Below, one piece after another: positions 1-40,017 of a stretch of DNA of 40,017 bases. The notes beneath the pieces were generated by a model. It had not been told where the DNA came from. It was given only the letters and a program-made list of their open reading frames with translations, and ran no database searches. Position 1 is the first letter of the stretch; every line of letters begins with the position of its first letter. Source of the DNA: a virus; IMG/VR virus record IMGVR_UViG_3300031669_006923, positions 1-40,017 of that record, one strand, 5' to 3'. Made by a program: the position numbers and the translations under genes.

Positions 1-21
1 CGGGGCGATGAATCGGCGCGA

Positions 22-87
22 TGGTGATTACGAATGGGAGAAATAAGTAGGTGAAATGATAGAAATAGATTTTTCTATGGGTAAAAT
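22..87 (+). repeat. Left phage end: array of transposase-type boxes
   Basis: Three related 10-bp boxes follow one another on the plus strand: TGGGAGAAAT (35-44), TGATAGAAAT (57-66, 8/10) and TGGGTAAAAT (78-87, 8/10), spaced 22 and 21 bp. The right end carries the same box inverted at 39932-39941 and 39910-39919, also 22 bp apart. Similarity to the inverted right end extends outward through CGAATGGGA to a TG at 22-23, the expected terminal dinucleotide of Mu-type elements. Mu ends are known to hold 22-bp MuA-binding sites; calling these the equivalent is inference. The exact terminal base (22 or 25) is uncertain because no target-site duplication is visible. Confidence 0.6.
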
Positions 88-138
88 ATGGGGGGGTTTT
101 GTCCACGGAAAAATCACCGGAAAGGGGTTTTGGAGAGT

Positions 139-160
139 TTTAAGTATTGTTTAAGTATTG
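139..160 (+). repeat. Tandem TTTAAGTATTG repeat
   Basis: Two exact head-to-tail copies of the 11-mer TTTAAGTATTG (139-149 and 150-160). An exact inverted copy lies at 39811-39821 and a partial direct copy at 39761-39770, so the motif is confined to the two phage ends. It sits just past the stop of the leftmost gene. It may be an additional protein-binding site of the transposition complex; function is not shown by the sequence. Confidence 0.6.
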
Positions 161-170
161 CACCAAGAAA

Positions 171-821
171 TTAATTCAATTGATTTATTAAATCATAAAG
201 AGTTTCCTTCCAGAGATCGGGGTCGACAATCCCCTTAAAAGAAATTTCCAAGCCCGCCGTTCCCGCCGAAGCCATCAAAAGGTTTCCGATGCCGAACGCC
301 CTCTGCGCGATCCCCTGCCGAACATGAACGCTGCGAATATCTCGCAGCCTGACCTCGTCGGTCCTGTTTGAGAATATTCCTCTCCGCGCGATCGCCCGCT
401 CGCTGGTTATGGTGTATCTGTGGGTTTCTCTCTTTATGGCCGGGACCACGATGAAATAAAGAGCGGCCAGAAAGAGAATCTTTGATCCCCCCCCAGTAGG
501 CATCATCATCGCAAAAGAGAAGATCATGAGAACGGCGGCCAGAACAAACTCAGGAATGTAATTTTTATAGGATGGTTTGAGCAATACTATTGTGGTCTCC
601 CGCGCCTTTATCTCCTGCCTTTTGACAGGTTGCGCTGACTTCGTCTCCCGGCCAGATGAAGGGGTAACAGGCTCGGGGATGAAGCTCACCTCTGCGGGCT
701 GCTCAGGCGTAAAAGCAAACGTCTTGCCGCATTTCGGGCACCGGATGTTGGCAGGCTTTGATGGCAGCCGTTCATCGGGGATGCTCCCCGCAGCCTTGCA
801 GTGCGGACATTGAAGTTTCAT
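171..821 (-). CDS. Zinc-finger, membrane and bacterial PH-domain protein (candidate lysogenic conversion gene)
   Basis: 216 residues. The N-terminus has two CxxC pairs (CPHC, residues 5-8, and CPKC near 28-31) in the pattern of the MJ0042-type zinc finger. A low-complexity linker leads to two hydrophobic segments (about residues 92-130) and then a C-terminal domain (about 133-216) with the YTITSERAIARRGIFSNR and VHVRQGIAQRAFGIGN signatures of the bPH_2/DUF304 family. The start has AGGAGG a few bases upstream, overlapping the repressor stop codon, so the gene should be co-transcribed with the repressor and expressed in the lysogen. A membrane protein made in lysogens could affect superinfection or the host envelope; that role is inference. 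It is not needed by known Mu-type phages and looks like an accessory gene. Confidence 0.7.
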   Translation of the reverse strand: MKLQCPHCKAAGSIPDERLPSKPANIRCPKCGKTFAFTPEQPAEVSFIPEPVTPSSGRETKSAQPVKRQEIKARETTIVLLKPSYKNYIPEFVLAAVLMIFSFAMMMPTGGGSKILFLAALYFIVVPAIKRETHRYTITSERAIARRGIFSNRTDEVRLRDIRSVHVRQGIAQRAFGIGNLLMASAGTAGLEISFKGIVDPDLWKETLYDLINQLN

Positions 822-832
822 CTCAGCCCCTC

Positions 833-1615
833 CTATTCAAACTTCCTCCAGGCCCATTCCACCGCCCCAATGATCCGGCTCTCGCTGAGCCTGGGATAGC
901 TGGTCTGGGCCAGTGGGTTGGCCGGAGTTAAGACCAGGTGATCCCCCATGAGGTTCAGATATTTGACGGTGATCCCCTCGTTAGGTATCTCCACTAAGGC
1001 AATCTTCCCCCTGATCTCCGCCGGGTCCTTGCGGGAGTGATTAACGCCCACGATGTCCCCGGGGTTCAGCACCGGCGTCATGGAATCCCCCCGCATCCTC
1101 AGACTGGAATAAACAGCTCCCGGCTTAACCCAGGAAGCATAAATCACCGTGTATCCCTCGATGTCGTTTTCGTTCACCTCCCGGGGGTCTCCCCCCGCGG
1201 CCCGGTCCGCTAAGAGCCTGATGGGCACGTAGTTATCGAGCCTTTCCCTCGACAGCAGCCCCTCCATCTCCGCCTGGTCATGGGCGATGATGCGGATGTC
1301 CGCCGGTTCCTGCGGCCAGCGCTTGTAAGCATGATCGGGGCCGGGCTCGGCTATCATGGAAATTTCCCCAGGCATTTCCCCTTCCCCATAGAGAAGCCAG
1401 TCACTCGATATATCAAAATTTCGCTTTAAAGAAATCAAGGTATCGGCGGATGGCAAATTAATATTATTCTCCAAAGAGCTCAAGGCGCTTATCGAAGTCT
1501 TTATTATTCCCGATAGTTGCACGAGAGTAAGATGCTTCTCCTTTCTAAAGGCTCTGAGCCGCCCACCGACTGTTTCCAATTTATTTTCACTTAACTTGCA
1601 AATTTCTCTTGACAT
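833..1615 (-). CDS. Phage repressor, HTH plus S24 (LexA/CI-type) peptidase
   Basis: 260 residues. An Xre-type helix-turn-helix occupies about residues 15-70 (RLRAFRKEKHLTLVQLSGII, then SISALSSLENN). The C-terminal half is an S24 peptidase domain with the serine in GDSMTP (S178) and the lysine in ITVKYL (K218). An Ala-Gly pair at 140-141 (DRAAGGD) fits the self-cleavage site of LexA/CI proteins, which suggests SOS-responsive induction rather than the ClpX-linked control of the Mu c repressor. It is divergent from the Ner-like gene, with the early promoter overlapping its start codon, so it is placed to shut off lytic transcription. Family identity is firm; the operator is not proved. Confidence 0.9.
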   Translation of the reverse strand: MSREICKLSENKLETVGGRLRAFRKEKHLTLVQLSGIIKTSISALSSLENNINLPSADTLISLKRNFDISSDWLLYGEGEMPGEISMIAEPGPDHAYKRWPQEPADIRIIAHDQAEMEGLLSRERLDNYVPIRLLADRAAGGDPREVNENDIEGYTVIYASWVKPGAVYSSLRMRGDSMTPVLNPGDIVGVNHSRKDPAEIRGKIALVEIPNEGITVKYLNLMGDHLVLTPANPLAQTSYPRLSESRIIGAVEWAWRKFE

Positions 1616-1637
1616 GATTTCTGATATGTGAAATAGT
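1609..1637 (+). promoter_or_regulatory. Putative early lytic promoter
   Basis: TTGACA (1609-1614) is a perfect -35 element, followed after 17 bp by AATAGT (1632-1637, 4/6 match to TATAAT). It points rightward into the Ner-like gene and overlaps the repressor start codon, an arrangement that would let operator binding control both directions. Predicted start of transcription is near 1644. Confidence 0.45.
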
Positions 1638-1673
1638 AAGACAAAACAAGTAAAGGATTGATACCAAAAAAAA

Positions 1674-1874
1674 ATGCGATTAAAACCTCAAAAGATAAAA
1701 GCCATGCTCATTGAGTTGGGTATCTCTCAGGTCTCCATCGCGAGAAAGCTGGGAATCTCCCGCGCGGTCGTCTGCAGCGTCATCGCTGGCCGGGACACCT
1801 CCCGCCGCGTCCAGGAGGCCGTGGCCCTGGCCCTGGGGAGACCCTTCGAAGATATATGGGGTCCTCCACATTAA
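1674..1874 (+). CDS. Ner-like HTH regulator
   Basis: 66 residues, almost entirely a helix-turn-helix: KIKAMLIELGISQVSIARKLG, then SRAVVCSVIAGR, ending in AVALALGRPFEDIWGPPH. The closing 'ALG.P..IW.P' pattern is typical of the Ner/Nlp family, in which Mu Ner represses early and repressor promoters during lytic growth. Size and location (first gene rightward of the divergent promoter) match. The ribosome site is weak (AAGGA, 16 bases upstream); a second ATG at 1704 is possible but would trim the first helix. A perfect-arm palindrome begins two bases after the stop. Confidence 0.75.
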   Translation: MRLKPQKIKAMLIELGISQVSIARKLGISRAVVCSVIAGRDTSRRVQEAVALALGRPFEDIWGPPH

Positions 1875-1875
1875 G

Positions 1876-1896
1876 AAATCAAACGGCGTTTGATTT
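1876..1896. promoter_or_regulatory. Palindromic operator or attenuator
   Basis: A 21-bp palindrome: arm AAATCAAACG, one central base, arm CGTTTGATTT. It lies between the Ner-like and CII-like genes. Near copies lie at the right phage end (39845-39862, with a further half site at 39886-39895) and inside the portal gene (18921-18941). The right arm runs into a T tract, so it could also act as a weak terminator. Possible binder: the repressor or Ner-like protein (inference); alternatively it is one more dispersed repeat family. Confidence 0.5.
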
Positions 1897-1931
1897 TTTA
1901 CTCACTTTAAAATTTTTTTGAGCGGTTGTCA

Positions 1932-2561
1932 ATGTCAAAATGTGATGAAAATTCGACATCCTGCATGACGGGCTTCTTAGAAATCCTCCAGGAGGAGATC
2001 CATACCTGGATATACATCCAGCGCCGCGACCGCGGCCTCACCATGCACCGGGCCTGGTCGGAGCTGGCCGAGGTCCTGGGCGTTACCCAGCGCCAGGTCC
2101 AGCGCTATTTCACCGGCGACACCCCCATCCCCTCGGACCGCATCGTTCCCCTCTGCCGCTTCATCGGCTCCTCGCGTCTCGTGCACCACCTCGCCTTCGA
2201 GCTCAACATCGAATGCTGCGACTCCCCGGACGCGGACGGTTTAGACACAGCGGACATCGCCCAGGCCCTGGTTCAGACCGTGGAGCGCTTCGGCCGGCAG
2301 GCCGCCTATCTCTCCCAATCTTTTCTCAAAGAGCCTAACCAGGAGGACTTCCGCAAAATCAGGGCCAGCGGACGGCAGGCCCGCGCCCATATTCTCCACT
2401 GCGAGAAATTATACGAGGCCATGCTGCGCGACCGCAGCGCGGCCCTGGAGCAGAAGGCATTGAGGCGCAAGAAGGCCCGGGCGGAGAGGATCCGCCGGAG
2501 CTTAGAGGCAAAAGGACAGATGCCGCTGTTCAACGGAGGCGACCATGATGACCATAGTTAA
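1932..2561 (+). CDS. CII-like phage regulatory protein
   Basis: About 209 residues from ATG 1932 (a TTG at 1926 would add two). The N-terminal third has a helix-turn-helix, with WSELAEVLGVTQRQVQRYFTGDTPIPSDRIVPLCRFIG matching the pattern of phage CII/CP76-type regulators. The C-terminal part (about 115-205) is helical and charged, ending in a basic coiled coil (EQKALRRKKARAERIRRSLEAKG). It follows the Ner-like gene in the early operon and overlaps the next gene by 17 bases. It probably binds DNA and tunes the lysis/lysogeny decision; the exact target is unknown. Confidence 0.6.
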   Translation: MSKCDENSTSCMTGFLEILQEEIHTWIYIQRRDRGLTMHRAWSELAEVLGVTQRQVQRYFTGDTPIPSDRIVPLCRFIGSSRLVHHLAFELNIECCDSPDADGLDTADIAQALVQTVERFGRQAAYLSQSFLKEPNQEDFRKIRASGRQARAHILHCEKLYEAMLRDRSAALEQKALRRKKARAERIRRSLEAKGQMPLFNGGDHDDHS

Positions 2562-2727
2562 GAGGGACATGGAGGCCGGCCGGAAAAAGCGCAAGTCTCC
2601 CCGGACCGGCCGGGACTTCCGCCCCCGGTGCCTGAAATGCGGGGAGCGGATCGCCGGGACCGCGAAGCAATGCCCGGCCTGCGGCCACGTCATCGGGTCC
2701 GCTCTTTTGACCAGGCAGGCGTTTTGA
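2545..2727 (+). CDS. Small zinc-ribbon protein
   Basis: 60 residues. A basic N-terminus (KRDMEAGRKKRKSPRTGR) precedes two CxxC knuckles, CLKCGERI and CPACGHVIG, that form a treble-clef or zinc-ribbon motif. GGAGG lies upstream of the double ATG, inside the end of the preceding gene, so translation is coupled through a 17-base overlap. Basic tail plus zinc ribbon suggests nucleic-acid binding. No specific family is recognised. Confidence 0.6.
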   Translation: MMTIVKRDMEAGRKKRKSPRTGRDFRPRCLKCGERIAGTAKQCPACGHVIGSALLTRQAF

Positions 2728-2769
2728 CCAGGATCGAGGATAAAGGAACAAGGACAAAGGAGATAGAAA

Positions 2770-3087
2770 ATGGGCAGAAAAAACAATCGCAAAAAGACCA
2801 TCCCCGCCGGAGGTCTCCCCGCGATCCAGCAGGCCTCGGAGAATATCCAGGGCCCAGCGCCCGGGATCCAGAGCGCCAGCTACGACGCGATGGCGGCGGC
2901 CTGGGAGGAGACCCTGGCCGGAATGGACCTCCGCTATAAAAAGGCCCTCGAGGACATGCAGGACCGCGTCATCGCAAAGCTCCTCGCCCCCGAGAGTGGC
3001 TGGCTGGACAAAATCGGCCTGATCCTCTGCGCCGTGGCTGCGGCCTTAGCCGCATATAATCTGATCCCCTATTTTATGAGGCAGTGA
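2770..3087 (+). CDS. Hypothetical protein with C-terminal membrane segment
   Basis: 105 residues with a good ribosome site (AAAGGAG). The basic, disordered N-terminus (GRKNNRKK) is followed by an amphipathic helix (about 35-65) and one hydrophobic segment near the C-terminus (KIGLILCAVAAALAAYNLIPYF, about 81-102). It looks like a tail-anchored inner-membrane protein. The stop overlaps the next start (TGATG). Function unknown. Confidence 0.5.
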   Translation: MGRKNNRKKTIPAGGLPAIQQASENIQGPAPGIQSASYDAMAAAWEETLAGMDLRYKKALEDMQDRVIAKLLAPESGWLDKIGLILCAVAAALAAYNLIPYFMRQ

Positions 3088-3410
3088 TGGCAAAGGATTA
3101 TTCCATATCCGCCCTTGCGGAGGGCATCCGCATCCTCGATCTGGTGTGCGAGGAAGCCCGGCCCGTTAGCCTGGGGGAGATGGCCCTGGCCCTCCAGATC
3201 AGCAAGAACCGCGCGTTCCGCGCCGTGCGCACCCTGGAGATGGAGCGTCTTCTTATAAAGGCAGAGGATGGCTACGGCGCCGGCCCCCACCTCGGCGAGT
3301 GGTGGGGGAAATACCGCGTGCACCTCTGGCGGCGCATCGAGAAAGGCCAGAAGATAGTCCGGGAGGCCCAGGACGAATTGGCCGCAACAGAGATACCGGA
3401 TCAGGGATGA
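3087..3410 (+). CDS. IclR-type winged-helix protein
   Basis: 107 residues. The first 65 match the DNA-binding domain of IclR regulators: ISALAEGIRILDLVCEEARPVSLGEMALALQISKNRAFRAVRTLEMERLL. The effector domain of IclR is absent; instead there is a short helical tail. ATG 3087 overlaps the preceding stop; GTG 3084 is an alternative. A stand-alone winged helix in the early operon suggests a phage transcription regulator. Confidence 0.6.
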   Translation: MAKDYSISALAEGIRILDLVCEEARPVSLGEMALALQISKNRAFRAVRTLEMERLLIKAEDGYGAGPHLGEWWGKYRVHLWRRIEKGQKIVREAQDELAATEIPDQG

Positions 3411-3514
3411 AAAACTGGCGACGGTTGCCGGTTTTGGGATTGATAAATATTTGAAATGATTAAAATCAGCATCTTAAAAAATTGGCGATTTGGGAAGTTT
3501 TTAAGGAGGGAACG

Positions 3515-4474
3515 ATGAGGCCCACGAACGAAGAAAAAATAACGATGGCCATCGCCGCGCGAGATTTTAAAGCCCTGGATGAAATCAGCGATGACGATGC
3601 AATCCCCTATCTGTTGATGCACGCCGGGCGCGCCCAATATTCTATTTTTGCGCGCGATCTTTTGCAGGTGAGCGCCCTGGTGTTTCTACGCAGGATAAAG
3701 ATCAGCAAGCTCTATCGCCGAATGAAGGACATGAATTGGGATAAATTCTGCGAGCGCGTGGTGGGGGTGAGCCGTCGAAAAATTGACGAAGATATCCAGA
3801 ACCTTGAGCAGTTCGGAGAGGCGCATCTTCAATCCTTGAAAGCCGTGGGCCTCGGCTACCGCGATCTCCGCGCGTTGCGCGCTCTACCTGAAGGCGCCCT
3901 GCAATTTGATTCCGACGGCTTTGTCGAGATACAGGGCGAGAAATTCAAGCTCACCCCCGATAATTCCGAGGAGATCAAATCCGCAGTTGACCGTATCCAG
4001 GACCAGGCCCGCGCAAAAGTACAGGAAGCCCAGGCCGCGGCCGCGGAGTCCGAGGCCAGCCTCAAGGCCGCGCGGGAGCTGATCGCGGACAAGGAAATCG
4101 CCATCCGCCGCCTCACCAAGCAACTGCAAAAGAAAAAGCTCGATGGCCCGGAAGACCTGGCTATGGAGATCGACAATATCTACATGTTTTTCAAGGCCGG
4201 CATAAACAGCCTTTTGGATTTCCCCTGGGACGACCTGTACGGACACAAGGAGATGACGTTCCGGTTCCGCTCCCTCATCGAGGACGTATTCATGAACGTG
4301 TCGCGGTGGATCCACGAGCTGGACCGGCGCTGTCCGGAGGCCGAGGAAAAAATAGACCTGCAGGCCATCGTTGACTGGGAAACCCGCCATGAGGAGCTGA
4401 TCGAGAGCTGCAAAAAGCAGATCAAAGAGCAGAAGGAAATTCAAAAGCAGCAAAAAGCCGCTCAAGTAACATAG
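3515..4474 (+). CDS. Coiled-coil protein of unknown function upstream of the transposase
   Basis: 319 residues from ATG 3515, chosen because AAGGAGG lies just upstream. Residues about 1-150 are helical with an HTH-like stretch (WDKFCERVVGVSRRKIDEDIQNLEQFG, YRDLRALRALPEG) that recalls ParB/KorB-type or initiator-type domains. Residues about 155-215 form a coiled coil rich in Ala, Glu and Lys; the remainder is helical with a Gln/Lys-rich end. Position just before transposase A in the early operon suggests a role in DNA metabolism. The 104-bp spacer before it is AT-rich and may hold a promoter. No family assignment is firm. Confidence 0.55.
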   Translation: MRPTNEEKITMAIAARDFKALDEISDDDAIPYLLMHAGRAQYSIFARDLLQVSALVFLRRIKISKLYRRMKDMNWDKFCERVVGVSRRKIDEDIQNLEQFGEAHLQSLKAVGLGYRDLRALRALPEGALQFDSDGFVEIQGEKFKLTPDNSEEIKSAVDRIQDQARAKVQEAQAAAAESEASLKAARELIADKEIAIRRLTKQLQKKKLDGPEDLAMEIDNIYMFFKAGINSLLDFPWDDLYGHKEMTFRFRSLIEDVFMNVSRWIHELDRRCPEAEEKIDLQAIVDWETRHEELIESCKKQIKEQKEIQKQQKAAQVT

Positions 4475-4518
4475 GACGAACATCAGCCCCTTGTTTCGCA
4501 AAGGATGGAGAATGGCTT

Positions 4519-6273
4519 ATGCATTGGAAAGTCTGGCGGCAGTTTTATAATGAATTTGTGAGCGCCCCCTGGGGGGAGCGCGGGAAGGTGCTGCAGTGCT
4601 ACAGGCAGACCACGGGATGCTCGCTCAATACCCTGATGCGCAGGCTCAAGGGCATGGGCTTTGACAGCGGCCGGGATCGCCCGCCCGCCCCCGCCCCCCG
4701 CGTCAGCGATGAGGAGATAGAGGCCGTGGCCGCGGCCATCCGTTCATCGCAAAGCAAAAAGGGCCGCATGCCTATGGATACCAGGACGGCGCTTCTCGCC
4801 CTCTCCCAGCGGGGAGAGATGGATCTGGACAAGGCTTCTCCCTCCACAATGCGCTCCCTGCTCAGGGATCATAAAATGGACAAGCGCCGCCAGTTGGCTC
4901 CCTCCCCCCACGTCCAGATGCGCAGTCTCCACCCGAACCACGTCCACCAGGTTGACGCCAGCGTGTGCCTGCAATGGCATCTCAAACCCTCGGGGATCCA
5001 GTCCCGAGACACCGACCTGGCCCAGCTTTATAAACCGGAAAAAATCAAAAAAATCAAGGTCCATTTATTGAGATACATCCTGGAGGATCACTTCTCCGGC
5101 GCTTTTTTCGTGCATTACTATTACGCGGCCGGGGAGACCTGGGCGAATATGTTCGATTTTCTGTTCAATCACGCCTGGCGCGTCAAGCCCGACTGGGTAA
5201 AGGAGAAATATCCATTCGCCCACGTGCCCGCGAAGCTGATATGGGACGAGGGCTCCGCAAACCAGAGCGCGGTCATGACCCGGATATTGGATGCCCTGGA
5301 GGTGGAGCACGTAGCGCACATGCCGGGCAACCCCAGGGCCAAGGGATCGGTGGAATCCACCATGTGGCTATGGGAGCGCAAGTTCGAGAGCATCCTGCGC
5401 ATGGACCCGCCAAAGGACCTGGAAGACCTTAACCAAAAGGCACTCGATTTTTGCGCATGGTTCAATTCCTCGGAGATCCATACCCGGACCATGATGCCCC
5501 GCACCGCCCTGTGGTCCACCATCCGGGCGGAGCAGATACGGATACTGCCCGCCCTGGAGGTTATCCAGGCCCTTGCCCACAGCGCGCCGGAAAAGCGCAA
5601 AGTCGAGGGCAACCTGACCGTGCGGTACAGGGGCCTTTGCTACGACGTGCGCCACGTGGCGGGCATCGCGGCAAGGGACCGCGTGGAGGTCATGGTGAAT
5701 CCCTACCAGCACCCGGACGTTACCATCGCCTACGAGGGCCGCAAATATTCCGCCCAGGCCGTGCAGTTTCTTCCCGCGCTCCAGGGCGGGTTCCGGACCG
5801 ATTCGGTGGTCTGGGGCGAATACAAATCGCAAAAGCAAACCCCGGCCGAGAAGGCAGTCAAAAAAATGGATGTACGGGCGGACCTGCGTGTCCGCCCATC
5901 ATCGGGCGCGCAATCGGGCGCAGAATCGGGCGCAGAATCGGGCGCACACGCAGGTGCGCCCCAACGGATATTGGGCAACCTGCACCAGCGGATTCCCGAC
6001 GTGGCATACCTGGACCGCACCGCCCGGGCCACGGAGATCCCATTGGCCGCTGCCGTTGTTCCACGGGACGTGCCCAGGCTCAAGGCCGCCCAGTGGATCC
6101 GCGACGAGCTGGGCGAGGCCTGGCGGCCCTGGATGGCCGGGGCACTGAAAGACCTGTATGGAGATACAGTGCCGGAGGCCGAGCTTCCGGCCATCATGGA
6201 GAGATTGATAAAACAGGAGGCAAAAAATGAAAATGATCACGTTACATCAGCCCTGGGCAACCCTGGTCATTAA
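4519..6273 (+). CDS. Mu-type DDE transposase A
   Basis: 584 residues. N-terminal DNA-binding helices (about 1-125, including LNTLMRRLKGMGF) lead into an rve/RNase H-like core with D146 (HQVDAS), D243 (LIWDEGSAN) and E279 (GSVESTMW), a DD-35-E triad. The C-terminal part (about 355-430) matches the Mu-transposase beta-barrel domain. It integrates and replicates the phage by transposition with ATPase B. Residues about 452-482 are an unusual Ser/Gly/Ala-rich linker encoded by a short palindromic repeat plus a 12-bp tandem. AGGAGG inside its 3' end starts the following ASCH gene, which overlaps by 47 bases. Confidence 0.9.
   Translation: MHWKVWRQFYNEFVSAPWGERGKVLQCYRQTTGCSLNTLMRRLKGMGFDSGRDRPPAPAPRVSDEEIEAVAAAIRSSQSKKGRMPMDTRTALLALSQRGEMDLDKASPSTMRSLLRDHKMDKRRQLAPSPHVQMRSLHPNHVHQVDASVCLQWHLKPSGIQSRDTDLAQLYKPEKIKKIKVHLLRYILEDHFSGAFFVHYYYAAGETWANMFDFLFNHAWRVKPDWVKEKYPFAHVPAKLIWDEGSANQSAVMTRILDALEVEHVAHMPGNPRAKGSVESTMWLWERKFESILRMDPPKDLEDLNQKALDFCAWFNSSEIHTRTMMPRTALWSTIRAEQIRILPALEVIQALAHSAPEKRKVEGNLTVRYRGLCYDVRHVAGIAARDRVEVMVNPYQHPDVTIAYEGRKYSAQAVQFLPALQGGFRTDSVVWGEYKSQKQTPAEKAVKKMDVRADLRVRPSSGAQSGAESGAESGAHAGAPQRILGNLHQRIPDVAYLDRTARATEIPLAAAVVPRDVPRLKAAQWIRDELGEAWRPWMAGALKDLYGDTVPEAELPAIMERLIKQEAKNENDHVTSALGNPGH
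5872..5962 (+). repeat. Palindromic repeat and 12-bp tandem inside the transposase gene
   Basis: 5872-5897 is a palindromic unit of the 'GTAGGGGC...GCCC' type (arms GGGCGGAC and GTCCGCCC), 5940-5962 is a second unit (arms GGGCGCAC and GTGCGCCC), and between them the 12-mer AATCGGGCGCAG is repeated about four times. The reading frame stays open and encodes a Ser-Gly-Ala linker (SGAQSGAESGAESGAH). The same unit type elsewhere lies between genes. Confidence 0.65.
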
Positions 6274-6655
6274 AGGGGAAAAGAAAATAGAAACCCGGTC
6301 ATGGCCTACAAAACATAGAGGCCCGTTGGGAATTCATGCCAGTCTCAAGCTGGATAATCTTGCGTTCGATGAGATATTCAGACGCATAAAGGAATATCCC
6401 TTTCCGGCTTGTTTTCTGGACAAAATGCGCAACTTGGAGTTCCCCCTGGGCTACATTCTCGGCACCGTTGAAATTTATGATTGCCAACCGACGGAAGCCA
6501 TCAAAGCCCCGGATTACTATGAGGCCATCCTGGGCGATTTCGGGATTGATAGGTATGCGTGGTTTTTACGTCATCCCCACGAATATGAGGTACGCATCCC
6601 GGCGCGTGGAAAACAGGGATTGTGGACATGGGCAAGAAGCCGAGGAATAGACTGA
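6227..6655 (+). CDS. ASCH-domain protein, copy 1
   Basis: 142 residues. The N-terminus TLHQPWATLVIKGEKKIETR is the ASCH signature (hxxPWxxxIxxGxKxxExR), followed by HRGPLGIHAS and the closing GKQGLWTWAR. ASCH domains are beta-barrel folds related to PUA; some members are N4-acetylcytidine amidohydrolases and others bind RNA. The start has AGGAGG at 6215-6220. A clear paralogue lies at 9586-10017. The phage role is unknown; nucleoside demodification or RNA binding is possible. Confidence 0.75.
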   Translation: MKMITLHQPWATLVIKGEKKIETRSWPTKHRGPLGIHASLKLDNLAFDEIFRRIKEYPFPACFLDKMRNLEFPLGYILGTVEIYDCQPTEAIKAPDYYEAILGDFGIDRYAWFLRHPHEYEVRIPARGKQGLWTWARSRGID

Positions 6656-6670
6656 CACAGGAGGTGGATC

Positions 6671-6895
6671 ATGAACGGACAAACGGCAATCACGCCCACG
6701 GCAGTCAAGGAACGCATTGACTTGGACATCCGCAGATACCAAAAGCAGCGCTCGGAGATAGACAGCGCCAGGGGCAAGATGGACGCCGCGGCTTACATCT
6801 TCGCCCTGCAGAATTTGCGGCTGCACTTCTTCGGCGAGACCCTCGCCCCGGACGAGCCGCAGAAAGCGGGGTGCGATAATGGCGCGCGCGGCTGA
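6671..6895 (+). CDS. Small helical protein, copy 1 of a duplicated gene
   Basis: 74 residues, preceded by CAGGAGG. Motif TAVKERIDLDIRRY, then AAYIFALQNLRLHFFGETLAPDEP; predicted helical. A diverged paralogue at 8139-8372 conserves NG..I..P..V.E.ID..IR and the FGE.L.P.E ending. The last 17 bases overlap the start of ATPase B. No family recognised. The position suggests co-expression and perhaps partnership with B. Confidence 0.55.
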   Translation: MNGQTAITPTAVKERIDLDIRRYQKQRSEIDSARGKMDAAAYIFALQNLRLHFFGETLAPDEPQKAGCDNGARG

Positions 6896-8051
6896 GAAGA
6901 TGCCCATCAGGCCCATCGTCCTGGGCCAGGTCCTGCGCGACTGGGGCATCAGAAAACAGGAGGTCAGCCGGGACCTGCGCATCAGCGCCACCACCATCGG
7001 AGCCGCGTGCAGGACCGGCTGGACGCCTGGACTCACCGAGAAGGCTAAGGCCGCGTTCCGCCGCTCCATCGAGGATTATCTGCGGGAGCGGGGGGTGGAC
7101 GAGGAGCTGATCGCGGAGATATGGGAAGAAGCCGAAGCGAGCGGGAAGGCCGGGATTGCGAAGCATACAGACATCATCGAGTGGGAGGTGGAGATGCTCA
7201 AACATGAGACTCTGAAGCATTTCAAATTATTCAGAAATCCGTTCCAGAATGACGTGCGGGATCGCAAGGACGTTTACCTGAGCCAGGATCACCGCTACGT
7301 CCAGGAGGCCATGCTCGACGCGGCCATGAACGGCGGGTTCGTTGCCGTGGTGGGCGAGGTGGGGAGCGGCAAGACCGTCATGCGGGAGCTGGTATTCGAG
7401 CAGCTCCAGCGCGACGAGCGGGTGGTGGTCGTATTCCCCCAGACCATAGACAAGCGCCGTCTCACGGCCTATGGCATATGCCAGGCCATCATCCGGGACG
7501 TGAGCGCGGACGGCGGCGCCCCGTCCAGCTCCGAGCTACAGGCCAGCGCCGTGAAGCGCCTCCTCATGGAGCAGCACAAGACGGGCAGGCGATTCGTCTT
7601 GGTCATCGAGGAGGCCCACGATCTCCACGTCCAGACCCTGCGCTATCTCAAGCGGTTCCTGGAGATCCGGGACGGCCTGGCGCCGGTCATGGGCGTGATC
7701 TTGGTGGCCCAGCCCGAGTTCAAGGAACGCCTCGACGAGCGGAGATCCTACCAGATCCGCGAGGTCATCCGGCGCTGCGCCATCGCGGAGCTGAAGCCCT
7801 TCGGCCAGGAGGACGTGGCCGGATATCTGGCGCTGAAGTTCAAGCGCGTGGGCGCGGAGCTGAGCGCGGTCGTGGACGCCGAGGGGATCTCCGCCCTGTG
7901 CGAGCGGCTCCTCTCCAGGGACCGCAGCGGGAAGATAACCGATTGCCGGGCCTATCCCCTGACCCTGAACAACTACCTGGCCCGGGCCATGAATCTGGCC
8001 GCGGAGATGGGCGAGCCGAAGGTCAACGTGGAGGTGGTGGCGGCGATATGA
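6879..8051 (+). CDS. MuB-like AAA+ ATPase, transposition protein B
   Basis: 390 residues. N-terminal HTH region (about 10-70: LRDWGIRKQEVSRDLRISATTI) as in MuB, a linker, then the ATPase core with Walker A GEVGSGKT (159-166) and Walker B FVLVIEEAH (239-247); the sensor-like segment GVILVAQPEF follows near 278. MuB-type proteins bind target DNA, activate the transposase and mediate target immunity. It lies one ASCH gene and one small gene downstream of the transposase. ATG 6879 overlaps the previous gene by 17 bases and lacks a strong ribosome site, so translational coupling is likely. Confidence 0.88.
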   Translation: MARAAEKMPIRPIVLGQVLRDWGIRKQEVSRDLRISATTIGAACRTGWTPGLTEKAKAAFRRSIEDYLRERGVDEELIAEIWEEAEASGKAGIAKHTDIIEWEVEMLKHETLKHFKLFRNPFQNDVRDRKDVYLSQDHRYVQEAMLDAAMNGGFVAVVGEVGSGKTVMRELVFEQLQRDERVVVVFPQTIDKRRLTAYGICQAIIRDVSADGGAPSSSELQASAVKRLLMEQHKTGRRFVLVIEEAHDLHVQTLRYLKRFLEIRDGLAPVMGVILVAQPEFKERLDERRSYQIREVIRRCAIAELKPFGQEDVAGYLALKFKRVGAELSAVVDAEGISALCERLLSRDRSGKITDCRAYPLTLNNYLARAMNLAAEMGEPKVNVEVVAAI

Positions 8052-8053
8052 AC

Positions 8054-8116
8054 GTATGGGCACGGCGCGCCGTGCCCATACAGCAATTCGTCATTCCGGC
8101 GAAAGCCGGAATCCAG
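8054..8116 (+). repeat. Two dispersed repeats: 28-bp perfect palindrome and 'CATTCCGG' hairpin
   Basis: 8054-8081 is a perfect 28-bp palindrome (half GTATGGGCACGGCG). 8091-8116 is a hairpin (TTCCGGC, loop GAAA, GCCGGAA) whose 26 bases recur exactly at 12711-12736 and inverted, diverged, at 10403-10428. Both resemble chromosomal intergenic repeats. They fill the gap after ATPase B. Confidence 0.75.
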
Positions 8117-8138
8117 AACAACAATCAGGAGGTGAATC

Positions 8139-8372
8139 ATGGACAAATAGAAAAAAGGCAATGGGCGGATCCCCTTCGCGCCCAAAAGCGTGAGGGAGTG
8201 CATTGACGCAGAGATCCGGGCCGAGCGGCTGAAAAAAAGCCAGGCAAATAGCCAGATTGCCGACACGGCGCATATGGCCGCCCTGTGCGCCCTCCAGCGC
8301 GTGCGGGTGGCCCTGTTCGGGGAGGCCCTGCCGCCCGAGGGAGAGGAAGGACCCAATGGCACAGCCGCCTAA
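8139..8372 (+). pseudogene. Small helical protein, copy 2, with an in-frame amber codon
   Basis: A strong AGGAGG precedes ATG 8139, but codon 4 is TAG (8148-8150). The same frame continues without another stop to 8372 and encodes a diverged copy of the protein at 6671-6895 (shared NG......P..V.E.ID.EIR and FGE.LPP.E). Similarity begins before the next possible start, GTG 8190 (60 residues), so the frame was originally open from 8139. Possibilities: nonsense mutation with residual translation from GTG 8190, amber readthrough, or a decayed gene. Like copy 1, its end overlaps the next gene by exactly 17 bases. Confidence 0.55.
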
Positions 8373-8580
8373 ATTTAAATCCCCATATCTCGAGAATAAG
8401 CAGACCTCCGAGCGCATCCCGCGTCAGTGCCTCAAATGCGGCAGGCCCTTCAAGGCGGCCAACCGCTTTACCCGGCTCTGCTCCAGATGCCGGGTGATCA
8501 ACAAAGGCACATCCCTTCATTTGACGAGACGGTGGCGCTGCCCCGGTGCCGCATCAGAAAGGGCGAATGATGGACCATGA
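8356..8580 (+). CDS. Small zinc-knuckle protein
   Basis: 74 residues from ATG 8356 (GAGGAAGG upstream). CLKCGRPF and LCSRCRVI (about 25-44) form a two-knuckle zinc motif resembling the small zinc fingers of phage transcription factors. The C-terminus is basic. It overlaps copy 2 of the duplicated gene by 17 bases and the next gene by 14 bases. Function unknown; nucleic-acid binding likely. Confidence 0.5.
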   Translation: MAQPPKFKSPYLENKQTSERIPRQCLKCGRPFKAANRFTRLCSRCRVINKGTSLHLTRRWRCPGAASERANDGP

Positions 8581-8839
8581 TGACATGATTAAAAACCCGG
8601 CCCAGGAAAAAACTATAACCTTTTTCATAACCTCCACCGGCCTCACCGCGGTGGTGGAGCACCTGATCCTGGCCCAGAAGCACGCCGATCCGGCCGCGCC
8701 GAGCAGCCTCATCGCCCGGGGCATGGCCCAGCATTGGATTCAGGCCCTTCTCTGCGCGGGCGCGCCCGTGCCCCAGGAGTTTCTCGGCCAGCTCAAGGGC
8801 GTATTCCAGACGCCGCAGGTCTTCGCGGCCTACGAATAG
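8567..8839 (+). CDS. Hypothetical phage protein
   Basis: 90 residues from ATG 8567 (AGAAAGGGCG upstream; GTG 8546 is an in-frame alternative). The sequence (TITFFITSTGLTAVVEHLILAQK, later LIARGMAQHWIQALLCAGAPVPQEFLGQLKGVF) is predicted mostly helical, with no cysteine cluster and no signal peptide. It overlaps the zinc-knuckle gene in another frame. No family recognised. Confidence 0.45.
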   Translation: MMDHDDMIKNPAQEKTITFFITSTGLTAVVEHLILAQKHADPAAPSSLIARGMAQHWIQALLCAGAPVPQEFLGQLKGVFQTPQVFAAYE

Positions 8840-8842
8840 CAT

Positions 8843-8868
8843 GTAGGGGCGCAATGAATTGCGCCCAT
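8843..8868 (+). repeat. 'GTAGGGGC' palindromic repeat
   Basis: Unit with arms GGGCGCAAT and ATTGCGCCC, just upstream of the AGGAGG of the next gene. A nearly identical unit lies at 29444-29469. Confidence 0.7.
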
Positions 8869-8880
8869 CAGGAGGTAAAA

Positions 8881-9117
8881 ATGAAGGTGCCAATACTGAA
8901 AAAAAAGATCGAATTGCATTATCGTCGCAATTTTGGATACGCAGAAGGCTGCCGTGTATGCGAGCACTATGTATATCCCTTTAAGCTCATGGGGTCAGAT
9001 GGGAAGACCCAACAACTGCAGGAAGGAAGGTGTAAGGTAATGGGCCTAAAAAAAGCCGCCCAATTCCGCGTCAGTTATGATCACGTTTGTGATGCCCTGG
9101 AAACTGCCTGGAGGTGA
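8881..9117 (+). CDS. Small four-cysteine protein
   Basis: 78 residues, with CAGGAGG upstream. Cysteines occur as GCRVCEHY (about 21-24), GRCKV (about 49) and HVCDA (about 69), a spacing consistent with one bound metal or an Fe-S site. The rest is basic (LKKKIELHYRRNFGYAEG). Part of a run of small accessory genes between ATPase B and the gp16-like gene. No family recognised. Confidence 0.5.
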   Translation: MKVPILKKKIELHYRRNFGYAEGCRVCEHYVYPFKLMGSDGKTQQLQEGRCKVMGLKKAAQFRVSYDHVCDALETAWR

Positions 9118-9120
9118 AAA

Positions 9121-9582
9121 ATGAATGAGATCAAAATATTATGGAACGCGCTTGTCAATGTCTGGATTACCGTCCGGGACATCCAGGCCCCCAACCGCCG
9201 CCTTGCCTGCCAGATGGCTCTGACAGGGGCGCCGCCCCGCGCCATAGTCATGGAGTGCTGGCCGGCCGAGCCGGGCGTCTGGCACGTAACCTACAAGGCC
9301 ATGATCACCGTCAGGGACATCGTGGCCGAGACCCGCAAGGACGCCTGCCTGCGCGCCGTGGAGCACGTGGAAGGGAATGCAATGGTGGAGCATTGCTGGA
9401 AAGCTGACCATGATTCACATGATTCAGGGATTAACAAGATGCACTCGAAAGAGAAATTTAGGGCGCCCGCGGGAACGGACTTCTCCGATGCCAGCCCGCC
9501 CACATCTGTAGGGGCACGGCGCGCCGTGCCCGCACAAAAAACCTCCTCCCCCCTGGCGGGGGAGGGTCGGGGTGGGGGGTGA
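9121..9582 (+). CDS. Two-repeat small protein with a repeat-derived tail
   Basis: 153 residues; GGAGG upstream. It contains two similar units: WITVRDIQAPNRRLACQMAL ending in VMECWPA (about residues 17-56) and MITVRDIVAETRKDACLRAV ending in VEHCWKA (about 60-96), an internal duplication. The final 50 residues (GARRAVPAQKTSSPLAGEGR...) are simply a translation of two dispersed intergenic repeats at 9508-9535 and 9544-9582, so the native protein probably ended earlier. Function unknown. Confidence 0.5.
   Translation: MNEIKILWNALVNVWITVRDIQAPNRRLACQMALTGAPPRAIVMECWPAEPGVWHVTYKAMITVRDIVAETRKDACLRAVEHVEGNAMVEHCWKADHDSHDSGINKMHSKEKFRAPAGTDFSDASPPTSVGARRAVPAQKTSSPLAGEGRGGG
9508..9582 (+). repeat. 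Two dispersed repeats inside a reading frame
   Basis: 9508-9535 has the perfect core palindrome GGGCACGGCG/CGCCGTGCCC. 9544-9582 is the 'CCCCCTGGCGGGGGAGGG TCGGGGTGGGG' type hairpin, also seen at 24518-24556 and in AT-richer form at three more sites. Confidence 0.7.
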
Positions 9583-9585
9583 AAA

Positions 9586-10017
9586 ATGAAGGCATTGACT
9601 CTATACCAGCCCTGGGCGAGTTTTGTCGCCTGCGGATTGAAAAAATGGGAGACGCGTTCCTGGGCCACCGAATATAGAGGCCCGCTGGCGATCCATTCTG
9701 CATTGCGTCCGGTGGATGGTTTTCTTTCGACAGTAGAAAAGAACATCCCGAAAGATTTACTTCCCAGAGGGTATCCCCTTGGTTGCGTGTTAGCGGAGGT
9801 TGAATTGGTCGAAATCTATCCCACGGATTTTCAGGAGGTTTCCGAAACAGAGCGACTCCTGGGAGATTGGAGACCAGGCCGCTTTGCATGGCAGTTGAAA
9901 TTGTCGTATGCGGTCAACGTGCCGTGGCACGCCAGGGGCGGCCGCGGTCTATGGAATTTACTACCTGAACGATCGGGGCTATTACTTGAAATTGACCTGT
10001 CCAAATTGCAAATATGA
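9586..10017 (+). CDS. ASCH-domain protein, copy 2
   Basis: 143 residues. TLYQPWASFVACGLKKWETR and YRGPLAIHSA repeat the ASCH signature of copy 1 (6227-6655), and the end (ARGGRGLWNLL) matches too. The ribosome site GGGGGTG is supplied by the adjacent dispersed repeat. Codon use is more AT-rich than in its neighbours. Two ASCH genes in one small phage suggest a useful, perhaps diverged, activity on nucleosides or RNA. Confidence 0.75.
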   Translation: MKALTLYQPWASFVACGLKKWETRSWATEYRGPLAIHSALRPVDGFLSTVEKNIPKDLLPRGYPLGCVLAEVELVEIYPTDFQEVSETERLLGDWRPGRFAWQLKLSYAVNVPWHARGGRGLWNLLPERSGLLLEIDLSKLQI

Positions 10018-10669
10018 GTTCGATCCCGGTTGGCACCTTCCGGCCCTCGACAAGGCCAGGCGCTTCTTCGGCCCGGACTACCCGCGCGTGACCGCGTACC
10101 TTGACCTATTCCGCCGCGCGCCAGGAGCCGGCATGAACCTCAGCAAGCGCCTGCGGCTTCTCCGCGAGGTGGCGAAGATCATCCAGGATGAATCGTTCAC
10201 CTACGACCGCCAGGCCCACGGCGCGGACCGGGACGCGGCCCTTACCTGCATGGACTTGGCCGTGGAGGCATTATGCAAAAAGCATGCCTGCGGCCTGAAA
10301 AGCCATAACTACTGGAAGAGCATAATGGTCTCAAAGGCCGCGGAGATCATGGCGGATAAACGGGACGCGGATCTTCGGGAAAAGGAGGAGAGACTGCGAA
10401 AACTGGATTCCGGTTTTCACCGGAATGACGGCATGGAGGCGGTCCCGGCGCCCTTGAAAGCGGCCATCGCCGGCATTTTCAAGCCCATCGACGCGCCCCC
10501 GGAGGAGATGGACCGCATCCGGGCCGCCGCCAGGGAGATAGTCGGCATGATCCGCACCGGCGAGCGCAGGCCGGAAATGACGGCGCGGGTCTGCCTGAAA
10601 CATAACGTGGACCCATACAAAGTCCACCAGTTGGTGGAGCAGACAGGAGGAGAAGACGATGGCGACTGA
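9986..10669 (+). CDS. Hypothetical protein with N-terminal zinc motif
   Basis: About 227 residues if it starts at TTG 9986 (GGGG upstream); the start is uncertain and overlaps the ASCH gene. CPNCKYEFDPGWH near the N-terminus is a zinc-knuckle-like motif. Helical segments follow, with ERLRKLDSGFHRNDGMEA encoded by a 'CATTCCGG' dispersed repeat (10403-10428) in the middle. The C-terminal helices (EEMDRIRAAAREIVGMIRTG) may be a small DNA-binding domain. Function unknown. Confidence 0.5.
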   Translation: MKLTCPNCKYEFDPGWHLPALDKARRFFGPDYPRVTAYLDLFRRAPGAGMNLSKRLRLLREVAKIIQDESFTYDRQAHGADRDAALTCMDLAVEALCKKHACGLKSHNYWKSIMVSKAAEIMADKRDADLREKEERLRKLDSGFHRNDGMEAVPAPLKAAIAGIFKPIDAPPEEMDRIRAAAREIVGMIRTGERRPEMTARVCLKHNVDPYKVHQLVEQTGGEDDGD

Positions 10670-11201
10670 GAGAATCAAATGCGAGTCCCCGGACTGCAAG
10701 GACATTGCAGTCCATACCTATAACCTGAAGCATCTCTGCGAGCTGCACTACACGATGGCCCTGGGCGAGGAGGAGGGAGAGGAACTTTTCGGAGCGAACG
10801 CGAAAACCGCGGCCGCCCCCATAAAAAAGGGCGATCTGGTGCTGATGCAAAAAGAAAAGGCCATGCCCCCCTGCGCCGGCAAGGGATGCTCCCGCGGCGG
10901 GAAGTTCGAACTGGATGGCCAGCGCTACTGCCGCTGGCATTACTCGGCCATGAAAAACAAGGAGGCCTGGGATCGCAAGAGGGAAGCGGGAATCACCACG
11001 CGGCCAAAGAAAAAGTCCCGCATCGAATCAACCTGTCATTTCGACCAAAGGGAGAAATCTCGCAGCGAGGAATCCAGGCCCGACCCGGCCCGGACCTGGC
11101 GGCTCACCCTGACCCGCGACGACGGCGAGCGCCGCATGGAGCGCGGCGCCATCTCCGACGCCGAGGCCCGGCGCATCCACAACGAACTTTTCTGGAGGTA
11201 A
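10659..11201 (+). CDS. Protein with two zinc-finger-like motifs
   Basis: 180 residues, AGGAGG upstream, overlapping the previous gene. Two similar Cys/His clusters: CESPDCKDIAVHTYNLKHLCELH (shown in parts: CESPDC and LCELH, residues 8-30) and CAGKGC with YCRWH (about 72-94), each C-x4-C...C-x2-H. Residues about 126-142 (CHFDQREKSRSEES) are encoded by a dispersed repeat at 11035-11068 that recurs exactly at 25604-25637. Probably nucleic-acid binding. Confidence 0.55.
   Translation: MATERIKCESPDCKDIAVHTYNLKHLCELHYTMALGEEEGEELFGANAKTAAAPIKKGDLVLMQKEKAMPPCAGKGCSRGGKFELDGQRYCRWHYSAMKNKEAWDRKREAGITTRPKKKSRIESTCHFDQREKSRSEESRPDPARTWRLTLTRDDGERRMERGAISDAEARRIHNELFWR
11035..11068 (+). repeat. 'GTCATTTCGACC' dispersed repeat inside a gene
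   Basis: 34 bases identical to 25604-25637, where the same sequence is half of a long hairpin between genes. Here it is translated in frame. Confidence 0.75.
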
Positions 11202-11205
11202 AACA

Positions 11206-11793
11206 ATGGCAACCAAATCCGAAAAATACCATGAGGAGATCCGGGAAAAGCTCCGGGCCATCCTCAAGGATCACGTGGGCGCCAGAAACGCCATATCCCT
11301 GCGGGACATGGTCTCAGCGGTGGAGGGGCGGCAGGTGTCCAAGATCGAGGTTTACGACGGGGCCGGCCGCACCGTGCGCAGGGAGATCTCCAACCTGATC
11401 CACACAAACGGCCTGCCCATCATGAGCACCGAGGCCGGATATTTCCTCGTGGGCAGCCGGCAGGACCTTGAGGAGTGCGCCGCGATGTTTCGCTCCAGAG
11501 CCTTAGCCATGCTGGCCAGAGAGGCAAAGCTCAAGCGCGTCTCGTTGGTGGAAGTCTCCGGCCAGCTCGCCCTGGACCTGGTGCGGAAGGAAGAGCAAAT
11601 CGAGAAAGAGGCAAATGTCCCCACGCAGATCCCCGCCCGCTACGAAGCCATCACCAAATTTCTCGACGATCCTCTTGACGCTGACACCCTGGGCAGGCTC
11701 CAGAAAAACTACGGCGCCCTGTTCATGCCCCGCAAAAAAATGGAGTACATCAAAGGCGCGGTCAAGAATTTGATGGAGATGTTAGAGGGCTGA
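11206..11793 (+). CDS. Putative winged-helix phage protein
   Basis: 195 residues, GGAGG upstream. The N-terminal 90 residues (ISLRDMVSAVEGRQVSKIEVY, VRREISNLIHTNGLPIMSTEAGYFLV) have the shape of a winged helix; the pattern 'I...G.PI.S...GYFL' is typical of phage HTH proteins that decide between host and phage programmes. The C-terminal half is helical and charged. It lies just before the gp16-like gene. Confidence 0.5.
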   Translation: MATKSEKYHEEIREKLRAILKDHVGARNAISLRDMVSAVEGRQVSKIEVYDGAGRTVRREISNLIHTNGLPIMSTEAGYFLVGSRQDLEECAAMFRSRALAMLAREAKLKRVSLVEVSGQLALDLVRKEEQIEKEANVPTQIPARYEAITKFLDDPLDADTLGRLQKNYGALFMPRKKMEYIKGAVKNLMEMLEG

Positions 11794-11794
11794 C

Positions 11795-12229
11795 ATGGCC
11801 GGATGCGACATCTATGATATTCCGCCCAGGCCGGATCATTGCGACGGCCCGCCCAGGCTGCCGTCCGCCAAGCAGAGGCAATATTTTCAGGACATTGCCG
11901 GGCGCGTGGTGAAAAAGCTCCAGCCCTCAGACCCGGACGCCTGGCTGCGGGGCTTCTGCCGCCAGGCCATCGGCAGAGACCGGCCGGCCACGGCCCAGGA
12001 TTTCAACAAGGCCATAACCGCCCTCGAGCACCGCGCGGGCAAGCGGGATCGGCAGGGATTGAGGACACCCCCGGGGCTGCTGAAAAAGATGTGGACGCTG
12101 GCCCGCATCGGCCCCGGAGAGCTGACCCTGCGGGACATCGTGCATGAAGTAACGGGCCACCGCACCGATTCCACCCGGCACCTCAGCCGCAAAGAGGCGC
12201 GGGAGGTCGTCAAAAGGTTGAAACCGTAG
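11795..12229 (+). CDS. Mu gp16/GemA-like protein
   Basis: 144 residues. SAKQRQYFQDIAGRVV and the C-terminal LTLRDIVHEVTGHRTDSTRHLSRKEAREVVKRL resemble the GemA/gp16 (DUF1018) pattern 'L...V..vtG..S.r.Lt..EA..vi..L'. In Mu and relatives this gene lies in the middle region and affects host gene expression. Two bases separate it from the previous gene. Moderately sure. Confidence 0.6.
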   Translation: MAGCDIYDIPPRPDHCDGPPRLPSAKQRQYFQDIAGRVVKKLQPSDPDAWLRGFCRQAIGRDRPATAQDFNKAITALEHRAGKRDRQGLRTPPGLLKKMWTLARIGPGELTLRDIVHEVTGHRTDSTRHLSRKEAREVVKRLKP

Positions 12230-12249
12230 GGGCGCGATTCATCGCGTCC
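12226..12249 (+). repeat. 'GTAGGGGC' palindromic repeat
   Basis: Unit with arms GGCGCGAT and ATCGCGTCC; it begins at the stop of the gp16-like gene. Confidence 0.6.
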
Positions 12250-12263
12250 TCCAGGGGGTGAGC

Positions 12264-12452
12264 ATGGACAGAAAGATTGTCAGGACCAGGGAGATAGCCC
12301 GGCAGCTCAACGTGAGCCAGCGCACCGCCCGGCGCATGCTTGACGACGGCCGGCTCCTCAAGCTCAAACTCTCCTCTCGCTGCGTGGGCACCACGCCCGA
12401 GTCCATGAGGCGGCTCATGGAGGTCGCGGAGTTCCGCGGCCTTGAGGAATAA
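12264..12452 (+). CDS. Excisionase-like HTH protein
   Basis: 62 residues from ATG 12264 (GGGGGTG upstream). RTREIARQLNVSQRTARRMLDDGRLLKLKLSSR is a MerR-like HTH of the excisionase/HTH_17 type. It is the last gene before the intrinsic terminator, the place where Mu-type phages encode their late activator; it could serve as such, but it has no clear relation to Mor or C. Confidence 0.6.
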   Translation: MDRKIVRTREIARQLNVSQRTARRMLDDGRLLKLKLSSRCVGTTPESMRRLMEVAEFRGLEE

Positions 12453-12453
12453 A

Positions 12454-12484
12454 AAAAGCGGCATTGAGCCGCTTTTATTTTTTT
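12454..12484 (+). terminator. Intrinsic terminator of the early/middle operon
   Basis: Nine-bp stem AAAAGCGGC (12454-12462), five-base loop, GCCGCTTTT (12468-12476), then ATTTTTTTT. It follows the stop of the HTH gene directly. Confidence 0.9.
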
Positions 12485-12751
12485 GTGCGGCCAAATGGGA
12501 CAAATGGGACCACGCCCCTCTTTTTTCCCGGTATCCTCCTCTTATAAGTCTCATTTTTACCTCCTGTTGTGGCCGGCGCCGGCAGCGTGTCGGCGCCGGA
12601 GATTTTCCCGGTTTTCACAGGGACAAGATTCGATACTGACGCGCAGAGCGCACCGTGGCCGCCCGGGGAGACGGCATCACCCTCACGAGGGGATCTCCCC
12701 GCTTACATCGTCATTCCGGCGAAAGCCGGAATCCAGTCTTTCAGGGGGCGT
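12485..12751 (+). promoter_or_regulatory. Late leader region with possible activator sites
   Basis: 267 bp without a gene. AAATGGGAC is repeated head to tail (12493-12501, 12502-12510); this includes TGGGACAAAT, an exact copy of the box at the right phage end. TATAAG (12543-12548) could be a -10 element without a good -35, as expected for an activator-dependent late promoter. Hairpins follow: CCGGCGCCG/CGGCGCCGG (12573-12599), GGGGAGA/TCTCCCC (12665-12700) and a dispersed 'CATTCCGG' repeat (12711-12736). The promoter assignment is inference. Confidence 0.4.
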
Positions 12752-13291
12752 ATGGAAAAGTACAAGGCCCTGATCCTCGACCCATCCCGCGAGTTCGATG
12801 TGGACCCCCATTTAATCCATGCGGTGATCCAGGTGGAGTCCTCGTTCCGGCCCGACGCCCTATCATCCAGTGGCGCGGCCGGGCTTATGCAGATCATGCC
12901 TGAAACGTTCGTTGAAGCGGCTCAGGCCCTGCAATTGGAAAAGCCCGACATCTGGGACCCGGCGCAGAACATCCGCTGCGGGACCTATTACCTGCGGCGG
13001 CAGTACGACAAGTTCCCCACGGTGAGGGAAAAGACCGAGCGCTGGCAATTCGCCCTTGCCTCGTATAACTGCGGCGCCGGATACGTGCAGATCGCATATC
13101 GTCTCGCCGAGATCCGACACGGCAGCCTTGCGGGATGCTGGGGCATCACCGCGCCGTTTTTATCCGATCCGCAAACCCGGATCAACGACAAGCGGCCCCT
13201 GGCGATAGAGGTCATGGACTATGTCCAGCGTGTCATGGTGGAGTTTTACAGGGCCAGGAGTCTCGCCATCTACGGAAGCGCCGCAGCATGA
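12752..13291 (+). CDS. Lytic transglycosylase (SLT family)
   Basis: 179 residues. HLIHAVIQVESSFRPDALSS gives the catalytic glutamate E29; SGAAGLMQIMP, the conserved 'NI..G..YL' (NIRCGTYYL) and ASYNCGAGYV complete the soluble-lytic-transglycosylase pattern. ATG 12752 is preferred; an upstream in-frame start would add translation of a dispersed repeat. No signal peptide, so it may need a holin or act in virion entry. It opens the late operon, as expected of an endolysin. Confidence 0.85.
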   Translation: MEKYKALILDPSREFDVDPHLIHAVIQVESSFRPDALSSSGAAGLMQIMPETFVEAAQALQLEKPDIWDPAQNIRCGTYYLRRQYDKFPTVREKTERWQFALASYNCGAGYVQIAYRLAEIRHGSLAGCWGITAPFLSDPQTRINDKRPLAIEVMDYVQRVMVEFYRARSLAIYGSAAA

Positions 13292-13329
13292 CCATATGTG
13301 GACATGGACGTAAAAGGGGTTTCGTGATC

Positions 13330-14274
13330 ATGGTGAAAATATCTTTTGAATGGATTGTCTGGCTTCTGAAAAAAATAATCGGGCAATCTAAATCCGCAAT
13401 ATTAATCACGTTAATCTTGGTCGGTCCAATCACGTTAATCATGGTTCAGATTGGTTTTGCCTCCGATCCCATCCTCTACCTTCGCTGCGAGGACAGCCTG
13501 ATCTCCGAGTCCGGCGTCCGCCCTTCCTCCATGCGCGGCGTGCAGTACGGCCCCGGCGTGGTGGGCATGGCTTGCGAGTTCACCGGGACCGGCTCCGCAT
13601 CGTTCGCCAGCTCCGGCCTCTGGGCCGGGGACCAGGGCGCGTTCATGGCCTGGCTCAAGCCCCGGGGGGATTACAACGCGGACAGCGGCCGGCACGACAT
13701 TTTGAGCATGGGCCAGGAGTTCGCGTTCTTCCTGTCCTGGATGGGCCCCCGCCCGGGGGACCCGGGCAATGTCCCCGGCTCGATCCAGTTCGTACACAAT
13801 CCCACCGCCACGGTTGGCGGCTGGCTCAGCGCCACGGCCTTAGTCTCCTCAATCATGCGCGATAATGGCTGGCATCATGTCGCCGTCACCTGGGGTCCTA
13901 ACGGGAAGCGCGTTTATCTCGACGGCGCCCACAAGGCCCAGGCCGGGTATCCGGCCATAACCCGCGGCCTGACGCCGCTCTACATCGGCCGCAGCTCCCA
14001 CTTCGGAAACGAGGAGCTTTTCCACGTTGACTCCTGGCTTGATGAGATCAGGCTTTATGCCGTGCAGCTCAACGATGCGGAGATCGCTCAAATATATCAA
14101 TCGGAAAAACCCGGAGATCCCGCAGGATGCGAATCTACATATGATTTTGAAACCGGAGTACTCCACATTCCATATCTCCAGGTGGATGGCCTGAGCCTAT
14201 GGCTGGACCTCGAGCTGACCAGCCCAGGCGAGCCGTATCTGTTCGAGCTGCGGGACTGGGGGGAGAATCGGTGA
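13330..14274 (+). CDS. Membrane-anchored LamG (concanavalin-like) protein
   Basis: 314 residues from ATG 13330; ATG 13288, overlapping the transglycosylase stop, is an alternative. A hydrophobic segment (SAILITLILVGPITLIMVQIGFA, about 20-43) acts as signal or anchor. Residues about 45-255 form a LamG/concanavalin-like domain: GACEFTG-like strand, FMAWLKPRG, NGWHHVAVTWGPNGKRVYLDG, PLYIGRSS, LDEIRLYAVQLNDAEIAQIY. Such domains bind sugars or serve as adhesins. Its location inside the lysis cassette is unusual for a phage; host surface display or cell-wall binding is inference. Confidence 0.7.
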   Translation: MVKISFEWIVWLLKKIIGQSKSAILITLILVGPITLIMVQIGFASDPILYLRCEDSLISESGVRPSSMRGVQYGPGVVGMACEFTGTGSASFASSGLWAGDQGAFMAWLKPRGDYNADSGRHDILSMGQEFAFFLSWMGPRPGDPGNVPGSIQFVHNPTATVGGWLSATALVSSIMRDNGWHHVAVTWGPNGKRVYLDGAHKAQAGYPAITRGLTPLYIGRSSHFGNEELFHVDSWLDEIRLYAVQLNDAEIAQIYQSEKPGDPAGCESTYDFETGVLHIPYLQVDGLSLWLDLELTSPGEPYLFELRDWGENR

Positions 14275-14393
14275 GCTGGATCCGCCGGGTCGCGCGCGTG
14301 ATCAGGTGCGTTTTTTACTTCTTCATCGCTCTTTTTTACTGGCTTTATAACCTCATAATGGATCGCATCGAAAAAAGGAGGATTCGGAAATGA
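14271..14393 (+). CDS. Small membrane protein of the lysis cassette
   Basis: 40 residues from GTG 14271, whose last bases overlap the LamG stop (GTGA); GGGGGGAG lies upstream. Basic N-terminus, a very aromatic transmembrane segment (CVFYFFIALFYWLYNLIM), and a basic C-terminus (RIEKRRIRK). A candidate holin or spanin component. Its stop overlaps the next start. Confidence 0.5.
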   Translation: MSWIRRVARVIRCVFYFFIALFYWLYNLIMDRIEKRRIRK

Positions 14394-14647
14394 TCGACAA
14401 AGTCAAATTATTCTTTTCCGTGGTCAGTCTGATCATGGGCATCTGGCCCGTGATCCAGAAAGCGATTCCCATCGTGCAGAAAGTCGCTGAGGAGTTTGCG
14501 GACCTGTCCTGGCAGCAGCGGTTCGAGAAGGCCGTGGAGCTGCTGGACCAGGCTTTGGACGGCCTGCCGCAGCGCACCGCCAGCCGATCGGTGAAAAACA
14601 GCGCCCTCCACGTGGCGCATCTGATCAGCAAGTCCGGATTGGCGTAG
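14390..14647 (+). CDS. Small lysis-cassette protein
   Basis: 85 residues; AAAAGGAGG upstream. An N-terminal hydrophobic helix (KLFFSVVSLIMGIWPVIQ) is followed by amphipathic helices. It lies between two other small membrane genes, so a holin-related or i-spanin-like role is possible but unproved. Confidence 0.5.
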   Translation: MIDKVKLFFSVVSLIMGIWPVIQKAIPIVQKVAEEFADLSWQQRFEKAVELLDQALDGLPQRTASRSVKNSALHVAHLISKSGLA

Positions 14648-14654
14648 GCATGGC

Positions 14655-15026
14655 ATGACCCCCGAAACTATCTCCGCCATACACGCTCTGGTCGTGCTCA
14701 TAGAGCGCATAGGCTCCTGGCCCGTGGGCATGGTGCTCCTGCTGCTGTTTCTCGCACCCTGGCTTCTGAGCTTCTGGATCACCCGCACCCAGGAAAAAAC
14801 TTTTACTGCCGTGACTCTGACCCAGAAAGACCGCTTCGAGACCGTGGTGCAGATGTATAAAAACAACGTCCATCTCTGCGAGAGCTTCGAGAAGCTCGCG
14901 CAGGTTCAGGACAGGGTCATCCAGCTCAACACAGCCCACTGGGCCACGGCTCTGGAAAAAATAGACCGCAACCAGTTCTGCCCGCTGGTCCGCACCGAAA
15001 AGAAGATCAAGGAGGACGTTGGATGA
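14655..15026 (+). CDS. Membrane protein with cytoplasmic coiled coil
   Basis: 123 residues. One transmembrane segment (PVGMVLLLLFLAPWLLSFWI, about 23-42) is followed by a helical domain with heptad character (FETVVQMYKNNVHLCESFEKLAQVQDRVIQLN). The arrangement resembles phage holin-associated or Rz-like proteins. Stop and next start overlap (ATGA). Confidence 0.5.
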   Translation: MTPETISAIHALVVLIERIGSWPVGMVLLLLFLAPWLLSFWITRTQEKTFTAVTLTQKDRFETVVQMYKNNVHLCESFEKLAQVQDRVIQLNTAHWATALEKIDRNQFCPLVRTEKKIKEDVG

Positions 15027-15268
15027 GCGAAGTGGCGCGGCTTAAATCTTTGATCGAGGCCAGGAGCTACCGCAGGGACAATCTGAAAGCGGAGATCTAC
15101 CGCAAAATACTGGACCTCAAGGATCTGCTGGCGGGGTATTCCGTAACGTCCGTTGAGGATCTCCGGCTGAAGCTGGCGGCCCAGGTGGCATCCGAGGCCG
15201 CGGCCCTGCAGGAGGAATACATACAGTGCCTGCGGGAGATAGAGGCAGCGAAAAAGGAGCTGGGCTGA
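15023..15268 (+). CDS. Small coiled-coil protein
   Basis: 81 residues, nearly all predicted helix: VARLKSLIEARSYRRDNLKAEIYRKILDLKDLL, then LRLKLAAQVASEAAALQEEYIQCLREIEAAKKEL. GGAGG upstream. It lies between lysis and terminase genes, where Mu relatives encode small DUF-type proteins of unknown role (for example Mu gp26). Confidence 0.5.
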   Translation: MSEVARLKSLIEARSYRRDNLKAEIYRKILDLKDLLAGYSVTSVEDLRLKLAAQVASEAAALQEEYIQCLREIEAAKKELG

Positions 15269-15269
15269 G

Positions 15270-15818
15270 ATGCCGAAGCGCTATCAGCGGGAGGCCATAG
15301 AAAAGGCTTATGCCTTCTACCTCCAGGGCTTCGACGCCCAGGAGATCGCCCGGCGCATGCAGGCCGAAGGGTATCCCAGCTTCGCCCCGGCCACCCTGAA
15401 CAGCAGGCAGCCGGACCGGAAGGGCAGGCCCAAGGGCTGGATCCACCGCTACGGCTGGGAAGAGTCCAGGGCAAAAGCCCAGGCCGCGCGCATGGACGTC
15501 CAGGCCGCGCCCGACCTTGAGGATCACATCCTGGCGGATTACACGCAGATCCGGGTCAGGCTGGTGGAGAAGGTGAAGGCCACGACTATCGACCGGGACG
15601 ACATGCAGCTCCTGCTGAAAGTTGACGACCTGATTCTGAGCATCGAGCGCGCAAAGCGCGGCAGGGACCAGGCGCGCGACCGACTGAGGGAAGCCAGGGA
15701 CGCCCTCGAGGAGCTGGTCGCGTATCTGAAACAAGTGGGGGACAAGGACGCGCTGATTGCGATCCAGGATCACCTCGAAGGGTTCACCGAGCACGTGAGG
15801 CGCAAATTCGCCGCATGA
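15270..15818 (+). CDS. Terminase small subunit-like protein
   Basis: 182 residues. The N-terminus (REAIEKAYAFYLQGFDAQEIARRMQAEGYPSFAPATLN) is an HTH typical of phage terminase small subunits, followed by GWIHRYGWEESRAKAQAAR and a long coiled coil (about 95-170) used for ring assembly. Position directly upstream of the large subunit supports this. It would recognise the packaging site near the left end. Confidence 0.65.
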   Translation: MPKRYQREAIEKAYAFYLQGFDAQEIARRMQAEGYPSFAPATLNSRQPDRKGRPKGWIHRYGWEESRAKAQAARMDVQAAPDLEDHILADYTQIRVRLVEKVKATTIDRDDMQLLLKVDDLILSIERAKRGRDQARDRLREARDALEELVAYLKQVGDKDALIAIQDHLEGFTEHVRRKFAA

Positions 15819-15819
15819 C

Positions 15820-15843
15820 GTAGGGGCGGGGCTTGCTCCGCCC
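15820..15843 (+). repeat. 'GTAGGGGC' palindromic repeat
   Basis: 24-base unit with arms GGGCGG and CCGCCC between the two terminase genes. Its exact inverse occurs at 18894-18917 inside the portal/F gene. Confidence 0.8.
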
Positions 15844-15856
15844 ACATGATGGGAAG

Positions 15857-17506
15857 ATGGCCCGAAGATTAACAACAAAAGAGTTTAGAACGGACATCTC
15901 AAAGCTGCGGCAGCTCATCGAGGAAGCCACCGCGCCTTTCGGGGACAACACCCCCAAGGCAAGGCGAGAGCGCAGGGCTGCGGCCCTCGCCGACATCGTG
16001 GTATTCGGCGAGACCTATTTCCCGCATTACCTGACATGCCCCAGCTCGGAGCTGCACAGGTTTCTTTCGGACCGGCTCCAGGCCCTCCTCGACGAGGCAA
16101 GGGATACTGGCAGGGGAGGCCAGCAGGTGGTGGCCGCGCCCCGCGGGTCGGCAAAGAGCACATGGGTCAGCCTGATCGCGCCGCTCTGGTGCGTGGCCGG
16201 GAAGCGGCGCAGCTTCATAGGGATATTCAGCGACACCACCAGCCAGGCCAACGATTTCACGGAAATAATCAAGCTCGAGCTGGAGAGCAACCAGCGCCTC
16301 AGCCAGGACTTCCCGGAGATATGCGGCCCCGGCCCGGTGTGGCAGGTGGGCGACATCCTGACAAAGAATGGCGTCAGGATCAAGGCGTGGGGCTCCGGCA
16401 AGCGCCTGCGCGGCGCGCGCCACGGCCAGCACCGGCCCGACCTGATGATTGTGGACGACCCGGAGAACGACGAGAACGTCATCTCCGCGGACCAGCGGGA
16501 GAAGACCCGCAAGTGGTTCTTCCGCGCCCTGCGGCGCGCCGGCCAGCCCGATACAGTGACCCTCGTGGCCGGCACCGTGATTCATTATGACTGCCTCGTG
16601 GCCGTGCTCCTGAAGAACCCGGCCTGGAGCGGCCGGAAGTTCAAGGCCGTGATCGCCTGGTCCCAAAGCCCACTCTGGGATGAATGGGAGCGCATCTACA
16701 CGGACCAGGAGCGGCTTGACCGCGAGGCCGCGGCCGACGCGTTCTTCGAGAAGCATCAAAAGGCCATGCTCAAGGGGACGGAGGTCCTCTGGCCTGAGCG
16801 CTATTCTTATCATGACCTGGTCAAGATGCGCGTCATGGACGGCCCGGCGCACTTTGATTCGGAGATGCAGAACGAGCCCTTAGATCCGGAGACCTGCGTT
16901 TTCCTCGAGGAATATTTCCACTGGTACGAGGACGAGGAGCTCGAGGGCAAGGAGATCATCAACGTGGCTTCCGTGGACCCCTCGATGGGCAAGAAGAGCA
17001 AGCGCTCCGACCCGAGCGCCATCATAGACCTGGGCGTGGCCAGGGAGGACGGGCGGTTCGTCTGCTACGTGCGGGAGGCGGACGTCCGCAAGCGGCCGCC
17101 CGATCAGATCATAGACGACGTGTTTCTGCTGCACCAGATTTTCAAGCCCCTGCGGATCCGCGTGGAGGAGACGCAGTTCCAGGAATTCTTCAAGAACGAG
17201 ATGATCAAGCGTGGCCAGGCCCTGGGCCTGTTTCTGCCGGTGGAGGGGTTCAGGCCGCTCATGGACAAGCTGATGCGCATCCAGCGGCTCCAGCCCCACG
17301 TGAAGAACGGCGTGATCCGGTTTTCGAAGAAGCATCGGACCCTGACCCAGCAGCTTTTGAATTTCCCCCAGGGCGATCACGACGACGGCCCGGACGCCTT
17401 AGAGATGGCGTTCTCGTTAGCCGAGGAGCTGATAGGGGGGCCAGTGGCTTTTACCAGCATCCGGCGCAGCAGGTACGCGGAGAGCGGCCGGGGGGCTTGG
17501 ATGTGA
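15857..17506 (+). CDS. Terminase large subunit
   Basis: 549 residues from ATG 15857. ATPase: Walker A-like APRGSAKST (94-102) and Walker B LMIVDD (196-201). Nuclease domain: first acidic site in VASVDPSMGKK (about 373), a second in RVEETQF, and the closing DHDDGPDALEMAFSLAEE (about 510-525). It cuts and translocates phage DNA into procapsids; in Mu-type phages it packages headful DNA with host sequence at the ends. No strong ribosome site is visible, and a dispersed repeat sits where one would be. Confidence 0.9.
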   Translation: MARRLTTKEFRTDISKLRQLIEEATAPFGDNTPKARRERRAAALADIVVFGETYFPHYLTCPSSELHRFLSDRLQALLDEARDTGRGGQQVVAAPRGSAKSTWVSLIAPLWCVAGKRRSFIGIFSDTTSQANDFTEIIKLELESNQRLSQDFPEICGPGPVWQVGDILTKNGVRIKAWGSGKRLRGARHGQHRPDLMIVDDPENDENVISADQREKTRKWFFRALRRAGQPDTVTLVAGTVIHYDCLVAVLLKNPAWSGRKFKAVIAWSQSPLWDEWERIYTDQERLDREAAADAFFEKHQKAMLKGTEVLWPERYSYHDLVKMRVMDGPAHFDSEMQNEPLDPETCVFLEEYFHWYEDEELEGKEIINVASVDPSMGKKSKRSDPSAIIDLGVAREDGRFVCYVREADVRKRPPDQIIDDVFLLHQIFKPLRIRVEETQFQEFFKNEMIKRGQALGLFLPVEGFRPLMDKLMRIQRLQPHVKNGVIRFSKKHRTLTQQLLNFPQGDHDDGPDALEMAFSLAEELIGGPVAFTSIRRSRYAESGRGAWM

Positions 17507-17520
17507 CATGCCAAAGGCAT

Positions 17521-17621
17521 GTCATCCCGAGGAGCCCGGCGACGAGGGATCTCAAGAGAGGAAATTTCTCCTTTCGGTCGAAATGACAAAGGTAAAGGCA
17601 GGCTGGAAAGCCTGCCCCACA
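17521..17621 (+). repeat. Dispersed hairpin repeats between terminase and portal genes
   Basis: 17521-17587 is an imperfect long hairpin starting GTCATCCCGAGGAG and ending GGTCGAAATGAC, of the family also at 11035, 25604 and 30058. 17594-17621 (AAAGGCAGGCTGGAAAGCCT and following) recurs with one mismatch at 21892-21919. Confidence 0.75.
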
Positions 17622-17634
17622 AATACAGGTGGCC

Positions 17635-19578
17635 ATGAAATTCTTGGATCGCATATTCAACAGGGACGGGACGGCGCACTATAAAAAGGCCGAGAGGCCG
17701 GAGATCACGCGCATCGTCCAGGCCAACAAGGCGGACGCCCTCGTCGGCGCATATTCCGGCGCCATGACGCCGGAGACCCTTGCCTCCTATCACCGCCTTG
17801 CCGATGGCGGGGACATCGGCCGCGCCATGCGCGCCTGGGCGGACGTCATCGAGAAAGACCTGCACCTGGGCAGCGTTTTGGACACGCGCAAGGGCGCGGT
17901 GGTGGGCTGCCCGTGGGAGATCGTGCCGGCCGACGACTCGGACCAGGCCGCGAAAGACGCGGATCTGGTGAGGGAGATATTCGAGGCCATCCCGGATTTC
18001 AGCAACACTGTCCGCGCCATGCAGGACGCGGTGCCCTACGGGTTCGCCTTTGCTGAGATCATGTGGGCGGTGCAGGGCCGGTGGATCTACGTGGAGAGCA
18101 TCGACGAGGTCATGCCCCACAGGCTCACCTTCAGGGGCGACAATCTCGACGTGCTGAAATACCCACGCCTGCTCATGACCGAGATGGATTTCAGGGGGAC
18201 GGAAGTCCCTCCGGAGAAGTTTCTGTTCTACCGCTTCCAGCCCAGGGGCGGCTACGTGGTGCGCTCGGGTCTGATGCGGGGATTGAGCTGGTGGTGGCTC
18301 TTTCAGAACTACAGCATCAAGGACTGGGTCGCGTTCATGGAGAAGTTCGGCCAGGGGTTCGTCCTGGGCCGATACGACTCCGCTGCCTCGGCCGGGGACC
18401 GCAGGGTCCTGGAGGAGGCGGTGAAGAACATGGCCACCGAGCTTGCGGCCATGATCAGCAAAACCACCGAGATCGAGATCCGCGAGTTCAAGGGCAGCGC
18501 CACTATCAACATGTTCGATGATTTTCAGAGAATCGCCGACTCCTACAAGTCCAAGCGCGTGATCGGCCAGACCCTCACCACCCAGGAGGGCGTGTCCGGA
18601 TCGCTGGCCCTGGGCAAGGTCCAGGGAGAGGTCAGGCAGGACATCCTGGAATACGACTGCCGGGGCACGGAGGACGTGTTCAACCGGGGCCTGGTAGTGC
18701 CCATCGTGGATTTCAATTTCGGCTCCCGCGACAAGTACCCGAAATTCAAGCTCAAGTACGAGCCGCCCGAGGACATGAAGGCCTTGGTGGACGTGCACAA
18801 GGTTCTGGTGGTGGACATGGGCGTCCCGGTGCCCCTCTCCTATATTCGGGACACCTACGGCATCCCGGAGCCGGAGGAAGGGGAAGCGATATTGGGCGGA
18901 GCAAGCCCCGCCCCTACAAAAAATCAAACGGCGGTTGATTCCGGCGCCTCGGCGCAGTTCCAGGCCGAAGGTTCGGACGACATCTATGCCTTAGTGGGCA
19001 TGACCTCTCCCCTGCTCATGGAGCTTGCCCCGGACAGGATCAGGGACATTCTGGCCGGCGTGGGGGGGAAGATAACCTCCTTCGAGGGCGATCTCCTGAA
19101 CATGGTGAAAAGCCGGGTGAGCGCGGACATCGGGGATCTGCTGACCGGCCGCTCCACCACCGCCCAGGCATTGGATTCCCTGACGCAGTTCTTCTCCGGG
19201 GGCGGCTTCAGGGATCCGGACTCCGGCGAGTACACGATGGACCCCCGGGCCAGGGCCGAGCTTTATGTGCGCAATGAGATGAAGCAGATATACCGGGACA
19301 CGGCCCTGGAGAACGCAAAGGAGACCTACCCGGACCAGAAGCTGTACGCGTTCTCGCGCGGGCCGCGTGATTCGCGCACCGCCCAGGACAGCGAGAACAT
19401 CGAGGCCCTGACCAACTGGGAGCACGGCGGGGTGCCCATGCCCGTGGATCAATACTGGGCGCACCCGGTGGTGCAGGCGGCCCACCGGCCCAACGACCGG
19501 GGCCGGGACGTGATCTGGCCGCTGCGCCGGTTCCCGGAGGACGTCCAGCGGGCCATCAAATCGAGATACGGAGCATAG
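17635..19578 (+). CDS. Portal (DUF935, Mu gp29-like) fused to F-type head protein (Mu gp30-like)
   Basis: 647 residues from ATG 17635 (AGGTGG upstream; GTG 17629 is an alternative). Residues 1 to about 415 match the DUF935 portal family (ASYHRLADGGDIGRAMRAWADVIEKD; AMQDAVPYGFAFAEIMW). Residues about 510-647 look like a phage Mu F head-morphogenesis domain (YVRNEMKQIYRDTALENA, FSRGPRDSRTAQDSENIEAL). In Mu these are separate genes. The linker (about 420-436) is encoded by a dispersed palindromic repeat and an AAATCAAACG-type palindrome, marking the fusion point. The protein should form the DNA-entry vertex and bring F-domain copies with it. Confidence 0.8.
   Translation: MKFLDRIFNRDGTAHYKKAERPEITRIVQANKADALVGAYSGAMTPETLASYHRLADGGDIGRAMRAWADVIEKDLHLGSVLDTRKGAVVGCPWEIVPADDSDQAAKDADLVREIFEAIPDFSNTVRAMQDAVPYGFAFAEIMWAVQGRWIYVESIDEVMPHRLTFRGDNLDVLKYPRLLMTEMDFRGTEVPPEKFLFYRFQPRGGYVVRSGLMRGLSWWWLFQNYSIKDWVAFMEKFGQGFVLGRYDSAASAGDRRVLEEAVKNMATELAAMISKTTEIEIREFKGSATINMFDDFQRIADSYKSKRVIGQTLTTQEGVSGSLALGKVQGEVRQDILEYDCRGTEDVFNRGLVVPIVDFNFGSRDKYPKFKLKYEPPEDMKALVDVHKVLVVDMGVPVPLSYIRDTYGIPEPEEGEAILGGASPAPTKNQTAVDSGASAQFQAEGSDDIYALVGMTSPLLMELAPDRIRDILAGVGGKITSFEGDLLNMVKSRVSADIGDLLTGRSTTAQALDSLTQFFSGGGFRDPDSGEYTMDPRARAELYVRNEMKQIYRDTALENAKETYPDQKLYAFSRGPRDSRTAQDSENIEALTNWEHGGVPMPVDQYWAHPVVQAAHRPNDRGRDVIWPLRRFPEDVQRAIKSRYGA
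18894..18941 (+). repeat. Dispersed repeat plus AAATCAAACG palindrome in the portal/F linker
   Basis: 18894-18917 is the exact inverse of the 24-base unit at 15820-15843. 18921-18941 matches the 21-bp palindrome at 1876-1896 at 19 of 21 positions. The frame is open through both and encodes the inter-domain linker. Confidence 0.8.
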
Positions 19579-19614
19579 GGGCGCTCCCGACAAAAGTCGG
19601 GATCACTGCGCCCA
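19576..19614 (+). repeat. Nested palindromic repeat
   Basis: A 'TAGGGGCGC...GCGCCC' unit whose centre is itself a hairpin (TCCCGACAAAAGTCGGGA). It starts in the stop codon of the portal/F gene and ends just before the next ribosome site. Confidence 0.6.
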
Positions 19615-19629
19615 TCATGGAGGTTGACA

Positions 19630-20802
19630 ATGCCCATACCCGATCCAAGGCCGGACGAATTGAAAGACGACTTTGTCTCTCGCTGCATGGGGGATCCCGC
19701 CATGCAGGAATACGAGCAGGAGCAGCGCTCCGGGATCTGCTATTCCCAGTGGAAGAACAAGGGCAAGGCCGCGGAGATGGCCGGGTTCGACGACGAGATC
19801 GAGGTGTTCCGCGCCGGCGAATATCCCCAGGCCAGCATCTCGGAAGCCGACCTGGATCAGGTGATAAGGGATTACGATCCTGCGGTGCACGAGGCTCCGC
19901 TGTGCCTGGGCCATCCCGCGGACAACCATCCGGCCTTCGGCTGGGTGGAGAGCCTGCGCCGGCAGGGGGATATTCTTCTGGCGAAGATCAAACAGGTGGT
20001 GCCGGAGCTGGCCGAGGCCGTGAAGCAGGGCATATACAAGAAGCGCAGCGCCTCGTTTCTCAGGCCGCACCGCTCGCCCACGGGCCGCTGGTATCTGAAC
20101 CATATCGCCTTTTTGGGCGCGGCCGAGCCGCAGGTCAAGGGGCTGAAGGATATTGCGTTCGCCGATGCAGGCGACCGCGTGGACTTTGAATACACCCCGC
20201 AGGGGGGGGACAAAAAGGAGGAAATTATCATGCCGGAAAAGATACTCACACAGGCGGAAGTACAGACCATGATCGACCAGGCCGTGGCAAAGGCCAGGGA
20301 AGACGCCAAGGCCGAGTTCACGGCCCGGGCGGACGCCCAGAAAAAGGAGAATGAAGGGCTTCAGGCCAAGGTCAAGGCCGCGGAGGACAGGGCCGCAAAG
20401 GTGGAGATCGAGGCCCTGCGCAAGGACACCGCGTCCTTCTGCGAGGACCTGGTGCGCCAGGGCAGGCTGCTGCCGGCCATGCGGGACGCCGGGCTGGTGA
20501 ATTTCATGGTCAGCCTCGACGGCGAGGCCGCCACGGTGGATTTCGCGGGCAAGGACAAGGCCGAGAAGGTAACGCCCCGGGCCTGGATGCAGAAGTTCTT
20601 AGAGGGGCTTCCCAAGGCGGTGAGCTTCGAGCGCTTGGTCCCGGCCGGAGACTCCGGCGGGACGGCCGAGTTCACGGCCCTTGTGGAGAAATACGAGAAA
20701 GAGGAGAAGCTCAGCCACGCCAAGGCCGTGAGCTTCGCCGCAAAAAAGCACCCGGAGATCCATGCGCAGTATCTCCAGGATCTCAACGCAAAAAAGAAAT
20801 GA
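19630..20802 (+). CDS. Head maturation protease fused to scaffold (Mu I/Z-like)
   Basis: 390 residues from ATG 19630 (GGAGG, six-base spacer). The N-terminus carries the 'ddFvsrCm...QR.aiCysqW' motif common before phage head proteases. The protease domain (about 55-180) has the histidine in LGHPADNHPAFGWV (H95) and the serine in KKRSASF (S140 or S142), as in Mu-I-type serine proteases. Residues about 205-270 are coiled coil, the scaffold part; a second start near 20230 (GGAGG then ATG) could yield scaffold alone, like Mu Z. Confidence 0.8.
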   Translation: MPIPDPRPDELKDDFVSRCMGDPAMQEYEQEQRSGICYSQWKNKGKAAEMAGFDDEIEVFRAGEYPQASISEADLDQVIRDYDPAVHEAPLCLGHPADNHPAFGWVESLRRQGDILLAKIKQVVPELAEAVKQGIYKKRSASFLRPHRSPTGRWYLNHIAFLGAAEPQVKGLKDIAFADAGDRVDFEYTPQGGDKKEEIIMPEKILTQAEVQTMIDQAVAKAREDAKAEFTARADAQKKENEGLQAKVKAAEDRAAKVEIEALRKDTASFCEDLVRQGRLLPAMRDAGLVNFMVSLDGEAATVDFAGKDKAEKVTPRAWMQKFLEGLPKAVSFERLVPAGDSGGTAEFTALVEKYEKEEKLSHAKAVSFAAKKHPEIHAQYLQDLNAKKK

Positions 20803-20805
20803 CAT

Positions 20806-20833
20806 GTATGGGCATGGCGCGCCATGCCCATAC
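20806..20833 (+). repeat. 28-bp perfect palindrome
   Basis: Half GTATGGGCATGGCG. Same family as 8054-8081, with compensating changes in both arms (CAT/ATG for CAC/GTG). Confidence 0.8.
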
Positions 20834-20880
20834 AAGGGCGCGCTGTGTTCGGGCATAAAAGCTAAAAAGGAGGATTCATC

Positions 20881-21843
20881 ATGTACACGGAAGGCTCGGT
20901 TGTAACTTTTACAGCCAACGGCGCCCTGGCCGCCAAGGTCAGGGTCAAGGTCACCGGCGCTTCGGCCACCGATCCCATCCAGGTAGAGGTGGCAGGCGCA
21001 GGAGAGCAGCACATCGGCATCACCGAGTACGCGGCGGCAACCGGGGCTCTTGTGGCCGTGCGCATGCGCACCGCGCCCGGAACCCAGGAAGGCACTGCGG
21101 CGGAGGCATTTATCGTGGGCGCCGTTCTCTATGGCGGGGCCGCAGGCACGATCCAGGATACATCGAGCGGCACGGCCATCGGCATTGCCCTGGAGGAGGC
21201 CACGGCATCGGGCGACATCGTGCAGTTCATCGAGTTCACGGTGATCTCCACCCTGGCCGCTGCCATATCCGTTGCGGACGCCAACTCGAACATGACCGGC
21301 GTGACGGTGGAGGCGGTACTCGACGAGATAGAGAAGGCACTCAAGACATCCCAGGCCTGCATATTGATCCCTCTGACCTCCATCACCAATGAAGACGGGA
21401 CCGCCATGACCAAGCAGGCCACCACGGTGGCGGGATTTGCCCAGCTTGCCAATAAGGAAGTGGTCATCGACATTCCCGTGGACTGCTCCGCCGGGGAGAA
21501 CCTCCAGGCTACAATCCTGGTGCCGCAGGACCTCGACGATTCGGCAGATATCGAAGTTCACGTGCTTGCGGGAAAGGGAGGAGATCTCGATGTCCTGACC
21601 CTCGATTGCGAGGTCTATCCCTGCGCGGTGGGGGATACTGCCAATGCCGACATCCAGGACACCGCGGCTCAGACCATCACAGAGGCCGCATCCGAGCTGG
21701 TATTTACCTGCGGCGCGGACGGTGTTCTGGCCGCCCCGGGAACGCTGACCATCGTCCTGGCCCTTGGCGGGACCAACGACGGGGACGCGGTTTATATCTA
21801 TGGCGCCTGGCTGGAGTACACCAGAAAGGCGCTGACGAGCTAA
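20881..21843 (+). CDS. Capsid decoration-like protein (DUF2190-type N-terminus)
   Basis: 320 residues, AAAGGAGG upstream. Residues 1 to about 120 (GSVVTFTANGALAAKVRVKV, EHQ-IGITEYAA, FIVGAVLYGG, IGIALEEATASGDIVQFIEF) follow the DUF2190/capsid-cement pattern. The rest (about 120-320) is beta-rich, ending GDAVYIYGAWLEYTRKA, and is probably a second shell or projecting domain. It lies between the protease/scaffold and the major capsid gene. Confidence 0.6.
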   Translation: MYTEGSVVTFTANGALAAKVRVKVTGASATDPIQVEVAGAGEQHIGITEYAAATGALVAVRMRTAPGTQEGTAAEAFIVGAVLYGGAAGTIQDTSSGTAIGIALEEATASGDIVQFIEFTVISTLAAAISVADANSNMTGVTVEAVLDEIEKALKTSQACILIPLTSITNEDGTAMTKQATTVAGFAQLANKEVVIDIPVDCSAGENLQATILVPQDLDDSADIEVHVLAGKGGDLDVLTLDCEVYPCAVGDTANADIQDTAAQTITEAASELVFTCGADGVLAAPGTLTIVLALGGTNDGDAVYIYGAWLEYTRKALTS

Positions 21844-21845
21844 AA

Positions 21846-21950
21846 CTCCCCCTCTCCCCTTGAGGGAGAGGGTCGGGGTGAGGGGTAAATAAAAGGCAGG
21901 CTGGAAAGCCTTCCCCACAGATTATTGTAAGGGCATGGCGTGCCATGCCC
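21846..21950 (+). repeat. Three dispersed repeats in tandem
   Basis: 21846-21886: hairpin of the 'CCCCTCTCCCCTTGAGGGAG' type. 21892-21919: copy of 17594-17621. 21931-21950: near-palindrome with arms GGGCATGGC and GCCATGCCC. All three lie in the 129 bp between decoration and capsid genes. Confidence 0.8.
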
Positions 21951-21972
21951 ATGCAAAAAGGAGGACCATAAA

Positions 21973-22938
21973 ATGCCAGGACCGACTGCAGCAACCACGC
22001 TCCAGCGCCCCGATCTGGGCGCCATCGCATATGAATATATGCTGGAGGCCAGCCAGAGGGGATTCATCGGGCTTTCCCTTTTGCCCATCTTCCCCACGCC
22101 ACTGAAAACCGCGGACTATCCCGTAATCCCCATCGAGGCCCTGATCAAGACTCAGTCCACCAAGCGCGCGCTGCGCGCCAACTACGCGCGCAATGACTGG
22201 CAGTTCGAGACGGGGACATTTAACTGCGAGGATCACGGCCTGGAGGAGCCCATCGACGACGACGAGAGAAAGCTCTATATGCGCTTTTTCGATTCGGACG
22301 AGGTGGCCGTCAAGAGGCTGACGGATGCCGTTCTGCGGGGCCAGGAGCTGAGGATCGCCACGCTCCTTTTCAACGCGAGCAACTTCAGCCATGCCGACGT
22401 GGGGACCGAATGGTCCACGCCGTCCACCGCCACGCCCAGAACCAATATCCAGGCCGGGATAGCCGCCATGCGCGCCGCTTCCGGGCTTTTGCCCGACACG
22501 ATAGTCATGTCGCTGAAAGTCCTCTGGAATCTGCTCCTCACCTCCGAGCTGCTGACGGCGTTCCGTTACACCAGCCCCATCGAGATCGGCGGCTTAGAGG
22601 CGCAGAAGCGCCTGGTCGCCCAATATTTCGGCGTGAAGCAGGTGCTGGTGGGCGACGCCATGCGGGATACGGCAAAGAAGGGCCAGAGCAAGAGCCTCGG
22701 CGAAATCTGGGACGACGAGTACGTGGGCCTGTTCAAGGTGAGCTCCGGCGGCAATGATCTGCGCGAGCCCTGCGTGGGCCGCTCGTTCCTCTGGACCGAG
22801 AGCAGCCCCCAGAATCTGGTCATCGAGCAATACCGCGAGGAGTCCAAGCGCTCCGATATTTTCCGGGCGCGCCACCACGTGGACGAGGCCCTGGTGTTCG
22901 CCGGCGCCGGCTACCTTCTGGGCAACATCACGGCGTAG
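21973..22938 (+). CDS. Major capsid protein
   Basis: 321 residues from ATG 21973 (AAAAGGAGG). Features of an HK97-fold capsid of the type found in Mu-like phages: N-terminal arm (LGAIAYEYMLEASQRGFIGLSLLPIFPTP), E-loop region with YARNDWQFETGTFNCEDHGLEEPIDD, spine helix with RLTDAVLRGQELRIATLLFN, and C-terminal P/A-domain strands (RYTSPIEIGGLEAQKRLVAQYFGVKQVLVG). Its stop codon lies inside a palindromic repeat that could end or protect the capsid transcript. Confidence 0.8.
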   Translation: MPGPTAATTLQRPDLGAIAYEYMLEASQRGFIGLSLLPIFPTPLKTADYPVIPIEALIKTQSTKRALRANYARNDWQFETGTFNCEDHGLEEPIDDDERKLYMRFFDSDEVAVKRLTDAVLRGQELRIATLLFNASNFSHADVGTEWSTPSTATPRTNIQAGIAAMRAASGLLPDTIVMSLKVLWNLLLTSELLTAFRYTSPIEIGGLEAQKRLVAQYFGVKQVLVGDAMRDTAKKGQSKSLGEIWDDEYVGLFKVSSGGNDLREPCVGRSFLWTESSPQNLVIEQYREESKRSDIFRARHHVDEALVFAGAGYLLGNITA

Positions 22939-23030
22939 GGGCACGGCGCGCCGTGCCCCTACATTGAAACCCCCTCTCCCCTTGCGGGAGAGGGACGGGC
23001 CTGCCCCGATGAAAATCGGGGGTGAGGGGT
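22935..23030 (+). repeat. 28-bp perfect palindrome and 'CCCCTCTCCCC' repeat
   Basis: 22935-22962 has half GTAGGGGCACGGCG and contains the capsid stop codon. 22968-23030 is a longer form of the hairpin at 21846 with an inserted small inverted repeat (GCCCCGATGAAAATCGGGG). Confidence 0.8.
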
Positions 23031-23034
23031 AAAA

Positions 23035-23460
23035 ATGCCCTACTGCCTCAAAGCGGACCTGCCCATCCCCGCGACGCTTGCCGAGGACTACGCCACGGAC
23101 GCCACGGCGGACGACCAGGGAACAAAGGACTCCCGGATAGCCGCGGCCATCGACCAGGCCCAGTCCGAGGTGGACGGCTACGTGGGGGTGCATTACAGCA
23201 TCCCCTTGGATCCCGTGCCCCAGGTGATCAGAGACCTGACCGCCAGGATCGCGGTTTACAAGCTGGCCTTCCGCAAGAACGTTCAGGCCGCTTACCAGGC
23301 GGACTACGACAACGCGATCCGATTTCTCCGGGACGTGGCATCGGGGAAAGCCACCCTGGGTCCGGCGCCGGGCGGAGACGCCGAGGCCCCGAAAGAGGAC
23401 GGCGGCTCCGTGAGCGTGAACGACCGGGTATTTACGAGGGACACGCTGAAGGATTTCTGA
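23035..23460 (+). CDS. DUF1320 head-tail connector (Mu gp36-like)
   Basis: 141 residues. SRIAAAIDQAQSEVDGYVGVHYSIPLDPVPQVIRDLTARIAVYKL is the DUF1320 pattern. Position after the capsid gene and before the gpG-type gene is the same as in Mu. It probably sits in the neck of the virion. The ribosome site (GAGGGG) comes from the adjacent repeat. Confidence 0.75.
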   Translation: MPYCLKADLPIPATLAEDYATDATADDQGTKDSRIAAAIDQAQSEVDGYVGVHYSIPLDPVPQVIRDLTARIAVYKLAFRKNVQAAYQADYDNAIRFLRDVASGKATLGPAPGGDAEAPKEDGGSVSVNDRVFTRDTLKDF

Positions 23461-23999
23461 TGATCACGGTGAAAAAGGAGGGCGAGGGCTGGAAGATCAA
23501 GGCCGGCAGCCTGAAGCTCACCCGCCAGGTCATGATGGAGTTCGGGGACGCGGCGGTGGAGGGATACAAGCACCGCCTTGACAACGGCAAGGGCGTGGAC
23601 TCCAGCGGAAAAGAGATCCAGCTCAAGCCCCTGAGCGAGATCACGACCCGCCGCAAGGGATCCGGGCTTCCCCTCGTGGATTCCGGCGGCATGCAGGACA
23701 GCTTCCAGGTCGATAAAGGGGCCACCACTAATAACCGGACGGTGATCGCGTTCATGGACCCGCAGCACGCCATGATCGCGGCCGTGCACCAGAGCGGCAT
23801 GACTATAGTGCCGAAAAACGCCAGGGCGCTGCGCATTCCGGTGGGGCCGGCGCGCGGCTCCGGCCGCTCATCGGGCGCCATATATCGCAAGAAGGTGGTC
23901 ATCCCGGCCCGGCCCCACGTGGGCCTGTCGGACAGGGACAAGGAAGGCATTATAAACATCGCAAAAACATGGGCCGGCGGCCTGCTGAAGGGCAAATGA
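23460..23999 (+). CDS. Virion morphogenesis protein (Mu gpG/tail completion family)
   Basis: 179 residues; ATG overlaps the previous stop by one base. The order GKEIQLKPLSEITTRRKGSG, LVDSGGMQDSFQV, HQSGMTIVPKNARALRIPV, and VVIPARPHVGLSDRDKEGIINIA matches the phage virion-morphogenesis family (Mu G, P2 S). It acts in joining or completing tails. Confidence 0.7.
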   Translation: MITVKKEGEGWKIKAGSLKLTRQVMMEFGDAAVEGYKHRLDNGKGVDSSGKEIQLKPLSEITTRRKGSGLPLVDSGGMQDSFQVDKGATTNNRTVIAFMDPQHAMIAAVHQSGMTIVPKNARALRIPVGPARGSGRSSGAIYRKKVVIPARPHVGLSDRDKEGIINIAKTWAGGLLKGK

Positions 24000-24000
24000 C

Positions 24001-24456
24001 ATGTCCATCGTTGACACGGGCGATTATCTGAGCGATTTCGGCGAGAACCTCGAGACCTACCTCGAGGCCAATCTCGCCTCGATTCAGTTCAAGGACCGCA
24101 GCCCGGACGTGAAGCACGACTTCCCCAGGGACCGCGACCCCGCTCCCAATATCAGGATCATGGTGCCCAGGGGGACGCCGGATTACCAGGAAGGCGCGGC
24201 CATCATGCGCATGACCGCGCGGCTCAACTTCACCGGCCAGGACGTCCTGGACCAGGCAAAGGAGATCGAGTCCTGGGCCGTGAAGATCGCGAATCTGGCC
24301 TCCGGGGAGCGGAGCGGCCAGAAGAATTACTGGCAGACCAACGGCTACATGATCCGGGTTTACGTCTCGGATATAGAGATATTTCTTGTCCAGCTCGAGA
24401 GCGGGGCCTTAGAGGTAACGGGCCGCGTGGAGCTGACCGCGGAGAAACAGATTTAA
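24001..24456 (+). CDS. Putative tail terminator or connector (Mu gp37 position)
   Basis: 151 residues: DYLSDFGENLETYLEANLASIQFKDRSP, RLNFTGQDVLDQAKEIESWAVKIANLAS, GYMIRVYVSDIEIFLVQLESGALEVTGRVELTAEKQ. Alternating helices and a terminal beta hairpin fit tail-terminator-like DUF1834 proteins. It follows the gpG-type gene as Mu gp37 does. Confidence 0.5.
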   Translation: MSIVDTGDYLSDFGENLETYLEANLASIQFKDRSPDVKHDFPRDRDPAPNIRIMVPRGTPDYQEGAAIMRMTARLNFTGQDVLDQAKEIESWAVKIANLASGERSGQKNYWQTNGYMIRVYVSDIEIFLVQLESGALEVTGRVELTAEKQI

Positions 24457-24457
24457 T

Positions 24458-24556
24458 GTAGGGGCGGGCCTTGGTCCGCCCTACAGGGCGCAGCAAGCCG
24501 CGCCCAAAAAATAAATTACCCTCCCCCCTGGCGGGGGAGGGTCGGGGTGGGGGGGG
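24458..24556 (+). repeat. Two dispersed repeats
   Basis: 24458-24484: 'GTAGGGGC' palindrome with arms GTAGGGGCGG and CCGCCCTAC, followed by a degenerate second unit. 24518-24556: GC-rich hairpin identical in type to 9544-9582. Confidence 0.75.
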
Positions 24557-24587
24557 GCAAATCCCCCTGTAAAAGGAGGCTTTTATC

Positions 24588-25595
24588 ATGGCAAAAGATT
24601 CGACCGATGCCAAAATCTTAGTGGAGCTTGGGGGCGTCCTGTACGACTACGAGGAATTGACCGACTCCGGGGATCACATAACCTTCGCGGTCAGCACGGC
24701 AAAGCGGCTGTTCAGCATGGTGGGCGCGCAGAAGCCGCTCATCAGGCCCGACGGCGTGCTCACCGGGCTGGAAGTCACGCCCGCGGCCAGCAACCTTGAC
24801 GACAAGGTTGACGTGAGCCCGGGCACGGCGTGGATCAACGGCGCGGTGGTGACTCTTGCCGCCGCGGCGACCGACGTGGCAGCGACCAGGCCCACGCCCA
24901 CGGACGACCACACCATCACCAGCATCACGCTGACCGATGCGGGCGCGGTAGCGGCCGTTGCCGGCGTGGATCACACCGAGTTCAGCGAGATCCGCGCGGC
25001 GGACGGAGGGCCGCCCCTGATTGCGGTGACCAGCATAGAGCTTGCGCAGGTTCGGCTGACTGCCAGCGCCAGCGCCGCGGTTCTGGACAGCGAGATATTC
25101 GCGGTTCCCAACCAGCACCGGGAGCTGGCGGCATATCCTGTTTATGAGGTCAAGCCAATGGGCGCGGCCGGCACGGCCCAGGTGGTTTTCTCCGAGGCCC
25201 TGCCCCTGATCCATACCGGCGCCATACCCAAGACTGTCTATGCGCGGTACACCAACCCCAACTTCGCGGCGCTCACCGAGTGCTCGGAGGTCAAGCTCCC
25301 CAGGGACACGGCCAGCCAGTCCGAGGATGCCACCTACGACGGCCCCAGGGCCGCGGTCAAGTGGGGCCGGGGCACCGGGTCTTTCACTCACCTGCACGAC
25401 GGCTCCGGCACGGCGCTGATCATGCTGGTCAAGGGCACGCAGCGGTTCCTCAAGTTTTTCCCGGACAAGTATCTTACCGGGTACTGGATCATGCTTGCGA
25501 CCCTGGGCGTGGCGGACGAGTACCCCGTGGGCGGGAACATGCGGGCATCCATATCCCTGGGCGCCCAGTCCGAGCCGGTATGGATACAGCCGTAA
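24588..25595 (+). CDS. Probable major tail tube protein with inserted domain
   Basis: 335 residues, AAAGGAGG upstream. The N-terminus resembles tail tube starts. An Ala/Thr-rich segment (about 60-175) reads like an added beta-sandwich domain. The C-terminal third (SGTALIMLVKGTQRFLKFFPDKYLTGYWIMLATLGVADEYPVGGNMRASISLGAQSEPVW) looks like the closing strands of a tube protein. There is no sheath gene, so the tail is probably non-contractile. Assignment rests mostly on gene order. Confidence 0.45.
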   Translation: MAKDSTDAKILVELGGVLYDYEELTDSGDHITFAVSTAKRLFSMVGAQKPLIRPDGVLTGLEVTPAASNLDDKVDVSPGTAWINGAVVTLAAAATDVAATRPTPTDDHTITSITLTDAGAVAAVAGVDHTEFSEIRAADGGPPLIAVTSIELAQVRLTASASAAVLDSEIFAVPNQHRELAAYPVYEVKPMGAAGTAQVVFSEALPLIHTGAIPKTVYARYTNPNFAALTECSEVKLPRDTASQSEDATYDGPRAAVKWGRGTGSFTHLHDGSGTALIMLVKGTQRFLKFFPDKYLTGYWIMLATLGVADEYPVGGNMRASISLGAQSEPVWIQP

Positions 25596-25603
25596 CCTGG
25601 CAT

Positions 25604-25680
25604 GTCATTTCGACCAAAGGGAGAAATCTCGCAGCGACAAATCCCTTGAGATTTCTCGTCGCTGCGCTCCTCGAAATGAC
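25604..25680 (+). repeat. 77-base dispersed hairpin
   Basis: Begins GTCATTTCGACC and ends CCTCGAAATGAC with GAGAAATCTCGCAGCGAC paired to GTCGCTGCG and GAGATTTCTC regions inside. The first 34 bases recur exactly at 11035-11068. Confidence 0.8.
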
Positions 25681-25721
25681 ACGTAGGGGACCATAAAAAA
25701 AGCCATGCAGGAGGGCGGGAC

Positions 25722-25910
25722 ATGGATCAGTGCTACAAATGCGGCGGGCGGGACATCCTGGCCGAGGGCAATAAACAGATTTGCCGCGCGTGCGGCCACG
25801 TGAACGTCACGCTGGACATACAGAAGGGCAGGATCAGCACCCAGGCCCTGTTCGCCCGCATAAACAAAAAGCTCATCGAGGAGAAAAAGGATGGGAATGT
25901 CGGTTCATAA
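25722..25910 (+). CDS. Zinc-ribbon protein in the tail region
   Basis: 62 residues, GAGGGCGG upstream. CYKCGGRDI and CRACGHVNV (about residues 4-24) form a zinc ribbon like that of small transcription-associated proteins; a helical tail follows (ISTQALFARINKKLIEEKK). It overlaps the next gene by 20 bases. A regulatory-looking protein among tail genes is unexpected. Confidence 0.55.
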   Translation: MDQCYKCGGRDILAEGNKQICRACGHVNVTLDIQKGRISTQALFARINKKLIEEKKDGNVGS

Positions 25911-26289
25911 CGATGTTTTAGACGCGATGCTCAGCTATATTGCCTCCAACGCGGACAGGGAGAGCGCCTGCGAGGGGGAGCCGACCACTTACGAGCACGC
26001 CACCTCCCTCAAGGGCGTGGCCACGGGCAAGGCCGGGTCCATCAAATCCGCCCCGGGGTTCACCGGCCCGGCCGAAGGGGACGTGAGCGGAAGGAAGCTG
26101 ACCATCGACCAGAACGCGGGGGTTGCCGTGGGCGCCACGGTGACGGCCGATCACGTGGCTCTTGCCGATTCGGTGAACAGCAAGCTGCTGTTCGTGACCA
26201 CCTGCACGGGGCAGGTCCTGACCAGCGGAAACACCTGCACCTTCCCGGCATGGGACATCGAAATAGCCGACCCGGCGCCCCCGGCGTAA
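25891..26289 (+). CDS. Hypothetical tail-region protein
   Basis: 132 residues. NDVLDAMLSYIASNADRESACEGEP, then beta-rich repeats of Ala, Val, Gly and Thr (VAVGATVTADHVALADSVNSKLLFVTTC). It resembles small head or tail accessory proteins that carry one beta-sandwich. The start has GAGGAG in the overlapping upstream gene. No family recognised. Confidence 0.45.
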   Translation: MGMSVHNDVLDAMLSYIASNADRESACEGEPTTYEHATSLKGVATGKAGSIKSAPGFTGPAEGDVSGRKLTIDQNAGVAVGATVTADHVALADSVNSKLLFVTTCTGQVLTSGNTCTFPAWDIEIADPAPPA

Positions 26290-26292
26290 GCC

Positions 26293-28518
26293 ATGCAGCC
26301 TCTGACCTGGAACGCGAATCGCGAGCAGCTCGGCCCGCAACTGTTCAGGACGGACTTCCACGTCAAGTGGGTGAACTTCCTGTCCGAGACCGGCTGGATG
26401 ACCATCGACACGACCCTGATCCAGCGGGCCGGGGTCGTCGGGATGGACCGGGCGCCCTTTGCCTGCAATCTGGCCGCAACCGCCGCGGGCCAGGCCGCGT
26501 TCCAGGCCAACAACCGCTACAATGTCCGGGATAGAAAGAACATCACCGACCCCTCCTTTGCCTGCCTGATCAAGCCCCTGGGCGTCAGGGACGTGCCCGG
26601 CGAGGTGCAAGGCGACACCATCCTTTATAAGGGCGCATACGAGAAGTTCGGCGACCTGATCCTCCAGGCGTATCACGGCCGGGTCCCCCGGCTGAGAAAG
26701 CTGATCCGGTTTAACGCCAAACCCAACGCGGACGTGCAGCTCGAGTTTGAGCTTGAGCTGCCCGATCTCTACGACCTCGATGCCGCAGAGATTAAGGCCG
26801 ATTGGACCGGGGCCGATACGCTCCTTTCCAAAAGCCCTATCCTTTTCAAGCGCGGCAGCCGCGAGCGCGGCATCTATCTCTCTCGCGCGCGCATCTGGGA
26901 CTCCAACCCCGATCCCGACCTGCGCAAGCAGGCCTTCGTGTCCGTGTCCCTGCGCCTTGACAAGGGCCGCCTGATCCTGACCAAGCACATCCCCGCGGCG
27001 TTCTTTGACGGAGCCGTGTTCCCCGTGTTTACGGATACGGACTTTTATCCTGATCCAGGCACGGGCGCCACGACTGTTGATGGGTATGTAGGCAAGGATG
27101 GCTACATTGGAACTTGGGCCAATATTCGTGCTCAAGCTGGGAATCATCATAATGATACAACCGCTTTGGCTCACTTTTGGTATGCACTTAACTCTTGGAC
27201 TAACGATTGGGACACACTACGTCGGTTTATTTTTACGCTGGACACATCCAGCATTCCTGATGCCGATGAGATAACTGAAGCTATCTTCAAGTTTTGGGTT
27301 ACAGCTAAAGGCAATGGTAATGGATGGAGTGATTCCGAGGCTTCGACTCACCTTGTCTCTTCTTCTCCCGCTGCAAACAATGACCTTGCCAACGCCGATT
27401 ATGGCGTATTAGGCGCAACCAGCTTTGGATCAATAGGATATTCAGCAACAACAGCCGCCCAGTATAACAACATAACCTTAAATGCCAGTGGAATCGCCGC
27501 AATTCTTAAGACAGGGATAAGCAAATTTGGATTGAAATGCGGCGCGGATTTTTTGACTGCTGATCCTGGCGGTCAAGATTCAAATTCCTATGTAACTGGG
27601 TATCATGCCGACCAAGCAGGCGCTGACAAAGACCCTATTCTCTCGGTAACCCATGCGTCCAGCGGCGCGACCTTAGTCATCTCCGATGCGCATCACGGCC
27701 TGATCGTGGACCCAATAGCCCTGACCCAGGTGCATAACCTCAGCGTCTCCGATGCGGTGCACGGCCTCCTGGCGGACGCCCTGGCGCTGACGCAGGTGCA
27801 TAATCTCATTGTTTCCGACGCCGTGCACGCACTTTACGTGGACCCCATCGCCCTGCTCCAGGATTATCTCCTGACCATCTCCGATGCCCGGCATGGGCTT
27901 TTCGCTGACCCCATAGCCCTGACCCAGTCCCAGCTCCTCATAATCTCCGATGCGACGCTGGAGCTGCTTTCGGACAGCCTTGATCTGGGGCAGGCCCACA
28001 ACCTCGTCATCTCCGACGCCCGGCATGCTCTTTTCGCGGATTCCTTAGCCCTGGCCCAGGCGCATGTGCTGGCCATCTCCGACGCCTTGCATGGGCTTTT
28101 TGCCGATTCCCTGACCCTGACCCAGGCGCACATTCTGGCCATCTCCGACGCCGGGATGGATCTCTTAGCCGATGCCCTGGTGCTCGAGGCCGGCAGCGAG
28201 CACTACCTGGTGATCAAGGACGCCCGGCTGGGGCTTGCGGCCGACGAGATAGTCCTGGTCCAGCTCCATAATCTGGCAATTTCCGATGCGCGCCACGGCT
28301 TATTCGCGGACGTCCTGACCTTGCTGCAGGATCAGATGCTGACGATCCAGGACGCGGTCCACCTGCTCCACGCGGACAACGTGATCATCATCACCGGTCT
28401 GCAAAAGCCGGTAATCGTGCGGTTCGAGCTGAAGGCCCGGAGCGCGGAGGGCGCCTGGGCGCAGCGCAGCGCGAAATTCGGCCTAAAAAAGCGCGGCATG
28501 AAATTCCAATTGAATTGA
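26293..28518 (+). CDS. Large virion protein with low-GC insert and eleven 22-residue repeats
   Basis: 741 residues in three parts. (1) Residues 1 to about 250: beta-rich phage structural domain. (2) About 257-455: a segment with much lower GC and different codon use (nucleotides 27061-27655); RRFIFTLDTSSIPDADEITEAIFKFWV is the DNRLRE-type pattern seen in carbohydrate-associated surface proteins. (3) About 461-702: eleven tandem units of about 22 residues with consensus L.ISDA.HGLFAD.LALTQ.HN. A basic C-terminus (AKFGLKKRGMKFQLN) closes it. It probably decorates the virion and may bind host glycans; this is inference. Its place before the tape measure is unusual for a tail fibre. Confidence 0.6.
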   Translation: MQPLTWNANREQLGPQLFRTDFHVKWVNFLSETGWMTIDTTLIQRAGVVGMDRAPFACNLAATAAGQAAFQANNRYNVRDRKNITDPSFACLIKPLGVRDVPGEVQGDTILYKGAYEKFGDLILQAYHGRVPRLRKLIRFNAKPNADVQLEFELELPDLYDLDAAEIKADWTGADTLLSKSPILFKRGSRERGIYLSRARIWDSNPDPDLRKQAFVSVSLRLDKGRLILTKHIPAAFFDGAVFPVFTDTDFYPDPGTGATTVDGYVGKDGYIGTWANIRAQAGNHHNDTTALAHFWYALNSWTNDWDTLRRFIFTLDTSSIPDADEITEAIFKFWVTAKGNGNGWSDSEASTHLVSSSPAANNDLANADYGVLGATSFGSIGYSATTAAQYNNITLNASGIAAILKTGISKFGLKCGADFLTADPGGQDSNSYVTGYHADQAGADKDPILSVTHASSGATLVISDAHHGLIVDPIALTQVHNLSVSDAVHGLLADALALTQVHNLIVSDAVHALYVDPIALLQDYLLTISDARHGLFADPIALTQSQLLIISDATLELLSDSLDLGQAHNLVISDARHALFADSLALAQAHVLAISDALHGLFADSLTLTQAHILAISDAGMDLLADALVLEAGSEHYLVIKDARLGLAADEIVLVQLHNLAISDARHGLFADVLTLLQDQMLTIQDAVHLLHADNVIIITGLQKPVIVRFELKARSAEGAWAQRSAKFGLKKRGMKFQLN
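27673..28400 (+). repeat. Eleven 66-bp tandem coding repeats
   Basis: Each unit encodes the pattern L.ISDA.H.L.AD...L.Q.H with varying inner residues. DNA copies differ at many synonymous sites, so the array is old and held by selection on the protein. One unit is two residues longer (LEAGSEHY). Confidence 0.85.
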
Positions 28519-28525
28519 GGCCCAC

Positions 28526-28837
28526 ATGAACATAAACGAGCGATCCACCGCGTATCTGACCGTGCGGTTCTATGCCAAGGACGGCAGCCTCGCCGCGCCC
28601 ACCGCCGTCGTGTATTCGATCCACGACCTGACCAACGGCCAGGAAGTGCGGGCCGAAACCGCGCTGGTGGCCGGGGCCGAGATAGAGATCACCCTGACCA
28701 CTGCGGACACGGCGATCATCAACGACAACAACCAGTTCGAGCGCCGCCTGGTCATCGTGGAGGCGACCTACGGCGTGGACGATGCGGTGCGCAGCCAGTA
28801 CGAGTTCCAGGTTTACAACCTGAAGAAGGTGGTGTGA
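28526..28837 (+). CDS. Small beta-rich tail protein
   Basis: 103 residues, TGAGG upstream. NERSTAYLTVRFYAKDGSLAAPTAVVYSIHD, AEIEITLTTADTAIINDNNQFERRLVIVEATYG, RSQYEFQVYNLKKV: an Ig-like beta sandwich as in many phage neck and tail accessory proteins. Its last base overlaps the start of the tail chaperone gene. Confidence 0.5.
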   Translation: MNINERSTAYLTVRFYAKDGSLAAPTAVVYSIHDLTNGQEVRAETALVAGAEIEITLTTADTAIINDNNQFERRLVIVEATYGVDDAVRSQYEFQVYNLKKVV

Positions 28838-29280
28838 TGAATTTCGATCCCGAAAAATTGAATCAGGACGTCCAGCGGCCCGAGGCGGACGTGGTATGCA
28901 ACGAGCTCAAAGCCCTTTACGATCCCGCGCCCGAGGAGGACGTGGTGATCAGGGTCCACGCCCTGGACGCCGACGGGTTCATGGGCAGCATCACGGCCGG
29001 GGAGAACCAGGTGGCCGAGGCGTTCGTCAAGGCCATCGATGGCCAGGAGACAAAAGGCGCGGCCGACATCCTGCGCCGGGCGTTAGGGCTTGGGGAGGGG
29101 CGCCTGCCTGCAGTTAATCGCATGATAGAGAGCGTAGTCCGGGGATCTGACCTCCAGCACGAGCAGGCGGCCAAGATCGCGGACTATTACCCGATGGTGC
29201 TGATGCGCCTTGGCAACAAGATCTCCGAGCTGACCGGCAAAGGAGGGGAGCTTAAAAAAAAAGAATCCGCGCCCGCGTGA
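28837..29280 (+). CDS. Tail assembly chaperone, short form (G-like)
   Basis: 147 residues from ATG 28837. Acidic N-terminus, then LGEGRLPAVNRMIESVVRG and a helical C-terminal part. It ends with Leu-Lys-Lys-Lys on a run of nine A (29254-29262). A short open frame in the -1 register continues to 29447. This is the layout of lambda G/G-T: a short chaperone and a frameshifted longer form, a little upstream of the tape measure. Confidence 0.6.
   Translation: MNFDPEKLNQDVQRPEADVVCNELKALYDPAPEEDVVIRVHALDADGFMGSITAGENQVAEAFVKAIDGQETKGAADILRRALGLGEGRLPAVNRMIESVVRGSDLQHEQAAKIADYYPMVLMRLGNKISELTGKGGELKKKESAPA
29251..29263 (+). other. Putative -1 ribosomal frameshift site
   Basis: Zero-frame codons CTT AAA AAA AAA GAA contain the slippery heptamer A AAA AAA. 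A -1 slip joins the chaperone to the frame ending at 29447, giving about 203 residues. Confidence 0.6.
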
Positions 29281-29285
29281 GGGCG

Positions 29286-29447
29286 ATGGGCGATCTTTAC
29301 GTCATTTATGTCCTCTGCCACCAGCGCGGATGTTTTGTCTATGAGCATGCGCCTTATATTTTCCCCCAGAGGTTCCTCACCGAGGACGAGATCGCCGGCT
29401 GGGAGGAGTTCTACAAAATGCAGCAGGAGCGCAGTAAAAAAACGTAG
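29286..29447 (+). CDS. Tail assembly chaperone, -1 frame extension (T-like)
   Basis: A 53-codon open frame from ATG 29286 (MGDLYVIYVLCHQRGCFVYE...EEFYKMQQERSKKT) in the -1 frame relative to the upstream gene, open back to the A run. No proper ribosome site precedes the ATG, so it is likely translated only by frameshifting. A dispersed repeat overlaps its stop. In lambda the T part binds the tape measure protein. Confidence 0.55.
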   Translation: MGDLYVIYVLCHQRGCFVYEHAPYIFPQRFLTEDEIAGWEEFYKMQQERSKKT

Positions 29448-29497
29448 GGGCGCAATTCATTGCGCCCTAATGGGCGTGATAAATCATGCCCCTACAA
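29444..29497 (+). repeat. Two adjacent palindromic repeats
   Basis: 29444-29469: arms GGGGCGCAAT and ATTGCGCCC. 29471-29497: related unit with arms GGGCGTGAT and ATCATGCCC in opposite orientation. Confidence 0.7.
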
Positions 29498-29514
29498 ACA
29501 ACAGAAAAAATGAC

Positions 29515-30027
29515 ATGAAAGGCAAAGCAAAGCGCGTTACAAAGCAGGCCATCCTCCAGTGGCTCAAGACCCCGGAGGGCAAGGCCCGGCTCATCATCCT
29601 TGACATGGCCAGGGCCGGGATAGACTGCCGGGGCATGAACCTGGTAGGGCGGAACCTGATTGTTACCGCGGGATACGATCCGGAGCTGCACAAGGCCCAT
29701 TTGATGGAGGGCGGCAAGCTCCCGGACTTGAGCGACGCCCAGCATCAGCGGTGCTGGATTATCGGCATCCTGTGCCGCGTCCTGAAGGCGCGCTTCACCG
29801 GGCAGGAAAGGCTTTTTCTGGACCAGCTCTATCTGGTGATCCTGGAGCCGGACGGCTCGGCACGGGAGGTGGCGCTGGCAAAGGTGGCGGACGCCATAGC
29901 GTTTGCAATGGGCAAGATGACGCCGGAGCAATTCGCCGCCGGCTGGCGGGTGCAAGACGTGGGGACACGGCGCGCCGTGCCCGTACATACATCGGAGCAA
30001 GGCGGGGGCAACGGCCGCGCCGCATAG
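29515..30027 (+). CDS. Hypothetical protein between chaperone and tape measure genes
   Basis: 170 residues from ATG 29515; no strong ribosome site. Basic N-terminus (KGKAKRVTKQAILQWLKTPEGKARL), a cysteine pair (DCRGMN, RCWIIGILCRVL), and a mostly helical body. The last residues (VGTRRAVPVHTSEQ) are encoded by a palindromic repeat at 29962-29983, so the original C-terminus was probably different. Function unknown. Confidence 0.5.
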   Translation: MKGKAKRVTKQAILQWLKTPEGKARLIILDMARAGIDCRGMNLVGRNLIVTAGYDPELHKAHLMEGGKLPDLSDAQHQRCWIIGILCRVLKARFTGQERLFLDQLYLVILEPDGSAREVALAKVADAIAFAMGKMTPEQFAAGWRVQDVGTRRAVPVHTSEQGGGNGRAA

Positions 30028-30057
30028 GGATACGGCTTTGTCCACCCTTAAAAGAGG

Positions 30058-30130
30058 AGATTTCTCGTCGCTGTGCTCCTCGAAATGACAGGCTTTTATT
30101 TGTCATTCCGAACGCAGTGAGGAATCTCCG
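30058..30130 (+). repeat. Dispersed hairpin repeats
   Basis: GAGATTTCTCGTCGCTGTGC to TCGAAATGAC, the 3' half of the 25604 family, followed by TGTCATTCCGAACGCAGTGA, a related unit. They fill the gap before the tape measure ribosome site. Confidence 0.7.
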
Positions 30131-30151
30131 GGTTTACAGGAGGCCTTATTA

Positions 30152-32458
30152 ATGGCCGCAGGCAGTGAAGTCCTGAAATTAATCATCGAGGGCGTGGACA
30201 AGTTCTCCGGGGTGTTCGGCTCCCTCGAGCAGAAAATCACCGGCGGGCGCACGGGCCTGGACGCGATGGCGCACATCGGCCTCAAGGCGGCCGAGGCCGT
30301 GGCCAAGCTGGGGGTCGCCGCGGTGGCAGCCGGGGCCGGGCTCGCCGCGCTGTCGGCCAAGTTCGCCGCTGATTTTCAGCAGAAGATGGCGGAAGTCAGC
30401 ACATTGATCACGGGGGTAGCTGAAAAGGATCTGCCCCTGGTCAGAAAGGGGATACTGGATTTATCTACTGAGGTGCCTCAAAGCGCGGTGGTTCTTACCG
30501 ATGCTTTTTATAAAATTCAAAGCGCCACCGGTCTTGGCGCAGAGGCCATGAAGATACTGGAGGCGGCTGCCAGGGGCGCGGTTGCCGGGGTCACCGATGT
30601 CAATACCTATTCGCAGGCCATGCTTGCAGTGATGAAGCCTTTTAAACTGGGGGTGGAAGATGCGGCCCGGGCCGCTGATTTTCTGCAGAACATAATCAAG
30701 GAAGGGAGCGTAAAGGCCGAGGATTTAGCGGCCAATCTGGGAAAAGTTGCATCAGTGGCGGCAGCTTCCGGCACGGACCTGGATACGCTTGGCGCAATGC
30801 TCGCGGTAATAACCAATGAGACCCAGAATGTTGAGCAGTCATTTACTTATCTGCGGGGCGCCATGCTGACTTTCCAGAAACCTACTGACGATGCAAAGGC
30901 GGCTATGGAAGAGTTCGGCATAAAAACGGAGGACGCATCAGGGAAGATACGGCCCCTGATTGATATTTTGGAAGATATTGCGGCTAAAAAACTATCCCTG
31001 AACGAGATCATGCGCATTGTACCGGAGAGAGAGGCAGCCCAATCGATCCTGCAAATGGCGAATAGCTATGATGTGTTGCGGGAGAAGCAGGAGAGCATGC
31101 GCAGCAGCCAGGGCGTGATGATGGAAGCCTTTGACAAGATGATGGGCACCTTCATCAATCAGGCCAAGCTCATGTGGAACTCCATCAAGGCCCTGGGCAT
31201 TGTAATAGGGGAAAATCTCCTGGGCACGCTCGGGGATATCGTGAAGTTTGTAAAGGAAGGTATAGACTGGATCCGCAAGTGGGAGGAGGAGACCGGGACG
31301 ATCAAGCGGTTCATGGAGGGACTGCGGGAGACGGTCCAGGCCAACCTGCAGGCGGTCAGGCAGGCGTTCAATATCGAGACAATAAGCGGGTTTCTCAGGG
31401 TGATAATGGAAGCCGTGGGCTGGTTTGCGAAAGCGGCCACATCTATTGACAATATTAAATTAGGATTAACTCTTGCAAACGGTATTTTGAGCGCCATCGT
31501 CATCGGCGTGACCGCGATCCACGATAGCTGGAAGCTGATCCAGACTGCCGTGGGCGGGTGGATCGAGCTGCTGCAGCGCGGCTACCTCTGGATAGACGAG
31601 AAGATCAACAGGGGGCTGCTCCTGGCCCTCGAGATAATGGACAAGATTCCGCTGGTGGACATGACCGGCCCCATAAAGGAGCTGCAGGAGCGGATTCAGC
31701 AGACGCGCATCATGCTTGACGAGCCGTGGGAGACAAAAGGCCCGGAGCTCTGGACCGGCAAAGCCCTTGACGCCCTGGGCAGCGTGCAGGTGCTGATCGA
31801 TCAGATGGGCACAAAGCCCATCATCCCCCAGGTGGACGCCAAGCCTGCGGTTGACGCAATCGACGCCATAGGGACCGCTCTTGACAAGGCCGCGGCCCAG
31901 GGCGAAAAGCTCCCGGATGCCATCAAGAAGGCCACAGAGGAGGCAAAGAAGCTCACGGAGGAGCAGGAGTTCAAGCTCAAGCTGACCCTCATCGAGACCG
32001 ACGCCCGGGTGAAGATCCAGCAGATGCAGGACGAGACGGATCTGCTGCGGGACAAGCTCAAATTAGAGGTTCAGCTCAATACCGAGGCGGCCAAGGTTGA
32101 CATGGAGAAGCTGAAGGTGCAGTTTGAAAGCTTCCAGGAGATCACCAAGAGCATCTCGGACGACATGGGCGCACTGGTAAAGGGCATATCCGGCGCGGGA
32201 TCGCTGCTTGAGAAGTGGGAGATGGCGGATAGGCTGGAAAGGGCACTTGCGATGCAGCAAAAGCTCGTTGACGCCCAGGTCGCCCTGATGGAGGCCCAGC
32301 GCCGGGCGTTGGACGACCCACAGAAGCGGGTGCGGGAGCATATCATCCGGGTGGTGGAGGCCGATACCACATGGCTGGCCGGGTTCGTGAACTGGCTTTT
32401 GGATCGCATGAAGCTCCAGATCGAAGAGGAAGGGTTTGAGTGTCTGTGCTCAACATAG
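30152..32458 (+). CDS. Tape measure protein (TP901-type minor tail protein)
   Basis: 768 residues, AGGAGG upstream. Residues about 65-300 match the PhageMin_Tail domain (FQQKMAEVSTLITG, DLSTEVPQSAVVLTDAFYKIQSA, NVEQSFTYLRGAMLTFQKP). Hydrophobic segments near 45-70 and about 440-465 (GLTLANGILSAIVIGVTAI); coiled coils in about 570-740. It sets tail length and probably crosses the host membrane during injection. At the usual 0.15 nm per residue it predicts a tail near 115 nm. Parts of the first half are more AT-rich than the flanks. Confidence 0.85.
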   Translation: MAAGSEVLKLIIEGVDKFSGVFGSLEQKITGGRTGLDAMAHIGLKAAEAVAKLGVAAVAAGAGLAALSAKFAADFQQKMAEVSTLITGVAEKDLPLVRKGILDLSTEVPQSAVVLTDAFYKIQSATGLGAEAMKILEAAARGAVAGVTDVNTYSQAMLAVMKPFKLGVEDAARAADFLQNIIKEGSVKAEDLAANLGKVASVAAASGTDLDTLGAMLAVITNETQNVEQSFTYLRGAMLTFQKPTDDAKAAMEEFGIKTEDASGKIRPLIDILEDIAAKKLSLNEIMRIVPEREAAQSILQMANSYDVLREKQESMRSSQGVMMEAFDKMMGTFINQAKLMWNSIKALGIVIGENLLGTLGDIVKFVKEGIDWIRKWEEETGTIKRFMEGLRETVQANLQAVRQAFNIETISGFLRVIMEAVGWFAKAATSIDNIKLGLTLANGILSAIVIGVTAIHDSWKLIQTAVGGWIELLQRGYLWIDEKINRGLLLALEIMDKIPLVDMTGPIKELQERIQQTRIMLDEPWETKGPELWTGKALDALGSVQVLIDQMGTKPIIPQVDAKPAVDAIDAIGTALDKAAAQGEKLPDAIKKATEEAKKLTEEQEFKLKLTLIETDARVKIQQMQDETDLLRDKLKLEVQLNTEAAKVDMEKLKVQFESFQEITKSISDDMGALVKGISGAGSLLEKWEMADRLERALAMQQKLVDAQVALMEAQRRALDDPQKRVREHIIRVVEADTTWLAGFVNWLLDRMKLQIEEEGFECLCST

Positions 32459-32513
32459 TAAACAATTTCCGCCCTTCCCGGACGGATCCGGGATCCCTCC
32501 AGGAAGCAGAATA

Positions 32514-32645
32514 TTGACCAAAGACAAAGGTTGTCCTCACTGCGGCTCGTGGAACCTGCGGCCCTGCCCGCGCCGGGCGGCGCTCTGGTGCCGGGCATGT
32601 AAACGCTGGGTGAATAGACAAGATTTCTCGCTTCGCTCAAAATGA
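32514..32645 (+). CDS. Very small zinc-ribbon protein
   Basis: 43 residues from TTG 32514 (CAGGAAG eight bases upstream). CPHCGSWNLRPCP and CRACKRWVN carry the two knuckles of a zinc ribbon resembling the domain found in IS1 transposases and small regulators. The last residues (DFSLRSK) are encoded by a dispersed repeat (32619-32646). Confidence 0.4.
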   Translation: MTKDKGCPHCGSWNLRPCPRRAALWCRACKRWVNRQDFSLRSK

Positions 32646-32653
32646 CAAAACAG

Positions 32654-32737
32654 GCCTCCTCTCCCCTTGAGGGAGAGGGTGGGGTGAGGGGTGATAATGG
32701 AAAATTCGAAATTCGAAATTCAATATTCGAAATTCTG
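32654..32737 (+). repeat. Two dispersed repeats
   Basis: 32654-32694: 'CTCTCCCCTTGAGGGAGAGG' type. 32701-32737: AATTCGAAATTC-type AT-rich unit with internal ATTCGAAATT copies. Confidence 0.75.
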
Positions 32738-32745
32738 AGGACTTG

Positions 32746-33114
32746 ATGGGCACGATCTTCTGTCGATCCCTGAACGCGGACTACGGTTTCCTGGAGGTGG
32801 GGGAGCCGGAGCCGGCCTCGTATTCCCTGGAGCGCCGCCGCTCGCGCAAGCTCCTTGCCGATGGCGGTGTGCTGTTCACCGACATGGGCCTCTATCCCCA
32901 GGATCGCGACCTGACCGTCAACTGCGAGGTTGACAGGGAGACAAGGGACAAGCTGAAGCTGGCCTTTGAGGATGGCGTCCGCAGCTACGCATATGCCGGC
33001 CGCATGGGGGTGTTCCACGTGGGGCTTTTCCGCATGGAGCCGCGCTGGAGGGACCGCATCACCGATACCTGGTACCTGACCCTGATCCTCCAGATCGAGA
33101 GCGAGGAGACATGA
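32746..33114 (+). CDS. Hypothetical tail protein
   Basis: 122 residues from ATG 32746 (GAGG upstream). NADYGFLEVGEPEPASYSLERRRSRKLLADGGVLFTDMGLYPQDRDLTVNCEVDRE, ending in beta strands (DTWYLTLILQIESEE). Position between tape measure and hub suggests a distal-tail-like protein. The next gene overlaps by four bases. Confidence 0.5.
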   Translation: MGTIFCRSLNADYGFLEVGEPEPASYSLERRRSRKLLADGGVLFTDMGLYPQDRDLTVNCEVDRETRDKLKLAFEDGVRSYAYAGRMGVFHVGLFRMEPRWRDRITDTWYLTLILQIESEET

Positions 33115-34319
33115 GGCACGACGTCCCGTTCGACGTGATGGTGCGCAACGAGGCCCTGATCGATCAGGTCATGAACGATACGGTCAAGCGGCCCTCGGCA
33201 AGGGTCATCTTTTATCCCGACGGGTTCAGCGGCATAGAGCTTCCCTTCACCTCCTTCGAGATCACCCAGCGCGCGGGCGCCATCGATGCGTTCTCCATCA
33301 CCACCCCCGGCACCGAGGCATTCTGGGAGACTTTAGAGATGAGTCCCGTCGGGGACCGGTTCAAGTTCTTCATAAGCTTCGCGGGCAGGGAGATGCAGAT
33401 ATTCGAGGGCATCCCGGACGAACGCAAGGACACCTGGCCCCAGCCCCGGCCCGTGGCCGGAGCCGGGGGCGCGGCCGAGGGATGGACGGGAGGACAGGAC
33501 CCGGTGATCATCACCGGCATGGGGCTTCTGGGGCTGCTGAAATTCATCGAGGGCGCTTATTACGGGCCCTGGAATATGGTGGCGGGATCAGAGCCTATCC
33601 CATATACGGGATACATCGACAAGCTGATTCTGCATTTTCTGCACAAGGCCGGTCTACATGGCGCCGTAATCGACGGCCCGTCCTTTGGATCCAGCCTGCC
33701 ATATCTCATCGAGGACCCCCTTGACGTGAATTATTCCGACGGCTACCAGGCCGTGGCGTCATTGGCGGCCAACATCCACCCGGCCGGCATGATGTTCGTC
33801 ACGCCCAACGGCCACGTGAGGATCAGGTCGAAGAGGCCGGGCAACTTCGCCGGATGGATATTCCATTATTCGGACGTGTTCGAGGAGGACGACCCCGGCA
33901 AGGCCCGGATCATATCCTTTGAGCGCTCCTGGCGGAACACCGATGTCATGACGAGGGTCATGGTCATCTGGAAGGAGGACGCGGCCATCGTGGAGGACTC
34001 CAGCCTGAAGCTCAACTTCGGGGTGCGGCCCATGACCGCCAACCTTCCGCTGATCGACAATGCCCTTGATGCGCTTGAGGCCGCAGATAAGATTCTTGAG
34101 GATGCAAACCGCTGGAGCGTGGGCCTGACCGCCACCATCAATCCCTATCTCCAGATCGGCTCCACCATCAAGGTACACCCCCGCATGGGGCGCAGCGGGC
34201 AGGCGCGGTATGTGGAGGTGGTGCAGCGGAACATCAGCGTGAACCTGTCCGGCATGGAGCCGGTGGTGCAGGAGACCCTGACGTGCAGGGCCATCGAGGG
34301 GGGCCAGGCGTGGGCATAG
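33111..34319 (+). CDS. Tail hub protein (gpD/gp27-like)
   Basis: 402 residues. The N-terminal beta domain (SARVIFYPDGFSGIELPFTSFEITQRAGAIDAFSIT) and the later segments (FKFFISFAGREMQIFEGIPDE; FVTPNGHVRIRSKRPGNF; YVEVVQRNISVNLSGMEPVVQETLTCRA) follow the layout of hub proteins of the P2 gpD/T4 gp27 fold. It follows the tape measure as expected of the baseplate hub in siphoviruses. Medium confidence. Confidence 0.55.
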   Translation: MRHDVPFDVMVRNEALIDQVMNDTVKRPSARVIFYPDGFSGIELPFTSFEITQRAGAIDAFSITTPGTEAFWETLEMSPVGDRFKFFISFAGREMQIFEGIPDERKDTWPQPRPVAGAGGAAEGWTGGQDPVIITGMGLLGLLKFIEGAYYGPWNMVAGSEPIPYTGYIDKLILHFLHKAGLHGAVIDGPSFGSSLPYLIEDPLDVNYSDGYQAVASLAANIHPAGMMFVTPNGHVRIRSKRPGNFAGWIFHYSDVFEEDDPGKARIISFERSWRNTDVMTRVMVIWKEDAAIVEDSSLKLNFGVRPMTANLPLIDNALDALEAADKILEDANRWSVGLTATINPYLQIGSTIKVHPRMGRSGQARYVEVVQRNISVNLSGMEPVVQETLTCRAIEGGQAWA

Positions 34320-35968
34320 GCGTCGTAAAGCAGGACCTGGGCAACGGCCTCTATCTCGTAACCACCGAGGGCGGCAGGGTGCGCAAGGCCTGGTGCGTGG
34401 ACCTGACGCCCGCGCCCGTGGGCGCGACCGTGGCGATGGCCGATGTTTACAACTGGAACTATGTGCAGAACGTGCTTCCGGTGGTGAACGAGGAGCACCC
34501 CTGGGGCCGCAAGGCCACTAACATGTGGAGATTCGCCCGGGAGCTGCCGGCCGCCACGTGTGTCATGAGCTACATCCGGTTCAAGCGCTGGCAGCGGGAG
34601 TGCCCGATGTTCTATTACGGGGTGCTGACCAACGTGGACTATGGCGCGGATCAGTGCTCCGTGCGGCTCATCGGCGACAAGAACCAGACCCTCAACAAGG
34701 TGCCCGTCCAGTACATGACCTGCAACGCCGCGCCTTTCTCCGCGGGCGACGACGTGGTGGTGGAGTTCCTCCACGGGAGCATGATGGCGCCCCGCGTAAT
34801 CGGGTTCGTCATGGAGCCTCTGCCCTGCGATTACATCATATTCCGGGACATGCGGCGCTGGTATCGGAACGTCGGGGCCGGGTCCTATGCCTACGGCGAC
34901 ATGGACCATCCGGGAGCGTTCAGCGGCGACATCACCGCCGGGGATCTCTTTAAGCTCAATCCGGCCAGCGGCCGCATCGAGCAGCTCACCTCCGGCCTCT
35001 ACGGCCGCAATCACGACCTGGATACAAAGGGCGAGTGGATCGTGTTCAACAGGTACAATCACCCCGGGGATAACCCCGCCGTCTCGCCCACCGGCATGTC
35101 CATCTGGAAAATCCGCACTAACGGCAAAGACCTGACGCGCGTGGCGGACAGGCTCTACAACCCCGATCACCCGGAGGAGGTGTGGACGACCTTTCTCCAC
35201 GGCCCGCGCTGGTCAAAGGACAGCGCTCAGATAGCCGTGCCCTGGTCGTCTTTTCTCCTTGCCTGGGACAAGAACGATCCGGATCCGGAGCGCAATTTTT
35301 ACTATGCCGGGTTCGACGCCGGGGGCGTGAGGTATCCGGCCCTTTCCTGGAAGGCGCAGCAGAGCGCGGCATGGAACAATCCGCCCACGGAGACCGTGTT
35401 CTCCACCAGGATCAACGTGCCTCCGTCCGGGAACGATCCTTTTTTACGCTACATGGTCCACCAGGGCCAGGCCGAGATGGGCTGGTCCGCCCTGCGCATC
35501 ACCCCCTGGACAAGAGGGCACAACGACCTGCATTCGTCCCTGAACCCGGTGAACGCGGACCGTATGCTCATAGAGCGCACGAGCCCGGCCGGGGAGATCA
35601 TGGCCGTTGAGGACAATGTGAGCCTCGGCGCCATCATCGAGTACGATCCGGACCATCCCCTGGCAAACGAGGACGGGCTGAGGGTGATCCGGGCCGTGGA
35701 CCCGCCGTGGCTGACCCCGGAGTTCGAGGAGACCGACGACATCAACTGGGCCTGGGGCTACTATGGCTGGCCCTGCTATAACGGCAAACAGACCAAGGCC
35801 GCGTGGGACGTGCGCTCCGCAGTGGTGGAGGGATCTCTGACCCGCGCCATACCAGGCGGGATACAGGTTTACGATATCGCCTCCGACGAGGTAGTTTTCA
35901 CCCTGGGCTGGGGCGTGCAGCCCTGCTTCTGGCAGGCCATATACGGGCTTCGGCCCAAGGAGGAATAG
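34310..35968 (+). CDS. Tail-tip protein with OB-fold and propeller-like region
   Basis: 552 residues from GTG 34310 (GGGG upstream). Residues about 100-170 (YYGVLTNVDYGADQCSVRLIG, PVQYMTCNAAPFSAGDDVVVEFLHGSMMAPRVIGFV) resemble the OB-fold of baseplate spike proteins (gpV/gp5 type). The following 300 residues contain TolB-like segments (DLFKLNPASGRIEQLTSGLYGRNHDL, KGEWIVFNRYN, MSIWKIRTNGKDLTRVADRLYNPD, RWSKDSAQIAVPW), suggesting a beta-propeller. Together a tip protein that may touch the cell surface; this is inference. Confidence 0.5.
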   Translation: MGIGVVKQDLGNGLYLVTTEGGRVRKAWCVDLTPAPVGATVAMADVYNWNYVQNVLPVVNEEHPWGRKATNMWRFARELPAATCVMSYIRFKRWQRECPMFYYGVLTNVDYGADQCSVRLIGDKNQTLNKVPVQYMTCNAAPFSAGDDVVVEFLHGSMMAPRVIGFVMEPLPCDYIIFRDMRRWYRNVGAGSYAYGDMDHPGAFSGDITAGDLFKLNPASGRIEQLTSGLYGRNHDLDTKGEWIVFNRYNHPGDNPAVSPTGMSIWKIRTNGKDLTRVADRLYNPDHPEEVWTTFLHGPRWSKDSAQIAVPWSSFLLAWDKNDPDPERNFYYAGFDAGGVRYPALSWKAQQSAAWNNPPTETVFSTRINVPPSGNDPFLRYMVHQGQAEMGWSALRITPWTRGHNDLHSSLNPVNADRMLIERTSPAGEIMAVEDNVSLGAIIEYDPDHPLANEDGLRVIRAVDPPWLTPEFEETDDINWAWGYYGWPCYNGKQTKAAWDVRSAVVEGSLTRAIPGGIQVYDIASDEVVFTLGWGVQPCFWQAIYGLRPKEE

Positions 35969-37438
35969 ATGGCTCTCGCTGAAAAAAACATACGGTTTTT
36001 CCTCTCCGGGGGCGCGGGGAACAGCGACCCCAAGGCCAGCCTTGGCGGGGAGATGAGCACGACCGAGCTCAAGACCAAGAACGCCAGCAAGGACACGAAT
36101 AATATCACTGGCGTGGTCCTGCGGGACGTGAGCGGGGACTGCCCGGACGGGGCGACCGGCCAGCTCGACTACACGGCTGCCGGGACGCTCCTCAAGTTCA
36201 AGAAGCCCGGGGGCACCCTGGGCGCGGGCGTGGACGTGAGTGCAAACGGCGTTTATCAGGTTTATGATGACGACGGGGCCGTGTTCGCCATCGTGGAGGT
36301 AACGGCCGCAAGCCTTCCCGTGGGAAACGAGCAGGACACGGTAACAGTGGCCGGGCCTCTGCATTATCTGTTCGACGCCATCAAAAAGAGCGAAAACTGG
36401 TATGGCGACGAGGAGCACCGCTGCATATTCGTGGCCAACGACCAGGAGGAGGAGACAGGGACCGTAACCAGCGCGGCAGCGGCAACCCTGACCGATACGG
36501 CCCAGTCCTGGGTCGTGGACGAGCACATGGGGCGGTTCGTCTACGTCTATTCCGGGATCGGCGCCGGGCAGGTGCGGCTCATCGAGAGCAACACCGCGGA
36601 CACCCTGACCGTGTCGCCCGACTGGGGCACGACCCCGGAGGCGGACGATCTTTTCGTCATCTTCAATCTCTACTTCGACGCCAACCTCATCATCGAGACC
36701 GAGAGCGAGGGCGAGCTGGACTCCGGCACGGCCACGGCCGGGGCCGCCACCACCCTCGTGGACAGTGGGCAGACCTGGACCGTGGACGTATATGCCAATA
36801 AGTTCGTCAGGATCATTTCAGGGACCGGCGCCGGCCAGAGCAGGCAGATAGTAAGCAACACCGACACAACTCTGACCATAAACCCGGCCTGGAGCGTGAA
36901 CCCCGCGTCCGGGAGCGTTTATTCCATAACCGACAACGTCCTTGACCTGGGCCTCGAGGCCTGCCAGATAACCGCGGAGGCCATCGACAGCGGGGACGGC
37001 GGCCAGATCTACGGCGGGACCCTGGAGCATTTTCCGCTGGTGGAGGGGACTCTTGTCATTACCGACGCCCTGGGCCAGGAGACGTTCACCGATTACGAGG
37101 GCACCGGGACCCTGGCCGGATCGGCCGGGGGATCCGGGACCATAAACTATGCCACCGGAGTGTGGACCCTGGATTATAACGCCAACCTCGCGGTATCCAC
37201 CGCAATCCTGGCCAACTACGTCAAGTGGCCCCAGGAGATAGCCGACGAGAACACCGCGCCCACGGGCGTCACGTTCGTCCACCCGGTGGCCGGGGCCGTC
37301 CTGACCATCGGGGACCTCTATGGCTCGCAGTATCCCGTGCGCTGGGGGGCAAAGGCCATCTGGCTCAAGTGGCGCGTGCGCAAGGCCGCGGAGCGCGATC
37401 CGGCCACGGCCGTGGTGCAGATCAGCGGGCAGGGGTGA
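35969..37438 (+). CDS. Tail protein with two duplicated beta domains
   Basis: 489 residues, AAGGAGG upstream. Two clear repeats of about 70 residues: GTVTSAAAATLTDTAQSW ... VYSGIGAGQVRLIESNT (about 160-230) and GTATAGAATTLVDSGQTW ... IISGTGAGQSRQIVSNT (about 250-320). The GTGAGQ.R.I.SNT motif is common in phage tail-tip and fibre proteins. N-terminal phage-specific domain; C-terminal WLKWRVRKAAERDPATAVVQI. Likely part of the distal tail. Confidence 0.6.
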   Translation: MALAEKNIRFFLSGGAGNSDPKASLGGEMSTTELKTKNASKDTNNITGVVLRDVSGDCPDGATGQLDYTAAGTLLKFKKPGGTLGAGVDVSANGVYQVYDDDGAVFAIVEVTAASLPVGNEQDTVTVAGPLHYLFDAIKKSENWYGDEEHRCIFVANDQEEETGTVTSAAAATLTDTAQSWVVDEHMGRFVYVYSGIGAGQVRLIESNTADTLTVSPDWGTTPEADDLFVIFNLYFDANLIIETESEGELDSGTATAGAATTLVDSGQTWTVDVYANKFVRIISGTGAGQSRQIVSNTDTTLTINPAWSVNPASGSVYSITDNVLDLGLEACQITAEAIDSGDGGQIYGGTLEHFPLVEGTLVITDALGQETFTDYEGTGTLAGSAGGSGTINYATGVWTLDYNANLAVSTAILANYVKWPQEIADENTAPTGVTFVHPVAGAVLTIGDLYGSQYPVRWGAKAIWLKWRVRKAAERDPATAVVQISGQG

Positions 37439-37441
37439 TAA

Positions 37442-38734
37442 ATGTCCACCACCTGGAATCCGGCCGATAAAAACGCGGCAATCTCCCTCTCAAACGCGAA
37501 TCTGACCGCAGCGGCCACCAACACCGCCCACAAGATGGCCCGGGCCACCCTCTCCAAAGATGCGGGAAAATGGTACTGGGAGATAACGCAAAACGTCGCG
37601 GCCTCGGCATATTCATATCACGGCGTGGCCACGAATCAGGCTACTCTGGCCGGTTTCCTGGGCGCTGACCAATATGGCTGGAGTTACGCGGGCACGGGAT
37701 ACAAGGCCAATGCAAATTCCAGCACGTCTTTTGGGGCCGCGTTCACCGTCGGGGATATCGTCGGAGTGGCCGTTGATATAGACGCCGGGAAGATATGGTT
37801 CAGCAAGAACGGCGTGTGGCAGGCCGGCGGCAACCCGGCCACGGGCGCAAATCCGGCATTTTCTAATCTCTCTGGCAAAACTCTCTTTCCTTCAATAAGC
37901 CTTTATACAAACACCAACCAGGGGACGGCCAATTTCGGGGCGCACTCCTTCCAGTATCCCATCCCGTCGGGCTTCGAGGGGCTGGAAGTCCAGCCCATAA
38001 CCAGAAACCTCAACTGCCAGCGCTTTTTACAGGGATATGCGAACCTTTTGTCCATTCTGAACGTGCAGCGGCCGATCCTCGAGAGTGCGGAATATGGCCG
38101 CCTGATCAACGTGCAGCGGTTCGTGGACGAATACCCTCATCATCACCAGTATCTCAACGCCCAGCGGTACATCCAGGGCCTGACGGCCCTGCCGCGCGGC
38201 CTGAACGTCCAGCGGTTTTTCCAGGGGCTTATTGCCTTGGAGCCGGGCCTGAACGTCCAGCGCCTCATCATGGAGACCCTGGGCGAGTCCCCCAGGGTGT
38301 CCGTGTGGGATAGCCTCAACGCTTATCCCGCGCCCAATTTGAGCTTCGGCCTCCTGGCCCCAGGCGCATCAAGCGAGGCTCAGATTTACCTGTGGAACGA
38401 CCGGGGGGGCCTCTTAGGCAAGTCCCAGACCCTCACGGACGTGGAGCTGGGGATTCTGTGCGGCAACGGCGAGATAGCGGGCCAGGAGGACCCTCTGGGG
38501 CAGGAGATCGTTGACGAGAAGTGGCTCTCTGTCAAGTCTAACGGCGTGCTGGGCAGCGGCATTGTGGATGACGCCCAGGCAGCCTACCAGGCTATAGGAG
38601 GCTCCGCAAGGCGCTCGATCGGGGACATCCCACCCCAGTGCGCCCGCAAAATCCACCTCAAAATGACCCCCCCGGCGTCCCCTGAAACGATAACCGCCTA
38701 TGCCCTTCTTGCAGTCTTTTACGAGGTGGAATAA
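37442..38734 (+). CDS. SPRY-domain tail protein with LNVQR repeats
   Basis: 430 residues. Residues about 1-175 match a SPRY/B30.2 fold (SLSNANLTAAATN, KWYWEITQNVAASAYSYHGVAT, GDIVGVAVDIDAGKIWFSKNGVW, LFPSISLY). Residues about 185-280 carry six short units of pattern LN(V/C/A)QR spaced 14-21 residues (LNCQRF, LNVQRP, INVQRF, LNAQRY, LNVQRF, LNVQRL). The C-terminal part is beta-rich. SPRY domains are binding modules and often appear in phage receptor-binding proteins. Last gene of the tail region. Confidence 0.65.
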   Translation: MSTTWNPADKNAAISLSNANLTAAATNTAHKMARATLSKDAGKWYWEITQNVAASAYSYHGVATNQATLAGFLGADQYGWSYAGTGYKANANSSTSFGAAFTVGDIVGVAVDIDAGKIWFSKNGVWQAGGNPATGANPAFSNLSGKTLFPSISLYTNTNQGTANFGAHSFQYPIPSGFEGLEVQPITRNLNCQRFLQGYANLLSILNVQRPILESAEYGRLINVQRFVDEYPHHHQYLNAQRYIQGLTALPRGLNVQRFFQGLIALEPGLNVQRLIMETLGESPRVSVWDSLNAYPAPNLSFGLLAPGASSEAQIYLWNDRGGLLGKSQTLTDVELGILCGNGEIAGQEDPLGQEIVDEKWLSVKSNGVLGSGIVDDAQAAYQAIGGSARRSIGDIPPQCARKIHLKMTPPASPETITAYALLAVFYEVE

Positions 38735-38776
38735 GGAGAGAAGAGAGTCCCGGGCGTGCGACCGCCCGAAACTGAT

Positions 38777-38874
38777 ACCTGTTGACCCAGGCATCCCGAA
38801 AGATCGGCGCTCCCCTCGCAGCCCTCATGAGGGCGGGGGTAGTATATGTGCTGATCTTGGAAAGGTCAACAGGT
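38777..38874. promoter_or_regulatory. Inverted repeat and GATC sites upstream of the methylase gene
   Basis: ACCTGTTGACC (38777-38787) and its exact inverse (38864-38874) bracket 76 bp that contain GATC at 38802-38805 and 38853-38856 and an AT-rich TAGTATATG segment. The 146-bp spacer has no gene. It could control the methylase, by a bound protein or by methylation; unproved. Confidence 0.4.
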
Positions 38875-38880
38875 TTTATT

Positions 38881-39759
38881 ATGTCTATGAGGTTGCGCTC
38901 GCCCATCGCATGGGTGGGCGGAAAAGGATTGATGGTGGGAAAACTGCTGAAGCTGATGCCGCCCCATCGACATTACGTCGAAGTTTTTGGTGGCGGCGCT
39001 TCGCTGCTGTTTGCCAAGAAACCTGCGGGAGGCATCGAAGTCTATAACGATCTTGACGAGGGCCTGGTGCACTTCTTCAGAATGCTGAGGGATCCCAAGC
39101 TCTTTTGGGAGTTTTATGTCAAAGCCATTTCGACTCCCTATTCGCGCTTGGAATACATCATATCCAGGGCGGAATGGGAGGGCGAAACGGACCCAATCGA
39201 GAGGGCCTATAAATGGTTTATCACGGCCCGGATGTCCTTCGGCGGTATTTTTGGGGCTTCCTGGGGATACAGTAGGAGCGCGGTTAGTCGGGGAATGGCT
39301 GCGGATTGCTCAAAATGGCTTTCCATCCTTGAGATGCTTCCATATCTTCATGCGCGGTTCATGCGCGTTCAGGTGGAATGCCGGGACTGGAAAATCGTTT
39401 TGAAGGCCTACGACGCCCCAGGGACGCTCATTTACATAGATCCGCCTTACCTTCCGAGCACTCTTCGCGATAAGAAAACATATAAGCACATGCTAACGGA
39501 AGAGGACCATGTTGAGCTGGTTGAGGCAGTTTTGAACGCTCCGCAGATGATCTTGTTATCCGGATATCCCCATTGCCTTTATGACGGGCTTGAAACTGCC
39601 GGCTGGATTAAAGAGAGCTTTCAGGTGTGTTGCTCTTCAATGGGCCACACTCGATTTAATAAGATATTAGGAGATGGCTCGGGCCGTGATAAGCAGCCCA
39701 GAACCGAGTGTACCTGGATAAATTATGACATTAAAACAGGCAAGCTGCTAAGCGATTAG
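38881..39759 (+). CDS. DNA adenine methylase (D12 class, Dam-like)
   Basis: 292 residues. PIAWVGGKG (8-16) and VEVFGGGASLLF (33-44) bind S-adenosylmethionine; YNDLDEGLVHFFRMLRD (55-71) is the D12 signature; the catalytic DPPY is at 187-190. It should add N6-methyl groups to adenine and protect phage DNA from restriction or mark it. Located at the right end after tail genes, as the mom DNA-modification gene is in Mu. Composition is more AT-rich than the late genes, consistent with separate acquisition. Confidence 0.88.
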   Translation: MSMRLRSPIAWVGGKGLMVGKLLKLMPPHRHYVEVFGGGASLLFAKKPAGGIEVYNDLDEGLVHFFRMLRDPKLFWEFYVKAISTPYSRLEYIISRAEWEGETDPIERAYKWFITARMSFGGIFGASWGYSRSAVSRGMAADCSKWLSILEMLPYLHARFMRVQVECRDWKIVLKAYDAPGTLIYIDPPYLPSTLRDKKTYKHMLTEEDHVELVEAVLNAPQMILLSGYPHCLYDGLETAGWIKESFQVCCSSMGHTRFNKILGDGSGRDKQPRTECTWINYDIKTGKLLSD

Positions 39760-39760
39760 T

Positions 39761-39821
39761 TTTAAGTATTCAATTAAGAATGCCCATTTTTTATCCGATA
39801 ATCACCTTTGCAATACTTAAA
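39761..39821. repeat. TTTAAGTATT motifs at the right end
   Basis: TTTAAGTATT at 39761-39770 on the plus strand and the exact 11-mer TTTAAGTATTG inverted at 39811-39821. Both follow the methylase gene and mirror the left-end tandem at 139-160. Next to them, C-rich stretches (39827-39842) mirror G-rich stretches at 90-97 and 124-127. Confidence 0.55.
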
Positions 39822-39844
39822 GTTTGCCCCTAAAAACCCCCCGA

Positions 39845-39895
39845 AAATCAAACGGCGTTTGACAAATAAGCGGTTTATATGCTATAAATCAAACG
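39845..39895. promoter_or_regulatory. AAATCAAACG palindrome and half site at the right end
   Basis: 39845-39862 matches 18 consecutive bases of the 21-bp palindrome at 1876-1896. A half site AAATCAAACG is at 39886-39895. They lie directly inside the right-end transposase-type boxes. Confidence 0.55.
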
Positions 39896-39909
39896 CTTTT
39901 GGGAAGAGA

Positions 39910-39954
39910 ATTTCTCCCAAAATAGTATGCTATTTGTCCCATTCGGCTTCAGCA
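39910..39954 (-). repeat. Right phage end: transposase-type boxes
   Basis: On the minus strand TGGGACAAAT (39932-39941) and TGGGAGAAAT (39910-39919), 22 bp apart, mirror the left boxes. Outward similarity to the left end continues to a CA at 39953-39954, the expected right terminus. Between position 22 on the left and 39954, 19 of the outermost 24 bases match. The terminal base is approximate. Confidence 0.6.
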
Positions 39955-39956
39955 TC

Positions 39957-40016
39957 GAGCAGCTGGCTGGAGGGGCCCGCCCCGGTCTGGGTCTGGGAGG
40001 CATGATCACCAAGGTT
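39957..40016 (+). CDS. proB: Partial glutamate 5-kinase (proB) fragment, probable host DNA
   Basis: Twenty codons in frame read EQLAGGARPGLGLGGMITKV. This resembles the ATP-binding region of glutamate 5-kinase, where family members have '(A/G)G....G(L/V)GTGGM.TK(L/V)'. The match begins within a few bases of the predicted phage terminus, so the window appears to leave the phage here. The left flank (21 bases) does not show the preceding part of proB. Confidence 0.45.
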
Positions 40017-40017
40017 A

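Follow-up and report, generated by a model that had tools for sequence, protein, structure and literature searches.

Dispersed palindromic repeats of chromosomal type in the gene junctions of a Mu-like transposable phage

The phage genome and its dispersed repeats

The window analysed here is a whole virus record of 40,017 bp (IMGVR_UViG_3300031669_006923), a single assembled contig referred to as G000 in the comparisons. Judged from its gene content, it is the genome of a temperate Mu-like transposable phage of 40 kb, that is, of a phage that copies itself by jumping around the host chromosome. Both a DDE transposase and a MuB-like ATPase were found by profile searches: the MuA-like transposase (phrog_310; 4519–6273, + strand; E = 1.4e-57) and the MuB-like DNA transposition protein (phrog_296, AAA; 6879–8051, +). 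Profile matches also placed an endolysin at 12569–13291, the terminase large subunit (phrog_38) at 15833–17506 (+), the Mu-type portal (PF06074; E = 4e-91) at 17629–19578 (+), and the major head protein (phrog_1005) at 21940–22938 (+). A head maturation protease and a tape measure protein are encoded as well. The phrog_310 transposase, the phrog_296 protein and the PF06074 portal are shared with the Mu-like phages (saltoviruses). No DNA match was obtained when annotated phages were searched with G000, and a prophage scan of genomes gave portal relatives at 30–38% only; the scan thus yielded no named host with a close prophage.

Other features of the genome are as follows. The ORF at 26293–28518, whose product has no assigned function, contains at least seven units of 66 nt (22 residues each) at 27680–28345. 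A Laminin-G-like protein (13135–14274) and a SPRY-domain protein (37442–38734) are possible adhesins or cargo. Palindromes of the AATCAAACGGCGTTTGATT type occur at 1873–1895 (near the early region), 18918–18940 and 39842–39864 (near the right end), the second lying in the portal gene directly beside an F1c repeat described below; they are perhaps binding sites of the transposase or a repressor.

When a repeat site was defined as a 16-mer that recurs on either strand at a distance of 300 nt or more, 34 dispersed sites were counted in G000; 40 exact dinucleotide shuffles yielded 1.5 on average and never more than 6. Strict family patterns gave 14 matches, against 0–0.06 expected per family. An earlier note, made from the sequence alone, had counted more than 25 copies of six repeat types; our hand-made list holds about 30 elements (roughly 1 kb in total), and one of the six types, AATTCGAAATTC (32700–32737), is a single short tandem array and not a dispersed palindrome. 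The remaining elements form five families: the GTAGGGGC palindromes with several cores (F1), the CGTCATTCCGGCGAAAGCCGGAATCC hairpins (F2), the GTCATTTCGACC long hairpins with their half arms (F3), the CCCCTCTCCCC hairpins (F4), and the REP GGCAGGCTGGAAAGCC, also written GGCAGGCTGGAAAGCCTGCC (F5). The F1 palindromes had been taken as one type. They are real, but their cores vary by copy (ACGGCG, GCAATT, GGGGCTTGC, GGGCC), so they are better regarded as a set of sub-families (F1a, F1b and so on). The tetranucleotide GTAG stands 5′ of the palindrome in the F1 consensus and in most copies, with variants at 8054, 20807, 21927 and 29959. The F1a hairpins at 8054 and 22935 have folding energies of −22 to −24 kcal/mol. 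No inverted doublets were seen among the F5 copies of G000, and a search of the repeats against Rfam gave no match.

Between 8.0 and 32.8 kb, 14 of the 17 listed gaps are loaded, several of them with two or three families. The gap after the MuB-like gene holds the F1a palindrome GTATGGGCACGGCGCGCCGTGCCCATAC (8054–8081) and the F2 hairpin CGTCATTCCGGCGAAAGCCGGAATCCAG (8089–8116, +), the latter identical to the F2 hairpin found ahead of the endolysin gene (12709–12736, +). Further along lie the F1b palindrome GTAGGGGCGCAATGAATTGCGCCC (8843–8866), an F1a palindrome (9508–9531) within the 3′ end of the predicted ORF 9121–9582, the F4 hairpin CCTCCTCCCCCCTGGCGGGGGAGGGTCGGGG (9542–9578, +), and an F1b palindrome (12226–12249) whose own GTAG contains the TAG at which ORF 11795–12229 ends. 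An F1c palindrome (15820–15843, +) separates the terminase large subunit gene from the gene preceding it and is overlapped by the predicted terminase start. Between the terminase and portal genes, an F3 element with paired arms (17520–17589, −) is followed by the F5 REP AAGGCAGGCTGGAAAGCCTGCCCCAC (17595–17620, +), and an F1-like nested hairpin (19576–19612) follows the portal gene.

The F1a-type palindrome TGTATGGGCATGGCGCGCCATGCCCATACA is located at 20805–20834. Three families are stacked before the major head protein gene: an F4 hairpin (21847–21885, +), an F5 REP one base off the consensus (21892–21917, +), and an F1a-type palindrome (21927–21955). At the other end of this gene, the perfect F1a palindrome GTAGGGGCACGGCGCGCCGTGCCCCTAC (22935–22962) provides the stop codon, again from its own GTAG, and an F4 hairpin follows (22970–22999, +). 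The F1d palindrome GTAGGGGCGGGCCTTGGTCCGCCCTACA (24458–24485), another F4 hairpin (24518–24554, +), and a full-length double-arm F3 hairpin of 80 nt (25603–25682, +) come next. The last elements are an F1b palindrome (29444–29467), an F3 half arm with a TGTCATTCCGA variant (30054–30126), the F3 half arm AAGATTTCTCGCTTCGCTCAAAATGACA (32620–32647, −), and an F4 hairpin (32655–32692, +). Three exact duplications reported earlier were recovered at slightly greater lengths: 28 nt for 8089/12709, 35 nt for 11034/25603 (95% over 42 nt), and 25 nt for the inverted pair 15820/18893.

The earlier note placed many of the repeats between late genes, immediately before ribosome sites. Junction hairpins do occur there, but at least five copies belong to reading frames. 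One is the F1-type palindrome GTACGGGCGGAC/GTCCGCCC (5872–5898), which is real and is found within the MuA-like transposase gene, in frame in a linker. The others are an F2 hairpin (10399–10430, −) in ORF 9908–10669, where it encodes KLDSGFHRND; an F3 element (11034–11075, +) in ORF 10659–11201; an F1c palindrome (18894–18917, −) in the variable linker of the portal; and an F1a palindrome (29959–29986) at the C-terminal end of ORF 29308–30027. The proteins at these copies either align poorly with those of the relative G001, introduced below, or differ from them in length. The transposase linker is longer in G000 than in the relative. The portal stretch exceeds that of the relative by only about one residue, so the copy at 18894 may be a replacement rather than an insertion. 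The palindromic elements of Rickettsia are likewise found in frame in non-conserved protein linkers; the likeness is one of description, and the proteins concerned here are those of a phage.

The same junctions in related phages

G000 is most closely related to G001 (IMGVR_UViG_3300033148_010412), with which it is colinear and shares 65–74% nucleotide identity over most genes. A search of G001 with the F1–F5 family patterns gave zero elements. At most of the junctions loaded in G000, it carries instead arrays of CAAGGT-type units, for example CAAGGTGAAAGG: after the MuB gene (a CAAGGTG array, where G000 has the F1a palindrome at 8054), between terminase and portal, between portal and protease, in the head-gene region, before 24588, and after 32458. 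In G001 (L090–L092), units of the CAAGGT/AAAGGT type occur in both orientations at the junctions 10363–10413, 18354–18432, 22985–23100 and 28812–28984 (reverse complement). No similar arrays turned up in the bacterial loci examined. In a further relative, L003 (5.6 kb), three of the junctions that bear elements in G000 are gaps of 16–36 nt without any; its portal/protease gap is longer, yet it is also devoid of the elements. Since the elements are missing in both relatives, they were gained by G000 after the lineages split and are dispensable at those sites. The earlier note had regarded occupation of the same sites in all related phages, together with absence of the repeats from the host chromosome, as the observations that would mark the repeats as native, and in these relatives the sites proved to be free of them.

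This result bears on two alternatives. One is that the repeats are native functional elements of the phage that serve transcript processing, late-gene attenuation or DNA folding, the first and last of which the earlier note had also proposed. Stable hairpins between late genes, just before the ribosome-binding sites, would suit such a role. However, G001 and L003 do without these hairpins at the same junctions, some copies form part of coding frames, bacterial chromosomes carry the same sequences in dispersed form, and the Rfam search gave no match; we therefore judge a native function very unlikely. The other is that the repeats are an artefact of metagenome assembly or a contamination by host DNA. 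Although short exact repeats can cause misjoins, G000 and G001 share one gene order throughout, also across the repeats, and elements are embedded within intact phage genes, so this explanation is hardly credible.

Chromosomal counterparts and a REP-associated transposase

The earlier note had suggested comparing the repeat consensuses with the candidate host genome and related phages. Matching dispersed repeats were found in genomes of Desulfobacterota. F1a occurs in 8 of the 297 sampled genomes from the phylum of G006, a Desulfarculales MAG, and 28–30-mers of F1a identical to those of G000 are present in G171, G188, G221 and others, including exact 28–30-mers of the palindrome at 22935 in several chromosomes. 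The 24-mer of the F1b palindrome at 29444 is found exactly in the chromosome of G188. F5 was detected in 2 of the 395 genomes of the G006 phylum, and a search of 198 genomes around G342 revealed it in G342, G497, G504, G505 and G036, the first four of which are among the nearest relatives listed. Exact F5 copies number 33 in G342, 11 in G497 and 6 in G505, and 28-mers identical to the F5 copy at 17595 are present in all three. Five inverted F5 pairs, 31–52 nt apart, are seen in G342, which is the REPIN arrangement. The F1, F2, F3 and F4 types are also present in the G342 sample, and an F2 match in G505 reaches 97% over 33 nt.

The repeats that a virus carries may be a clue to its host. With regard to G000, it is likely that none of the sampled genomes is the exact host: the GC contents of G342, G497 and G505 are 51–56%, against 60% for the phage, and not every sub-family is represented there at its exact core. 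A Mu-like portal was sought in 60 relatives of G342, and none was found in the F5-bearing clade, G342 included. A search of plasmids with one repeat-bearing junction gave no match. The repeat density of G000 is higher than that of the sampled chromosomes, which is not predicted by simple passive insertion.

A REP-associated tyrosine transposase (RAYT) in the host had been proposed as a further thing to look for, and one was found in the chromosome of G342. Among the 10 Y1_Tnp matches in this genome, one gene (L219) has inverted F5 copies on both flanks, and the encoded protein scores 106 bits, against a cut-off of 80, with NF047646, the NCBIfam model for REP-associated tyrosine transposases. 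An inverted F5 pair with the same 524-nt spacing exists in G505, and it looks like the enclosure of a broken copy of the same RAYT gene. On these grounds of sequence and arrangement, F5 is considered a genuine REP element with a RAYT partner. The F5 copies lying within the RAYT frame itself (L219:1315–1953) give rise to the peptides GQAFQPA, close to the N-terminus, and GRLESLPH, close to the C-terminus. For the other families, the association is looser. F1-type copies are crowded around L222 of G188, a Y1_Tnp-related frame that scores 21.5 bits and falls short of the Pfam cut-off, and also occur near a second such frame (L218); F2-type copies lie near the Y1_Tnp genes L207 and L217, without a proven flanking pair; and a search for RAYT neighbours of F3 and F4 copies tied none to them.

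RAYTs are single-strand HUH nucleases. They are reported to cut single-stranded REP DNA, and the GTAG motif is reported to matter (PMC8266576). Of the five families, F1, with a GTAG-type tetranucleotide beside the palindrome, and F5, at least, look like REP elements. The likeness to the REP/REPIN–RAYT (TnpA-REP) systems (PMC3116915, PMC8266576, PMC3686654) extends from the short, mostly intergenic palindromes and the GTAG of F1 to the inverted F5 pairs in the chromosome and the cognate RAYT flanked by F5; the difference is that the repeats here are in a phage genome, and more densely than in the sampled chromosomes. The Correia elements of Neisseria (PMC2649163) and the MITEs of Candidatus Liberibacter (PMC12566600) are similar in being small, non-autonomous host repeats but belong to different repeat classes.

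We infer that host repeats have colonised the spacers of the phage, the probable route being insertion of REPs in trans by a host RAYT. The RAYT would insert copies one by one, either into prophage DNA or while the phage is transposing replicatively; gene-breaking copies would be lost, and those at junctions, at stop codons and in in-frame linkers would survive and be carried by virions. F2, F3 and F4 may have spread in the same way. Accordingly worded, the proposal of the earlier note that a host system spreads bacterial chromosomal repeats into the phage is favoured by the relatives without these repeats, the chromosomal matches and the F5-flanked RAYT, with the reservation that the RAYT is tied to F5 alone.

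A host origin by another route also has to be weighed: illegitimate recombination, template switching or gene conversion in replicative transposition, or other mobilisers for F2–F4. The lack of RAYT linkage for F2, F3 and F4, the stacking of several families in single junctions, and the non-palindromic CAAGGT array at the same junctions of G001 all speak for it, and RAYTs are not known to spread such an array. Against it, the elements are bare, no long host flanks being recognised, and F5 is plainly a REP that has a RAYT of its own. We regard this route as unlikely and retain insertion by a host RAYT as the preferred reading.

Repeat load among transposable phages

Descriptions of REPs mostly concern host chromosomes, in which mobile elements fall within REP deserts, and such repeats are normally almost absent from prophages. 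The feature in G000 is real and unusual: the elements are of a mostly familiar kind, but their location is unexpected. About 70 Mu-like prophage stretches taken from bacterial genomes were compared, and in most of them the number of repeated sites is zero or two; this is where G000 departs from the Mu-like phages tested. Its 34 sites are the highest number per length among the Mu-like sequences not selected for repeats, L069 excepted. The statement of the earlier note that compact phages rarely carry such elements therefore agrees with most Mu-like prophages tested, but several other transposable phages do carry them.

Virus contigs were chosen by F5 or F1a alone and then tested with an independent MuA profile. 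MuA was detected in 4 of the 10 independent F5-selected contigs (G307, G312, G313 and G317; G316, being the same phage as G313, was counted once) and in 3 of the 18 F1a-selected contigs of at least 10 kb, two of which are probably one phage. The random-k-mer background of the same minimum length (10 kb) gave 1 of 63. After pooling and removal of redundancy, the comparison is 6 of 27 against 1 of 63 (Fisher P = 0.003), in small numbers and with the phylum of the hosts unmatched between the sets; it is biased against the result because the background contigs are longer. In the examined parts of viral contigs selected by F2 or F4, there was no MuA and one weak portal, so the link to Mu concerns F1a and F5 only. 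The exact F3 27-mer was found in 0 other viral contigs. Two other approaches were rejected: the PF06074 portal alone as a marker of transposable phages, which matches 9 of the 63 random contigs, most of them without MuA, and BLAST with MuA queries drawn from the repeat-selected contigs, which is circular.

A tentative extension is that the whole class of transposable phages offers preferred landing sites to host REPs and transports REP families from one bacterial lineage to another; we hold this to be possible, though rather doubtful. Such phages would gather REPs from successive hosts, as their replication stays in the chromosome and small changes of size are tolerated; headful packaging with some host DNA may allow an extra kilobase. 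A converse relation is known for phage Ab30, which integrates preferentially near REP-like chromosomal sequences (PMC5977238). The passage of REP families between lineages is a question on which G000 bears, and together with the colinear G001, it offers lineage-specific insertion sites outside the chromosome at which REP movement can be tested directly.

G308 is an exception to the link with transposable phages. This contig (L165–L166) holds six F5 copies, five of them in double units of 63 nt, and matches a major head protein; no MuA was detected in it. A second, unrelated transposable phage is represented by G313 and G316 (L167, L168, L171, L172), with 19 F4/F5 copies in 32 kb. G313 accounts for 11 F5 and 8 F4 copies in these 32 kb and encodes a Mu transposase, and the overlapping contig G316 encodes a tail sheath and a GpA terminase. 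It was also found that two ORFs of G000, 6227–6655 and 9586–10017, share one matching ORF in G313 (E values near 1e-9 and 1e-13, respectively), and by this similarity they are likely to be paralogues within G000.
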